A DNA stretch of 64,000 nt from Patiria pectinifera (Eukaryota; Echinodermata; Asteroidea; Valvatida; Asterinidae), in the NCBI GenBank assembly GCA_029964075.1, contig CM057136.1, forward strand, positions 5,642,001 through 5,706,000, given 5' to 3'. The translations under genes and the position numbers were made by a program. Shown here piece by piece: positions 1 through 64,000 of the stretch (positions are counted from its first letter, which is position 1; every line of letters starts with the position of its first letter). A model generated the notes under the pieces. It was not told the DNA's origin. It did no database searches and saw only the letters and a list, made by a program, of their open reading frames with translations.

Positions 1-87
1 GCAACACTGGCTACACCCTATCTGGATCAGCCAGTCGGACCTGCCTTGTGTCAGGGACGTGGGATGGAAGTACCACCGTCTGTACAG
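1..87 (+). CDS. Gene 1 exon 1 of window: C-terminal half of a CCP (sushi) module
   Basis: Reading from base 3, 28 residues show the end of a [11 protein letters not shown], a cysteine, then TWDG and a final VCT. The exon ends in ACAG before a GTCAGT donor, phase 1. The first half of the module and all upstream exons lie before base 1. Confidence 0.85.
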
Positions 88-3000
88 GTCAGTCTTTCTT
101 GGAACTATTAATTTGTGAATTGCTTTATAACGTCTCTTTTTAATCATATCTTCCACCAGAATTGTACGGCTGAAGTCCAGGACCCATACACAAGGCTGTC
201 TGGATTTTGTTATTCAGTGACTTAATTTAACAAAAGACTTAGACTTGGACTCTGACTCTGACTCAATAGTCAATTGTCATGACCCAGACTTGACACTGAG
301 GACTTGTGACTCCCTAGTGACTCCCTAGTAACATATATTTTTTAAATTATTTATTATATTAAAAATAACAAGAAAATTGGTGTTCCTAAATGTGTTTCTT
401 TTTCTTTCTTTTTTGAGGGAGGGGTTTATCTTTAACTTTGTAAGTTGTCAAAAACTCCATGATTTTCTTTCCTTTGAGACAAGTACCATATTCAAATGTC
501 AGTAACTCCTGATTCTCCTTGCACATAGATATTACTGAGCCAGTGTTGCTGTGTCCTTCAAATCAAGTTATATTTGCCAGGGAAGGGCATCGACTTGTCT
601 CAGTCTCTTGGAACTGGGAACCCTTCACAGTAAGGAATTATGTCAAATGTGTTAGTTATAGAAATTAATTACTGGAAAAAAAGAAAAGAAAAGAGTTTTG
701 ACAAGGAATTCTAGACTTCCTTTCAGGAAATTCACGTTGTGGTGCGCACACATATTCTTTTTTGTTTGGCATAGCGTGGGAGTGAAGCCTTTTTGACTTC
801 ATGTGTACAGATGCCTACTGTGTTTCATAAGGGGAACACATCTGAGCGCTGGTTGGCAATATGTACTAAAGTGTACTCAGATAAAAGCCTAGCTGCCAAC
901 TATTACAATTTTTTGTAATTATTACAAATTTTTTGTTAAATTACAAATATAAGAATTGCCACTAACAAATTACGAATTTCCCAATTTCTACCTAACGAAC
1001 AAAAATACTTAAGTATCGTGTTTGCCTGTAAACTAATAAGTAATGCGGCCAATGTGTTGTGCGCAGTGGAGTACTTGAGGACCAGTACATGTGCGCCTCG
1101 TATTTATCACGTGTGGATGTGTGTAAGTCGACTACTTTTCAGTGATGATCGTGAGCACATTGGTCACTTATTGCCGGGATGAGATCCATCAGTGCGAGAT
1201 TTTGATCATGGAATTTAATAAGAGTATGGTTGGAAGAATGTTAATAGAATTTGAGTTTATCACAACGTCCAGAAAAGATAAATCAGCATACGTTTGCAAG
1301 GTGTGTTGGCAGTAGCTTGAGTAACTCCAGCTAACATGCCCATCAGGAATTCACATGTAACATTACATTACATTAACGTTACATGTGAATTCCTGATGAG
1401 CATGTTAGCTGGAGTTACTCAAGCTATGTTGGTGGGATATTTTTGTCGCATACAGTGGCCCTAGTTTAAATGTGTGTAGAAACATATGAACTCGAAATTC
1501 AACATCGATAGCATGCATCTCAGAAAAATAGCACACATGCTATTATTGTTATTATTGATATGACTTCAACAAACAAATACAGACAGTAAAACAAAATCAA
1601 TTAAAAAAAAAATTAAATTTGTTTTTAAAATTAAACTTAAAAAAAAAAAATTATCCTATGGCCTACAGTACATAATTAATCACAACAAGAACGGTATGCA
1701 TCTATGTGTATGTGTATACCATGTACCTATATTTGATGTTGGTAAGGCTGGTACATACACTTTTAATGTACGCGCAGTTAAAAATAACCGCGCGGGTTGA
1801 TTACTAATTGGGATTTTAAAATGTTGGCAGCAATGTAAAAGTGCTGTTTTGCATATTTACTGCTGAAGGGCATAATAAGGCAATGAATCCAAAGAGTGCA
1901 TAAGATAATGCGCATGTTTTTAAAAACACTGTGTGAATTGGAGTTTATGTTTGTGCACCATTCTATGTAAGTTTTAAGAACTTGCCAACAGTTATAGTTT
2001 TCATATCTTCACTTGTATTCCTCTCCACACCATGCATTATAGAGTGAAGGATCTCAGCACTCTAAGTCAATCTGGGGGATACTTTGAAAAGGAAACTAAG
2101 AATTGAAAAATAAATGAAAGATGCCAGTGTGAAAGGACACATTCATTGCATCCCCTGGATGGTGCATATATATGGCAAGGACTACACACCATCAATTTTA
2201 TCTGAAAGATCAAAAACCCAGTGCAGCAGTTTCCATTGAAACGAAATGTTGATGGCTGCACTAGCTCTCAAACGTTCCTGAGCTACAGTCTTGTTTAAAT
2301 GGCGCTAAGGACTGATTTATTACAAATTCATATGAAGATACATGTAGCTAATCTAAGAGGTCATTTTACTTTTAGGGCACAGATGCTGGCCAGGAGATCA
2401 CCGCTGTGTTGCTTTCCATCAACTCAGAACCTGTCACTGGCTCTAAGCCTACCACCTTTGAAGAAGGGATCTACAGACTTGTCTACGAGGCTACTGACAG
2501 CGCTGACAACACTGGGTCATGCTCTATGCAAATGGAGGCCAAAGGTCAGAGCTTACTTTTCTTACAATCTCTTTGTTTAAAATGAATCGGACAAGAAAGT
2601 TTGGTCACGAATTTTCTTTTAATGAGTGATGTCAGATTGATATGCTCAGTTTTAACTCTTTCAGCATGGAATTGATAAATATATGGCACTATTTTAAACA
2701 GATTAATTGAATTGCCAGTGTACAGAGTAAAGTGACCTTGGTTCTTGAAGGGAATATATTTCTTCCGCACCTTATTTGCCAGCTAGGTAAAAAAAAAAGG
2801 TAAAGGGGACAAACCTGTGTTCACAGGAACGGAGTGCCCATCTCTCAAAGTGATTGGGCCAGACTTGAATCCATGAAATGCTGCTGTGGGGGATCGCCGC
2901 ACCTCCTCCTCAGCGAGTCTGTTACCTTCCCAGCATTGAATAATGCCAGTACCCATTTAACACCTGGGTTGAGAGGAGTAATTGAGGTAAAGCGCCTTAC

Positions 3001-6000
3001 TCAAGGGCACAACACACACCAGGGCGGGGCTCATGAGGCCTGTGCTCAACCGCTAAGACCACAAAGCCAATTTGCAATAGATGGAAGAAATCAGAAATCA
3101 ATTTGTCTTTTCTTGTTATAAGTTCTGTTGCTCTTCATGAAGGTTACGCTCCAAGTGCGCATTGATAAAAAAGGGTATTGAAACTTGCTTGAAGTGGGAA
3201 AATGGATGCCCTTGTGGAACAAAAGAGCTAAGCAATTGACTCTGATTGCCACCAAAACCAACAAAAAGAGTCCAATGTCAACAGAGATACTTCTGACAGT
3301 CAGTACTTGTATAATTAAGGAATTTTGTGACGGGGGTTGTAAATTTAATAGGTTTTGCCCTTCACACGTCAACGTAATTTAACAAACACTGTTTATTCAG
3401 TGTCATTCAAGGCCTTGCAAGAATAAAATTCACAGGTTTACTCCGATGGGAATTGAACCCATGACCCGGCGGATGTAAGTTTGTGCTGCTATATCAGATT
3501 CAATCCAGCTAACAAATCCCACAAAGCTTGGTGGTTGAGTGGTAAGACATCTGCACTTGTGGGTTCAAGTCCCATCCCTGTAAGCTTGTGATTTTACCTT
3601 ACAGGCCTTCGGACAATGAATCCAGAATGTTTATGAAATAATATCAGTGAAGGGTAAAACCCAATATTAAAAGAACATAATAGTCACCTACAAAATACTT
3701 GCATACATGTATATTAACATACCAAACAGAAGAATGTATCAAAATACAGAGCAAAGAGTACTCTCTACTGCATAAACATTATGTGATAAAAAGGTCCAAT
3801 GATTTTTTTTATCGGATCTGATCACATTTTTAATCCAGTGGAAAGTCCGATGGTCAAGAATTTGTTTTTAGTTCAGATAAAATAGTCGATCTTGCCAAAC
3901 TGATGCTTCTTTTTATTGTTCCACAGTGACACGATGTCTGGGTCTTCAAACCCCCACCAATGGTGAGCTGCGCCTGGCTACCGGGCACGGCTCATGCAGC
4001 GAGGGTGTTGTGTATGGCTCCCAGTGTGACATCAGCTGCGAGACTGGCTACTCTCTGTCAACAGGGGGCTCCAGTCTCAGGAGAAAGTGCCTGCGCCAAA
4101 CAGTAGATAGTACCCAAGGCTACTGGAATTCCTCCCAGCCAACGTGTGAAGGTTGGTTACAGAGTTTGTCATCATTTGAATTTTTCTATCTAATTTGAGT
4201 TTTGTGATGCTTGCTAAGCCAAATCTATAGTGTGTAGAACGTTTTCTTCTAGTTTGAGCCATTTTTTCCCCGTTTATATTCAAATGCAGCCAACACTTGT
4301 CCTTACCATGCCATTGCCAATGGCTACATCAGTGGTTGTGCTGGGGACTCTGCCACTTACGGAGACTCGTGTCAGTTTCACTGTGACCTGGGTTATAGGA
4401 CAAGCAATGGACAGAGTTACCGTGTACGCCAGTGCCAAGCTGACAGCTCCTGGAGTGGTCCTCACTTTCAGTGTACAGGTAAGAATGATGAGACTTGGGC
4501 CCAGTTTGCTCTAGTAAAAAATCAAACAATTAAAACGAGTTGCACACCACATGCATTAGATGATGTTTTGGTTTGTAACCTTTTTTTTTGCTAAGCATGT
4601 ATCGGGCCTGACAGCGAAACCTTTAAAAGAAGTGTTTCAGAATTTGGGAGTTTGCAGTAATCTGTAACTTTATCTAGTGTGGAGAACTTGAGGTAAGCAG
4701 TGTGCTGTATTTCTGCTAGCTCATGCAGGAAAATAGCACGGTTTTACATTCTAAAAGTAGTCTGAAAATTTGGGACTCTCATGATCAATACTGTGTATGA
4801 GAGTCCCAAAAGTTAAGATAGTGAAAAAAAAGGAAAAAAATACAAGAAAATATTCTAGCACATGAAACAACCAGTCCTATACCCTTAAGTACTGCATCGA
4901 TTACTCTTTGGTGCAATTTGTTGAAGAAATGTCTTTTTTAAAAATTGTGTTGAGACCTGAAAAGTGGGTGTTGAAACACTGAGGACCTTATCTTTGGAGA
5001 ATTTTGTCCGCTGAAGGGCGAGTAAAGTTGGTCAGATCTTGTTTTGCATGTTTTTCTGCAAGTCCCAGTCTGTCTACAAAACCTATAAATGCATATATTT
5101 TGGCACTTGAAAAACCTTTAAAAACCTACATTTTGTTCTGTTTTGTAGTAATCCCCCAAATGTCACCTTCATGATATTTGTCATGGCTGATAACATTTCA
5201 CTCATTTTCTTCCTGTGCCCTCCAGTGTTAGTGACATGTGCTGGTCCCTTCTCCATCCCTCATGGTATGGTAGAGCCTGCTGTCTGTAGCCAATCACAGA
5301 CATTGCCTTACAACACCATATGCCACTTCACCTGTGGTGATGGATTCCGTCAGGAGGGGCCCAATACTAAAACATGCACGGACCATGGTGCCTGGGACAG
5401 TCTTCAAAATGTTGTCTGCATTGGTAAGTGTTTAAGACAAATGATTCGCAATACATCACTGCACCACCAAGCATTTGTCTACCTTACAGTCAACATTCTG
5501 CATTTACTATGCTGCAGTTTTTTATTTTCCCATTATTTTTTACAGTAACACATAAACACGTTTTGCATTCTCTCTGCAATGAAAACTATTTGTCAAGGCT
5601 ATACTCATTGCTTATTCCTACAAAACATATAAGGACCCGTTGCACTTCTGCCTGCTATTCCTTGCTAAAAATCTGAGAATTCGAACCAAAACATATCTTC
5701 CATGTGAATAACTCATACTTGTGATGAAAATGAATAAGTAATTTCTGCAAATAAATTCAGATGAGCAGAGGCCAAGATTCACCGTGGACTGCCCACGACA
5801 CGTTACTGTCAACAGCGAATTGGGGACTACCTCAGGGACAGTGACCTTTGACGTACCGACTGCCACAGACAACTCAGGTTTTGTCACAGTCTCAAGGTAA
5901 GCTAGGCTTAAAACCAGGCCTCTGCAGATTTATTGTGGAGTCATTTCCTTCAGGATTTGATGTATTAGAAGTTTTAAACTGTAATTTAAAAAAACAAAAT

Positions 6001-9000
6001 AAAAAGTCGATGAAAACGGCATGTAAAAATTATCCCAAGCGTAGTTTTAACCTCTTTCACCAGTCGTTAATGGTGTGTTTCGACAGTAGAAACACCTAGG
6101 CCAACACTGATCGGAGCCTTTTCCGGCTGGATAAATGTAAAACATCACTGCGTCGCACAGTAATACAGTGTGTGTGTGAAGCGTGCGTGTAGTACATAGT
6201 ACTGCACACGATGATATGTAACGGAACATACGTGTACGTACCGTGCTGCCCACTAGCACATGGCGGGTCAGGTACGGGTAGCCTCATCTGTTCACAAACA
6301 TCTAGTGGATAAAGTCCAACATGTGCAATTTTCAGAGGGTTCAGATTTAGTTACATAAAATGCAATGCTTTAAAAATCCTGATGATTATCTTGAGGATAG
6401 TGAAGAGAGCTTTTAGGGATACATTTTACTGGCATTTGTTGGAAGAAAAAGACGATAAAGCCCAATTCATTTCCCATGTACGATACGAATACAAGTGAGG
6501 TAGTGGAGTTGTGTGGTTGAATCATGGACATGATTGAAGTGTGTCATGAATGGTGCCCTTAATTGTCTTTCAGACTTTTTCCTCGACTTTCTCAATTAAG
6601 AAGTGAACTTCTTTGTTGATGAGTCTGTTATGCTAACTGTAGTTCAGGCTTTTTGATTTTATGAAAACACTGACCATTTTTTTTCATCGTAACTTTCCTT
6701 TGGATCAAAATGAAAACTGGAGTCGGTGTCCAGAAACTGGGCACGAAGTGTATTGTACATACCATTTTATAAGTGTAACTGCAGCGCAGCCCAGATTTCA
6801 GACACATATTTTTGTTGGGCCTATTTCCCAATTGTTCTCCCCATGCCAGTCTCATCTTTATCTAACATTCTTAAGAGAGTACTCCAGACATTATGTGTTT
6901 AGAAGCTACCCTGATTTGCCTGTTGCAGACAAACTGGACACTTAGCACCAGGCAGCAGCTTCCCAGAAGGTAGAACTACAGTCACTTACTTTGCTGCGGA
7001 CCCAGTGGGTCTCTCTGAGCAGTGCGATGTCATTGTTACTGTTGTAGGTGAGAAACTGTACATTGTATAAACTGTATCTGTGATCTTGTTAACCTGTATG
7101 TCTGAGGACTTAAGATGATGGGTTTCCTATAATAACAATAACCTGAGGATCTGAGGCAAGTCCTGAGGAGGCTTTTGTGTACAAAATGTATGGGACAATA
7201 CTGGACAATATGTGATCCCAGCTCCTGTTCCTGCTGTTCAAATAGCCGCAGGCAAAAGATGGAGCTTTGATGTTTGGCAGGCTGCGGTTATTAGCAGTGG
7301 AGGGAGGGGATTTGTACATTTTTGAGGATTTGGTTGCCATCCACGTTGATTATGCTCCACTTGATTGAGCTCTTGTCGGATGTTTTTGAGGCATATTTGA
7401 TCCCTTCACGTACGTATGACTCAATCCTGTTGTGTATATCAGGGATGTAGTCCATCAATGTGTTGCAAATCATGGCTCACATTAACATTTACAGAGCCCT
7501 TTCTCACCCTGTTTCTCACCCTGTTTGGCTGGAGTTTTATGTCTCTTGTTATAACCTTCTTTGTTCCCACTTTCTCTCCCGCCTCCAAGTGTATCGTTGC
7601 GAGAGACTCCAAGCACCACCTTCAGGCTCTATTCACTGTGATCATGCTAGTTCCATCGCTGGTACCCGATGCAGCTTGGAGTGTAATACTGGTTACATCT
7701 TGAGTGGATCACGTAGCAGAACCTGCCTGTTAACCAGTGACGATACAACCTACTGGAATGGAGAACCTACTGTATGCACAAGTAAATAATTTCCAGTATC
7801 ATTGTGGATTGTGCAAACCAAGTTGACTGTCAAGTAGGTCATTGGTTTGTCTTTGTAAGAAAAGGTTTTACAAAATTTATTCTAATGCCTTCTTAAAGTA
7901 AATTGATTATTGAATATTTGTGTTCTTAATCCCAAGTGTGACATATTTGTTTGCCTCACACAACTGATAATTATACCTTTGACCTTTGTTTTCAGTTGTG
8001 AGATGCCCGTCTCAGCCGGCCCCACCCAACTCTGTCAAGTCTGGTTGTAGCCTCCCATCAGAGCCATACGGCACTGAGTGTTCTTTCTACTGTGTGAATG
8101 GTTATGAGGCTCAGACTAGTGATGATGGAAGGTCTCGCTGTCAGGCTAATGGCACCTGGTCTGGAACTGACCTTGTCTGCGAGGGTAAAGAAGTCCAAAC
8201 AAATGATCCTGAGCATGATTAAAGTGTACTAATCAAAACATTGATGTTCACTCTTTGGTTCTTTCCATACTATCTTTTCACACATGAGGGGATACCAGTT
8301 CATGGTGTTTTAGCAAATCTCTAAGAATGCACTTGTCACCAAATTTTGTAGGTCAGGATCCACCCACATAATAATACCGGAGTCTTGTATTTCGCATATA
8401 TCTACCAACAATTAGGTACTCAAGGCGCTGGAAATTAAGTCTGTTCTTCAATGGATTTTTTAGGCTGTATGTTATATATTAAATTAATCAGTTTTAAGAC
8501 ATGATTCAAAAATGTGGGTTTTTTTTCAGAGAAGATAAAGTTGACAAGTTAGTGCCTTTTTTTACAGTTTGGCAAAATTTGGGATATTGCTGGTAAACAC
8601 TGCAACAAGTTTGCTGGATAACAAGAATATTTTTGGGCAATGTTGGTCACCAACAAAAGAACAAATTTAGCTATTATGTAAGTGTTACAATTTACAATTT
8701 TTGGCATAACTCAGAGATGAAACTTGTCCGATTTTTAATCGGAAATCCGACTTTTTGAATTTTCCAACGAAATTTACGATGTTTTTACAGTGTGTCCCAC
8801 AAAATTTGATTTTGTATCGATTTGTTCACAAAATGTCATTTTATTTCAATCATAATTTCGAAGAAAAGTCGATGGAAATGGCTCGTTAAAATCATTGCAA
8901 ACGTAGTTTTAATCTCTTTCACCAGTCGTTATTGGAGTGTTTCAACGGTAGAAACACAGGGCATAACATTAATCGGAGCCTTGCCGGCTGGACAAAAGGT

Positions 9001-12000
9001 TAAACATTGACAGGTGAAATGGAAAAATCACTGTGTCGCACGTGCGTGCGAATATGCAATGGTACCAGCGTACGTACCGCACCGTACCGTCTGCCAGCAC
9101 ATGGCCGGTCGGGAACGGGTAGCCTTGTGAACAATCCAGTGGATAAAATCATAACGTTCTGCGATTTTCGGAGGTTTCAAATTTAGTTGTACAAAATGCA
9201 ATGCTTTAAAAATCGTGATGATTATCTTGAGGATAGCAAAGAGAGTATTAGCGAAACATTTCACTGGCATTTGTTGGAAGAGAAAGACTATAATGCCTGA
9301 TTTTTCCCCACGTATGAATGCAAGTGGAGTAGGCCTAGGTCTTGTGTGGTTGAATCATGGACATAATTGAAGCACCATGAATGGTGCCCTTGTCTTTTGG
9401 ACTTTTCCCTCGACTTTCTCAAGTAAGAAGTGAACTTCTTTATTGATGACTCCATTACTCTAACCGTAATTCAGGCATTTTATGCAATGTTAACACCATT
9501 TTTTTTCATCGTAAAATTTTGTTTGAATCGAAAATAAAGCAGGAGTTGGTGTCCGGAAATTGGGCATGAAGTGTATTGCACATGCATGTACATGTGTGTA
9601 ACTGCAGCGCGGCCCAGATTTTGGACACGTATTCTGTTCGGCCTATTTTCCGATTTTTTGTCATATGCCAGTTTCATCTCTGATAACTGATTTTGCCCCC
9701 ACCCATTCATCTCTCCCATACCTCCCCCCCTCCTTACAGAAATTGAATGTCCAGTCCTGACATCTGGTTCTGGCATCAACGTTTCCCCACCATCCTGCTC
9801 AAGCCGACCTGTGTTTGGCAATAGCTGCATGTTTTCCTGCTCACAAGACGGCTTCAGAATTGAACCAGTGGAAAATGCCTACGTCCACTGTGTGGGCAAT
9901 GGGAGATGGTCTGGGGACATATCCCAAATTGTCTGTGTAGGTAAGTTAGGACATATGAAGGCAATTCTGTACCGACTCTTGACATAGTTGACTTTTTTTG
10001 TTGGGTTTAGTCAGTATCACCATCTCTGTGTTTGACCATCATACTGTGTCTGATTCCTCAAACATTGTAGTTTATCAATAGACAAATCTGGTGGCATCCA
10101 TTTTCTGCGGTGGCACCAGGCTCGCGAGAGTCACGGTCAGGTAATACACACACACTCCGGGCTCCTTCAACCAATGAGAATGTCAAAAATGTGCGCACGC
10201 CTCGTCTTTAGGAACATGTGCAGCTTCCGCGTTTAATAGCGTGACACCACCGCAGTAAAAGCTTTAAATTGTGGTCACTGGATCCCAGTATACCTTATTT
10301 CATATAAACCAAATACCATTTGTTAAATAGAATTTGCGATGGTAGTTGCTCATGAGCCTCAAGTCTAATGTAGGCTTGGTAGGAGAAGGAAAATGGAGTT
10401 CATCATAATTCATAGTACCAGCATTTTTGCTTGGTCAGGCAATATCTTTGTTAATTTCAACTGGTTGCAGTGAACAGGGCCAAATTGAGGTCATTATAGG
10501 CCCAAAGCACTGACCAGTTCTTACCTGGGCTAGCTGTCATAGGAGGTTTGCTTTGGATTTTGATGACACATTGTGCCTTTGTTTTTCGTCGGCCCTCAGA
10601 TTTGTCGTAGGCTCTCGACACTGCCTACTGGATAATCTGACCCTGCCTGTGAAGGTGCAAGGATCATCATCACTCTAAAAATCGTGGCTTCTGGTTTGCA
10701 GATGTGTTGTAGAACACGTACTGACCTGCAGCAGTGCACATTTATACCTTGGGCCTGTGAGTAACTAAAAGAGGGTATGTTTTCCTCAAACCCTTGTGTC
10801 AGGAAAAAATATTCTCCTTTTTGTCACTCACAGTCCGTCTGGTGCACATATGTACACTTGTTACTATATCGCCAGTCAGTATAATTTACTTACATTACTA
10901 GATGTGGACAGTCCTGACCTTAACTGCCCATCTGCCTTGACTGCCTATGCTGAGAGAGGGTCCACTGCAGCCCAAGTCAACTTCCAGGTCACCGCTTCAG
11001 ATAATAGTGGCCAGCAGCCTACAGTGACCTGTGACCCCGAGTCAGGACAATTTGACCTGGGTCAATATTTGGTCTCATGCATCGCCTCAGATCCAGCTGG
11101 TAACTCAGCGACTTGTTCCTTCCAAATTGAAATTGTGGGTGAGTTATTCTATAGTTGTTTCCTTTTTTTGTAACATTTTTGTGGATTCATGGGTAGTAGA
11201 ACCAAAATACTAGGCCCAGGTTTATCAACTGAACTGTAGTACAGTACATGCACTCACTATTCATTGTTCTAAGTTCTTTACTAGAAGAATTGCACTAATT
11301 CACACTCTGCACCTGAACAAAGATGAAGAGAGCATATTGTTGGAAATGTTAATATATGTTTTATTATTGAACAGAACGCACTTGCACAGCCCTGCCCATC
11401 CCAGCATATGGGGATTACATAGGGGACTGTTGCCACGTCTATGGCTGTGTGTGTAGCCTGAAGTGCATCAATGGCTACCAATTGATCGGGTCCAGGCAAG
11501 CCTCCTGTGAGTTCAATGGCATCTCTACATACTGGCAACAAGATGACACACCACACTGTCAGTGTAAGTTAGACAATTCTTATTTACTCACAAGAATCTG
11601 ACATTGGTAAATGCATTTAATAAAAGTGTTGCTTGAGTTTACACACTTTGAAGTTTAGCGTATGACGGCATACAATCATTCCAGACTCACTCAACAAGAA
11701 AACAAAAGAGATGATCAGTGCTCAAGTGCCATATAACAGCTCTGTGCCCGCACTTTCTAACATCGTTTTTTTTTTGTTCCTATACCGGTAGCTAAAAGGC
11801 TGTTGTTTTATGTAGCTCTTAGCCTATATGTAAATCGTTGTTTGACAATGTCTGATATATGAAAACAAAAAGCAAAGAGGAAAACAAAATAGAAAAAGCA
11901 TAACTAACCTCTGAATAGATGAGAGATTTGATGAGTTACCACCAAATCATATTTCATGCAGATTTGAGTGAAGCAAATTTGTTAGGGTGATGGTGTGTCA

Positions 12001-15000
12001 TTATTCATAGTAACAGATCAGGATAGTGTCAATGTAACAGGGACAGGAAAAAATGGAACCCATATATGAAATATTTAATGTTGACAATTCTAATTCATAC
12101 TGAACTTTGACCTGTGAACTGACTCGCCATTAACAAATAACCAATATTGACTGTTTGTTATTCAATTTTCAGTGATCACTTGTGAGGCCCTGTCACTTCC
12201 CGATGCCGTACAGGTCACTCCATCCATATGTACTGCTGGTAGACCGTTAGCTGGTACCCTGTGCTTTTTCTTTTGCCCACATGGACTCAGTCTGGTTGGG
12301 AGCGTGTCTCAGGTGTCCTGTGGAGGGGAAGGACTCTGGGACGTGGAGGCTGGAATCTTGCCCACAGATTGCGAAGGTTTGGGAGACTATCATATTCTAG
12401 ATAAGGATGTGACATTTACACGTTGAAATAATTAAATGAAAAAAAATTCCAAATCCGTTTACAAATTTTCCAAAACATTTAAACGAAACCCAAATTGTAA
12501 AAAAGGGACCTAAATTCACCATTGAATGCAGTCTTCCTTTGAGATAAACATACATAGCACAAATGATTTACAGTGTTTTCAAACCTTTTTATTTACTAAA
12601 CTGAGCACTTCAATGCTTGATTACATTTGGGGCACACATACCTAGTTAAGTTGTTACTTTTTCAATGACTGCCATTGTTGATTTACAGGTATCATGTCAA
12701 TCACACCGGTCAGCTGACTATCACAGCCTTTGTGAATGGCTAAACGTTTAAACAGTTCTTAAAATATTTGCCAAATGTTTATAAGTCACATCCCTAATTC
12801 TAGAGAAAGAAATCAGGATTGTGACCCAATGCATGTGGAGTTTATAACAGTCATTTAATTGTGTATTGTACTCGATCCAAATATTCATAAGGGTTTATGT
12901 ACAATAATTAAGAACTATTGCTGATGTGGTACTGAATTATGCAGGTGGTTCACATACATGTACTCTTTGCTCTTTCAAACAATGAGGTTGCAAAAGTGTA
13001 CTTGCGCCTCAAATTTAGGAACATGTGCAACAGACGTATACAAGTGTGGTGCCACCTCAGTAATGTCTTCTATGAGTATGGTCTCCAGTGAGCCTATACT
13101 AAACTACCATTTATATGTAAGACAATAAGCTGATATTTACTTGTGTCTGGACTTGATAAAGCTGCTCAGAGGAAGTATAGCTTGGCAACTTGTGAGCAAA
13201 GAGTAGCCAGCAACATGTCCCAGGCAGTATACATGACCAGCCCTCTTGGCTTGTAACCCTAATTTTTTGGCGGAGACAAATACTTTCTTACATATTACCT
13301 TTTTTTCAAAAACAGATCGCATTTCCCCTGTGCTCACCTTCTGCCCTGGACCCATCTACGCCACCCGAGGAGGTGAGGCTGGAGTCTCGGTGACCTTTGA
13401 CATCCCAACAGCCCGGGATAATGACCTGTCTGGTACCCTGACTCTGGAGACCTCACCCTCCGGCATCACCTCACCACACTCATTCAGTGAGTCCACTGAG
13501 GTGTCTTACACATTCACAGATGAGGGTGGTAACTCCGTCACGTGTACCTTCAGAGTTTACGTCTTAGGTGAGTGCTTGGAACCAGTACAGTATGAAAATG
13601 GTGGATTTCAAGATATGTCCTGAGAAGCTCTAATTGCCCCCCCCCCCAAAAAAAAAATGCTCACAACAACAACTTAATTTCGGGGAATGTTGAGGAAACC
13701 TTAGTGATCAAAGCTTACATATTTAACACACTGGTTTTTTTTACACAGCACAAATTTTTGCACAATATAGATACCTTAAGTTTTGGGTAGAATGTGAGAC
13801 TATAGTATTCAGGAGGTCCCAGGTTCACATTTGGCTCCTGTCATTCTTTATTCTCATTTTGACCATGTTAGACTATAAAGGCTTGTTGATGCTTGATGTG
13901 AGCAAAAGCAAGTATTCCCAGTGTTGATTCTCAAAAGCAACACATTTTAACTTGGGCCAATTTACTTCGCATTTGTAGTGTGGGATATGAAACCGGCTTT
14001 CAGGTTACATATTTCTTATCTCTACTTATACATAATATAGATGATCTTGAGCCTGAAGTCATCTTCTGCCCAGACGACTATGCCATCACAGCCCGGGACA
14101 TACTCACCCAGGTAACCTGGGATGAGCCCATTTTCCGTGACCCCTTAGGTCATGACCTTGTGGTTAGCAACAATGTGGCAGAGGGGCATACAGCCATCTT
14201 ACCATGGGGGCGACACACAGTGGTGTACACGGCTATCAATACGGACAATGGACAGAAAGCTGCATGCCAGTTTGCTATTGATATAACACGTGAGTAACAA
14301 TTGTGAATGAGGGTTTTAAGTTATGTGCTTTGGACACATTTGAGTGACTGGCATTGATCAGTAAGACTTGTTGATTTTGCGTAACACTGAGTAAAACCAA
14401 GTAACAGATATTAAGCAATTCATTTGGGACTAACTGTTACAGATAAAAGATGCGTTCCCTGTGCTATTTCCAAATTTCACCTCGAAAGTTTGTTCACTTG
14501 CTATTTTCCTAGCAATGTAAAAGTTTGTCCCTTTTGTATGAGACATTGAACGAAAAAAATGCACCGACATTTATAGTTATTGAATTATTTCTTCACAATA
14601 TATGAATTATTGGCTGCCAGACAATATTTTGGTTCTCACAGGGCGGGTTCTTTTGTGCACAAAATTAAAGCCCTTTTTCAGAGGGTGGCAGACGCCCAAA
14701 GTCGGAATAAGGTGGTTTTTCCATTAAAACGAGACATGCAAGTTGATTTTTTTTTTTTTAAGAAGATGAGGTATGCAACTTAAAGTGATACCGAGTGTTG
14801 TCATGGGCATCGCCAGGATTTTTTTTTTTGGGGGGGGGGGGGAGCAAAGCAAATTTTTCCCCAAATATCCTGAACTTTTTCATTATATTCTCAATTTATC
14901 ATTTTTCCGATCTTGAGCAGGGGAGCATTTGCCCTACCCATTGCCCTACTCATTTTCTAGGCCCCCCCCCCTTGCCCCCCCCTCGCGACACCCATGAGTG

Positions 15001-18000
15001 AATTTGTAAGTGTAAAAGAGTAAAACTTTGAAAATTAAAAGCAGTGTATTTCAATATTGAGTGTAACACTTTAATGATTAAAAATATTTTTTTTTTTCCT
15101 ATTTTTTTTTTTTCTTTAAATTGTTCTATCCCAAATCCCATAGACTTTGTACACGTTTTGTTCCTCGCGGCATTTTGGACCTAAAACAATCTCGTATTTT
15201 AATGAAACTTGTCCCATGTAAAGACCCCATACATGTAGTGCCATTGTGTACCGAAGTGATGTCACAATGACGTTATCATGGGTCACATGACATCATCTTC
15301 AATATGCAAACTTTAACACCCTATATCTAGAGAACTGTAAGTCCGAATGAGTTGAAACTCGGTATATAGGTAGACCGGAATGTGTTATAGACGAAAATTA
15401 AAATGACGTCATCATGACATCATCATGACGTCATCGTGTGATTTTACATCAATTTTTGAAGTTTTGGACCTTTAAGCCATATTTAATGAACGCAATATGC
15501 TAAATTCAAAATTCTTTTTATATTATGTTTGTTAGGTAACAGGCATACTCAAAAAATTGTGAAAATAATGTGACGTCATTATGACGTCATCAAAATGCTA
15601 TTTTTAAACACTCATATAAGGGAATGTCCAATCGTCATGAAACTTAGTGGGTGGGTAGATAATAGTACTAGTACAAAAAATGTGAAATGATGTCACGATG
15701 ACCTCATCGGTAGATTTTCTAAGATTTTAAAAATATTTACAATTTTATTGTGCTTACAAAACACTTTTATTCATCGTATTGGCTTCAAACATTCTTTTGT
15801 ATTAGGTTTTTTATGAAATAGGTATCTGCACAATATTTTTTTGAAAAATATATGACACGATGACATCATAAAAAAAATGCGATTTTTCAAAACACATATA
15901 AGGGTAAGTCCGTTTGACTTGAAACTTGGTGGGTAGTTGGATAGTGTTAATAGTATGCAGAATCTGAAAGTAATTTATGAGGATGTCATCATCAAAGTTT
16001 TTTATTAATTTATAATTTTTTAACATTTTCTTCTAATGCTTTAATGCATTTTCAAATATATTTTTTAACATTTTCTTCTAATGCTTTAATGCATTTTCAA
16101 ATATATTTCTTGAATATAAATATTAAAAAAAAAGAAAATGCAGAAAAGCACATGTCCTGTTCATCGAACAGGCATAGACCTCTGGTTCTTTTTATTCCAC
16201 CCCAAATCCTATTGACTTTGTACACATTTTTTAACTGGGGCACTTTGTAACTCGTATTCAAATGAAACTTTACCTATGTGAAGACCCCATAGTGCGTTCA
16301 TCATGGGTCACGTGACTTCATCTTAATTGTGCAAACTCAAAACACATAAGAAAATGTCCGATCATCATGAAACTTGGTGGGTAGGTGGGTAAGTACTCAA
16401 AATCAGAAATGATGTCACAAAGACTTTTGTTCATCTGTTTGGCTTCAAACTTGGTATAGACTAAAACCACAATAAAATAATGAGCACTGCCAAGTGACAT
16501 CATGATTACTTCATCATGGGTCACGTGACATCATCTTAAACTTACAGACTTGAAGACCCTATATCTGAAGAACTCTTAGTCCGATTGGGTTGAAACTCGG
16601 TATGTAGGTAGATCGGGATGTGTTAAAGGTAAAAATTGAGGTGATGTCATCATGACGTCATCGTGTGATTTTATAGCGTTTTTTAAGTTTTGAAGATTAT
16701 CACCATACCTCATGGACCCAACATGCTAAATTCAAAATTTGTTTGGTATTAGGTTTATTTAGTGATAGGTATCTGCACTTTCTTTTTGAAAAATGTGTGA
16801 CGTCACGATGACGTCATCGAAAACGTGATTTTTAAAAACACTTATAAGGGTAAGTCCGATTGTCTTGAAACTTGGTGGATAGGTAGATACTGTTAAAAGT
16901 ATGCAAAATCTTAAGTGACAACATGTTGACGTCATCACCTTTAAAAAAAAAATTAATTTATCAACTTTTTAACATTTTTTTCTATACAATAATTTGACAA
17001 AGTATTTTTTTGAAAGTATTTTTTTACACGTATTATTTTAAAAATGCGGAAAAGCCTGTGTCCTGTTCATCAAACAGGCATAGCTCTAGTTGTTGTTTAA
17101 TTTGTTCATAAATGGACAATTTGGAATTCTTGATAAACTAGCAGAACCATACAAGTGGGCCAGTAATACCCCACAATTTTCTCATCAGTTGGGAGTTGTC
17201 ATGCGCTTATTTTCTGTAATGTTGCCCCTATTCCCAATGTTCACAGCCAACAGCTGTCCGCCTTTGCCCAGACCCATGAATGGTGCCCTGTCCTGTGTGC
17301 CATCTGGTCTCATCTGCAGTGCCTTCTGCAATCAGAACTACCAGTTTGCCCGATTGCGTGGCCGGACTGTCCCTGACCAGTATGCCTGCGGAGTGATGTC
17401 AGGACAATGGATACCCCATGGCCGGGTTCCAGATTGCTCTAGTGAGTAATCATTTCAAACAAATATTTTATTAAAATTATTATTTCTGCAGATTTTTTAT
17501 GGATTTCTACATATTGTCTGGAGATTTTTTTGCAAATGTGGCTGTTCTTTTTATTGTAAATTTTGTATTAAAATCTCAAACCTGCTCTTCTAACCATTCA
17601 CAAGATCCTAGTCAGGCAAAATAAGGCTGTGGTTGACATGTAATTGATTTGTTACCGTATGATTATAACTTTGCTCATTGTCAAAATCACCAGGACGAAG
17701 GGGTGATGCTAACCTTCCCATGAGCCTCATGTACTTTTCTGGAGATTGCAGCGACCAGTCCACACAAGAGAGCATTGCATCGGCATTTATCACTATGATT
17801 GAAAATTCCCTTTTCATGGACGCCTGCACACTCACTAACAAATGCAACATTGAGAATGTGCAAGTGCATTGCGGGGCAGGAGGTCGACGTCTTGGGCAAG
17901 GCCCTGGGATGCACCGTCGTCGCCGGCGGGGCACTATCACAGATGACCAGCGTAGGAGCGAAGATGCAGTGTGGGGCAAGCTGTTTGCAAGATTAGATGC

Positions 18001-21000
18001 CACGCATATCCAGAGGCAAAAGCGAGACACTGATATCAACTTTGGTGTTTTGATCAGCTTTGACCTGAGCAATGAGATTGACTACGAGACAGGGATGGAG
18101 AGCCAGGATGCTGTCATCGCTGCAGAATCTGAGCTGAAGGACCGAGCTGATGGTCTGATGGCAGCGATAGGAAATGGGAGCTTGCTGGCTCTGAATATGA
18201 CCGGCATGAACTTAGAAGTAGACACAGACACGATGTCATACGGTGACTCAGTGGTGATCTGTAAGCCAGGCTATATTCTCAGTAATGATTCGCTCTACTG
18301 CAGTAAGTATCATTGAGTTGTCATTAAGTCATTTTTGTAGTTGTCTGTGAGTCACGGTCTGTGTTATTCTATATATTCAACTCAAATTCTTGAATTCGTG
18401 GTTTTTTGGAAATAAATTTTCATTTGTGGATATTTCAAAACCAGATCAATGGTGACAAGATTTCATAAATACATTAAACTTCTAATTGAAATTTGAGTTT
18501 TTTCTAAAATGGTTTTCAGTTTTGTGAAATGACATATTGATTTTTCCTTGAAGTTGTGAGATGTTTTGTGACATTCAGACACATTAGTCAATGAAATGCT
18601 AGGAGTCACTTAGTGTAACTGATTTGTTGTTCACAATGTTTGTAATAAATACTTTTCTTCTGATATTCAAAAATATAAAATTGACACCACATTGTCATGC
18701 CATGTTTGGTTAATATTTCAAGTAAATTTAAAGAAAAGTCATGGTAATATTCTTTAATTAAACACCAAGTGTCACACTTACTTTTGCATAATATTGTCAA
18801 TATTATGAAATGGTCGCCCATCCTTATATTTGACTTGTATTTTTTCCCTAAGCTGCGTGTAGTTCTGGGACGTGGTACAACAAGCTCACAGGGGAGTGTG
18901 ATTACTGTGCCAGAGGGAGTTATCAGAACCAGCAGGCTGCACAGTCATGCATAGAATGTCCCCCTGGAACAACAACAGCTACTGAAGGGGCCAAAAACAG
19001 CTCCTCCTGTGTAGGCAAGTGCAATGTTGGTGGAAAACTCTGTTGAAGGTTCACCAAAAATGAAGCGATGTAAATTTCCAAAACAACTGGGAGTTAATTT
19101 TACACTGAGTTTTATAAAAATGAGAGTACTTTGCAAATAAAGAGAACTGCAAATAATTGTGAAAATTGAAAATACTTTAATAAGATACATGCAGTTGTTC
19201 AAATTGACTTAAATCAACACATGGTTCTAGGCCGAAAATCTGAGTACTGTGGGGGAAAAAAAACAAGAAGAAAATCACAAAGTGAGAATGAAACAATTTT
19301 CTGGTCCTGATTTTGTACTTGATGTTTTTTGCCCAAGTTCTGGTGCTTTAGCTCATGGTTTTTGCGAGTGTGACGGAAGTTGGGGGCAGCATTGGGGCAA
19401 GTCAGCTGTTTGAGGGTATTCTTGGGGCCATTGGGATCCTTCCAAGATCTGGCCATTCATTTTGTGACTTGAATTGATTATAATGGGACCATCATGCCTT
19501 GATTCTCAATTAGAGGAGTGCCCAGTCGGTACCTTTTCTGCCAGTGGTGTCATTCCTTGCTTCAAATGCCTGATTGGTCATTTCCAATCCCTGCCTGGCC
19601 AGACGTCGTGCCAACCATGCCCAACTGGTACTACAACCCTCGACTATGAAGCTCAGACAGTGGACCAGTGCCTTGGTAAGTGGACAGATTTCATCAGGTC
19701 ATACCTTGCTGTGTAATATGCATAGCCACCTAAATCCTGCACATCATTTATAGAATGAAACTACAAAACATGTGGGTAGTAGTTGGCAAGTGAGGGGCAG
19801 GGTATCAATCCAGCTACTGTTTCGTTTGCCAAGCCAACGGTGCGTAAAAGTATACATTGGCACTGACATTGACTTACAGGAGTAGCCTTCGATGGGCTGA
19901 CAGCCCTACCGGAGGGGGGGGGGAGAGAAATGTTGTCAGTAATTGTGGTATTCTGAGGAAACTGAAGATAAACAGCGGCCTGATAAGCCATAATTGATCC
20001 ACACGTTTGACTTACTACTATAAACTCGGGCAGTGTACGCAGCTTCCCTAGTTTGAGTCATTCTCAATGTTTGACCAGCGTACCTCATCCCCTCTATTTA
20101 ACATTGCAGTAAATGAAGGGATGGGAACCAACCTACTGTGGTCCAGAACATTGCATGCATGCATTAGTTCTTATATGTAATTCCTTCTGTCTGCTCAGAA
20201 ATCTGCCCAGCAGGCAGTTACTCCGACACAGGACTTGCCCCGTGCCATCCATGTGAACGTCGTTACTACCAGCCTAGTATCCAGAAGCGTCACTGTGTAC
20301 TATGCCCTGGGAGGACTACCACATCGGGCAACGGGTCCACCAGTCTAGAACAGTGTATTGGTAAGCACCCTGACTAAACAGTCAGGGCACCACACTGGTC
20401 AGTTCAAAAGCATTTTTTAAACTGACCAGCATTAGAATAATCTCTCTATTTATTTTTTCAATATTCTTCAATGAAATAAAAATTTGAATTTGTAAGTGAG
20501 CTTAGAAACTTTTCAGTTTGGAAAGTGCTTGGTGGTCCCAGGGTTCAGTTTATGTTCTGACTTCTAAGTTCTTTCATTGCTTAAAATACCTTTATTTGTT
20601 ATCAGTTAGTTTTTTATTTAGAGCAACTTTGTCTATAGAACAGATTGGATTTTTATGCTGGGATCACTAAGCAGATATATATCTTCTAACAGACCTACGC
20701 CCGAAACTATAAAAACCCAAATATTCTAATCCTTCCCAAACTTGACAAGTAATGTACCAAAACGATAACCAATACTTAACCTTTAAAAAAGGGAATCTTT
20801 AAAAAAACACATTCTTTCCAAATACGTATCATGATAGGTAATAATTGCACCCTTTCTGAAGTGTATACTAAAAGCAGTTAGGTCCCGGTCTCGCTTCCTG
20901 TCAGCATTCTTGGCTTGAATGGTTTATTTTGAGTCAGTGAAAGACAGGACAGAGGGACAGCTTTTCAAATGGCTCTTTCCTCATCTCTGGTCAGCATTGG

Positions 21001-24000
21001 AACTGATTTACAATAATTCTTTAACTGTAGTATTAGAAGATAATTGGAACATTATGGAATGCTTAACAGCTGAAGTTTAAACGTTCAAGTTTAACAGCTT
21101 AAGCACATTAAATGGATTGAAGCCAAAAGAAACTAGTAACTTGACGATAAATACAATAGAAGAAAATGGGAAATGGCAGCATTTGATGATTTCCCATGTA
21201 CGCTTGTGTGACAACTGCCATCTGAGAAATATTGTGAAATTCAATATTAAACAATATCAAACTCAATGTGTCAGACTAAATCTTTGAAACAATAGGATAC
21301 ACCATCCCATAATCTAGATCCTATCTTAGTATTAATGTTACAACACATAAAGTTAGATGGTTGAAGTGATACAACTGTAATTATTATAACCAAGAAATCG
21401 GATTGAAAACTTGATCAAATCATGAATCTCTAAATAGTAATATATACAAAGTGATAAACTACTATTAATTCCAATAATAGGAGGTGTGATAAGTGAATCA
21501 TGACAGAACAAACCAGAGTTATGTCCCCCCTAGGTATTGAGATTGGCTGTAGAGGTCATGCATATTAAGAACAGGTGACAGGGGAATAAAGTAAGAAGTA
21601 TAAAGGTATATGGACTCAGTGCGCCTGCAAGCATTTTCACCACTTTTGGGAGCCCCATGGACCGGACACACCGCGTGTGCATACTGGGTCACGCACAGAT
21701 AGCTCCAAGTATGCATGACTGATTTTATTGTGAATGTGCATAAAGCCACAGCGTATTCGCATGAGCATCAGCCATCATCGGTTATGCCTTCAAATGCCTC
21801 TTCTGATGTCTCTCCCCGCAACTCTTCCTTTCTTGCCTTTGAGGGGGTACTCGTGCACGGAGTCCATAGTATAAATCTATAAAATAGGGAGGGGGTTAAG
21901 TTCATTCATAGCTGTGACACATGCATAGCTTGGGATATCCCGGAACCTGAGGATTCGACAACTAATCTAGGATAGGGTTAATCTGTAGACAATGATCAAT
22001 ATTTCATTATAGATATGGATGAGTGTGCCAGCTCACCGTGTGACCACCAGGCTACCTGTGTGGATCTGATTGATGGTTACCGATGTGACTGTCCACCAGG
22101 CTATCAAGGAGTCCACTGTAATGATGACATTGATGACTGTACAGACCATCGATGTGTCAATGAGGCAACATGTGTGGACAGGCTGATGGGTTACTTCTGC
22201 CAGTGCAGTCCAGGATTCATAGGTCAGACAGTACTCCAGACATCACTCCCATATATGTGGCAGCTGGTTATAACAGGACTCTTTTTAGTTGCGTTTCATT
22301 AAAAAAAATTATTTCCTTTTAATATGAAAGTTGAACCGTACTGAACACTTTAAGAAATCTGTGATGTTCATTGCAATGAAAATGGCAGGCAATGTAAACA
22401 CTGTTTGATGATCACATGCTGTAGTTTATGCTCTTCAGCAAAAGTATTCTTGACATTCAGAATTTGCATTTCGTGCAAAATTGTTTTTGACATCAACTTC
22501 TCATGTCTAGTGAAATCATTGAAAAGATTCTTTTGAAGAAATTTAAAAATGAACGTATCACACATGGACGGTTTGGAAATCTACCTAATTTGCTATGCCA
22601 AATGCGCCAACCCTGAAAATTTCTCTGCATTGTGTTCTCAGGCGATTTTTGTGAGATGAACATTGATGAGTGTGCATCCACACCTTGCTTAAATGACGGC
22701 ATGTGCCTGGATGAAGTCAACGGATATCACTGCCAATGTATGCCAAACTACCACGGGCTACATTGTGAACTAGAGATAAACAGGTGAGAATCACTGATGA
22801 CATCTGTCAATTTACCAACGGAACCAATCTGAACGGGTTTGCAACCCATTCAGATTGGTTCCCTGGGTAAATTCTGTCAGAATCAACCATGTCTGTAATA
22901 AACACAGAGTCAAGTTTGAACTGGTGACAAGCAGGTGAGAATCACTGACGACATCTGTGACTATAAACTTTGGATATGAATGTGAGAATCAGCAATAACG
23001 TCAATCAATTTACTGTGAGGTCAACTTGTAAATGGGATGTAGAGAGGTCGTAATCACTATGATGGTGCAGGTTGTTTTCTGAAACCTTCACACTGAGACA
23101 TTTCATGGGAGGGATTTTGAAAGGGATCTTGTCGTCTTTTGATTATCGGTTTAATATGTGTAAGGTGTAATAAAACATATAGGACGCTAATAAAGGGAAA
23201 TAGTGCAAAGTTCCTGGTTCCTTAGTGTTGGCTGATTTTTGACTACCTGCCAACAGGAGTTGGACAGAGAGTCAAATCAGCCAACACTTGTTTGTATAAT
23301 ATTAAAGAGTGTTGTTATCGGAGTGTTGGATCATACTGACTGTTACAATGAGTTTAGCCTCTGGTTCTACCAACTATTTTCCTTTTAGAGTTCGTCCCTT
23401 CACTTGGTGTACCTTGAAATCTATCCCATATTGCATTTGCCACCAGATAAAGCTTCACATTACATTGATATGTGTATTGATCCATTCAATACACTTTGAT
23501 TTTGTCCACAGCTGTTCTCCTAGTCCTTGCCAACATGGAGTATGTCAACTCCGTGATGGTGGGTACCAGTGCCAGTGTGCTGCAGGATACAGTGGCATTA
23601 ACTGTACCCTTGACATCAATGAGTGTTTCAGTGGTCCATGTCGCAATGGAGCAACGTGCCAAGATATGGCCAATGGTTACAACTGTGTCTGTGCTGTGGG
23701 TTATGAAGGCACTCACTGTGAGAATGGTGTGGACTGGTGTGCTGAGTCGCCGTGTCATGATGGCTCAACCTGTGTGAACCTTGGTTCGACATTTCGCTGC
23801 GTCTGCCCTGCACACCGATCAGGCGAGTTGTGTGACCAGACCCCTTGCCAGAATGACGCTGTCTTTCAGGTGAATGCAGACGACACATATAGGTGTTATT
23901 GTCAACCCGGCTTCACTGGCCACAACTGCCAGATTGACATCGATGAGTGTGCGTCACAACCTTGTTCCAACGGAGGTACTTGTGTCGACAGGCTCAATAC

Positions 24001-27000
24001 TTACCGGTGTGATTGCCCTCCTGGATTTGAAGGTCAGTTTCCATAATCCCATGCTCTAGGTGTAATGTTTGACCAGTCAGCCTGATATGCATGCATACCC
24101 TCAAGATGGAGCATACCCTCAAGAGAGCAATTAGAGGATACAAACCCTAATCAGTAGAGAATCCAAATGAATTTGGAGACTGTTCTTTGCTTATCAGAGG
24201 ATTATCTTGGCATTGCTTGGAATTTGTGGCTGCTTATGCCTGTAATAGTGTCCATGCAGTAAACATGGGGTATTCTCTCGCAGAGGAATATTTTAAGGAT
24301 TTTGGAGGGTCTTCTAAGAGCAAGGCTTACATCTTGTCCCCTGCAGTAAGATGACAGGCCATAAACATGCAAACTTAAAGAATTGCAAGTATGCTTTAAA
24401 ATCAAAAAACAAAAATCACCGAATCAAGATGTCAACACAAACACCATACCAGATCATTTTTTCTTTGAATGCCAAATATAAAACTCATAAGTCATTTCTA
24501 ATAAAATACAATGTTTAGCTCCTTACACATTCATTGCACCTAAAACATTCTAAATTGTGTTGTTTCAAACTCTGTCAAAGTTACTTCACAAATGCTGTGA
24601 TGAGTACAAACTCACCATCTGAATCTGAAGGCTACCTGTTTCCTGTTACTTAAATATCAAGTCATGAATGTGAGAAAGCTTAATTTTTCAAACCAATGAC
24701 CCCAACAGGCTGGCAGTCTTAAGAAAAAGAAAGGTCCTGCTAGACATTAGGCCCTCTATGATACAGTTTGTCTGTTTCAGAACATTCCAGACAGTAAGAA
24801 GTTTGCAAGAGCTTTATTATTATTATTTTTTTTTTTAAGGAGCGGCATGCACAGTTGACGTCGACGAGTGTTTGTCTAATCCCTGCGGAGCTGCTAACAC
24901 CTGTGAAGATGACATCAATGGCTACGCCTGCCTGTGTGGACCAGGATTGACTGGTACCCATTGTGAGGATCACCTTGACTACTGTGACCCCTCTGCATGC
25001 CAGCATGGGGCCACGTGCAGTAATACAGGCACAGGGTACCGGTGCACATGTGCTGCTGGTTTTACAGGTATGGCTGTGTGGACATTTATTGTTGAAGAAC
25101 TTCATGTGAGCATGTTTGATGTTGCAGGGGCTGGTATCACTGCAAGAACACCATGATATTTTCACCAACCACTGAAGTGATTGCCCGACCAAGTGTCAGA
25201 CTCAAGTCCAATATTTGTGTACTTACACATATGACGCATGCAGCTGGGACGGGCAGTGTGACATTTGAGAGGCACACATGCTGTTGTGCAAGATGGTCAG
25301 GCTTTTGATGTCCAGCCACTGCTAAATGAACACTTGATTTTTGGTCGACTGAACTGTTGGCATTTTCTCAGAGACTTTAAGCGGAAGATGCAGCACAGGC
25401 AAGACCATAGCCATTGGTTTGGCAGGGGGATGGGAGTTGAGAGCTAGGGGGATATGTACCTCCACATTAACTGGTGGGGTGCGCCATATGATTAACCTCC
25501 TGCATTTTTGTGCTTATCACAAAAAACCTTGATATTGACTTCTTCCTTTCAATATGATGACTAGAAAGTAACAGTAGTTGCTAAAAACACAAAACTATGC
25601 CTACGTAGTTGCACTGAATCCCAAAGCTTCAATTTAGGACATTATTTATACCCAGTGACTCGGGGAGTCAGTCAGCCAGGCAGTCAGTCAGGCAGGCAGT
25701 CAGTCATGGGTCATTAATTCAGTCCTTGGGGAGGCAGTAAGTTGGCCCTTTGGGTCCAGCAACAAAATACTGAAAAACAAAAAAAGTGGAAAGAACACAC
25801 AAACAGTTGTTCAGTAATTTTCAAAGTGCAGATATGTGCATTATGAATACATGCACAAAAGTGTCAATTATGAACAGTGCCACCTAGAGTCCAATGGTGT
25901 CATAATGACTGTGCAACAATGTAATGTCGAGGCCATGATATATGCTCATGGTTTGTGATATTATAGTTCACAAATTTCTGCTCAAGTAACCCTGAAGGCA
26001 ATGGATCATTAGTTGCTAGTAGAAAGGCACCATCCTGTGCTAAGAACGATATGAGAGAATGCATGCATCTGCAAGTGTCTTGTCAATTGAAAGGCAAGAC
26101 TAGAGGTCTGCCGTGCAGGCAGCGTGGACATTTTTGATGGTTAACTGCAAAGAGCCCCACTCAGTAAAAGGGTCATTAACTGGCTTCACTTTTAATTTTG
26201 ACATGTTTGTTTTTCCCTGTTAATTCTCCATCAAATGTAGGTCCAGACTGTGAGACCAACATTGATGATTGTATTTCTAGGCCGTGCCAACATGGTGGCT
26301 TCTGCGTGGACCTTGATAACAGCTTCATGTGTTTCTGCTTAGCTGGATTCATGGGACCACTGTGTGAATTGAACATTGATGATTGTACACCAAGGTAATG
26401 GACTAGTTCCCTCCTCACTTCTGATCAAGACACAAATGACATGTACTCAGACTGTTGAACACCTGTACCACTGTATGTTTAGTGCCTATGTGAAGAAGAC
26501 ACTATGGGTTTGTTTATGGCTTGTGTGATTACGAATATAATAAGCCATGCCTCTTTGCACCATGCCCTCATTCACAGTTTAATAAGTACAACAAGATTTT
26601 AGGGGAAGTGGTGCAGAAAAATAGGGACTCATGGAAAATAGGAAAGCTTGGGATTTTCACCGGGAAATTTCTTGTTTAAATCACGGGACACATTTTATTC
26701 ATGCTCTAATTTTTTTCCTTTGGGAACTAACTGGAAATTGTTGAAGCCAACAGACTGTCTGATCTCTGATCCTGCTTTTCGACCTTTGATGCTTTGACCT
26801 GATAATGACTTGATGTCACAATCGTTTTTAATTCGCTTCGTTTCTGTTACGTAATTGTATTTATTACGCGCGCTACGGCTATCGCGCCACCCCCGTATTG
26901 TAAAGTAGATCGTGCCATAAGTTTTTCTCCAATCGTGTACGCACATTTTCCCGGTAGTTTCTTTTCCAGCCACTAAAAATTAAGGCATTGATTTGGTCAA

Positions 27001-30000
27001 CCTGCTAAAACGCCGTGCGTCGGGTTACGTAATTATTATTGTCCGTGTGGCCATGGTTATTGATGTCCGTTTGTTTCTGTGAATGTGAGTATTGTGTGAA
27101 AGAATGTTGGTTGTTGTCAAGTAGAAGTTGTGTGCGTTTTCTGATCAGTGCATTCTCTGATCGAGAGAGAAGACACACCAACAAAATTAGAGAGATCTGA
27201 GCTGAGTGTGACAGAGACCGGTACCATCTTGCTAGGAGACGCCTGATACAGCAGGTTTTCGTCAGCAGATCGGTGAAATCTGCCACCGATCTTGTCTGAT
27301 CCGCCAGTTTGGCAAAATCAGTGCCAAAATAGTCTCGGCAAGGCTAAAAGCCACCTTCCCGGTCCTGTAGACCACGCTCAGAGCAACACTCAGCCTTCAC
27401 AAGCATCATAATGAAGAAATAACCGTAAGTGTTGTATTTAATATTATATCTCAAATTCCGAAAATTAGAATCTGTAGTTTATACCATTGATGGTGATTGT
27501 TAAGAATAATAAATTTCTTGGTAAAAAGTGCTTGAAATGATACATTGAGATGAAGTGCAACCTTGACACGAAGTCTAGCTATACGTGACATCTTGAGATT
27601 TATGGATATACTGTAATTTTAGAACAAAATACTGGATGGGTTTCGGTAACTGTTTTATATTGTAGATGGCCGGAAACCTCACAGTACGAGTTGGGTTCAT
27701 GATGAATGCATGTAGAAACGACTGCAGAACGACTACGATGTCAGTCTGTACATAGTGTGTCCCGTGCCGATTGACCGTGTCCTATCAACTGGAAACGTGC
27801 CACGGAGACGAGACCCTCTACTAAGGAAAGTGCCTCACTAAACAGTTAGAAATGTAAAGTTTTAAATTTGCAGAAAGCTGAGATTTTGGTTTTGGAATAA
27901 TCATAACAAATATAAGTTGATTTAGCTGTTTGAAGGAATTAAGTGTGAACAGAAGTATTGATAATTGAAATTGTCGAATTGAGCGTTCTAATCCGAAAGG
28001 TTGATTACTTTGATATACCCAGTTTATCAGAACCAAACAGAAGTATTGATATTTGACAGAAGTGAATTTTGAATTATGATATAGTCACGGTTGGATTTTA
28101 GATCCCAATTGTTGATATTTGATTTGACTGAATTTTGAATTAAATTTTGGAGCTAAGGCTGAATTTAAACAAGAGTTACGGCTGAATTTTATAGCCATAT
28201 TCTACAGTTGGATTTGATTTTTGATTGTGTCGTTGTACACCCAGTTAGAGATTTGTGATTTTTAGAAATTTCCGAGTTAAGCTTAAGAAAATTGAATTTG
28301 TAGACCGAGTTGTTGGAGTAGAAAGTAAAACTCCTAACTGAGATTGAATATGAGAAGTTTGATCCCGAGTCCGGATCTTTGTAAATATTGTAAATAGTTT
28401 GAGTTTATGAATATAAGTAATTGGTGAATTATTTCCTTGTTTCTCGTCGTCAGTTCTTTCTGTCTTTGTACTTTAGTTTCTTTTTGACCGGGGTCATCAC
28501 TTTAAAAAGTCGAGTTTTATAGTTAGTGGTGACACTTGATAATGACTTTTGAGAAAGGGAATAAATGTGTGCTTCGGAGGTTTTTATCACTCTGTTTAAG
28601 ACCACTTAGAGTCTGGGTGCTGATAATTACCCGAGCCGGAGGCGATTATCAGCAGTCTTAAACAAGTGATAAATATATTTATTCCCATTCATTAATACCT
28701 TTTCGGTAAAAAAAAATCATATAATTCGTTCAAAACATCCCGATTTTGTTCAACAAATTCACTTTATGCTTTTTGAAACATCCCTCTTGCAAAATAATGG
28801 AGTGTTCAGCTGGCGAGTAAGATGTAAACAACCCTTTTATGGAGATTGACGCGCGCGTATCACGTTCTGCGCGATGTCGCGCAGAACACACTTGGCGCGT
28901 TGCGTTTTGAATTTAGAACTATAAAATTCTGACTCCCTGGTAGTGTTGCGCATGCCTACGTGAGGATTGTGAACGTTCAACCAATGAAACGATAAGAGGC
29001 ACTGGATTTTTAGGAGTCCACATTTGATTGTGACACTGGAAAAGTGTTTAAGACCAGCTAGCCATGTCTTTATCATCCGTTTAAGACCGGCCACGTGACG
29101 GGCTCTCGACCAATAGGAATGCGTAAACTGACTTAGGTATTTATGAATATTTTTTATTAAGTAAAACTACAAGAAATATTGCCTAAAATCTTTTCCTTAT
29201 ATTTACAGTGCTTGCCATAACAATGGCACTTGTATGGACAGCATCAATGACTTTACCTGTGTCTGTCCGGATGGTTTCACTGGTGCCCACTGTGAGGAAG
29301 TGGTCAATTATTGCCACAGCAGCCCATGCTACCACCAAGGGGTATGCCAGAATGACCCACCGGCTGCCTATAAGTGCATGTGCTCACCAGGATTTGTTGG
29401 TCATGACTGTGAGGACAACTTTAATGAATGCTCTTCCTATCCATGCATAAATGCACTTTCCTGCGTAGATGGTGTCAACAGCTACACATGTGTCTGCAAT
29501 GAAGGATATACTGGCCCCAACTGCGAGGAGGAAGTTGATGAATGTGTCAGCGGACCGTGTGAGAATCATGGGACGTGCCTGGACTTGGTGGCTGGGTACA
29601 GGTGCATGTGTGTTGCCGGGTACACTGGGGTTACCTGTGAGCAAGACATAGATGATTGTGCGGCTGTTTCATGTCACAACGGGCTGTGTGTGGATGAAGT
29701 TAATGGCTTTCAGTGCTTCTGTCTACCGGGTTGGACAGGTAACTTCTACACAATTCCTCATAGCTTTTTTAATGCTGAGCAAATAGCTTTTTTTCATTTT
29801 TTCTAAAGTTGGGCCAATTTCATGGCTAGGGTTCTACAAACTAACAGTGTAAGCTAACTAAAGCAGACAAAACATTTGCATATTTCGTTGCTGAGCAAGA
29901 AATATTGGCTTGTATATTTGCATAAAAACTGGTTATCAGGCTAAAGACCTTATTATGTAAATTGCTTGGGAGTGGTTCCAATCTTAGAATGTAATTTTTG

Positions 30001-33000
30001 TGAGGAAATCATGTTTTGCTGAGCAGCTCATTACAATTTGGTCACTAATATTCCACCATGCTCCGATACTGTAGATATTGCAGCCACTGTTGTATTTTGT
30101 TGACAACTACCCTTTTCCTAAACTTGACAACTGGTGCTTGGTAATGTTGGTTTTCAGGTCAGCTTTGTGATGAGGATATAGATGAGTGTGACTCAGCTCC
30201 CTGCCTACACAGCAGTGAGTGTCAGGATCAGCTCAATGCCTATATCTGTCAATGCTCACCAGGCTACAATGGTACCAACTGTCAAGAAGACATCAATGAA
30301 TGTGTCAATGTTCAGTGTCAGCATGGAGGCACTTGCATGGATAAGGTGGGGCTGCTTGATTGTATACAAAAGTGTGACACTGCTGGTCCTTGGGTATTGG
30401 CTGATTTAGACTACCTCCTGATGAGGAAGTCAATACAAAGGATCATTCATTTTGCACTATTTTCCTGAAATAAGCCGTGTTGTAGTTGTGTCAGTGGCGT
30501 AAATCTGTGTCGTAAATCTGTGTCGAGGACTCAGAGGATGACACGTGAAAGATTCTGTTTCGTTTGTTCGTAAGAGTGTGCCTGAAAATATAGGTAAGAA
30601 AATAAGGGAATTTAATGTTTAACAAAATTAGGGTGTAATTTTTTGGGGGTTTTCTTTTCTTTTTTTTTGAAGGCGGGGTACAGCAATCACACAATCCGTA
30701 CATAGTAATTGGCCCCCAACATGGATAGCAATATAACATAGAGTTCTTGTACAAAACAGTGTCAGAATTTTGTAAGTTTTTTTACTGTTTAAAAAGTTTT
30801 TGACCAAAAAGGTATTTGGGAATGGGAATAGCAGTGTGGTGGATTAGTATTAAAACATCTGGTTGAAAACCAGGTAGGGGCCTGGTCGTCGATAATGAAC
30901 CTTGCAATCACATTATCGCCAAGCAGGCCCCTACCCAGTTTGAAATCAGATGTTCAACTGTCCCACCCATAGACATATAATAAACCTAGACACGACATTT
31001 GCTATTGCCCCTGTGAGCAAAATGCTGCGCGTATAGAACAATGTTAATTACGCGAACGCTCATTATTGGTGTGACGCGTCGCCCAAGATTTTGCGCGACG
31101 CGTCACGCCATAATGAGAGCGGTCTCGATCACTGCGTGCGTTATTTAGAATCGTTTGGTTCCGCACGCATGTGGAAAAAAACAACTAAGTGGTGCACAAG
31201 TGCGTTGGCGCCGCTGGCCTGAACATACGTCGGTATATGTATAAAGTATGCGCGTGAATCGAAGCTTACACCATCTTCAAGGTAATAGATTTAGCTTGAG
31301 AATACCATTTGTTTCATTGAGATTGCTTTTGTAAATCCAAAGATATGTTTGAATAATGGCAAAGCCAAGAAACCCATTTTGTGCCACTTTCTGTGAAGCA
31401 GTTAACATCAGTATAGTCTTAGTCTAAAACCAAATCACTTTACTGTTAATGATTTTAACATTTTTAAGGAGAGCGTGCAATATTTATTTATATTTCATTG
31501 AACTCTTTCATTGAAGTTTTAAAGAAGTGAACCTGTCTGTACTAGTAAATTGTTTCATCATAAGAACAAAACCCTATATTTTCATGTGAACGGAATGTTT
31601 GTCTTCCACCCATAGGGATAACCTTATCAAAAGAGCCATACTGGCATTGTCTGATCTTTGAAGCACTCACTTTCTAAAAGTGGCACAGAATATTTTTTTT
31701 TTTTGGTTTTGCGGTTATTCAAACATATCTCTGGATTTACAAAAGCAATCTTAATTAAACAAACGGTATTCTCAAGCTAAATCTGTAACTTTGAAGATCG
31801 TGTAAACATTTGCAGTAAATTCCGGTTGTAAATTGGTAAAAATGGCGGAGTTTACATGCACCATTATTTTCAGGACGCCCTGTAGTACAAGAATCATTCA
31901 AATCACTCATGTACTTTTCAAGTAAGTGAATTTTGAACACAAACACCGTTTCAAAGTTCTGTCCACGGATCACAAAAAAGGTAAGTGTTCTTCCTGCAAA
32001 ACAAAAACAATTCACATGCATCCCTATGTGTGAAATGTTTTCGTTTTGCCGAAAGAACACTTAGTGCTGTCATATGAAAATATATGTGTCTATTTGTGTT
32101 CCATTTTGGTTAGGTTATTGTCACCAAGTGTGGTTTAGTGCTGTCATATGATAAGTCAGACTTCAATCTCAAACTTGGTGACTGTAATCTTTGGGTAGGG
32201 GGACGTACTTCAGATCACTTGGGACATTTGAGGTCAAAGGTCATCAAGGGGTCAAATGAGGTCATTGGGCTTTTTTGGTTAGTTAAACTGAAAAGTGCTG
32301 TCATATGAAAAGTCAGGCTTCACTCTCAACCAAACTTGGTGACAATAATCTTTGGGTAGGGGGACTTAAGATGACTTAAAAAAAATTGAGGTCAGAGGTT
32401 ATCTATGGGTCAAATGACGTCAGTGTTGATTTTGCTTAGGTCAACTGAAAAGCTGCCTGCTGCTAGCATGCCAGGGGGATCACGCAATATTTTAATAACT
32501 TGTGACTTGAATTGAGTCTGGAGGTCTTTGTGTTGGGGTCTCCACCACAAACCTGTTTCCTGACACAATGCATTATGAACAATGATATAATATGTCATCT
32601 CATATATACAGGGTGAGTCGGAATGATTGGTACCCGATTTCAAACAAGTTTTTGAAGATAGGGTTGAAAATAGTACATCATTGGAAACCCATGTAACTTG
32701 GCTGTCATTTGGTGCAATGGGGAACAGGATGCGACAACATTTCTCAAAGTAACAATTTTCAAAAACAATAGGGGAAAACAAGGCTGTCCACGGAATATGC
32801 AATAACGTGTCAGTTTTACTACAGGCTAGACATGAATGACATACGCACATAAATGGAATCCTTCATCATTCTCATTCATGTGAAAGGAATAACAAAATGA
32901 GACGGAAATGATTTCAGAAAAGTTTATCCATGTCAACCGTTTGTAATCTATCAGCTGTGCAATAATCAGAAACATTGTTGAATAAACCATACGACAAGTT

Positions 33001-36000
33001 AAGAAACAAAACGTGACATTTTAGCAGATTTGCACTTCAATCTATAACCATGCCCTCATGTGTAAGTGCCAGTAAGTTTTTGGCCAGATTAAATGATCCG
33101 TGGACAAAAGCGATTTTCATGAATTTTGAGGAAAAACTGCATCTCCTGACCCACAAAAGCAACATTTATGAAACAATGATCAGGTGATTGCTTAAACCTT
33201 GTATAATTGTGTTTCTTCAAGTCTTTAAATTGCCTCATACTTGTCTTTAAGTTGACAAAAAATCCCTTTTAACAGGGTACCCGTCTTTCTGACTCGCCCT
33301 GTGTATGGGTTGTAGTGGGTTCATATTATCCAAGATGACTGCTGCGTCTCTCATATTCTTCCTCATTTTCCATGATCTCAATTCTCCTGGATATGTTGTG
33401 AAATAAAAAGTGTAAATGTCTTAAGTGCAAAAACTAGACAGAAGTGTGACCCTTCAATGTAAGTTGATCACAAAACTTTTCCTGTTGATGTATTACATTT
33501 TCTTGTCCATTTTAAATAATGAAAGGTTTGCGGAAACACCATGTGCGAATAATTTCTCAACTAAGAGAATGGTTCTGAAAAGAACCAGAGGTATACCTCT
33601 GGTTCTTTTCAGAACCATTCTCTTAACATTATTTAGTATCTCCACCATGCAAAGCCTCAAATCTTACTTGTCCATTTTATGTCTACAAGTATATAAAAAG
33701 AAGTCAATATGAACATTTGAATGATTTACTCACTAGGTTGCCGCTTTTGATTGCGCTTGCCTCTATGGCTATAGAGGGCGCTATTGTGAGGAGGAAATCA
33801 ACGAGTGTTTATCCAACCCATGTCAAAACGGAGCCACCTGCCTTGATGAAGTTGCCGCTTTCTCCTGTGATTGTCTGACTGGTAGGTTCCAGTTTAGCAA
33901 CCAGCTAATGTTGAGTATCATGTGCCTGCAGTGCACTATCACAACCCCGCTGAATGTGCACAAACCAGTAGCATCTATCTGTAGGTGCTGGAAGCGTAGG
34001 ACAACGTCAAAGGCACTGAAGTGTTTGGTCCCTTTCTCTTTTTTCACTGTTGACTTCGAGACAGAGTCCATTGAAGGTCTTTTACAGTCACCTACAGACT
34101 AAGGGTTGTTCTTAAGTACCATTTCTGGCTCTCATCAATGCCATCTACAGCTCCTGCATGTGCCACTTCAAGTTAGTTTAGACATCTTTGTTTTGTAGCT
34201 CAATGAAATTGGCCGTTGGTCAAAGTGAAGACTTGTGTTGTGTAAGGCTTATTCCTTGGCACAAAGACAAATATTAGACATTGCATTGCATAGCCATGTA
34301 GTTCTGATTTTTATTGAACTGTCTGCTTTGTCTACAGGTTTCACTGGTCCCCTGTGTGATGTGGAAGTGAGAAGTGACCCGTGCACCAGTGCCCCTTGCA
34401 GTAACGGAGCTTCCTGCGTAACCGAAGGCAACAGTTTCTTTTGTACCTGTGTAGATGGATACAGGTGAGCTTAGAACACATCAGCCACTGTCTCTTGTTT
34501 GGTCGATTTTTACTATTTTACCTGGACTACCCACAACGGCATTGTTCTGAAAAGTACTGTATCCATAGCAACTGAGTTTTATAAATTAATTGGCAGCATT
34601 TGTACGACCATGTGACCCTTACATTTATATATCAGTACAGTTGATGCGATGTGATGTAGTGACATAAAATGAAAATCTAAAATTTTATTTTTTAAACACG
34701 TCCCACCTTGATGTGATTGAAGATCATGGCAGGATCCCCATAAGACAGACTATATTACTGGTTGAATAAACTGAAATGGAATAAGATAGGAATCTTAAAC
34801 AAGTGATACATTTTTTGACACAAAAATAAATCCAAATAATTATGCAAATGTGTGTGTTTTTGTTCAACAGTGGGGAACTATGTGATGTGAACGTTGATGA
34901 ATGCATGAGTCAGCCATGTGAACATCATGCATTGTGCATAGATGACCTCAGTGCTTACCAGTGTGCTTGCCTACCAGGATACGTTGGCGTTCATTGCGAA
35001 AATGGTAACATTCATTCACTTAAATGCACAGTTATAATGGGGGAAAGATTTCCATATACGAAGTTCACTCAACACCCTGTGTACAAACCCTATGAAAATT
35101 CTAAGTGTTTTCTAAGAAAATGCTTGTATTTTCTCACTGCTCAAATTGACTTTGATGACATGAAATTGCTATCTGGGGCTTGTTAGTCAATACAGAGGAA
35201 AATTAGTGAACTTCGTATATGGAAATCTTTCCATAATGGGAATTAGCAATGACCATTAAAGGCTTTGAATAGCATTTCTTCAAAATTATTTCTTCAAAGT
35301 GAAATGAGAAAAACGTCTTGATTAACTTACCAAGTATTATGGCTCTTTTTCTTTCTTACTATTGATAGAATTATCAACGGATTTTGACCTGGTATTCTCC
35401 AACAACACTGCATCAGACATCATCCAAGTCACCGGCGTGACCTCTGCTGGACTGTCTGAACTGTCCCTTACCCTGTGGTTTAGATCATCGGCCTGCACGG
35501 ATGACATCATCATGGCAAAGTTATCCACTGCAACGACCAATGTCCTTGAGATCAGAAATCCATGCAACCTGCTGCTGTCGCTTCTTGGGTGAGTTACAAT
35601 GGGTAGTCTGACATTTCAAAAACAAATTCTCCTGTAACTTCATTCTCTCGCTAAAGCGTGACATACCTTTTTGCAAAGGCTTTGTGTTTTAGCTAATTAA
35701 AGAAAAAGAACTACAAAGTTGAGAAAAGAAATTGACTGGAGTGGGGTTTGAACCTGCAACCTTTGACAATGAGTTTGTTCAAGGATCACTATTCAGAAGC
35801 CATAGACCCGTATATGCCATGTAGCTAAGGATAACACCTTAATTCATGATGCTAGCAACAGTAGCCATGTTGGGAACCCGGGAAATAGCAAACGGGCCAT
35901 GAGGATCATTCAAGAGGATTCGCTGCTTTTTTATTCATTTTCAAATAAACCACAATGGGAAACTGATCAGGTGCATTATAATAATTTTTTTCAATGTTGA

Positions 36001-39000
36001 ACAAAGAAAATGAATGGAGCAGTGTAATGGCATATAATGAAACGTACATCACATTTTATTGCATAAGTTACACATATTATGATGCATTTCACAAAAGTTA
36101 TACCTTGCGTTAGGTGTTGATAAATGGATGATGTTACTGTCTAGTTATGATGGTTTTAACACCCATCGTTGCTCAAATTAAGATCGATACCAGCTGTATA
36201 TTTCAGGTTCATGAAATTCTTCAACATTCAGCAACAATTCAGTAACACAAAGGCTCCTTTGCACCCCTTTTCCCCAGCCTTCACTGTCCTCTTGCATTCC
36301 TGCAGATAGACATTTCATCAGTGCCATTGATGTAAAGAACATTGCCATTCCTCCCTATGTTTTTATTCAAGCCATAATGTTGGTGTGGGGAGCCGGAGAG
36401 ATTTCTGCGAGGGACGTTGGCACAACATCATGCTGGTCTTGAAACACCCGACTAATCTAGAGTGGAAGCTGTACATTGACCAGGCATTGGCAGCAGAGGG
36501 CACTGTCTCAACCCCCACAGGAAGTTTTCCAAGTGGCTTGTCATTAACCATTGGCCCTTCGGGTGAGATTTCTATTGAGTTTTGGAAAACAAAACTGTAC
36601 TGCAAGGAAAATCTTGAGCAGCTGATATTTTACAGATCAGATATGTGAAATCCTTTTGGGCTGCTTCAAAATTGCAAGGAAAGTGATCACTAATGTAAAG
36701 TTGTGAAGTCACGACTAGTAGTTGCACCGAACATTTTGCAAAAGTCCAACACACTTGAGTTGTGGACATTTTGTAGTGTCTATTTATTTATGATATGAAA
36801 TGAAGGTGTGCATGATGAAGATGGCAATTATTGTTTTCAATGTTGAATATGAGTCTTTTTTGTAATGATTTATTTGAAATCTTGCTTCATTGAGGTTTTG
36901 ATGACTGCAGTACTTGGGAGGAGGATATTGAGTTTTTAGATGCACAGTAAAATGTTTAAATAATTCCTAATATTTCCCACACTATCTAGTTTCTTCAGCT
37001 TCCGAACTCTACCATATTGTATACTTGTAGAATCAGAACAAACCTCAACGCCAACACTTTAAAATTATCAATTTTGTATTTATGCTTATTTGGTGCACAC
37101 CACAGCAAAACTTTTTAACTTGGGATTCTAGGATACCTATGTAGGAACGAAGGTGTGCTGCAAGTAAATTGTGTTGCAAGTCTAGTAGTTCCTGATGACT
37201 TTTGTTTGCATCAAGATTTTAACATGTATCAGAATTTGACCAACTACAAATGTTGTTTTCAGACTCTGAGACTGGTCCTGGTGATTGTCAGTTGGAGCTG
37301 AGTGGCCTGAACATATGGCAGGAGGCCCTAAGTGAGGTGGAGGTGACAGATGTTGCTGCCTACTGCGTACCGATCACACCTGGCAATGTCTTTGCATGGG
37401 GGCAAATCATGGCACTTCCTGGGCCTGGAATCACACACACATTGAGGGCGCCATCAATGTGCGATGGTAGGTAGAAACCATTTCCCTCCACAAAAGTGGG
37501 AGAAAGATTAACACATTTTGAGGACATTGATTTGTTGGACATTGATTTGTTGGAACATTTATCCTTAAGATATTGTTTTGTGGGAGCTTTTTTACATTGA
37601 ATAATTTTTGCAAACATTAAATTCACTTCCATTGTTGCTGTCCTCGCTTGGTGATCATAAGGGTCAAATGCAATTGTATTTTGCACATGACTGTTTTCAG
37701 CTGATTTAGCTTTTGCTTACTTAAAATTATGTCAACTCTAACAAAATGTCCTCGTTTTTCTGTCACTCAAGATTATGATGAATGTTCCAGCACCCCTTGT
37801 GAGCATGGCGGGTTGTGTGAGGACCGGCTTGATACCTTCTTCTGCCATTGTACTGAGGGTAGGCTAGGAGACAGGTGCCAGACCATGCTTGATTTATGCC
37901 TGCTGAATCCCTGCCTTAATAATGGGATGTGTCACAGTGACTTGTTTGGATTCAGGTGCCAGTGCCCTGTGGGATACACCGGCAGGGTGTGCGAAAACCA
38001 GATTGGTAAGTCCTACTTGGGCCACGTCCCAAGTATAGAGCACTGTCAATACAGTGTATTGAGAGTATCAAAACTATAAAAGCTTGCGAATATGTGCAGT
38101 GCAAGAAAATAGACCTGCATATGTAACATTCCACTCCAGGACTTTTTAGAACTTCACAAATATTGTACGTCTCAAGGACCATCTGTTATGAAGTGTCTAT
38201 TTCCATACAATCTTTCTACAGTCTTGCCACTATGTGCTGCTTATTTGAACCACATGACTTGCTTCTCTGATGCTAAAGATTGAATAAAACTCAGTCGTAA
38301 ATATATCCAGGATATTTACATGATTCACGCTTATCCTTGGGTGTAATGTTTATAGGAACCACCCAGAAACACCCCAACATCCAACAATGGGCAGTGACCA
38401 GTTGTCAGCCCACATAAAGACAAGAACAGTTTCACTGCTTAGAAGAGCTTTTAAGACTTTGAAAGTAACCAGAATAAAAAATTGTTTAAATGACAAAATT
38501 GCCTATAAAAATGATGGTGTTGCATTAAAAGGAGGAAGTTAAGTAAAAAGATGAAGATAATGAAAATAATTTCCCAGCTTAAATTGTTCATTTCCACAGT
38601 GCAATGCAAGTTCACAAGGTGGGGACTGTTTTCATCAATATAGTATATACCGAAATTTTCGGAATATAAGCCGCGGCTTATACGTTGATTTTGCCCATGA
38701 AAATGTTTACTGCGGCTTATACACAGGGCGGCTTATACGCCGAGCCTTGAAGAATATGCTTTCCCAGCGGACCACACCATTTGAGATAATATAGGGGTGT
38801 ATCTATCTTAGAAATGGCAGCATCGCTTTAAAAAAAAAAAAAAAAAAGGACTTTTACTTTTATTAATTCCAATTATTTTTTTCCAATCAGTTGTTCAACG
38901 TCATCATATATAATTTTTGTAATGTATTGAAAAATGTATTCAGACTGTAAAAACAACAGGGACTACATCACTTCCACAACAAAATTAATGGGTTCGCCCA

Positions 39001-42000
39001 TGAAAAAATGGCAGCATCGTTTGACTATTTGAGTAAAAAAGAAAAACTCGAACGAATAATACTGCTCAGTAAAATTTAGTAGCGCTCGGTCAGACAACAC
39101 ACGCAATGGGGAAAATCACGTTGGGGTCCATACTCTCTCTGTGCTGCAGGAAAAAATGTTGTCCTAGGCGGCGCGCGCAGGCAGGCGCGCGCGCGCATTA
39201 ACTTTACGCGGTTGGGGACCGACGGGGCAGGGCAGCCGGCAGCAATTCGGTGATTATTTCTCATCATCAACATTTGCTTTGTTTGTTAGAGATTGTAAAT
39301 GTAATGATGATACAACATTTTGGCTAGAATTTGGAGGCCATACAAAATTGAAACCGCTGCCGTCGGTGCGGTTTATACGCCGGCTTGCTTATACGCCCTT
39401 CAATCTCTTTAATTTGCAGATTTTGCGTGCTGCTCTTTTCGCGCCGCGTATTATATATAAATTCACGGTATCTTTGCAGTGTTTAAAGTAGCCAACCACG
39501 AGAGGATTTTTTGTTAATTTCACAGTTGATGGCCAGTGGAGTGTATGGATGTCTTGGTCCCCATGTTCAAAGACATGCGGGACTGGCAGTCAGCTCCGAT
39601 TTAGGTCATGTGACAACCCGGAGCCCCAGAATGGAGGGGCACAATGCCCGGGGGTATTCTACCAGTCAGAGGAGTGTAACACAGACAGATGCCCCAGTAA
39701 GTCATGAGTAGTGTGTTTGTAATCCACTCCGGTGAAAAACATGTCATGAATGGATATTGTATTCACAAACTTCAGCACTTCTGGCATTTCCTGGTTTTAC
39801 TTAGTTGTTAACAAATCAGGAAACTTAAGTTTAAAAATGAAACAAGACCTCAAACTTTACTTGTAACTAATCACATGTAGGGATTTATTTTTCATTTTCT
39901 TTTTGATAATTTACCCCACGAACCAATTTCAGAATTGTCATCAATTTCTGGCAAACCACATATAACTGAACAATTTTCATCCTTAGCCTGTCCAGTTCTG
40001 CGGAGTCCGCTGCGTGGCTTCATTGATTGCAATGAAACCGACGATGGGGAAGTTTCGTGTCGTATCTGGTGTCGGGACAGCTATGTATTCAGTACACCAC
40101 CACGGACCGAGTACCGGTGTGGTCCCAGTACTGACTACGTGTGGGACCACAATCCTGAGAACAGCCGCTCAGTTCGACTGCCAAGCTGCAGCTGTAGGTC
40201 TTTTTGTGTCTTTTCGCATGTAGACAAGTACTTTCCAAAATCCATCCCAAACACCAGTCAGAAATATCAGACAATCGGTTTTAAACATAATGACAAAATT
40301 GAAATATGTTCACTGATAATCTACGGGTTTTTTATGCGTCTTTAAATTGATCAGACAATATTAGAATGGCCAAATTGCCATTAAGAGTTAATTTACATTC
40401 TCTTGTTGCCAGGTAACACAACACCCTGTACGACTCACAAGTCAGTCTGTAGGATCACTTGTTGCAGCACAGAGTCACTCTCATTATTGTCATTGCTATC
40501 CATACTTGTCACTTTCCTTTTTGTCACACGGCAGTATTGGTTCCCCGCGTTGCCATTGCTGCCAACATCACCGTGACATATCCTGATCTGCACTGCGGCT
40601 CACAGAGTGATCAGCGTGACATCTACGATGGGGCTTCTGCTACCCTGCACAATTCCACGCAGGGGGCCTCAGGATGCCTGGCACTAAACACCTGTGCTGC
40701 TAACATCACCGTGAGTATATCCATTAACCCTGCAGGCATTTGTGCTTGGGATCTTCCTTCATCCTCAGACGTCCTGCACTGCATAGGATACCAATGACAC
40801 ATTCTACACACTGCCATCAGACAGAACAGGGCTGTAGTTAAGTGTATATTAATAGAAGATTCTGGAAACTGATTGAATTCTCTTTACCATACCAAGACCA
40901 CATTCCGACCATTTGAAGGAGTGTGATGCTGTTGTATTGGTCTAAATGGAATATTCAAACACAATAGCCATTTTTTCCAAGTTGAAGAAAAGCAATTATT
41001 GACAAAATGTCTCACCCTGAAACACATGCACTATATATATGTAGGACCTTTTCAACAAAGTTACCAGCTAAGGACCACACATTTTCACAGAGCAGGCCAT
41101 AAACAAAATGTGCGTGGCCAACATGAGATTTACACGTAGGAGAGTTAATGAGTGAAAGATTTTACAAAAGTTGACTTGATGTTTCGAATCGTGTGCTTTG
41201 CTTTTTCTTCAGGAGAAACTTTCCTCCGTTTTATTATGCAAGCCTTGTTTTTCTAACCTTGTTGCAGGTCTCCAATTGTGACACACAAGAGCACCGCACC
41301 ACCAGGGCTACCGTGCGGAAGAGAAGCTCACCATCCCCAGTCAAAGTGACTATTTTGTTCACCATGGCTGACCATACTTCAGTTGGCCATAGTGGTGTTC
41401 CTGACAGTAAGTGTCTATTCAGCCTTGCCTTGCACATTGCTCCCCTTCAAATTTTTGGATTAAGTTTAAAGAGTTGGGTTTTGGTTTTATTTAAAATCAA
41501 ACATGAATTAGGAAAGTTGAATAGATTTCAAATCAAGAATATTTTGCTGCCCCCGTTTTGTGAAAAAGGCTGGTTTTTAATAGGTGAATAGTATCACCAC
41601 ACATTAACAATCATTTATTCGTGGGGAAGTGTCCAACATAATTGGCAGTGAATAGCACAGACAGGTTCTGTTCATAGTTTTCCATTAATCCTTCTGACCT
41701 TTTCTTCCCCTATGTCTTATGTAGATAGTTCAGTATTAACAGAAATGGATATCAGATCCACCCTTGATGAAGTGACAGAACTCATGCAGCAGGGGCAGTT
41801 TGGCATCATGTACCATGGAGAAGTGTCACAGCCTGACATTGAGACTATTGCTGAAGATGGTTGGGATGTCTGTCCACAAGGGAGTGTGGAAAGTGAACAA
41901 GAGGGGCTTTGTAGTGAGTACAACATTTCACCAGCCTTGTGTGCATTGTATATGATACTAGTCTGGGACAGTGCACTTAATGTTTCTGAAGCTTGGACTA

Positions 42001-45000
42001 GTTCACTATTTATTCACTAGCATAATTAGTGCATTGTACGTAATTTTTGTTTTGTACTTTTCCTCTTTTGTCTGCTTGGATTTCTTCAGTTCAGTGCAGC
42101 CAAGGTTTAATCTGGGAATGGGATGCCTTCCAGCTTGACTACGTCTGCAAGCCATGCCCTGTCAACACCTACAAAGATGAACAGAAGAACGTCTGCACAG
42201 ACTGTCCACATGGAATGGTGACAAGTGGTCCTGGAGCTACCAACATCAGCCAGTGCTTTGGTACTCTTTCCTTTGTTATCAGGACTTAGAAGTCCTGGAA
42301 ATGGTTATCCATGCTTAGGAGTCATGTTGCAGTTATACTGGACTGCTAGGCTGTGCTGTTCTCATAATTGTGCATAAACACTTACTCACACTCAGACTCA
42401 CCCAGTGTGACCAATTACAACCTGAGTGTTCAAGTACTCAAGCTTGCACCACTGTTCATACCCAAATACTAGTTTCTGTGCTCATACTCATACCCAGGTC
42501 ATATTCTGTTTGTCAAAATGTACAGCCTAAGGAAAGAAGTAGTCACACATATTTTGACTCATGCTCCAGAAGAGTTTTACTGTTCTATACTTATACACTC
42601 GTACTCATCAGAACCCAAAGGGTTACAATCGCGCTTGATGTGTAGTATTGGCAAAGTACTCACCTGTTGATTTGTTGTAGCATTGAGTAGTGATAGCCTG
42701 TTCATGTTACTGTGTGTCATACCTCCCTTTCTTGTGTAACTGTTAAGTATACAATCAATGATTTATTTGAATTTTTTTGATTCAAAACTTTATCTTGATT
42801 GTAGATGTTTGTACACAAGTTCTGACCCGGTCTCTCTTGAGAAGCTTACTCTATAAAATGTGTTAATAACTTTTTAAAGACTTCAACACTTAGTCTAAAT
42901 TGTCATATTTTTTTTCATTTTTCTCCTAAATTGAACTGACCTAAACGGTAACACTGCCTCAACAACCATTGGATTTTTGGTAAATGGACGCAACTTCTGT
43001 TTTAGATTGAGAATTAAACATGTGCCCCACTCATTTCATTTATATACTAGCCTTTTGTATCAGAATGCAGCAACCTTTGGAAGTCTAAACTGTCAGATGG
43101 TGTATACTGCTTTGAATAATTCTGTATGTATATTTTCATTTGCATTTCCTTACACAGAGACACAGGTTGGCAAGGATCCTGATACTGAGACAGTGAATTT
43201 CAAAGTGGTTGCCATTTCCATGGCCTGTGTTGGGCTCATTCTGATCATTGCCACTGTTGGACTGGTTGTCTGTAAGCTGAAGTGAGTTGAAATATGCAGG
43301 ATACCATCATTGCTTGAAACAAGTGTAGTAGTTTTATCAATAATGGCTTCACTTGATATGGCATGGTGGGGTATATGGTGAACTGGCTCAGTTCTAAACC
43401 CACGCCCAAATGTGAATCACTGTTTGCACTCATTGCTACTAATAAATCTGTCCATTTTGCTGAGACCATAAGCAATAAACACAACAAAGAGCATGCTTAA
43501 TTTCAAAGGCACAATTTACTTTAATATATGACAAACAGTAAATGATCTCCATGTGAACACAAGTGTTAGCAGATCATCCCTGCTTTGATGATTTTCTCGC
43601 ACAATAAGTCAGTTCGGTATTCCAACTGCTTGTGTGCACATCAAGATGTGACAATTTTTCTTTTGGTATAAACATTTCATTGTATCTGTGCAAAGGATAA
43701 CGGGGTACCAGCAAAATTGAAGTAACATGTTTCAAAAATGTTTTGACAGCGAAGTGTTATGAGGTGTCTGGTGTCTTCAATCTTTCTTGAGAACGAAAGT
43801 TTCCATCTCTTTTCGATAGCACAAAAAATTACACAGAATGCAGATTCAGTTACCATGTCCCCCATAGCCTTGTGTGCATTTATCTGCCGCGTTTATCCCG
43901 AAAATAAATTGTCAAATCTTGTTGTGTACCAGACTATTTTGGAACACCAAACTGGTTTATCGGCACAACTTCTTTTTTGCTGCCCATTAGGCCTTGGCAT
44001 GAAAATGCCTCCAGACCCCCAAAAAAATGCAATTGAAAGATTCAATTCCAAAGTTTTTATTTAGAATTTAACAAAAACTTAATCATCCACTCACAAGAAC
44101 TGTTTTTGTTCCTTGCTGAAAACAACTGGAGGAAGGTTTAACCTGGTTCAAACATTTATCTCAGGCTTTTTTTATGACTTATTTTGTCATGTGACAATCG
44201 CACACACTAGATTTAAATAGTTGCTTGTCTCCAAACATTCTAAATGCATTAAAAAATGTTGTTTTGTACATAAACACAAGTACAACTTTTGTACATTTTT
44301 TGTATAGGAAGCAGAAAGTGACCAAGAAATTGTCCATGGTTGACAAGACTTCCCCGGTTCATGTCATCCCTGACATATTCCAGACAAGCTCAGCAAGTCT
44401 TGAGATCAAGCAAGGTACTACTTATTATCAAAAGCAGCTAATGACAAAATGTTTAATTTCCTATCATCACATTAAAGACAATCAAACAACAAGTAATACT
44501 ATCCAGGGACTGATCTAGCTTTCAGGAAGGGGGGGGGGTGAGTGAATGCGTGCTAGGCGGATGCGGGGGCATGACCCTGGAGAATGTTGAAATCTGTGAT
44601 GCTTTCTCCTGCATTCTAAGGCAATTTGAGAAACATTTCAGAACTTTTTTTGGGGGGGGGGGAGATCCGCCATTGCTATCATACATTCATTGAAATTGAG
44701 GGCCAAAACAATTTATAGGAATCTTTACAGTAACGTCCTTAATAAAAAACCTGGAAAAAAAAATTATTAAAACCTCACACAACATGCAATATGGATGCAT
44801 GGAAGCAGCGGCATAGCCAGGCTTGTCATCCAAAGTGGGGAGGGGGCAGGCTTGATGTTGCAGTGAAGGGGCGCCCAATTTCATACCATCTGAAATATAG
44901 ACGGGTTTTTTTTTACCGGACGCTCGGCTCTATAACATCTGAAAGTGATAGGGGGTTCACATCACCATTCAATCAGGTCTGGTTTTTATGTTACATGCAT

Positions 45001-45238
45001 CGTGCAATTGGGACAACTGAATTATACAAGTTGATTCAAGACATCATGAACAGTTGATAGGAATAACTTCTACTCAACCAAGGTGTAAGCTTATTCAGAT
45101 TTCAAAGAAGTTTCTCATTTATATGTAGATGAGCCAGCTTCTAGCCCTATTGGTGAGGCCCTTCCAGGAGGCACACACACCTACTCGGATGAGCAAGACT
45201 TGAGTGGAATACTGAAACTCACCAAAACCAAACTGTAA
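1..45238 (+). CDS. SVEP1-like: SVEP1-like multidomain single-pass membrane protein (3' 44 exons; 5' end outside window)
   Basis: Gene-level entry; exons are listed separately. The 44 exons sum to 8,849 nt, which after the first two bases is exactly 2,948 codons plus TAA, and every junction is phase-compatible. Modules in order (visible residues): CCP/HYR block 1-1043; uncharacterised polybasic segment 1044-1240; three GCC2/GCC3 modules 1246-1408; 21 EGF 1409-2201; pentraxin-like 2202-2406; two EGF 2407-2484; TSP1 2485-2541; CCP-like 2542-2610; second uncharacterised segment 2611-2778; GCC 2779-2835; transmembrane helix about 2852-2874; cytoplasmic tail 2875-2948. GCC followed by EGF and pentraxin is the core of SVEP1/polydom, an extracellular matrix protein. 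The membrane anchor differs from secreted SVEP1. A cell-surface adhesion or receptor role is inferred. Most introns are phase 1, as expected for shuffled modules. Confidence 0.85.
88..528 (+). other. Intron 1, nothing recognised
   Basis: AT-rich intron. A degenerate GACT/ACTTG-rich stretch lies at 236..330. No gene, RNA or mobile element seen. Confidence 0.6.
529..629 (+). CDS. Gene 1 exon 2: N-terminal half of HYR module 1
   Basis: The acceptor CACATAG precedes AT, which completes a D codon, giving [14 protein letters not shown] and ending WNWEPFT. D-x-x-x-P-x-L-x-C-P is the typical start of a HYR (hyalin repeat) domain. The exon ends in phase 0 at ACA before GTAAGG and continues in exon 3. 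It is too short to be found as an open frame alone; it was found because exon 3 holds only the second half of a HYR. Confidence 0.85.
1313..1426. repeat. Near-perfect inverted repeat, 49-bp arms
   Basis: Arms 1313..1361 and 1378..1426 are reverse complements with a single mismatch, around a 16-nt ATTACATTACATT-type loop. Each outer end begins TAGCTTGAGTAACTCC. The flanks TGTTGGCAG and TGTTGGTGG resemble a 9-bp target duplication. Likely a foldback or MITE-type element in intron 2 (630..2375); the rest of that intron is AT-rich with nothing else recognised. Confidence 0.85.
2376..2544 (+). CDS. Gene 1 exon 3: C-terminal half of HYR module 1
   Basis: It begins [11 protein letters not shown] and contains [20 protein letters not shown] and [10 protein letters not shown], the typical HYR second half (G-x-Y-x-V-x-Y-x-A-x-D-x-x-G-N followed by a cysteine strand). 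Acceptor TTTTAG, donor AAAG before GTCAGA, phase 0 to 1. Residues 63-118 of the visible protein. Confidence 0.88.
2770..3110. repeat. Dispersed repeat (family also at 61056) with tRNA-like end
   Basis: The stretch 2802..2866 (GTAAAGGGGACAAACC... to GATTGGGCCAGACT) recurs at about 61056..61130. It continues into TCATGAGGCCTGTGCTCAACCG and CTAAGACCACAAAGCC, a pattern that looks like a short interspersed element. No coding capacity. Confidence 0.5.
3430..3600. repeat. tRNA-derived SINE-like sequences
   Basis: At 3528..3590, GGTGGTTGAGTGGTAAGAC resembles a pol III A box and GGGTTCAAGTCCC a B box on the + strand. At 3440..3470, GGGAATTGAACCCATGACC is a B box on the - strand. Neither folds into a full tRNA by eye, so these are SINE heads or remnants. 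Confidence 0.5.
3927..4151 (+). CDS. Gene 1 exon 4: CCP module
   Basis: One whole CCP begins [16 protein letters not shown] and ends SQPTCEG, with the [14 protein letters not shown] core. A long basic stretch (RRKCLRQTV) sits before the tryptophan strand. Phase 1-1, acceptor CCACAG, donor GAAG before GTTGGT. Confidence 0.9.
4290..4478 (+). CDS. Gene 1 exon 5: CCP module
   Basis: One CCP beginning [17 protein letters not shown], with [12 protein letters not shown] and [10 protein letters not shown]. Six cysteines. Phase 1-1. Only 138 bp of intron separates it from exon 4. The coding frame here is hidden by other open frames on both strands but is fixed by the splice phases. Confidence 0.9.
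4769..4810. repeat. Small perfect hairpin in intron 5
   Basis: TTTGGGACTCTCAT and its exact reverse complement flank a 14-nt loop. The intron (4479..5225) is otherwise unremarkable. Confidence 0.7.
5226..5423 (+). CDS. Gene 1 exon 6: CCP module
   Basis: [18 protein letters not shown], then [14 protein letters not shown] and [11 protein letters not shown]: a complete CCP, although its penultimate region lacks the usual G-x-W spacing. Acceptor CTCCAG, donor ATTG before GTAAGT, phase 1-1. Confidence 0.9.
5761..5896 (+). CDS. Gene 1 exon 7: N-terminal half of HYR module 2
   Basis: [20 protein letters not shown] followed by [18 protein letters not shown]. The exon ends AG before GTAAGC in phase 2, so HYR 2 is split at a different place and phase from HYR 1. 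Confidence 0.9.
5990..6855. repeat. Dispersed ~0.8-kb repeat, copy 1
   Basis: It matches 8865..9680 along most of its length with many substitutions and small gaps: AGTCGTTAATGG..GTTTCGAC, ATCGGAGCC..CCGGCTGGA, AATGCTTTAAAAATC, TGATTATCTTGAGGATAG, GTGGTTGAATCATGGACAT and CAGCGCAGCCCAGATTT all recur in order. It fills most of intron 7 (5897..6928). No ORF is shared between copies. Confidence 0.85.
6929..7047 (+). CDS. Gene 1 exon 8: C-terminal half of HYR module 2
   Basis: With the AG from exon 7 it reads [20 protein letters not shown], then [19 protein letters not shown]. The G-x-T-x-V-x-Y-x-A-x-D-P-x-G pattern is the HYR second half. Acceptor GTTGCAG, donor GTAG before GTGAG, phase 2-1. Confidence 0.9.
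7590..7781 (+). CDS. Gene 1 exon 9: CCP module
   Basis: [17 protein letters not shown], then [15 protein letters not shown] and WNGEPTVCT. Acceptor CCTCCAAG, donor ACAA before GTAAAT; phase 1-1. The open frame runs on 5' of the acceptor, but that stretch has no CCP features and is taken as intron. Confidence 0.88.
7996..8184 (+). CDS. Gene 1 exon 10: CCP module
   Basis: [18 protein letters not shown], then [13 protein letters not shown] and [11 protein letters not shown]: a complete six-cysteine CCP. Phase 1-1. A short 214-bp intron separates it from exon 9. Confidence 0.92.
8865..9680. repeat. Dispersed ~0.8-kb repeat, copy 2
   Basis: Collinear with 5990..6855, in the same orientation, in intron 10 (8185..9739). 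The copy ends about 60 bp before the CCP exon, as copy 1 ends about 75 bp before its exon. Non-autonomous mobile element or segmental copy. Confidence 0.85.
9740..9940 (+). CDS. Gene 1 exon 11: CCP module
   Basis: [20 protein letters not shown], then [14 protein letters not shown] and [13 protein letters not shown]. Complete CCP. The acceptor CTTACAG lies only about 70 bp 3' of a dispersed repeat copy. Phase 1-1. Confidence 0.92.
9941..10901 (+). other. Intron 11 with a diverged dispersed repeat
   Basis: 10105..10330 resembles 12950..13110 in intron 14: both share TTTAGGAACATGTGCA, a GTGRYRCCACC stretch and an ACCATTTG/T end. No gene seen in the remainder. Confidence 0.45.
10902..11138 (+). 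CDS. Gene 1 exon 12: HYR module 3 (unsplit)
   Basis: [20 protein letters not shown] to [21 protein letters not shown]: a full HYR domain in one exon, unlike HYR 1 and 2. The cysteine pair and the A-S-D-P-A-G-N signature are all present. Phase 1-1. Confidence 0.94.
11375..11563 (+). CDS. Gene 1 exon 13: CCP module with two extra cysteines
   Basis: [20 protein letters not shown], then [19 protein letters not shown] and a final PHCQ. It has eight cysteines rather than six; the extra two fall in the CCHVYGCVC stretch and may form a third disulphide bond. Donor CAGT before GTAAG, phase 1-1. Confidence 0.9.
11564..12172 (+). other. Intron 13, nothing recognised
   Basis: AT-rich intron without ORF, repeat or RNA that I could identify. 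Confidence 0.6.
12173..12376 (+). CDS. Gene 1 exon 14: CCP module
   Basis: [20 protein letters not shown], then [15 protein letters not shown] and a final PTDCEG. Six cysteines; the expected tryptophan is in GLWDVEAG. Acceptor TTTTCAG, phase 1-1. Confidence 0.9.
12377..13315 (+). other. Intron 14 with the partner of the intron 11 repeat
   Basis: 12950..13110 is the diverged second copy of the repeat at 10105..10330. Otherwise AT-rich, no gene. Confidence 0.45.
13316..13567 (+). CDS. Gene 1 exon 15: HYR module 4
   Basis: [40 protein letters not shown], and [19 protein letters not shown]. Complete HYR in one exon, phase 1-1. Confidence 0.93.
14041..14289 (+). CDS. Gene 1 exon 16: HYR module 5
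   Basis: [33 protein letters not shown] and [20 protein letters not shown]. It follows HYR 4 directly; tandem HYR pairs are also seen in SVEP1. Donor ACAC before GTGAG, phase 1-1. The next intron is about 3 kb. Confidence 0.93.
14805..14999. repeat. Poly-G/poly-C element with inverted ends
   Basis: Begins CATGGGCATCGCCAGGATT then a T run and a G run; ends with C runs and CTCGCGACACCCATGAG. The ends are imperfect inverted repeats (CATGGGYRTCGCCAGG). Non-coding, MITE-like. Confidence 0.55.
15118..16186 (+). mobile_element. Helitron-like non-autonomous unit, copy A
   Basis: The unit starts near CCCAAATCCCATAGACTTTG and ends with a hairpin (CCTGTTC-ATC-GAACAGG, 16155..16171) followed 15 nt later by CTGG and then T, fitting the Helitron 3' rule of a hairpin plus CTRR. 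It is dense in TGACGTCA. It holds an internal 45-bp tandem duplication (16021..16065 and 16066..16110). No Rep/helicase sequence. Assignment to Helitrons is inference from the end structure. Confidence 0.5.
16021..16110. repeat. 45-bp direct tandem duplication
   Basis: Two adjacent, nearly identical 45-bp units starting TAACATTTTCTTCTAATGC at 16021 and 16066, differing only near the end. Likely recent slippage inside the mobile unit. Confidence 0.85.
16187..17090 (+). mobile_element. Helitron-like non-autonomous unit, copy B
   Basis: It starts TTCTTTTTATTCCACCCC immediately after copy A and ends with hairpin CCTGTTC-ATC-AAACAGG, then CTAG and T. Head-to-tail arrays like this are known for Helitrons. 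TGACGTCA and GATGACGTCAT motifs recur. It ends about 155 bp before exon 17. Confidence 0.5.
17247..17441 (+). CDS. Gene 1 exon 17: CCP module
   Basis: [32 protein letters not shown] and [13 protein letters not shown]. Complete CCP and the last before the polybasic segment. Phase 1-1. Confidence 0.92.
17694..18302 (+). CDS. Gene 1 exon 18: uncharacterised cysteine-poor segment with polybasic sites, plus start of GCC region
   Basis: The largest exon (203 residues). It begins [19 protein letters not shown]. Four cysteines follow the pattern C-x25-C-x5-C-x8-C (visible residues 1062, 1088, 1094, 1103). Then come five arginines (17915..17929), a cysteine-free stretch, RQKR followed by D (18014..18025; it fits the furin consensus R-x-K/R-R), a hydrophobic strand [11 protein letters not shown] and a charged helix-like stretch rich in E and D. 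It closes with [15 protein letters not shown], leading into the first GCC module. I cannot name the domain. The same cysteine spacing recurs in exons 38-39. It may equal the unnamed linker ahead of the GCC modules in SVEP1, which I could not check. Confidence 0.88.
17915..18025 (+). other. Polybasic, furin-like cleavage region in exon 18
   Basis: Five consecutive arginines at 17915..17929 and R-Q-K-R followed by D at 18014..18025. The second fits the furin recognition rule. Cleavage in the secretory pathway is inferred; it would separate the CCP/HYR half from the GCC/EGF half unless they stay joined by disulphides or other contacts. Confidence 0.6.
18303..18852 (+). other. Intron 18, nothing recognised
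   Basis: AT-rich; a pair of ATATTGTCAATATTATG-type short inverted words near 18790. No gene. Confidence 0.5.
18853..19014 (+). CDS. Gene 1 exon 19: GCC2/GCC3 (ephrin-receptor-like) module 1
   Basis: [47 protein letters not shown] and CV: the usual C-x2-C-x-x-G-T/S-Y pattern. Acceptor TCCCTAAG. The donor is GTAG before GCAAGT, a GC-type donor; the only GT alternative (at 19011) would break the phase to exon 20. Confidence 0.9.
19015..19513 (+). other. GC-AG intron
   Basis: The donor is GCAAGT and the acceptor CAATTAG. GC donors normally need a strong consensus on both sides, and TAG before GCAAGT gives that. No repeat or gene recognised inside. Confidence 0.8.
19514..19675 (+). CDS. Gene 1 exon 20: GCC2/GCC3 module 2
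   Basis: [31 protein letters not shown] and [19 protein letters not shown]. Same 162-nt length and phase 1-1 as exons 19 and 21, pointing to exon duplication. Confidence 0.93.
20199..20360 (+). CDS. Gene 1 exon 21: GCC2/GCC3 module 3
   Basis: [31 protein letters not shown] and [19 protein letters not shown]. Third identical-length (162 nt) exon. Three GCC modules before the EGF array is the SVEP1 arrangement. Confidence 0.93.
20361..22012 (+). other. Intron 21, nothing recognised
   Basis: 1.65 kb of AT-rich sequence without long repeat, ORF or RNA signal. It separates the GCC block from the EGF block. Confidence 0.6.
22013..22222 (+). CDS. Gene 1 exon 22: EGF 1 and most of EGF 2
   Basis: [16 protein letters not shown] to [10 protein letters not shown], then [16 protein letters not shown] to CSPGFIG. 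D-x-D/N-E-C starts mark calcium-binding EGFs. EGF 2 is completed by exon 23. Phase 1-1. Confidence 0.93.
22642..22783 (+). CDS. Gene 1 exon 23: end of EGF 2 and EGF 3
   Basis: [20 protein letters not shown] to [15 protein letters not shown]. It ends AACAG before GTGAGAATC in phase 2. A near copy of this donor and 20+ downstream bases lies about 150 bp into the intron. Confidence 0.92.
22784..22990. repeat. Inverted repeat and duplicated splice donor in intron 23
   Basis: GGAACCAATCTGAA-C-GGGTT (22820..22839) faces AACCC-A-TTCAGATTGGTTCC (22843..22862), one mismatch in 20 bp, three-base loop. The donor stretch CAGGTGAGAATCACTGATGA at 22781 recurs as CAGGTGAGAATCACTGACGA at 22932, followed in both by CATCTGT. 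Confidence 0.85.
23512..24032 (+). CDS. Gene 1 exon 24: EGF 4 to EGF 8 (last incomplete)
   Basis: Five EGF units: [11 protein letters not shown].., [16 protein letters not shown].., [16 protein letters not shown].., [11 protein letters not shown].. and [16 protein letters not shown]... The fourth unit (about 23833..23931) has only four cysteines. The exon ends PGFE plus G in phase 1. Acceptor GTCCACAG; the open frame extends about 200 bp upstream but encodes nothing EGF-like. Confidence 0.93.
24033..24839 (+). other. Intron 24, nothing recognised
   Basis: No repeat or gene seen. It ends in a long T run before the TTTAAG acceptor. Confidence 0.6.
24840..25067 (+). CDS. Gene 1 exon 25: end of EGF 8, EGF 9, most of EGF 10
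   Basis: [20 protein letters not shown] to GLTGTHC, then [16 protein letters not shown] to CAAGFTG. The acceptor TTTTTAAG after a long T run is unusual in having A before AG. Phase 1-1. Confidence 0.92.
25068..26240 (+). repeat. Intron 25 with CAGT/CAGG simple repeat
   Basis: 25664..25705 is a degenerate (CAGT/CAGGCAGT)n tract. Nothing else recognised. Confidence 0.6.
26241..26394 (+). CDS. Gene 1 exon 26: end of EGF 10, EGF 11, start of EGF 12
   Basis: [20 protein letters not shown] to [19 protein letters not shown], ending AG before GTAATG in phase 2. EGF 12 is therefore cut between its first and second cysteines by a 2.8-kb intron. Confidence 0.92.
26395..29208 (+). other. Intron 26: composite of mobile-element remnants
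   Basis: 26820..27420 is CpG-richer than its surroundings (TTACGTAATTG, ACGCGCGCTACGG). 28040..28330 is an AT-rich tract with repeated TTGAATTTTGAATT-like words. 28557..28686 is an imperfect inverted repeat. 28864..28887 is a perfect hairpin (GTTCTGCGCGA, TG, and its complement). GTTTAAGACC words recur on both strands to 29090. No transposase-like ORF found. Confidence 0.5.
28557..28686. repeat. Imperfect inverted repeat bounded by GGGAATAAAT
   Basis: Starts GGGAATAAATGTGTG and ends ATATTTATTCCC. Inside, TTTATCACT/TGTTTAAGAC and CTGATAAT pair with ATTATCAG, GTCTTAAACA and AGTGATAAA. About 55-bp arms with mismatches, palindromic middle near ACCCGAGCCGGAGG. MITE-like. Confidence 0.7.
29209..29738 (+). 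CDS. Gene 1 exon 27: rest of EGF 12, EGF 13-15, most of EGF 16
   Basis: [16 protein letters not shown] to [17 protein letters not shown]..; [10 protein letters not shown]..; [16 protein letters not shown]..; [15 protein letters not shown] to LPGWTG. The 177 codons include no stop. Phase 2-1. In EGF 16 the C2-C3 loop is one residue short. Confidence 0.94.
30158..30345 (+). CDS. Gene 1 exon 28: end of EGF 16, EGF 17, start of EGF 18
   Basis: [20 protein letters not shown] to GYNGTNC, then [19 protein letters not shown], ending at AAG before GTGGGG in phase 0. The donor is weak (GTGGGG), but exon 29 continues the EGF exactly. Confidence 0.9.
30855..30953. repeat. Imperfect inverted repeat, 43-bp arms (intron 28)
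   Basis: ACATCTGGTT... GTAGGGGCCTG ...GATAATG (30855..30897) faces CATTATC... CAGGCCCCTAC ...AGATGT (30911..30953). Most positions pair. Loop 13 nt. Confidence 0.8.
31058..31121. repeat. GC-rich hairpin around GACGCGTCGC
   Basis: CGCTCATTATTGGTGTGACG-CGTCGC is mirrored by GCGACG-CGTCACGCCATAATGA-GAGCG with about 12 nt between the arms. It stands out because the surroundings are AT-rich. Confidence 0.75.
31266..31807. mobile_element. Element with ~130-bp inverted repeats (intron 28)
   Basis: Arm 31266..31396 and arm 31671..31807 are inverted copies: GATTTAGCTTGAGAATACC, ATTGCTTTTGTAAATCCA, ATATGTTTGAATAA and TGTGCCACTTT occur on the + strand in the first and reverse-complemented in the second. 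About 275 bp lies between. Long-TIR or foldback element, no transposase. Confidence 0.8.
32070..32440. repeat. ~157-bp tandem repeat with a DR1-type AGGTCA pair
   Basis: GTGCTGTCATATGA, AACTTGGTGAC, AATCTTTGGGTAGGGGGAC and GGGTCAAATGA recur at one spacing in two units, with a partial unit before. The first unit contains AGGTCAAAGGTCA at 32231..32243, a perfect DR1 nuclear-receptor half-site pair; the second has a degraded form. Confidence 0.75.
32609..33302. mobile_element. TA-flanked MITE-like element with ~28-bp imperfect inverted ends
   Basis: The left end ACAGGGTGAGTCGGAATGAT then GGTACCC faces GGGTACCCGTC...GACTCGCCCTGT on the right. Both ends are bordered by TA (TATACAGGG and CCCTGTGTA). 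This is the look of a Tc1/mariner-type non-autonomous element. A 146-codon minus-strand frame (32410..32850) crosses its left border, so it is not its transposase. Confidence 0.65.
33562..33625. repeat. Perfect 64-bp palindrome
   Basis: 32 bp followed with no spacer by its exact reverse complement; centre GGTATACC at 33590..33597. Outer ends TAAGAGAATGG and CCATTCTCTTA. About 110 bp upstream of exon 29. Confidence 0.92.
33737..33881 (+). CDS. Gene 1 exon 29: end of EGF 18 and most of EGF 19
   Basis: [17 protein letters not shown] completes EGF 18, then [16 protein letters not shown] to CDCLT. Phase 0-1, donor ACTG before GTAGGT. It follows a 3.4-kb intron full of inverted repeats. Confidence 0.92.
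34338..34464 (+). CDS. Gene 1 exon 30: end of EGF 19 and most of EGF 20
   Basis: [32 protein letters not shown] and CVDGY. EGF 20 lacks the calcium-binding D-x-D-E motif (VRSDPC instead). Ends AG before GTGAGC, phase 2. Confidence 0.92.
34871..35004 (+). CDS. Gene 1 exon 31: end of EGF 20 and EGF 21
   Basis: [20 protein letters not shown] to [11 protein letters not shown]. Last EGF before the pentraxin-like domain. The donor AATG before GTAACA is followed 38 bp later by a very young mobile element. Phase 2-1. Confidence 0.92.
35034..35240. mobile_element. 191-bp MITE with perfect 28-bp inverted ends and 8-bp target duplication
   Basis: The element spans 35042..35232. The first 28 bases (GGAAAGATTTCC... 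ACTTCACT region) are the exact reverse complement of the last 28. ATAATGGG stands directly outside on both sides (35034..35041 and 35233..35240). An 8-bp target duplication is typical of hAT-type transposition. Located 38 bp into intron 31, between exon 31 and the pentraxin exons. Confidence 0.9.
35369..35588 (+). CDS. Gene 1 exon 32: pentraxin/LamG-like domain, part 1
   Basis: [17 protein letters not shown], then [20 protein letters not shown] and a hydrophobic NLLLSLLG. The F-D-L-V-F start and the T-L-W-F-R-S-S strand with its cysteine match the start of the pentraxin fold seen in SVEP1. Phase 1-2. Confidence 0.88.
35589..36371 (+). other. Intron 32 with tRNA-like SINE remnant
   Basis: 35735..35775 on the - strand reads GGTTGCAGGTTCAAACCCC, a B-box-like stretch. 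Otherwise AT-rich, no gene. Confidence 0.4.
36372..36562 (+). CDS. Gene 1 exon 33: pentraxin/LamG-like domain, part 2
   Basis: [36 protein letters not shown] and [15 protein letters not shown] is the core pentraxin/LamG strand and FC holds the second domain cysteine. Acceptor TTCAAG, phase 2-1. Confidence 0.9.
36563..37262 (+). other. Intron 33, nothing recognised
   Basis: AT-rich, no repeat or gene identified. Confidence 0.6.
37263..37466 (+). CDS. Gene 1 exon 34: pentraxin/LamG-like domain, part 3
   Basis: [34 protein letters not shown] and [11 protein letters not shown]. The L-x-I-W-x-x-x-L-S and G-N-V-x-x-W motifs are diagnostic of the pentraxin C-terminal part. Compared with secreted pentraxins, the acidic D-x-D/E-Q calcium loop is not obvious. 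Phase 1-1. Confidence 0.9.
37772..38005 (+). CDS. Gene 1 exon 35: EGF 22 and EGF 23
   Basis: [16 protein letters not shown] to GRLGDRC, then [16 protein letters not shown] to [11 protein letters not shown]. Two complete EGF modules behind the pentraxin-like domain. Acceptor CTCAAG, phase 1-1. Confidence 0.93.
38645..39480. repeat. CpG-rich repeat with GCGGCTTATACG words
   Basis: TTCGGAATATAAGCCGCGGC opens the region, and GCGGCTTATAC or close variants recur at about 38685, 38713, 38730, 39368 and 39385. A (GC)n-rich patch lies at 39170..39200. ATAAGCCG-type ends are common in DNA transposons, so a non-autonomous element is likely. Only small frames, none convincing. Confidence 0.5.
39526..39696 (+). 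CDS. Gene 1 exon 36: thrombospondin type-1 repeat
   Basis: [36 protein letters not shown], and a final [12 protein letters not shown] fits the C-mannosylation motif W-x-x-W, and CSKTCG fits the O-fucosylation motif C-S-x-S/T-C-G. A TSP1 is not part of the SVEP1 layout I know. Phase 1-1. Confidence 0.94.
39987..40193 (+). CDS. Gene 1 exon 37: CCP-like module
   Basis: [47 protein letters not shown] and LPSCS: six cysteines in CCP order. The acceptor TCCTTAG is chosen because the module starts there; an upstream TTTCAG at 39932 is in the same frame and would add 18 residues. Donor AGCT before GTAGGT, phase 1-1. Confidence 0.82.
40535..40710 (+). CDS. Gene 1 exon 38: second uncharacterised segment, part 1
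   Basis: [20 protein letters not shown] then cysteine 2631, 26 residues, cysteine 2658, five residues, cysteine 2664, and AANIT. Together with the first cysteine of exon 39 this gives C-x26-C-x5-C-x8-C, the same as in exon 18 apart from one residue. Phase 1-0. Confidence 0.88.
40711..41267 (+). other. Intron 38, nothing recognised
   Basis: AT-rich intron within the second uncharacterised segment; no repeat or gene identified. Confidence 0.6.
41268..41406 (+). CDS. Gene 1 exon 39: second uncharacterised segment, part 2, with basic site
   Basis: [20 protein letters not shown], then [22 protein letters not shown] at 41316..41324 is a dibasic-type site but lacks the arginine four residues back that furin prefers. 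The hydrophobic strand after it parallels the one after RQKR in exon 18. Phase 0-1. Confidence 0.87.
41725..41913 (+). CDS. Gene 1 exon 40: second uncharacterised segment, part 3
   Basis: [37 protein letters not shown], and [19 protein letters not shown]. The closing C-x-x-G...C stretch corresponds to [14 protein letters not shown] at the end of exon 18. Acidic and helix-rich. Phase 1-1. Confidence 0.87.
42090..42260 (+). CDS. Gene 1 exon 41: GCC2/GCC3 module 4, membrane-proximal
   Basis: [34 protein letters not shown] and [19 protein letters not shown]. The donor TTTG before GTACTC is weak, but the phase and the module end agree with exon 42. Confidence 0.9.
42261..43157 (+). other. Intron 41 with degenerate CTCAYAC simple repeat
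   Basis: 42370..42620 is rich in ACTCACACTC and ACTCATACCC-like words. No gene. Confidence 0.5.
43158..43281 (+). CDS. Gene 1 exon 42: juxtamembrane stretch and transmembrane helix
   Basis: A short linker ([16 protein letters not shown]) is followed by a 23-residue hydrophobic segment starting [14 protein letters not shown] and ending LVVC, then KL. The helix is encoded at about 43205..43273; the basic residues that follow place the C-terminus in the cytoplasm. Phase 1-2. Confidence 0.92.
43282..44307 (+). other. Intron 42, nothing recognised
   Basis: About 1 kb between the transmembrane exon and the first tail exon. No repeat or gene identified. Confidence 0.6.
44308..44414 (+). CDS. Gene 1 exon 43: cytoplasmic tail, part 1
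   Basis: [36 protein letters not shown]. Basic stop-transfer residues at the start, then serine/threonine-rich. Acceptor GTATAG, donor CAAG before GTACTA, phase 2-1. Confidence 0.88.
44505..44900. repeat. Poly-G-bearing interspersed repeat remnants
   Basis: GGGACTGATCTAGC then a G run (44529..44538), a second G run at 44651..44661, and GCGGCATAGCCAGGC at 44809. These resemble the element at 46690..46965. Intron 43. Confidence 0.45.
45129..45238 (+). CDS. Gene 1 exon 44: cytoplasmic tail end and stop codon
   Basis: [36 protein letters not shown], then TAA at 45236..45238. The terminal T-K-L fits a class I PDZ ligand (S/T-x-hydrophobic-COOH); the tyrosine in HTYSDE is a possible phosphorylation site. 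Both are inferences. No AATAAA is evident soon after; ATTAAA hexamers at about 45478 and 45814 are possible polyadenylation signals. Confidence 0.9.
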
Positions 45239-47639
45239 TCGGATCTCCCGCAGACTGGACAGACAATATTCCTGGAAATTCAACATTGCTCAAGTATCGT
45301 TTAGTGCAAAACGCATGCACTGCATGTCTAAGCTTTATCCATCTATACTTAGGTAGCTCTGGCTTTATTTTGCAACACTGTTAGACATTTTATAGTCTTT
45401 GCCAGTCCAATGAATATTTACAGTCAACATAAAATCATTGCAGTATAGCTGTCATTGGGACAAGCAGATAATTATGCAAATTAAAACATATTTGCAAATC
45501 TGAAGAGGCTGTTCATTATATTTTATGATTTAATAAGAGATGGCACTGGGAAACCTGACAAGTACAGTCAAGTACAGTAGGTGATGAAGGACACACTTTG
45601 CACTGTTGATCTTTTCTATGATCTACACAAGGCAAGAAATTGCTTAATGGTCATTCTGTGTCTGCGCTACTTGTCAGTTTGTACCATTGAAGGAGTACTT
45701 GTGTACAGGGTCCAGAGCCAATTATTTGTTTGTTGCTAGATTAGTTCTGTAAAGGATCAAGTAGTAGTACATGTCATATTAATTGCAGTAAAATTGATCG
45801 CTGTTGTACACAGATTAAATTTTGTAGTATTCAGAATGACTTGCAGTGTCAGCCAATTCGTCAAGGATAGATAATGTTCAATTTTTATTAGATACTTTTT
45901 ATTTGAATATGTAGTTGTACTCGACTGCTAAAATAGCTGCCTTTTCACTGTAAAACTTTTGCCTTAAAAAAATTTTGCCTTCAAAATTTTCTTGTGTATG
46001 TTTCAATATTTTTTTAGATATAAGATACAATTAGTTTTGTGTACATTTGTATCCAACCTTTTAGTAATTCTTATGATCTAGACTGCCTTATACATGATTG
46101 TGCGATTTTTGTTATACAGGGTGCCCCCCCCCCCCCTGCAACCAACCCTCTTTTTTACATCTTTAAAAAAAAATCATCACAAATCTTGACATTTGACAAG
46201 TTTATTTCATTAGCTTTTCTCCATCTAAATTGGAGAAATATTTATTGAGTTATGGCCAATTCAAAACCACGCTTTTTATTTTGTCCATGTCTCAATTGTC
46301 ACTTATTAGGAATGTAATGGATTTGGGTTGAGGGTAGTTTTACTTCTTTTTTTAACATTTTATAATCTTTATTTGTTTCTTTTAAAATGATTTTTTAAAA
46401 ATCTTTTGCAACAATGGTCAATTATCTTTTTGGAAAAGGACTATTTTGTTTAACATCTTAGATGTTTACTTTCTGCTCTGCCCTCTACTAATGGATGCCT
46501 CTTTCACGGAAGCAACTTTTGGCCGTTATTGTGGCAGTCAAGCATCAGTCACAAAAAAACCCAGATAAAAGTACAAGATTTGACAATCACATAAGAACTG
46601 AGGTAAAGGAAACAATAATGGCGATGATCAAACGTGCTGTAATAGAACACAGGAAAAGAATTAGAATGTGAACTGGACGAATTAGGAAAACCTGTGGACA
46701 CAGAGGTCTAGCCAGCATTGGTAGGGAGGTATTTGCACACTATTGTGCGATAGTGTGCATGATTGACGAATTTGAACAGCGCCCCCATTGGAATATGTAC
46801 CAGGCCCCCCTCTCCCCCTCTCCCCCAACTTTGTGATTTTACGGAGGCCAAGTTTTTTGGGAAAAACCTGTCTTCATTTCAACACAGATTTGCTGATTAA
46901 AAAAAATTCTGCCGGGCCTGACCCCCCACCCGCAAAAATTCCTAGATCCGCCCCTGTAATAATATGGATTTATTTCGATTTCAGTTTCAATTCTTTATTA
47001 CCCAGTAAATGAAATATCGTACGAGGCACAGCACCTCCATTTCATTAACCTAGCCAGCTTTACCATGCAATTAGATTTTGCCACTTAAACATGTACACAG
47101 ATATTGCCACCTATGCATAAAAATATATACACAGTTTTATATCCGCAATAAATGAAGCATATCTCAGAGTGGACGTTTTTGTGGATAATTTCCCGTCGCA
47201 TGTAGTTTTGTAGTTTGAAGCATTTAAATTAGCATGTACGGTTTTCATTTTTTTAAACCACATTGAATTTTGAAGACGTTTAAAACCTTGAATGTCCTTG
47301 CACAAAAGAAATGACAGATTTTTGCCATGTTCTAATATTTTGAGCTTTTAATTGCCCGTCAATTTGTCTTCAAGAGCAATAGAGGACATCTTTAAGTTTG
47401 CAATTAACTATTTCCGCTCTTCGTAAACACGTGGATTCGTCCCTAATCAAATTTCGCGCCAGATAATGGGTGACGATGTAGCCTAACCATTTTTCTTGGA
47501 TTTGTTCTTAATTTGGAAATTCCAATGTAAATCAGTGCTATCAATGATCAACAATTTCAAAAACTTTTTGTGATTAATAACAAAAACGAAACCCGCCGAA
47601 AGTGGAAATAAACACATATCAACATACTGATTCAATAGG
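45239..47639. other. Intergenic region and 3' UTR of gene 1
   Basis: The first few hundred bases are probably the 3' UTR. A C run at 46125..46136 follows ATACAGGGTGCC. 46690..46965 is an interspersed repeat: on the - strand it starts AGGGGCGGATCTAGGAATTT and ends in a GCCCCCATTGG-type stretch. No coding potential was seen on either strand. Confidence 0.55.
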
Positions 47640-47872
47640 CTGGCTGCTGGCTTGTTAAAACCGAGAAATATCGCGCCCGGCATAATATCAATAGTGCGCC
47701 AGCTATACTGAACACCCCCGGGATATAGTGTGACGTCCCACAACTGCTGCGCTAGCGCCGCAGACTACATCAGTCACGCAGTGTTTTCTTTGGTCGTCAT
47801 TTCTTCACGAGTCGCCAACAGGAGCAGAACTTGAAGTCATTGAGTGGCCGTATTTGAAGACAGTTCGGGAAG
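47640..47872 (+). promoter_or_regulatory. Probable promoter and noncoding first exon of gene 2
   Basis: A locally CpG-rich stretch (CGCGCC, GCTAGCGCCGC) in AT-rich DNA, with GTGACGTCCC, an initiator-like ATCAGTCACG at about 47768 and no TATA box. GGGAAG before GTAGGT at 47873 is a good splice donor. A noncoding exon from about 47770 to 47872 joined to the acceptor at 49124 is inferred; transcript data would decide. Confidence 0.45.
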
Positions 47873-49124
47873 GTAGGTGGAGTGTATAATTTGCGTGCAG
47901 TGATGAATTTATAGGTTTTACGAAATCCAGAACGGTAGTACTCAGTAGTAGTAGAACTAAGCTAATCATTCAACTGAACCGACCACTCGTTATCGACTGT
48001 CACCGTTGCGTTGGACTGTGAATCGGCAAAGACGTGACAATTGTCCACGCCAGCATTAAATGCTGCAGCATCCTATGAAAAATCTTTTTGCAATTACAAT
48101 TTGGAAAGATTCCCATATCTGGCTATCACTAATTTTTTTCCTTCAGTGACCTATCACCCATCAGAATTAAATGATAATTTGTCCTAACAAGTAAATTTAG
48201 CAGGGAAAAAATTGAAGTATTTACTGAGAAAACACTCAGAAATGTTCAGACCAGTCTCATAGTCATACGGTTTGTGCACAGGGTGACAAGTGATGGCCAA
48301 TTACTAGAATCTTTCCTCCTGAACATTTGTGAATCTTATTTCCAGTCAAATAGTGAAATATTTCCTTCAGGAAGTTCATTTTGCTTAAAATGTATACATT
48401 TCTTGACTGTCATTCAGAATATGAGGCGTCTGGGAAAAAATTCCATACTGGATCACCACTTTTTTTCAATTAATTTTCAAGCGCCAAAAGTTGCATCCTT
48501 TATGGTTATTCCCTCCACTACTCTCACCCTCTCCTTTCCTTTATTCCTATTTATTAATCAGTCACTTATTTCATCGAGATTCGAACCTCGGACTCTTGCT
48601 TGAAACATGAGACTTTAAACTGCTAGGCTGCACATGATCGCTGTTGCAATAATCAATCTTTGGACGTATTTGAAGTATCCATTGAGGTAAACTAAATATT
48701 CATGAGAAAATAAATATTCATAATGACGTATTGTACTATCATTGGCCGGCTCATGCGTTGTCATGGTTGTCGATGTCATGCGTATAACGTACCACTGTCT
48801 TCCAGACACTTCAATCAGTTTTGACCGGCTGCTTCTACTTAGTTCTGCACGACATGTGCATCCAAAATGTGCTCTAAAAACACATTTTGCCTAATTTTTT
48901 TTCGCATTTACACAGCTTCCTGGTTTCCTCTTGGGTGAAATCACAAGGTGAGGTGCAAATTGATGTTTGGCGGCAGGTAAAGTGGTGATCCAGTATGGAT
49001 TTTTTCCAGGCGTTTGCATACATGTTGAGAAAGATTGATGGGATACTAAATTCTGATAAGATATTGAGTTTATTCCATTTCTGTTTAGATTTACCAAATT
49101 AGTTTGTTTTTCTTGACCTTTCAG
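47873..49124 (+). other. First intron of gene 2, with tRNA-like SINE remnant
   Basis: On the - strand, 48570..48635 reads GCAGCCTAGCAGTTTAAAG then GGTTCGAATCTCG, A- and B-box-like. ATGCCAATT and TGGATCACCACTTT words recur in inverted form near 48450 and 48990. No gene. Confidence 0.4.
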
Positions 49125-49197
49125 AAAAATAGCAGCCGGCCTAATCATGAGGTGGTTATGGTTTTTCGGTTTTGTTGCATCTTTATGCATATTCCAG
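49125..49197 (+). CDS. Gene 2 exon with start codon: signal peptide
   Basis: The acceptor TTTCAG is followed by 22 untranslated bases and ATG at 49147. It encodes MRWLWFFGFVASLCIFQ, a basic residue then an unbroken hydrophobic core, typical of a signal peptide. Ends CAG before GTGAGT, phase 0. The cleavage site is probably after VAG at the start of the next exon. Confidence 0.75.
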
Positions 49198-49423
49198 GTG
49201 AGTTTGAGATTGCAGTTTAACAAAGTTTTTTTCCCCAGTATAATTCATTGGTACATGTAACCTATTTAATTTAATTGTTGTCAGTTGTTGATGTACATTA
49301 GATGTGATACCATGACCATTTCAGTGTATTTTTAAACAAAATTTGAAATGCTTAGTCTTAAATTTATGAATGATGTATTTCTGCAAAGACTGTCCAGTGA
49401 TAGTCACAAACTTAAGTTTTATT

Positions 49424-49510
49424 TTGTAACAATTTTAAAGTATGGAAGGATGATTCTACATTCTTTGAAAGAATGCAGAATCTTTCTTTCATACATTAAA
49501 ATTGTTACAA
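49424..49510. repeat. 87-nt long imperfect hairpin (intron of gene 2)
   Basis: TTGTAACAATTTTAA at the left pairs perfectly with TTAAAATTGTTACAA at the right, and CATTCTTT pairs with AAAGAATG at the centre (49467). Only about three mismatches and two G:U pairs in 43 positions, with almost no loop. MITE-like or an RNA hairpin. Confidence 0.8.
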
Positions 49511-50014
49511 TGTATTCTTTCTTGTCTCACTTTATTGTCATTGAGATTTGGAGTTTGGAGAAATATGAGCTGTCAATTTTCTGAGTTGTGTATCAGTATC
49601 CTATCTTTTGCATTGGGGTATATAATTGTATTTTCTTATGTTCTCTAAAACAGTGGAGCAGTGTATCACAACTCAAGCATGTCAAATTATCAATGACTGA
49701 ACTTCAGTCAGTTTTATCTTAAGTGACGTTTTAGACACTAATTACATTGGGAGAAATGTATTCCTTCAACTATGAATAAAAACGGATATAGCTATGTGCA
49801 TTGTGGCTTGAATGTTGTGCATGAATGATGCTAATACAAATGGAATTTTTACATTGATAACCCTGTGTCCCTACTGCGATACCATACTATATAAGTTGAC
49901 AGTGTTCGTATCATATAGCCAGATAACTGATCTTCATGTTTGCTCTGACATGGTCAACGTTAATCCATCCTCTTGATTTATATTTCTCCCTTTTTGTTGT
50001 TGAACAAACAATAG

Positions 50015-50051
50015 GTAGCTGGCCAGGATGAAGATAATTGGGAAGATACAG
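50015..50051 (+). CDS. Gene 2 short exon: signal-peptide end and acidic N-terminus
   Basis: 37 nt encoding VAGQDEDNWEDT plus one base (phase 0-1), acceptor ACAATAG, donor ACAG before GTAAGC. The phase 1 exit matches the CCP exon at 61937. An ~11.9-kb intron follows. Confidence 0.7.
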
Positions 50052-53000
50052 GTAAGCACTAAGTTGCATTATGCAATAGCCACACAGCTATGTTTTTATC
50101 AACTGTTGGTATCAAGTTTATCAGCTTCAACATTATATAATTATAAAGAAATACACCGTAATAAGTAAGATCAAAGTTTATGGAATGTGCCAGAGAGAGA
50201 GAGAGCAGCGTCATGGGTATAACCACTATTTTGTCCACATTACTATTTTGTCCCAACCTACCCAGGTTGTATTTTCCAAAAGTCCTCGATTTGATTGTCT
50301 TAGGAATATAATTTAATCCATAGACTTCACTGGAAATTTTATTCATTCAAAAACTGTGTCAATCCTTTTACTTACTCACTCTGGCGACTTCCGTCGGACA
50401 AAATGTCTATGCCCATGTAAATTAACAACAATGAGTGCCTGTAATTGTGAGCTTAAATGTAGAAAGCATAAAAAAATGTCTATAATTACCTAAAACCCAC
50501 ATGTCTTTTTTTGGCCAACCTCAAACATTTTATTGCCACATTTGGCCGAAACTTTAAAACAAGTAAATTTTGAAATTTAAACAATACCATTAGAGCTTTC
50601 TCAAAGTAAACAAAGTATATAAGCATACTATTACAGACTGACAGACAAACATAAAACAAACTTAAAAAATAAAATTGCTTTCCTAACTACCTACCTGGAT
50701 AATTTTGAGGGCGTTACTTCAGCCTTTAGCTTCAGAAATCTTTAGCTGTCTTCCATTTTATGAAGGTTTTAAGCCCTATGCCACAGCAGGATTTCCTAAG
50801 TTGATGGAGAATATTTGTTAGAGTTTGGTCATGGTAGACAGTGACTGAAAGCATTTGCTACAAAGTCTCCTTCAAATCATAGTCAGGTGTCACACTGTGG
50901 ATTACTGGATTATGGGATCCAATGATGTCACCACCACATGTTTCACATTCATCATCCAAAATCAGTTGATAACCAAATGAGAAAAAAAAAACACTTTCCT
51001 AAATATCATGTAATAGTTTGGACTTTGGACCATACATATCCAGGGGAAGCAAGGTCATTTTGTGGGCTGGCAGCGACAGGGAGTATGATATATTCTTACA
51101 GCTAGAAAAAGTGCCAGTAATTCGTCTGTCCGTAGTTTCTGGCATGGTGTTGCGGTTACCCCTGCAGAGTATCAAATAAACTTTGGGAATTCTTTCAAGT
51201 TTTATAGGAAAAAATGTATCCCATGCTTCCAGTATATGCGCTGTGTATAGAGCAATCTGTATAATGCATGAGTGGTTGTATCATGCACAAAGAGGACAAC
51301 TGAGGATCGACTGGCCATGTCCAGCATGAGTTATGTTGATTTGGGACAACACTCCCATAAGGTCATATGCCATATTCAATTCAGTTCTGCAATTATCAAC
51401 TTAAATGTACTAGCTAGTGACCAATCAAAACACTTCAGAAACTTCTCAAATGTAGGAATGTCAATAAAAATTAGTTCATGATAAAACGTTGTTTCTTCTG
51501 TTCAATTTGTGATTTTATAATACTGCTTATATCAGGTCTCTGTATTTCACTTTGAAATACATGTAGTTAGCTCCACAAAGCGTCTATTGCTGATTAATTT
51601 ATTATTACTGCTGGCATATTAATGTCTCTTTCTTACATTGGCAAATGAACTAGGAGATACATCCAGTCAAAAAAAGTTTAGCTGAGATGAATACTCATTG
51701 CACATTATCAGAATTGCATCTATTCACTGATTAGATAATGGCTCCAAATTGGCAATTTGGGGCTGCTTGTAATTTTGCTTGTAATTGGTCATCTTACGGA
51801 GTGAGGAAAAGACTGCTGTGAACAGCTAGAAGAATGGATTATATTCAGTGGAGTAGTCGATTTGATAGCTAGGGTCTTTGCGAACCTTGCACCTCAGCTG
51901 TGGATCTGTTTATATACGCTTAGCCTTATGAGATAATTTAGGTAAAAAAATGTTGGCCTTCGTCGCATCTATATATGTTTTTTCCTTGTTCAAGAACCTT
52001 CCTTTGAATTAATTCCACAAAGGGTGCATTTTTAAATATTATTGTATTATAAAAAAAACAGTCATCACAATATCTGCACATTATCTATTCTGTGCATGTG
52101 CTGCTTTGTTCAGCCTGGCATCAGTCCTGATATGAAACAAAACAAAAGCAGTGTGCCAGTGGATTGGGTGGGCCCGTGTGCGTCACTAAAGACACTAATA
52201 TGCTTGTTAACATTTCCTGATGGGAAATCGTTGTCTCTGTTTATTTTTTGTCTCAAAATGGACAAGGGTACTTTGTCATGAGTCCAAGGAAGAAGGAATA
52301 AAATGGGAACACACATTTCCAAATCATATATGTGCAGGGAAAATGGACTTAAAAGTTCCTGATCATTACTCAAAAAAGCTGTCTATACCCATATGCAGAC
52401 TCAAGGACAAAATGATGAACGCAGTATTACTCAATAAATTGAGGTGAAATCTTCCAAAAAAGTGCATACAGACTTCAACAACTTTGCTACAGCATTTTCA
52501 ATAAGTTTCATGATGTTTTGCCATAAGTCTTAAAAATTAAATCTGCTGTTTGGCCTTGGGCCTGGTCCGTGTATGTCCTAGGCTTGACCTTAGATCGCAC
52601 CCACTGGCCTAAAAGTCACAATGATTTAATACTTGGGTTGTTTGAAGGTCAGCAATGACCAGCTGTGATGTCATGGGGGCATACAGTGGCACCCCTAAGG
52701 GGTAATATCCTGTGACACTGTAGTGCCAGGGATGAAGGACTCAAAGTCATTCAATGCAAAGCTTGTAGCAGCAATACTTACCAGAGTACTATTCAGTTTT
52801 AATTACCCCCACATGCATGCTAGCATAGGCAGTGCAGAAATTGAACCATCTATGATTTATCATTTAGTCAGGTTTAGGAGACTCTGAGATTTTAAAGCAT
52901 TGTTCAATTTACAGTTTTAAATGTTCAAACACAGTTGTTGATCCTGGTACATTATTTATGGCACTGTTCCAATTCATTTCATTTTGAGGACAGTGCTTTA

Positions 53001-55161
53001 ATGAAGAGCCTATGGACTTAATAACATATTACACAGGGCTGTACTTTCTGGTGCACTGTACTTTTAACCTATACGTAAACATCCAACCGTTTATTCCAAA
53101 ACATTTTGAAACATGAATGTATTATTACTCAAAACAGAAGTGTTAGACTTCATTATTCATATCTACAGTATTGCAATGATATTGTAAGTTGTCAAGACAA
53201 TGGGAGCATACATGTATATAGCTTGTCGACAGGCTGAACTTTAAAAGGAAAATAATCCATTTTAGTAAAATGGTTGGAATTAAATCAGAGAGGTTGAAAA
53301 ATGTACAACAGTACAATTTATGGTAATTTTTTTGTGGGCATTAGCAGTTTTATATAGTGTCTGTAGCAAATCAGCCATCTTTTGTTGGATGAGTCAGGAA
53401 ATAGAAACAGGAATCAAGGTGTCATTCTTTAAAAAAGAGGTTACACCCAACTGTCTAGCCATGTCTGTATAGCCATATTTGTTGCTGTATTTATAGCTCT
53501 CAGTGCTACCTGTGTAAAATCCCAGTCTAATATTTTCTCCTCCCTGTATATAAGACTGTGAGACCGGGGCCCCATCGTGACAGACATAGTCCAGACTTTG
53601 TAGACTGGATTGCCTGACTGAGATTGCTATTATGTCATGGGTACATATCCGGCTAACTTCCTTGTTCCAAGTCTGATCTGGCTGTGCTTGTCCCTCGTGT
53701 ACAAATTACTTTGAACTTCTGGAGGGTTGCGTTTACTACTGATAATTGCTTGTTCATGTAAAGACATACAAAAACATGTCCAAGATGGTGCTTTGTTTTG
53801 GAGGTATGAGATTGCATAATCACGATCAAACTTTTGTAAAAAGAAAGGAGTACAATTTTGTTTGTATGTCATATATTGACCTTTGCTTTTCTAAACCATT
53901 AAAAGGACATCAAACAAACCTTTACTTTGATAAAAATAACAACATCCTGTCTGTAAAGATTTCTAGAGGAAGCTGATCTTTACAGTCCAAACAAAACAAT
54001 TGCATGGACTTCCTCTGTTAACCATTATACACAAATCATAGCAATCAAATTGAATGCTGATTCTACCTGTCAAAATGTGTGGTTTTGTGGACCTAATAAT
54101 ATGGTGTACTACAGTTATCTTAATTGTTCAATTAATTGTGTGACTAAATAGTGTGTGATGAAGTAATTGTGTGTGTGGAGAAAGGACGTCATCAACCCTA
54201 ACCTTCCCAACTTCATCAAAATCCATCACCCAAGTTTAGGGGGATTTTGGCAGACAAGCCATGATCTGTACCAAGTCCATCAAAATCCACTTAGAGTTGT
54301 GGTGGTCTTGTGGTGGATTTAAAAGCAGAGAACATTGCATCTTTTTAAGCGTATTCAGATTTTTAGAGGAGAATACAAGTTTGCAATGAACGGGGTTTTA
54401 CCGGGTACCTTGGGGTTCAACCAGGAGTTTAATTGTTTAACTTTGCATTCATCCCTTATGTTGTTCACAACGATTCTTGCAAACCATACAATATGGTTGA
54501 TAAGTCGGTTTCATTTATTCATGTTCAAAGGTTGTGCACTTTTCAATTATTTTATTTTCACCAATGACACCAAACCACTCAAAATGTGCACCGTATTTCA
54601 GTACGTGAGGGAAGTTCCAAGTCAAGTTGTTCCTTATCACATAACTGCATACCTGGCTCCATCGGCAGCATATCGCAGCATATCTTACCACCAGACACTA
54701 CTATAAGTAAGATAAACATGTGAACTTTTATCTTAAAATAAACCATTTTTACAGGACCACACATCTCAAGGTTGCCCAAGCATGGTCCAAGTCACCTCTT
54801 TACCTTGGAAAGCTACATTTTCTCAGTGTCAATTAAATAACACTTCAATAGGCCACTTCATCTTTTAACAAAAAGAAAAGTCCATGTTTTGATCTTGGGA
54901 ATAAATTATATTTTCCAACCAAAACATTTGTATTGTGCCCTGTGGCTGTGAGCTACATGCTTTGTTGCATGGGAACACAGCTCTATTTTCTTTTGCCTGT
55001 CAATTTCACAAAGTGAATGGATGCTAGCCTTGGGCGGCTGGAGAGGTGTCAAGTTGTGTTGGTGGGAAAAGGTTGGGAAAAAACTTGAAGGGCTTGTGTG
55101 TAGCCACTGAATGAATATGAAATCAGACTTGCCTTGACATTTTAATATTCTATAAACATAG
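50052..55161 (+). other. Long gene 2 intron, first part; nothing recognised
   Basis: AT-rich; a short (GA)n at 50192..50204. I examined both strands for CCP, HYR, EGF or GCC signatures and found none. Confidence 0.55.
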
Positions 55162-55696
55162 TTAAAGGGAATGTACATCATTGGCTTTTGCTGTAATTTT
55201 CAGAAATGAACTATTTGAGGGGTTAGTATAACAGATCAAATATTGTTTGACTGACATGTTTGAAGTTTTGTGTTCGAAAATGCTTGAAAAACCAAGAAAA
55301 ACAAAAATGTTTAAGTAGTCTGGTTCCCTGACTCCACTAAAGATAAAATGGATCAATTTATAGTTGTCGGAAAATTGTAAGGGAACCAGTCTACTGGTCT
55401 AGCTGGCCTGCACCCGTTCATGAACATGTAACCAATAGCAAACAAAATTTGGACTGAAAAAAAATGTAAATTTGGAGCAGTAGTTGAAAAATAGTTAGGT
55501 GTTTCCAACGGTGGTCGGCCGACCACCGTTGGAAATGTATACAAAAATACCGTTTTCTTGAAAATGACTTGATACCAGTTGTTATAATTTTACAGGATGC
55601 TTTAGACTGTCATTTACCAACATCCTAGTAAGGTATTTCGTAAAACCTTGGTAGTTTTATTTTTCGATGTTTGCAAATGTTGTATATTCCCTTTAA
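55162..55696. mobile_element. TTAA-flanked non-autonomous element, copy 1
   Basis: Bounded by TTAA on both sides. Inverted ends: AGGGAATGTACATCATTGGC left, and GCAAATGTTGTATATTCCCT right (its complement starts AGGGAATATACAACATTTGC). A perfect 34-bp palindrome sits at 55502..55535. TTAA targets are used by piggyBac and Kolobok transposons; the AGGG end leans to Kolobok, which is inference. Confidence 0.8.
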
Positions 55697-58600
55697 AGAA
55701 ACAAGTTTTTAAAATGAGGTCCATTTATTTTTGTTTGTTATAGTTTTGTCTTATAAATTGTTAGTGTGTTTCTCTTTTTGTTTACTCTTGCAGGATTGTT
55801 TGTTGTCAAAAGTTTTCAAATGTATTTTGAAATCAGTCTACTGACTGCAGCTATATGCATAACCAGGATTAATTAATGAGTGGATACTCTCTTTTTAGAA
55901 ATCAACATCAGAAACAAAACTGTAGTTCTAATTCATCCTACTTTCAAAGTCATTGTTTCCTTTCAAATTACCTTAAGACAATCACGATTAGGATATTGAA
56001 TTTTAGGTTGAAAATTCAAGAATTGGTTCATTGAATTGATGTACATGTATAAGCTTTGGTTACCTGAAGTTAATTTCTTTTTGCTGGTAGTGTAGTGTGA
56101 CAACTGACAGTCCTTAGCTCAACAGACCCAATTTTATCCAGTATTTGTCACGCACATGTGTAGGGTAACAGCTTGAGTCGAGATGTATCAGAACCCCACA
56201 GAGACTTTCCTCATTTCTTTCTTTTATTGCCGAGGTCATGCTGACTAGCGATGGCCCTCTGGCATTTTGCTGTAGATGATTCTATTATATGGTATGTGCA
56301 CTGGGGACAAAATTGATGGCTCCCTTTGACCCCATTTGCACTGGCTGAAAAATTGAGTTCATTGAGAAGAGCTGCATGGCTCATAACTCTAACCCCCAGT
56401 TAAATGCTCCATGACAACAAGTGAGGTGGCTCTGAAGGGATACCTTCCAACAGTCTTTTTCACAGCATCGGAAATTTCACTTACAACATGAGAAAAATTC
56501 ATTACAATGTGCAAAACAAAATCTTAGTTATTATTTTTGCTAAACAACACTTCACATCATTGCAAACAATCTTGATGTGAAACAGAATTCACAAGTTTGG
56601 AAAAGGTAATTATCCATAACAAGATCATGAACGAGATCTTAAAGAAATTTGCTGTTGCAAGTATATGAGACGTCCATTGGCTATTAACTTCAGAGTCTGA
56701 TGCATGATGGCAAGGTTGAATATGGTTTGGTATTGGTAAATGAGAAATACATCCTGCCCGACCTTTGTTGCAATGTGTTAATATAAACAGGACTATTTCT
56801 GTCCACAGTCAAAACTTTGGATTATTTCAGTCTTGATGACTCACAATTCACAAACAACTCACTATTCCAAGTTTCTGAACTCTATTTATGAATTCTGATC
56901 ACATCTTTCAAGAATGTTACTTTTGATCCTACATCGTCACTGATTCCAAATGGTCCAGTGACCATTTGACTCCTAGTTGCCCCCCCCCCCAATAAACCCA
57001 CCTGGAGAAAGCAAATACAGCCATTTCACCGGTTACGTTCCTTACGGGCCATGATACCAGTCCATTACAAATACCTTTGAACCAGATGTTGCTGGTGGGA
57101 GTACTCCTCAATCTGGCTTTAATTGAGTCCCAAGGCGGCTTTGCCCAATCCCTCTCTAAACACCTCAATGGATAGATTACTGAAATAATGTATGACGAGT
57201 TGAAACCGAGACTGCGGTCTTTGGTGAGAGACCGAAACTCTCCCCTCCAGCATAAAGCCCCACGCATTGATGCATACCACTTCTATATTAGACATTCATC
57301 TAGCTTGCTTGTTATTGTGTTTATCCTGGTGAATTGGGTTTTCTAGACCCTCCTGTAAAAAAAATATCAGACAAAGGTAACCCATGACAAACATGCACAG
57401 CTATTTTACCTACTATTGGGACCATAGTCCATCCATCTGATGAGTGACACTATTAATATTAATTAGTGAAGTAGTTTCAAAAGAGATGGAATTAACATTA
57501 TCAGAAGATCATTTCATTTTCTTTTTAATTTATACATGAAGGTATTACTATTAGGCCCCCCAAAAATACTTCTGCTTCCGATTACATGCCTTTCCAAAAT
57601 AGGGTCGGTAGGTCGGAAAAAAAGGACTTGAAGTGGTTTCTTAAAACAAATTGTACATAATAATCTGTAGTTTTTGTATTTGTTAAGTAATGTTAATGAC
57701 TTTGTGGTTCACCCAGTATGACAATCCTTGGGAGCTATGTACACGGGAATATACTTAATTAATAAATTAACAAACTCAATGAGGATTGTTTTGCAAAATG
57801 AGCACTGAAACTAAAAAAACCAACGGAAAAGTAAAAAAAAATATTAATTTTAACATTTAAACTGCATACATGTGTACCAATTCATGAAAACCTTCAAGCA
57901 TCAAAGTTGTGCAGGACAAAGTTTTCATTATTTTGTCAAATTTGGGCAAAATTAATTCTCTTTTAAAGGTCCGAATTTCAAGCCTACATGTAAGTACACT
58001 TCAAAAGATTTTCTTATCCCTGCAGAACTTCCAACCCTTGCATTAGAGAATCAATAAATGCAATCGTCTGGATTTATCCTTGGGGCTTGAAATAATTGTA
58101 ATACTAGACCATCAGTAGGTATCTGTGCATTAGTTAGACTTGGTGCAGGCTCCCTGTTTAGTTATTTTTAACCAATATTTGTTTCTGTGTTTTGATTATT
58201 AAAATGAATATGTTGCCAAGTATTTGCAGCCAGGATGAGTTCTTGTGTATTTATTGATAATTGGCAAGGTACAAATGTTGAAAACAATTGAAAACTGAAA
58301 CATTGCAAGCATTTGTTATAAGATTCTGCATTCTAGAATCTGCATTCTAGAAAAATTCTCAAACTGTTGCAATTTAATTTAAAACTTGCTCCACAGATAG
58401 TTCACTAGGTCCTTGATAATACTATTCATTCTCTTCAACATTTCAATTTTTTATCTCCTGAAAGATTTTGACCTTTTTCGTGTGAAAACAAAACAATCAA
58501 AAGTGCTATATTTTTGCTTATATTTGCACACAAATAGATCCATCCTGTGTGTTGACTACTTTTTGGTCCCCCGCATTAATATCAATTGCAAAGGGGACGT

Positions 58601-60523
58601 GAACATACCCTGACAGAATGGAATTATTGTCAGGCTATAATTTGTTGGTCAATGTCTTATTCAAAGGTGAATAACGTTATAGATCTATTTTAAAAAAGTG
58701 ATATAACTTTAAATATCTGTTTAAAAAACAAAATCTATTGGGTCGAACTTCAAAATAGTACAGACAGTGCATGTTTAAGATATTGAGTAGACAGTCTATC
58801 ATAACTGATATAAAACCCTATCAGTCCCAGCCAGACTTTCCCAGCCTAGCCCCTGAGGTACAATGTATGTCAAGGTGGATGATAATGGTCTCTGCAGGAT
58901 ACATATCACTGCAATAATGTGGACTTGCCCACATCCAGTGAGATGAGAACTTGTGACTTTTCCTCCCTGCTATTGGTTGTGATGAGCTTGGTCAGATGTA
59001 ATCTTTGTGGAATTTCATTTCATTTAGATGTTGCAGTCTTTGGCAAAGGGCGGAGTTCCTTCCTACTAATCCTAGGCATTTGTCACTGTTAATTAAAGAT
59101 ACATTCTGTGCTTTGGGGGCATGTGCCATTTTAATAACCTTACTTAATTCTAAGAATAAAATGCAAATGTTTCTATTACTTAAGTTATGGCCTTCCTCAT
59201 TATTACTTTGTTATTGTTTTTAAATTATTCAAAACAAATATTAATGCAACAACACTTTGGATGGTCTTTCCTTTACAGTTTTCACTGCTGGTATCGGTAG
59301 ATGTTACTTATAGGCTTAATAGTACTGCAGGTGTAGGTAGACATGTGGATCTGAGGCACTGACAACACAATCAGTATGCCTAGGATGCATCCAGACACTT
59401 AGATTGCTCCAGTTATAGCTGCATGCTCCAGTGTAGTTTTTGTTCAACAGGATTTAGGCAAGTCCCAGTTAAATGTTGTAACTAAGTTTTTTGAGAGTTG
59501 AAGAGTTTGAAAGCCTTAGAATGTTTTCACCTGTCTTTTCCCGTACCTTCTTATTTCATTCACTTTTCTCACCTGCTTATTGCTGAAGTGATGGAAAGAA
59601 CACTTTTCATTTCAAAAAGCTAAACTGTGATTATCTGTCTGCAAACAGATTTTCAAGGTTCATTTGGAATTCAGCCAAAATTTTCCATTTTGTTTAGAGT
59701 TTTGGCTTTGTGGCTTCATCATTAATTTGTATTGTTTTTTTTTTGGTTTTTTTTGTGTTGTTTTGAGCTGTCTTTAACAACTCAAGCTTATCTTTGTCTA
59801 GGTTGGTGACAGGATATCTGAACCTGTACCAGGGATGTCCTTGTCTTTGCTATGATTCAGAGATTTATGCCCCAGACATGTACACGTTGTGTCTAGTCCG
59901 AGTCTTCATTCAAGATATGAATTTAGCTACATACTGTTTTGCAAGGGAAATTGTGTCTGACTTGTATAAAGTCACTCAGTTGTGTTTTTATGGTGCCTGG
60001 CTGCGCATTGTACAGTTTTACTGATCCAACAAATAAGTTCCGGTCAATTAAATGCAAAGTTCATCCACTCAATATGGCTTGGCACACCCCCTGGGATTGG
60101 AATGGCCAGTCCCTGATGGAATGAGTCAAGCCCACTAGACACCCCACTTGTGGATTTCCTCTCGAGCCTGCTCAGCCCATTAGTTTGTGTACAAATGTAC
60201 TACAGCTGTTGCTGCTATTTCCTGAATCATTTATCTTGCTGGAGAAATTAACAAAGAAAATAGGGCAAGAACTTTTACAAAATACATTTCAGCCTGCAAA
60301 CTTGTTTTTGTCTTCAGCAAACTCAATTCAGAAAGTGCAATTCAGAAAGTGGCTGTCATTCGTTTCAGTGAAACTATATATAGTGGACTTAAATGAGAAA
60401 CTGAGAAATAAATTGACAAGATGACAAATTCTTTACCAAGGAAACTCATGGAGGGGTCTCTATTAAGCCAGAGGGTCCTTACTAGTACAATTCCCTGTCG
60501 TTTATAAACTGCCCTTTTTCATC
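55697..60523 (+). other. Long gene 2 intron, middle part; nothing firmly recognised
   Basis: A C run at 56982..56991 and a GGCCCCCCAAAAATAC stretch at 57555 with GGTCGGTAGGTCGG at 57603 look like repeat fragments. No exon, RNA or complete element seen. Confidence 0.5.
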
Positions 60524-61042
60524 TTAAAGGGAATATCCATCATTTGCTTTTGCTGTAATTTTCAGAAATGGCATTTGGGGGTTGGAAATATATAGCAAAT
60601 ATAGTTACACTGACTTTTTTTAGGTTTTGGGTTTGAAAATGCTATAAAAACCAAGAAAAACAATCATTTTCCTGTAGTCTGGTTCCCTGACTCCATATAC
60701 ATGTAAGAAGAAACAGAGCAGTTTACATACATTGGGGAATTGTAAGGTCAGGGAACCAGTCTAGCTGGCTTGTACCCGTTCATAGGTGTGTAATCGATTG
60801 TAAACAAGTGCGATTGGCAATTGGGGCCAGTATTTGAAAAAAAGCCAGTTTTTTCCAACGCTGGTCGGCCGACCAGCGTTGGAAATTGATACAAAAATAC
60901 CACTTTTCTTGAAAATGACAGTATACCAGGTGCCATGATTTTACAGGATAAAACTGTCATACAGTTACAGTCCAGCAAGGTATTTCAAAATGATTTGGTA
61001 GTTTTATTTTTGATGTTTGCAAATGTTGTATTTTCCCTTTAA
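60524..61042. mobile_element. TTAA-flanked non-autonomous element, copy 2
   Basis: Same family and orientation as 55162..55696, with TTAA at both borders (60524..60527 and 61039..61042). Its central 34-bp palindrome (60852..60885) is also perfect although it differs from copy 1 at two positions. Confidence 0.8.
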
Positions 61043-61135
61043 GTGTGGTAAAAGTAAAGGTAAAGGGGACGAACCTGTGTTAACAGGAACGGAGTGCCCA
61101 TCTCTATTTGGTTAGCGATTGGGCCAGACTCATAA

Positions 61136-61320
61136 GTGGGGTCAGGGAACCAGACTACAGGATCATGATATTTTTTTGTTTTGGTTTTTCCAGTAGAGGC
61201 CTTTTTCGAAAACAAAACTTCAAACAAGTCAGTGTAACAATATTTGCTATAAACCCCCAAACCCATTCGTTTCTGAAAATTGCAGCAAAAGCAAATGTTG
61301 TATATTCCCTTGAAACACAA
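61136..61320. mobile_element. Inverted partial copy of the TTAA element
   Basis: GGGTCAGGGAACCAGACTAC, then TTTCTGAAAATTGCAGCAAA and GCAAATGTTGTATATTCCC: this is the left third of the element in reverse orientation. The border is TTGA rather than TTAA. The GTAAAGGGGACGAACC repeat (see 2802) lies between it and copy 2. Confidence 0.75.
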
Positions 61321-61936
61321 TAATCAAGTCGCGAAATAAATGTGACAGATAACACTAATAGTTTTCGTTAAATTAAGCTGGATTTTTAAAACAAAAGAAA
61401 ACATTTTTTTTAACATTAGAAATTATACAGTAAACTAAAATAAAATATTGTATAAAATGTATGACGTACACCCGTTGATTTCAACACAAAAAAATACACA
61501 GGCAGTGACGGCAGAACAATTTTGAAAGTGGTCTGGCCGGTGTATAGTGTGAATATCCAACTCCATGAAATATGGACTTGTTGGTAGTAATAGGCATGCG
61601 TAAGTATGATAATATGCTATTTATATAGGATAATAGAAGTCCGATTTCACAGGAGTCGGATTTTCATCCGTTGCAAATTTAAAGGGGCCACCCTTTCCTG
61701 TGTTTTTCTTTATGGTGAATGTTACACAACCGCCCTTCCTGATGATCGAAAGCAATAGAGGGCCTTGAGTATACACTATTTGGGAACTGACTAGAATTTG
61801 CGGGGGGGGGGGGAGGGCCTCAGTTGAAAAAGTTGGGGGCCAATGGTCCTTCCCCGATGCCACCGTTGAACACAGGTATAGGCATGAGTGGTGACTAAAT
61901 TCAGGCCTGATGATTCCTTTTGTCCTATTGATGCAG

Positions 61937-62140
61937 TTACCTGCCCACCTCTGCCAGCACCCACGAGTGAATTAGTCTACAACTGCACCCTGGATGGCCA
62001 GAACGTGAACACCGCTGACTCCCAGCCCTTGGGCACCATCTGTGAGCAGGAATGTGAGGAAGGCTTTGCCTTGCTGGGCTCAACTCAACGCAGCTGTATG
62101 GAAGACGGCACTTGGGATGGCAGAGAGGGCATTTGTGAAG
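61937..62140 (+). CDS. Gene 2 exon: CCP module (gene continues beyond window)
   Basis: VTCPPLPAPTSELVYNC, ICEQECEEGFALLGS and CMEDGTWDGREGICEG: a complete six-cysteine CCP with the tryptophan. Acceptor ATGCAG, donor GAAG before GTCAGT, phase 1-1. The mature protein would therefore begin with a short acidic stretch followed directly by a CCP. Linking it to 49147 rests on phase and the absence of other starts in between. Confidence 0.85.
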
Positions 62141-62832
62141 GTCAGTCACCCCTTTGTTTCTTTCTTGTTAACAAAACATTTGATGTTTTGTTCAAATTAA
62201 AAAATGGAGGCTTCTAGTACCAGCACTCTTTTCTTTGTACTTCCTCTAAAAGAAAGAGGGCAGTAATCGGACACGGTTGTCTAAATCCTGTTTACCTACT
62301 TTTATAAGTACAATAGGTAACATGAAAAAGAATTGATCAATCAATCACCAAATGCCACAAAATCCCACCAACTCATTAGTCTGAGTATCACCCGTTCTCA
62401 CGGAGCCCTATATTTCTCTGCTTGAAGTCTGACATCTCCGGACATGCAAATTTATGCAAGCCGCGCACCAGCCAATCGGAGTCGCCTTTACTAAATCGTG
62501 AGGTCATTTCATTCCCAAATCAGGACTAACGCTGTGAATGGTCAATTCGAATGCAGTGTTTGTAATACATCAACAGCCGGGAGTGCATTCGCCTAACTAT
62601 GACGCGCAACAGGTGAATGACCAAAGACCCGATAGGCCTATAGAAAGCGCCCACTGTATGGTCAAAATCTAGGAAGTCAAGAGGCGGGTCTTGCCTAATT
62701 AATCAGCAAATCTGTTCGCACGTAAAGACTATACCAACTCATCTGGCCGAGAAAAAAACATTGTAGCCGCGTCCTTCGCAATTCAGCATACCAGCTGCGA
62801 GTAAGGATGATTAGCCTCCCAAATTATTATTA
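62141..62832 (+). other. Gene 2 intron after the CCP exon; nothing firmly recognised
   Basis: 62440..62830 is somewhat richer in CpG than the flanks. No exon seen. Confidence 0.5.
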
Positions 62833-63975
62833 GGTGTTGGGCTTTAGCCCAAAACCTATTGTTATTCTATGAATTCAATATTCTTGTTTTTGTTTTATTT
62901 ATTCTTCAAGACAAATTCTTTTCCACAACTGTTTGTCAAAATGAAAATATATATGAACTTTAATTGGCAATACATGAATGCACAACCCACTGAAGATGTA
63001 GTTTTTTGCAATTACGTCATTATGATGTCATCCTGGGTCACGTGACGTCACTCCAAAAAATAATAAATTTAATCTTTGAAATTCAATATAAAATCAACCG
63101 TGAGAGACCGGAACTTGAATTTTGCGGCAATCGACATGATAATACATGCTCTACATGTTATGTTGTGCACGTCAAATCATGTGACCCTTCCTTCCGGTCA
63201 AAACCGGCAGTGCCTAATAATTTGAAAGTGGAAACAGATATGAACTTGCTTTCAACGATGTTAGTGTCTGTCTGGATTGACCTTACAAAAAAATGATGGG
63301 TGACGCCATGAAGTGTTGGAGTGCCCTCTAGCGGCAGGATAAAAAACGTCAAAAACGCATTTTCACTTGATGTCTGTGGCGAAGTTTGCGGTAATCGCTT
63401 CAAAATTAATGTACATCATGACCATAATGCAGACAAGACCTGTGCGCGAAAAAAAACCCGATTACGTCATCAGACTGGAAGTTACAATAAAAAGACCTTT
63501 AAACCTTAAAAAAGTTGCTTAAATATATACCGTGATGAACTTTCAGGTAATGACGTTACAATGACGTCATCAAGTATCATATAACAAGCAATCAAAGATT
63601 TCTAGATTTAATCTTTGAAAATCAATGTAAAATCAACTGCTACAGATTTGATTTTGGTTTTAATGGCAACTGATACAATATTGCAGGGTCGTAATTTTCG
63701 GTATTAAGTGCAAAATCATGTGACCCTTCCTTCCGGTCGAAACCGGAAGTGCCTTATTATTTGAAATTGGCAGAAGATGCAGACTTGCTTTCAATGAAAC
63801 ATGAGTGAGTGAGTGAGTGTCTGCCCAGGCAGTACTGTACAAAAATATTACAGGTGACGTCATCAAATGTTAGAGCGCCCTCTGGCGGCATGATGAAAAA
63901 GTCAAACATGGATTTAAACATGCATTTTGAGTTAATGTGTGTGGCAAAGTTTGCGGTAATCCATGGCCCAACACC
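62833..63975. mobile_element. ~1.1-kb repeat containing two ~0.55-kb units with TGACGTCA motifs
   Basis: GGTGTTGGGC at 62833 is repeated in inverted form as GCCCAACACC at 63966. Inside, ATCATGTGACCCTTCCTTCC, GCGCCCTCTGGCGGC-type and AAGTTTGCGGTAAT words appear twice, about 545 bp apart (63175.. and 63717..). GGTCACGTGACGTCACTCC relates it to the units at 15118..17090. The boundaries are tentative. Confidence 0.55.
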
Positions 63976-64000
63976 GTGTGGTTGTTCCTACAACCTCCAG

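Follow-up and report, generated by a model that had tools for sequence, protein, structure and literature searches.

Two ancient copies of an unnamed extracellular domain in an SVEP1-like gene of Patiria pectinifera, with a suggestive link to the SCUBE spacer

Introduction

SVEP1/Polydom is a disease-linked matrix protein with an N-terminal vWFA domain and a pentraxin domain, and domains of the SEA or Notch heterodimerisation (NOD) type are ferredoxin-like alpha/beta sandwiches that are cut in their central loop. With regard to processing, Polydom/SVEP1 is reported to be secreted as cut chains of 115 kD and 270 kD (PMC10281526). The spacers of SCUBE1 and SCUBE3 are described as carrying furin-type RXXR sites and that of SCUBE1 a polycationic stretch, SCUBE2 is given as lacking an RXXR site, and the SCUBE1 spacer is reported as necessary for secretion and membrane tethering, with its detailed structure not published, all according to one source (PMC10214685). 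Another states that the Scube2 spacer binds heparan sulfate via clustered basic residues, and that mutants lose the binding (PMC4873810). SCUBE and SVEP1 have already been linked by the GCC module in work on thyroglobulin (PMC3464141). In the literature searched, no text was found that joins the SCUBE spacer and an SVEP1/Polydom domain, and SCUBE and polydom co-occur just in a reference list.

In this study, we analysed a stretch of 64,000 nucleotides of the Patiria pectinifera genome (hereafter the window), which carries an SVEP1-like animal extracellular protein with two diverged copies of one unnamed domain. If one shared domain were recognised in SVEP1 and SCUBE, it would guide the placement of boundaries and the choice of the loop to mutate in both fields, and would tie the cleavage of SVEP1 to the processing of SCUBE. 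The duplication in the window gene is a natural one, and it comes with a series of paralogues in which the constrained features can be seen.

Gene identity and layout of the two copies

Pfam matches in the window comprised Sushi, three HYR, EGF, GCC and TSP1, and we infer that the CCP, HYR, GCC and EGF modules belong to one transcript. For vWFA and pentraxin, no match was obtained in the one ORF scanned before 3.8 kb, nor did any Pfam model match the ORFs at 35326-35589 and 36331-36645.

All window features described below lie on the forward strand, with AG...GT at the exon boundaries used and phase 1 at the outer ends of both copies. Copy 1 occupies one exon (17694..18302, phase 1-1, 202 residues), as judged from translation, splice boundaries and genome matches, and the exon directly 5' of it (17247..17441; AG/GT boundaries and translation) encodes a divergent six-cysteine sushi-like module. 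Its cysteine frame C-x25-C-x5-C-x8-C (17747..17872) is followed by a basic loop (17873..18043) with the convertase-type sites RRRR and RQKR (18014-18025), and then by a strand (VLISFDLS at 18047), an acidic stretch and a helix (18047..18169), this being the half with profile similarity to copy 2. A closing C-x2-G...C motif of 14 residues stands at the exon end (18260..18301); the first GCC (PF07699) exon lies at 18853..19010, and the second and third GCC modules at 19528-19671 and 20213-20356.

Copy 2, of 167 residues with the cysteine frame C-x26-C-x5-C-x8-C, is spread over three exons and lies downstream of a thrombospondin type 1 exon (39526..39696) and directly 3' of an exon for another divergent six-cysteine sushi-like module (39987..40193). 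Its first exon (40535..40710) contains the first strand, a helix and cysteines 1-3, the second (41268..41406) cysteine 4, RTTR, RKR (41316) and the strand VTILFTMA (41346), and the third (41725..41913) a helix, a strand and a closing motif of 14 residues. A single GCC exon follows (42090..42260), and within the ORF 42935-43282 a hydrophobic stretch of 19 residues (43214..43270, Kyte-Doolittle mean 2.73) is a likely transmembrane segment, which would be part of the same protein as the copies.

The original prediction had listed five landmarks common to the two copies, and all of these are present at the spacings given, including both cysteine frames, the basic sites RQKR and RKR, the two hydrophobic strands and the GCC exons beginning at 18853 and 42090; the boundaries likewise agree with a single exon for copy 1 and three for copy 2. 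The closing C-x-x-G...C motif, which had been counted as part of the unnamed segment, does occur in both copies, but as we read the sequence its spacing carries on the C-x2-G-x~9-C-x2-C pattern on which the GCC modules are built, and it therefore probably belongs to GCC and falls outside the domain.

Database and structure searches

No Pfam model covers the unnamed domain: both window copies gave no Pfam family at cut-off outside the GCC part, and no NCBIfam match. Where PDB sequences match the copies at E < 0.001, the alignments start at the closing motif or within it and extend into the GCC part, and the family profile found nothing significant there (best E 1.8). An RS_preATP-grasp-like match in one of 12 members (E 7e-4) was set aside as chance because the other members had no such match. 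The AlphaFold2 single-sequence model of copy 1 is of low confidence (mean pLDDT 38.9) and has the predicted element order strand-helix-strand, loop, strand-helix-strand; a fold search with it returned no significant PDB match (best E 0.36), and the entries at E 0.36-2.9, namely HMG-CoA reductases, a ferredoxin-like protein and a MUC16-mesothelin entry, were given no weight.

Homology of the two copies

Low similarity outside the shared framework had been foreseen, and this was borne out, as direct comparison of window copy 1 with copy 2 detected no similarity (hhalign, E 0.23); profiles from chromosome 7 only also gave none (hhalign). Profiles were then built from relatives in the same genome, with 16 rows for copy 1 (c16_L037, without its first exon, was removed) and 11 rows for copy 2; the assembled K1 (L027) lacks what is probably its middle exon, and its strand is therefore not visible. 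These profiles matched at a local score of 41.5 (Prob 84%, E 7e-6), whereas none of 200 permutations of the columns, with those of the cysteines fixed, scored higher than 25.0; the match persisted without the closing motif (36.7 against a maximum of 18.7 in 100 permutations). The second half by itself reached 37.2 against a maximum of 16.2 in 100 permutations, and was judged in local mode only because permutations in global mode gave at least one aberrant score (132.9). The first half scored 10.0, no more than permuted columns did on average (10.0), and its profile resemblance is limited to the cysteines. Profile similarity beyond the cysteines is hence present in the second half and absent from the first.

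The whole four-cysteine frame was present in 25 of the 29 assembled members (L028, L035 and L036 stand outside this set), and is incomplete in the other four because an exon was left out of their assembly. All 25 fit C-x22..29-C-x3..6-C-x8(9)-C, with x8 between cysteines 3 and 4 in 24 and x9 in the remaining one; L025 is not an independent member, since its splice sites were chosen partly by the cysteine frame. When four cysteines were scattered randomly over 62 positions in a simulation, the pattern C-x24..26-C-x5-C-x8-C arose at a frequency of 9.3e-5.

It could be argued that the two segments are unrelated linkers between sushi-like and GCC modules, whose cysteines and basic stretches are convergent. 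The lack of pairwise similarity between the window copies, a first half showing nothing beyond cysteines and the ease with which basic stretches evolve would fit such an account, but we regard it as very improbable given a second-half profile match above all 100 permutations, the same flanking modules on both window copies and the nearly constant x8 gap. The window copies are two ancient copies of one domain.

Distribution in the genome and the repeated cassette

Copy 1 matches 17 places in the genome, itself included, and at 13 of these a copy 2 follows 14.5-60 kb downstream in the same orientation, two of the copy-2 places (in L012 and L020) being taken from a separate search. With a threshold of E 10, copy 2 exon 3 matches 12 places, its own among them; four are below 1e-5, while the other eight (E 0.27-7.3) rest on reading of the loci, which was done for seven. 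The tree, computed without the incomplete c18_L030, c20_L033, c7_L024, c7_L020 and c16_L037, splits copy 1 from copy 2 (99/98; 98% of 200 bootstraps), so the duplication is older than much of the gene family. At the chromosome-7 copy-2 loci inspected (L012, L014 and L024), all 8 exons found have splice sites in the same phases as those of window copy 2; in L024 the middle exon was not found. Shared intron positions were nevertheless dropped as proof of homology, because the second intron is in phase 0 in both L025 and L026, and positions are thus not uniform.

That one undescribed domain is repeated together with GCC agrees with the profile match; however, the repeated unit seems larger than had been proposed, and consists of the divergent sushi-like module, the unnamed domain and GCC. 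This order, met in both window copies and in a SCUBE-like gene, is well supported. The sushi-like module before copy 1 has 10 invariant columns in common with six equivalent modules, and the Pfam Sushi model (PF00084) matched none of these seven as against all three ordinary window CCPs tried. Such a module lies upstream in all eight chromosome-7 copy-2 loci and in one of the eight chromosome-7 copy-1 loci, as well as in L025, L026, L034 and the SCUBE-like gene; upstream of the other seven chromosome-7 copy-1 loci and of L027, L029, L032 and L037, some of which have little upstream sequence, it was not found.

Possible relation to the SCUBE spacer

The SCUBE-like gene, on contig C20, has in order EGF-like exons (recognised by eye), a sushi-like module, the candidate domain, three GCC modules and a CUB (E 9e-13), which we take together as one transcript. 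By reading, the phases of its second intron and last exon equal those of copy 2. The same module order suggests that the unnamed domain may equal the SCUBE "spacer", and the sequence comparison is no more than suggestive in this respect. Against the joint profile, the SCUBE-like sequence scored 24.2 (local) and 15.5 (global), above all 200 cysteine-preserving shuffles (maxima 20.6 and 14.9), with HH probabilities of 10.6% and 2.9%, respectively, and a local match of 22 columns at cysteines 2-4. Its halves taken alone were reached by 16 of 200 shuffles for the first and 9 of 200 for the second, and we therefore rejected the link as a firm one; against the copy 2 profile alone, scores of 18.5 (local) and 3.1 (global) gave no clear match.

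These same shuffle results for the halves, the HH probability of just 10.6% and the lack of a clear match to the copy 2 profile would fit an account in which the window copies are one domain and the SCUBE spacer is unrelated, with the sushi-like/GCC order arising separately. We consider this somewhat unlikely, as the whole sequence exceeds every shuffle in both modes, the module order is equal on both sides, and C-x3-C-x8-C, a basic stretch with RGKR and C-x2-G...C follow one another in the same order. Should the link be correct, this region has already been described in SCUBE as the spacer, though without a domain model.

The basic loop

Both window copies share a basic loop. Among the 27 members with that part assembled, many of which are near-identical tandem copies representing about 8 independent lineages, RXXR after the fourth cysteine is present in all, and RX[K/R]R between the two halves in 25, window copy 1 included. 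Window copy 2 and L033 have just RXXR, and cutting in window copy 2 is less certain because it has RTTR and RKR only. The basic stretch is probably where the window chain is cut.

Our joint reading, which we favour by a little over even chances, is as follows. Two ancient copies of one extracellular domain would each stand in a cassette of sushi-like module, unnamed domain and GCC, and the same cassette would likely form the "spacer plus cysteine-rich" part of SCUBE. The domain is proposed to be an alpha/beta unit in which a long loop rich in arginine connects two halves, each of them strand-helix-strand. A proprotein convertase would cut this loop during secretion, the cut chains may remain together via the domain, and heparan sulfate may be a ligand of the basic stretch as well, as it is of the SCUBE spacer.

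The loop of the same homologous domain might instead be a heparan sulfate or matrix binding site and not a cleavage site. Its arginine-rich character in assembled members, together with the binding of heparan sulfate by clustered basic residues in the Scube2 spacer (PMC4873810) and the reported lack of an RXXR site in SCUBE2, is compatible with this, yet Polydom is reported to be cut on secretion and RX[K/R]R is kept in 25 of the 27 members. Moreover, the Scube2 motif is reported to lie in a helix, C-terminal in the spacer (PMC4873810), so its counterpart may be the helix that follows the strand instead of the loop. We hold a loop used for binding in place of cleavage to be unlikely.

A fold of the SEA or Notch heterodimerisation type, cut in the central loop with the halves held together afterwards, would be a further way to account for the domain. 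The modelled strand-helix-strand order on both sides of a loop with the site in its middle, and the position of copy 2 near the likely transmembrane segment, would suit it; but 12 members searched at E up to 1 gave no Pfam match to SEA (PF01390) or Notch NOD, the family profile found no match among PDB sequences, and the model has low confidence and no significant fold match, which makes this reading rather unlikely. The resemblance presumably lies in the predicted order of elements and the cleavage-type site in the middle. Going further, SVEP1/Polydom and SCUBE might share an unrecognised convertase-cleaved domain, Notch-heterodimerisation-like or SEA-like, that splits matrix and morphogen-release proteins into two associated chains, and the second copy, near the transmembrane segment, might yield an ectodomain that is cut yet held in place, and that could undergo shedding in the manner of Notch; this we put forward as speculative and decidedly improbable.

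Comparison with known systems

The unnamed domain differs from the SEA and Notch heterodimerisation domains in having no sequence match to them and in the four cysteines of its first half. Thyroglobulin Tg2 (GCC2-GCC3) contains the GCC module common to SCUBE and SVEP1 (PMC3464141), and the unnamed domain itself, apart from its closing motif, did not match it. The spacer of SCUBE1-3, like copy 1, precedes three GCC or cysteine-rich modules. Sequence similarity between the SCUBE-like gene and the window copies is weak, and their likeness consists of the sushi-like module, C-x29-C-x3-C-x8-C, the RGKR basic stretch, a strand and a helix (both by reading) and C-x2-G...C; the SCUBE-like gene differs in that the portion read has a single copy of the domain, in which there are two more cysteines and the second helix is basic, and in that a CUB follows GCC. 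SVEP1/Polydom has CCP, HYR, GCC and EGF modules in common with the window gene, its counterpart region would be the segment before the thyroglobulin-type-2-like (STT2R/GCC) repeats, and it is itself reported to be cut into the 115 and 270 kD chains (PMC10281526). The window protein is set apart from it by the second cassette, by a TSP1 module and by an end that is likely transmembrane.

Exon organization and cysteine framework

With gene models read from splice sites only, the exons carrying the two copies were rebuilt from the DNA, and all edges used were AG...GT with matching phases. Copy 1 occupies one exon (17694-18302), preceded by an exon with a six-cysteine sushi-like module (17247-17441) and followed by a GCC exon (18853-19010). 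Copy 2 is spread over three exons (40535-40710, 41268-41406 and 41725-41913), likewise between a six-cysteine sushi-like module (39987-40193) and a GCC exon (42090-42260). This agrees with the original prediction of an unnamed domain on one and then three exons, each time before a GCC module, and its cysteine spacings, C-x25-C-x5-C-x8-C in copy 1 and C-x26-C-x5-C-x8-C in copy 2, were also recovered. Apart from the closing motif and the GCC stretch, neither segment gave a significant match in Pfam, NCBIfam or PDB sequences.

From a single hydrophobic stretch in the ORF 42935-43282, the gene appears to finish in a transmembrane segment; descriptions of SVEP1, by contrast, present it as a matrix protein that is secreted. 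Another sushi-like ORF, read by eye at 61888-62214, well downstream of where the gene probably ends, perhaps belongs to a neighbouring gene.

Relationship between the two copies

The two window sequences alone did not match (E 0.23), nor did profiles built from chromosome-7 members only. When full profiles of all relatives (16 copy-1 and 11 copy-2 rows) were compared by hhalign, the local score was 41.5 (Prob 84, E 7e-6), against a maximum of 25.0 and a mean of 12.7 in 200 controls permuting non-cysteine columns only, so that the profile-profile comparison did reveal similarity beyond the cysteines. Without the closing motif the score was 36.7 (maximum 18.7 among 100 controls), and the second half alone reached 37.2 (control maximum 16.2); the first half alone scored 10.0, equal to the control mean, with nothing beyond the cysteines. 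Homology beyond the cysteines therefore sits in the stretch from the basic site through a strand and a helix to a further strand; the first half is tied to this stretch by the cysteine frame, expected at random with a frequency of 9.3e-5. The idea of one duplicated domain is supported by the second half; the first halves are alike in their cysteines only.

Relatives in the genome

Across the 613.5 Mb genome in which the window occupies C8:5642001-5706000, 98 of 150 scored candidate places matched GCC modules, many of them clustered, and the surrounding loci yielded more copies in chromosome-7, chromosome-18 and chromosome-20 genes, with more distant ones at C7:34.37, C7:34.33, C7:33.01 and C16:9.64 Mb. 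The copy 1 search gave 17 places including the window, three with E > 0.01. Copy 2 exon 3 gave 12, four with E < 1e-5 and eight with E 0.27-7.3; six of these eight were also read directly at their loci, a seventh (C18:12.0146 Mb) was read at locus L030, and the eighth (C18:12.3538 Mb) is a search match only. Locus reading added two copy 2 places, in L012 and L020. Copy 2 lies 14.5-60 kb downstream in gene direction at 13 of the 17 copy-1 places; one place (C7:37.456 Mb) has it upstream only, and for three distant copy-1 places it was not detected.

The SVEP1-like genes belong to a large family, arranged partly in tandem (C7:33.0-43.1, C18:12.0-12.4 and C20:18.9-27.7 Mb), which may be an expansion of matrix or immune-type proteins specific to this lineage. 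One GCC match (C7:42450904-42451047) has a single TAG in its open frame, the paralogue being otherwise typical, and is possibly a decaying copy. At L012 (4482-5100), a long degenerate repeat with KSITSPSQVHH in several frames adjoins the paralogue's copy 2.

Extent and age of the repeated unit

The module before each window copy has six cysteines, one tryptophan and a sushi-like look. None of seven such modules matched the Pfam Sushi model, which matched all three ordinary window sushi modules; an alignment of the seven shows 10 invariant columns. Pattern scans of the loci located the module at 15 separate positions: before both window copies, in all eight chromosome-7 copy-2 loci, in one of eight chromosome-7 copy-1 loci (L021), and in L025, L026, L034 and a SCUBE-like gene. 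The scans found none in the other seven chromosome-7 copy-1 loci or in L027, L029, L032 and L037, some of these having little upstream sequence. The closing C-x2-G...C prolongs the GCC rhythm. Because the preceding modules recur and the closing motif keeps that rhythm, what is repeated is most probably a sushi-like module with the unnamed domain and GCC after it. GCC does follow both copies, as was proposed, but the unit seems larger than domain plus GCC.

The tree, which contains long branches, separates all 16 copy 1 rows from all 7 copy 2 rows (support 99/98), and the duplication is therefore older than the divergence between chromosome 8 genes and chromosome 7/18 genes. Both kinds are present in C20 genes, although their copy 2 rows lacked too much sequence to enter the tree.

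Comparison with the SCUBE spacer

On the minus strand of C20 (8.971-8.996 Mb; L057 1-9000, L039 857-1183, L031 and L038), a SCUBE-like gene has EGF-like exons, a sushi-like module, a candidate domain split over three exons, then GCC modules, three in number, and a CUB domain. With the sushi-like module set aside, the order matches the one given for SCUBE in passages of PMC10214685, and the candidate region corresponds by position to the spacer. A sushi-like module between EGF repeats and spacer is unnamed in the five-part layout excerpted there.

The candidate has C-x29-C-x3-C-x8-C, RGKR and CQPG...C and, by reading of the sequence, probably a strand and a basic helix. Scored with the joint profile, the entire candidate sequence exceeded all 200 cysteine-preserving shuffles in both modes (local 24.2, maximum 20.6; global 15.5, maximum 14.9), with HH probabilities of 10.6 and 2.9 percent, respectively, and the local match covers only 22 columns around cysteines 2-4. 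The copy 1 profile fitted better (25.8 local) than copy 2 (18.5 local, 3.1 global). With the halves taken apart, 16/200 and 9/200 shuffles reached their scores. The sequence link to the SCUBE spacer is suggestive, and the shared module order adds to it. The reported spacer length, 227-241 residues, would fit sushi-like module plus unnamed domain.

Basic loop and predicted fold

RXXR follows the fourth cysteine in 27/27 members with that part assembled, and RX[K/R]R in 25, the others being window copy 2 (RTTR, RKR) and L033 (RAAR); many members are near-identical tandem copies, leaving about eight independent cases. Such motifs arise easily in an arginine-rich loop. According to excerpts of the respective papers, Polydom is cut on secretion into 115 and 270 kD chains (PMC10281526), a schematic of SVEP1 or PEAR1 marks a putative cleavage site (PMC9932102), a spacer RXXR occurs in SCUBE1 and SCUBE3 and is absent from SCUBE2 (PMC10214685), and a basic, helical motif of 23 residues in the C-terminal part of the Scube2 spacer mediates its binding to heparan sulfate (PMC4873810). 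The counterpart of this last motif may be either the loop or the second helix.

A single-sequence model of copy 1 (mean pLDDT 38.9) places strand 6-15, helices 21-36 and 39-46, strand 51-61, helix 83-102, strand 114-123, helix 137-158 and strands 163-167 and 184-187. A fold search with it gave no significant match, and sequence tests did not place the domain with SEA or Notch heterodimerisation domains. The model would be consistent with two strand-helix-strand halves with the basic site between them. SEA and Notch heterodimerisation domains consist of two strand-helix-strand halves with a cleavage site between, an order of elements that would fit the low-confidence model of copy 1.
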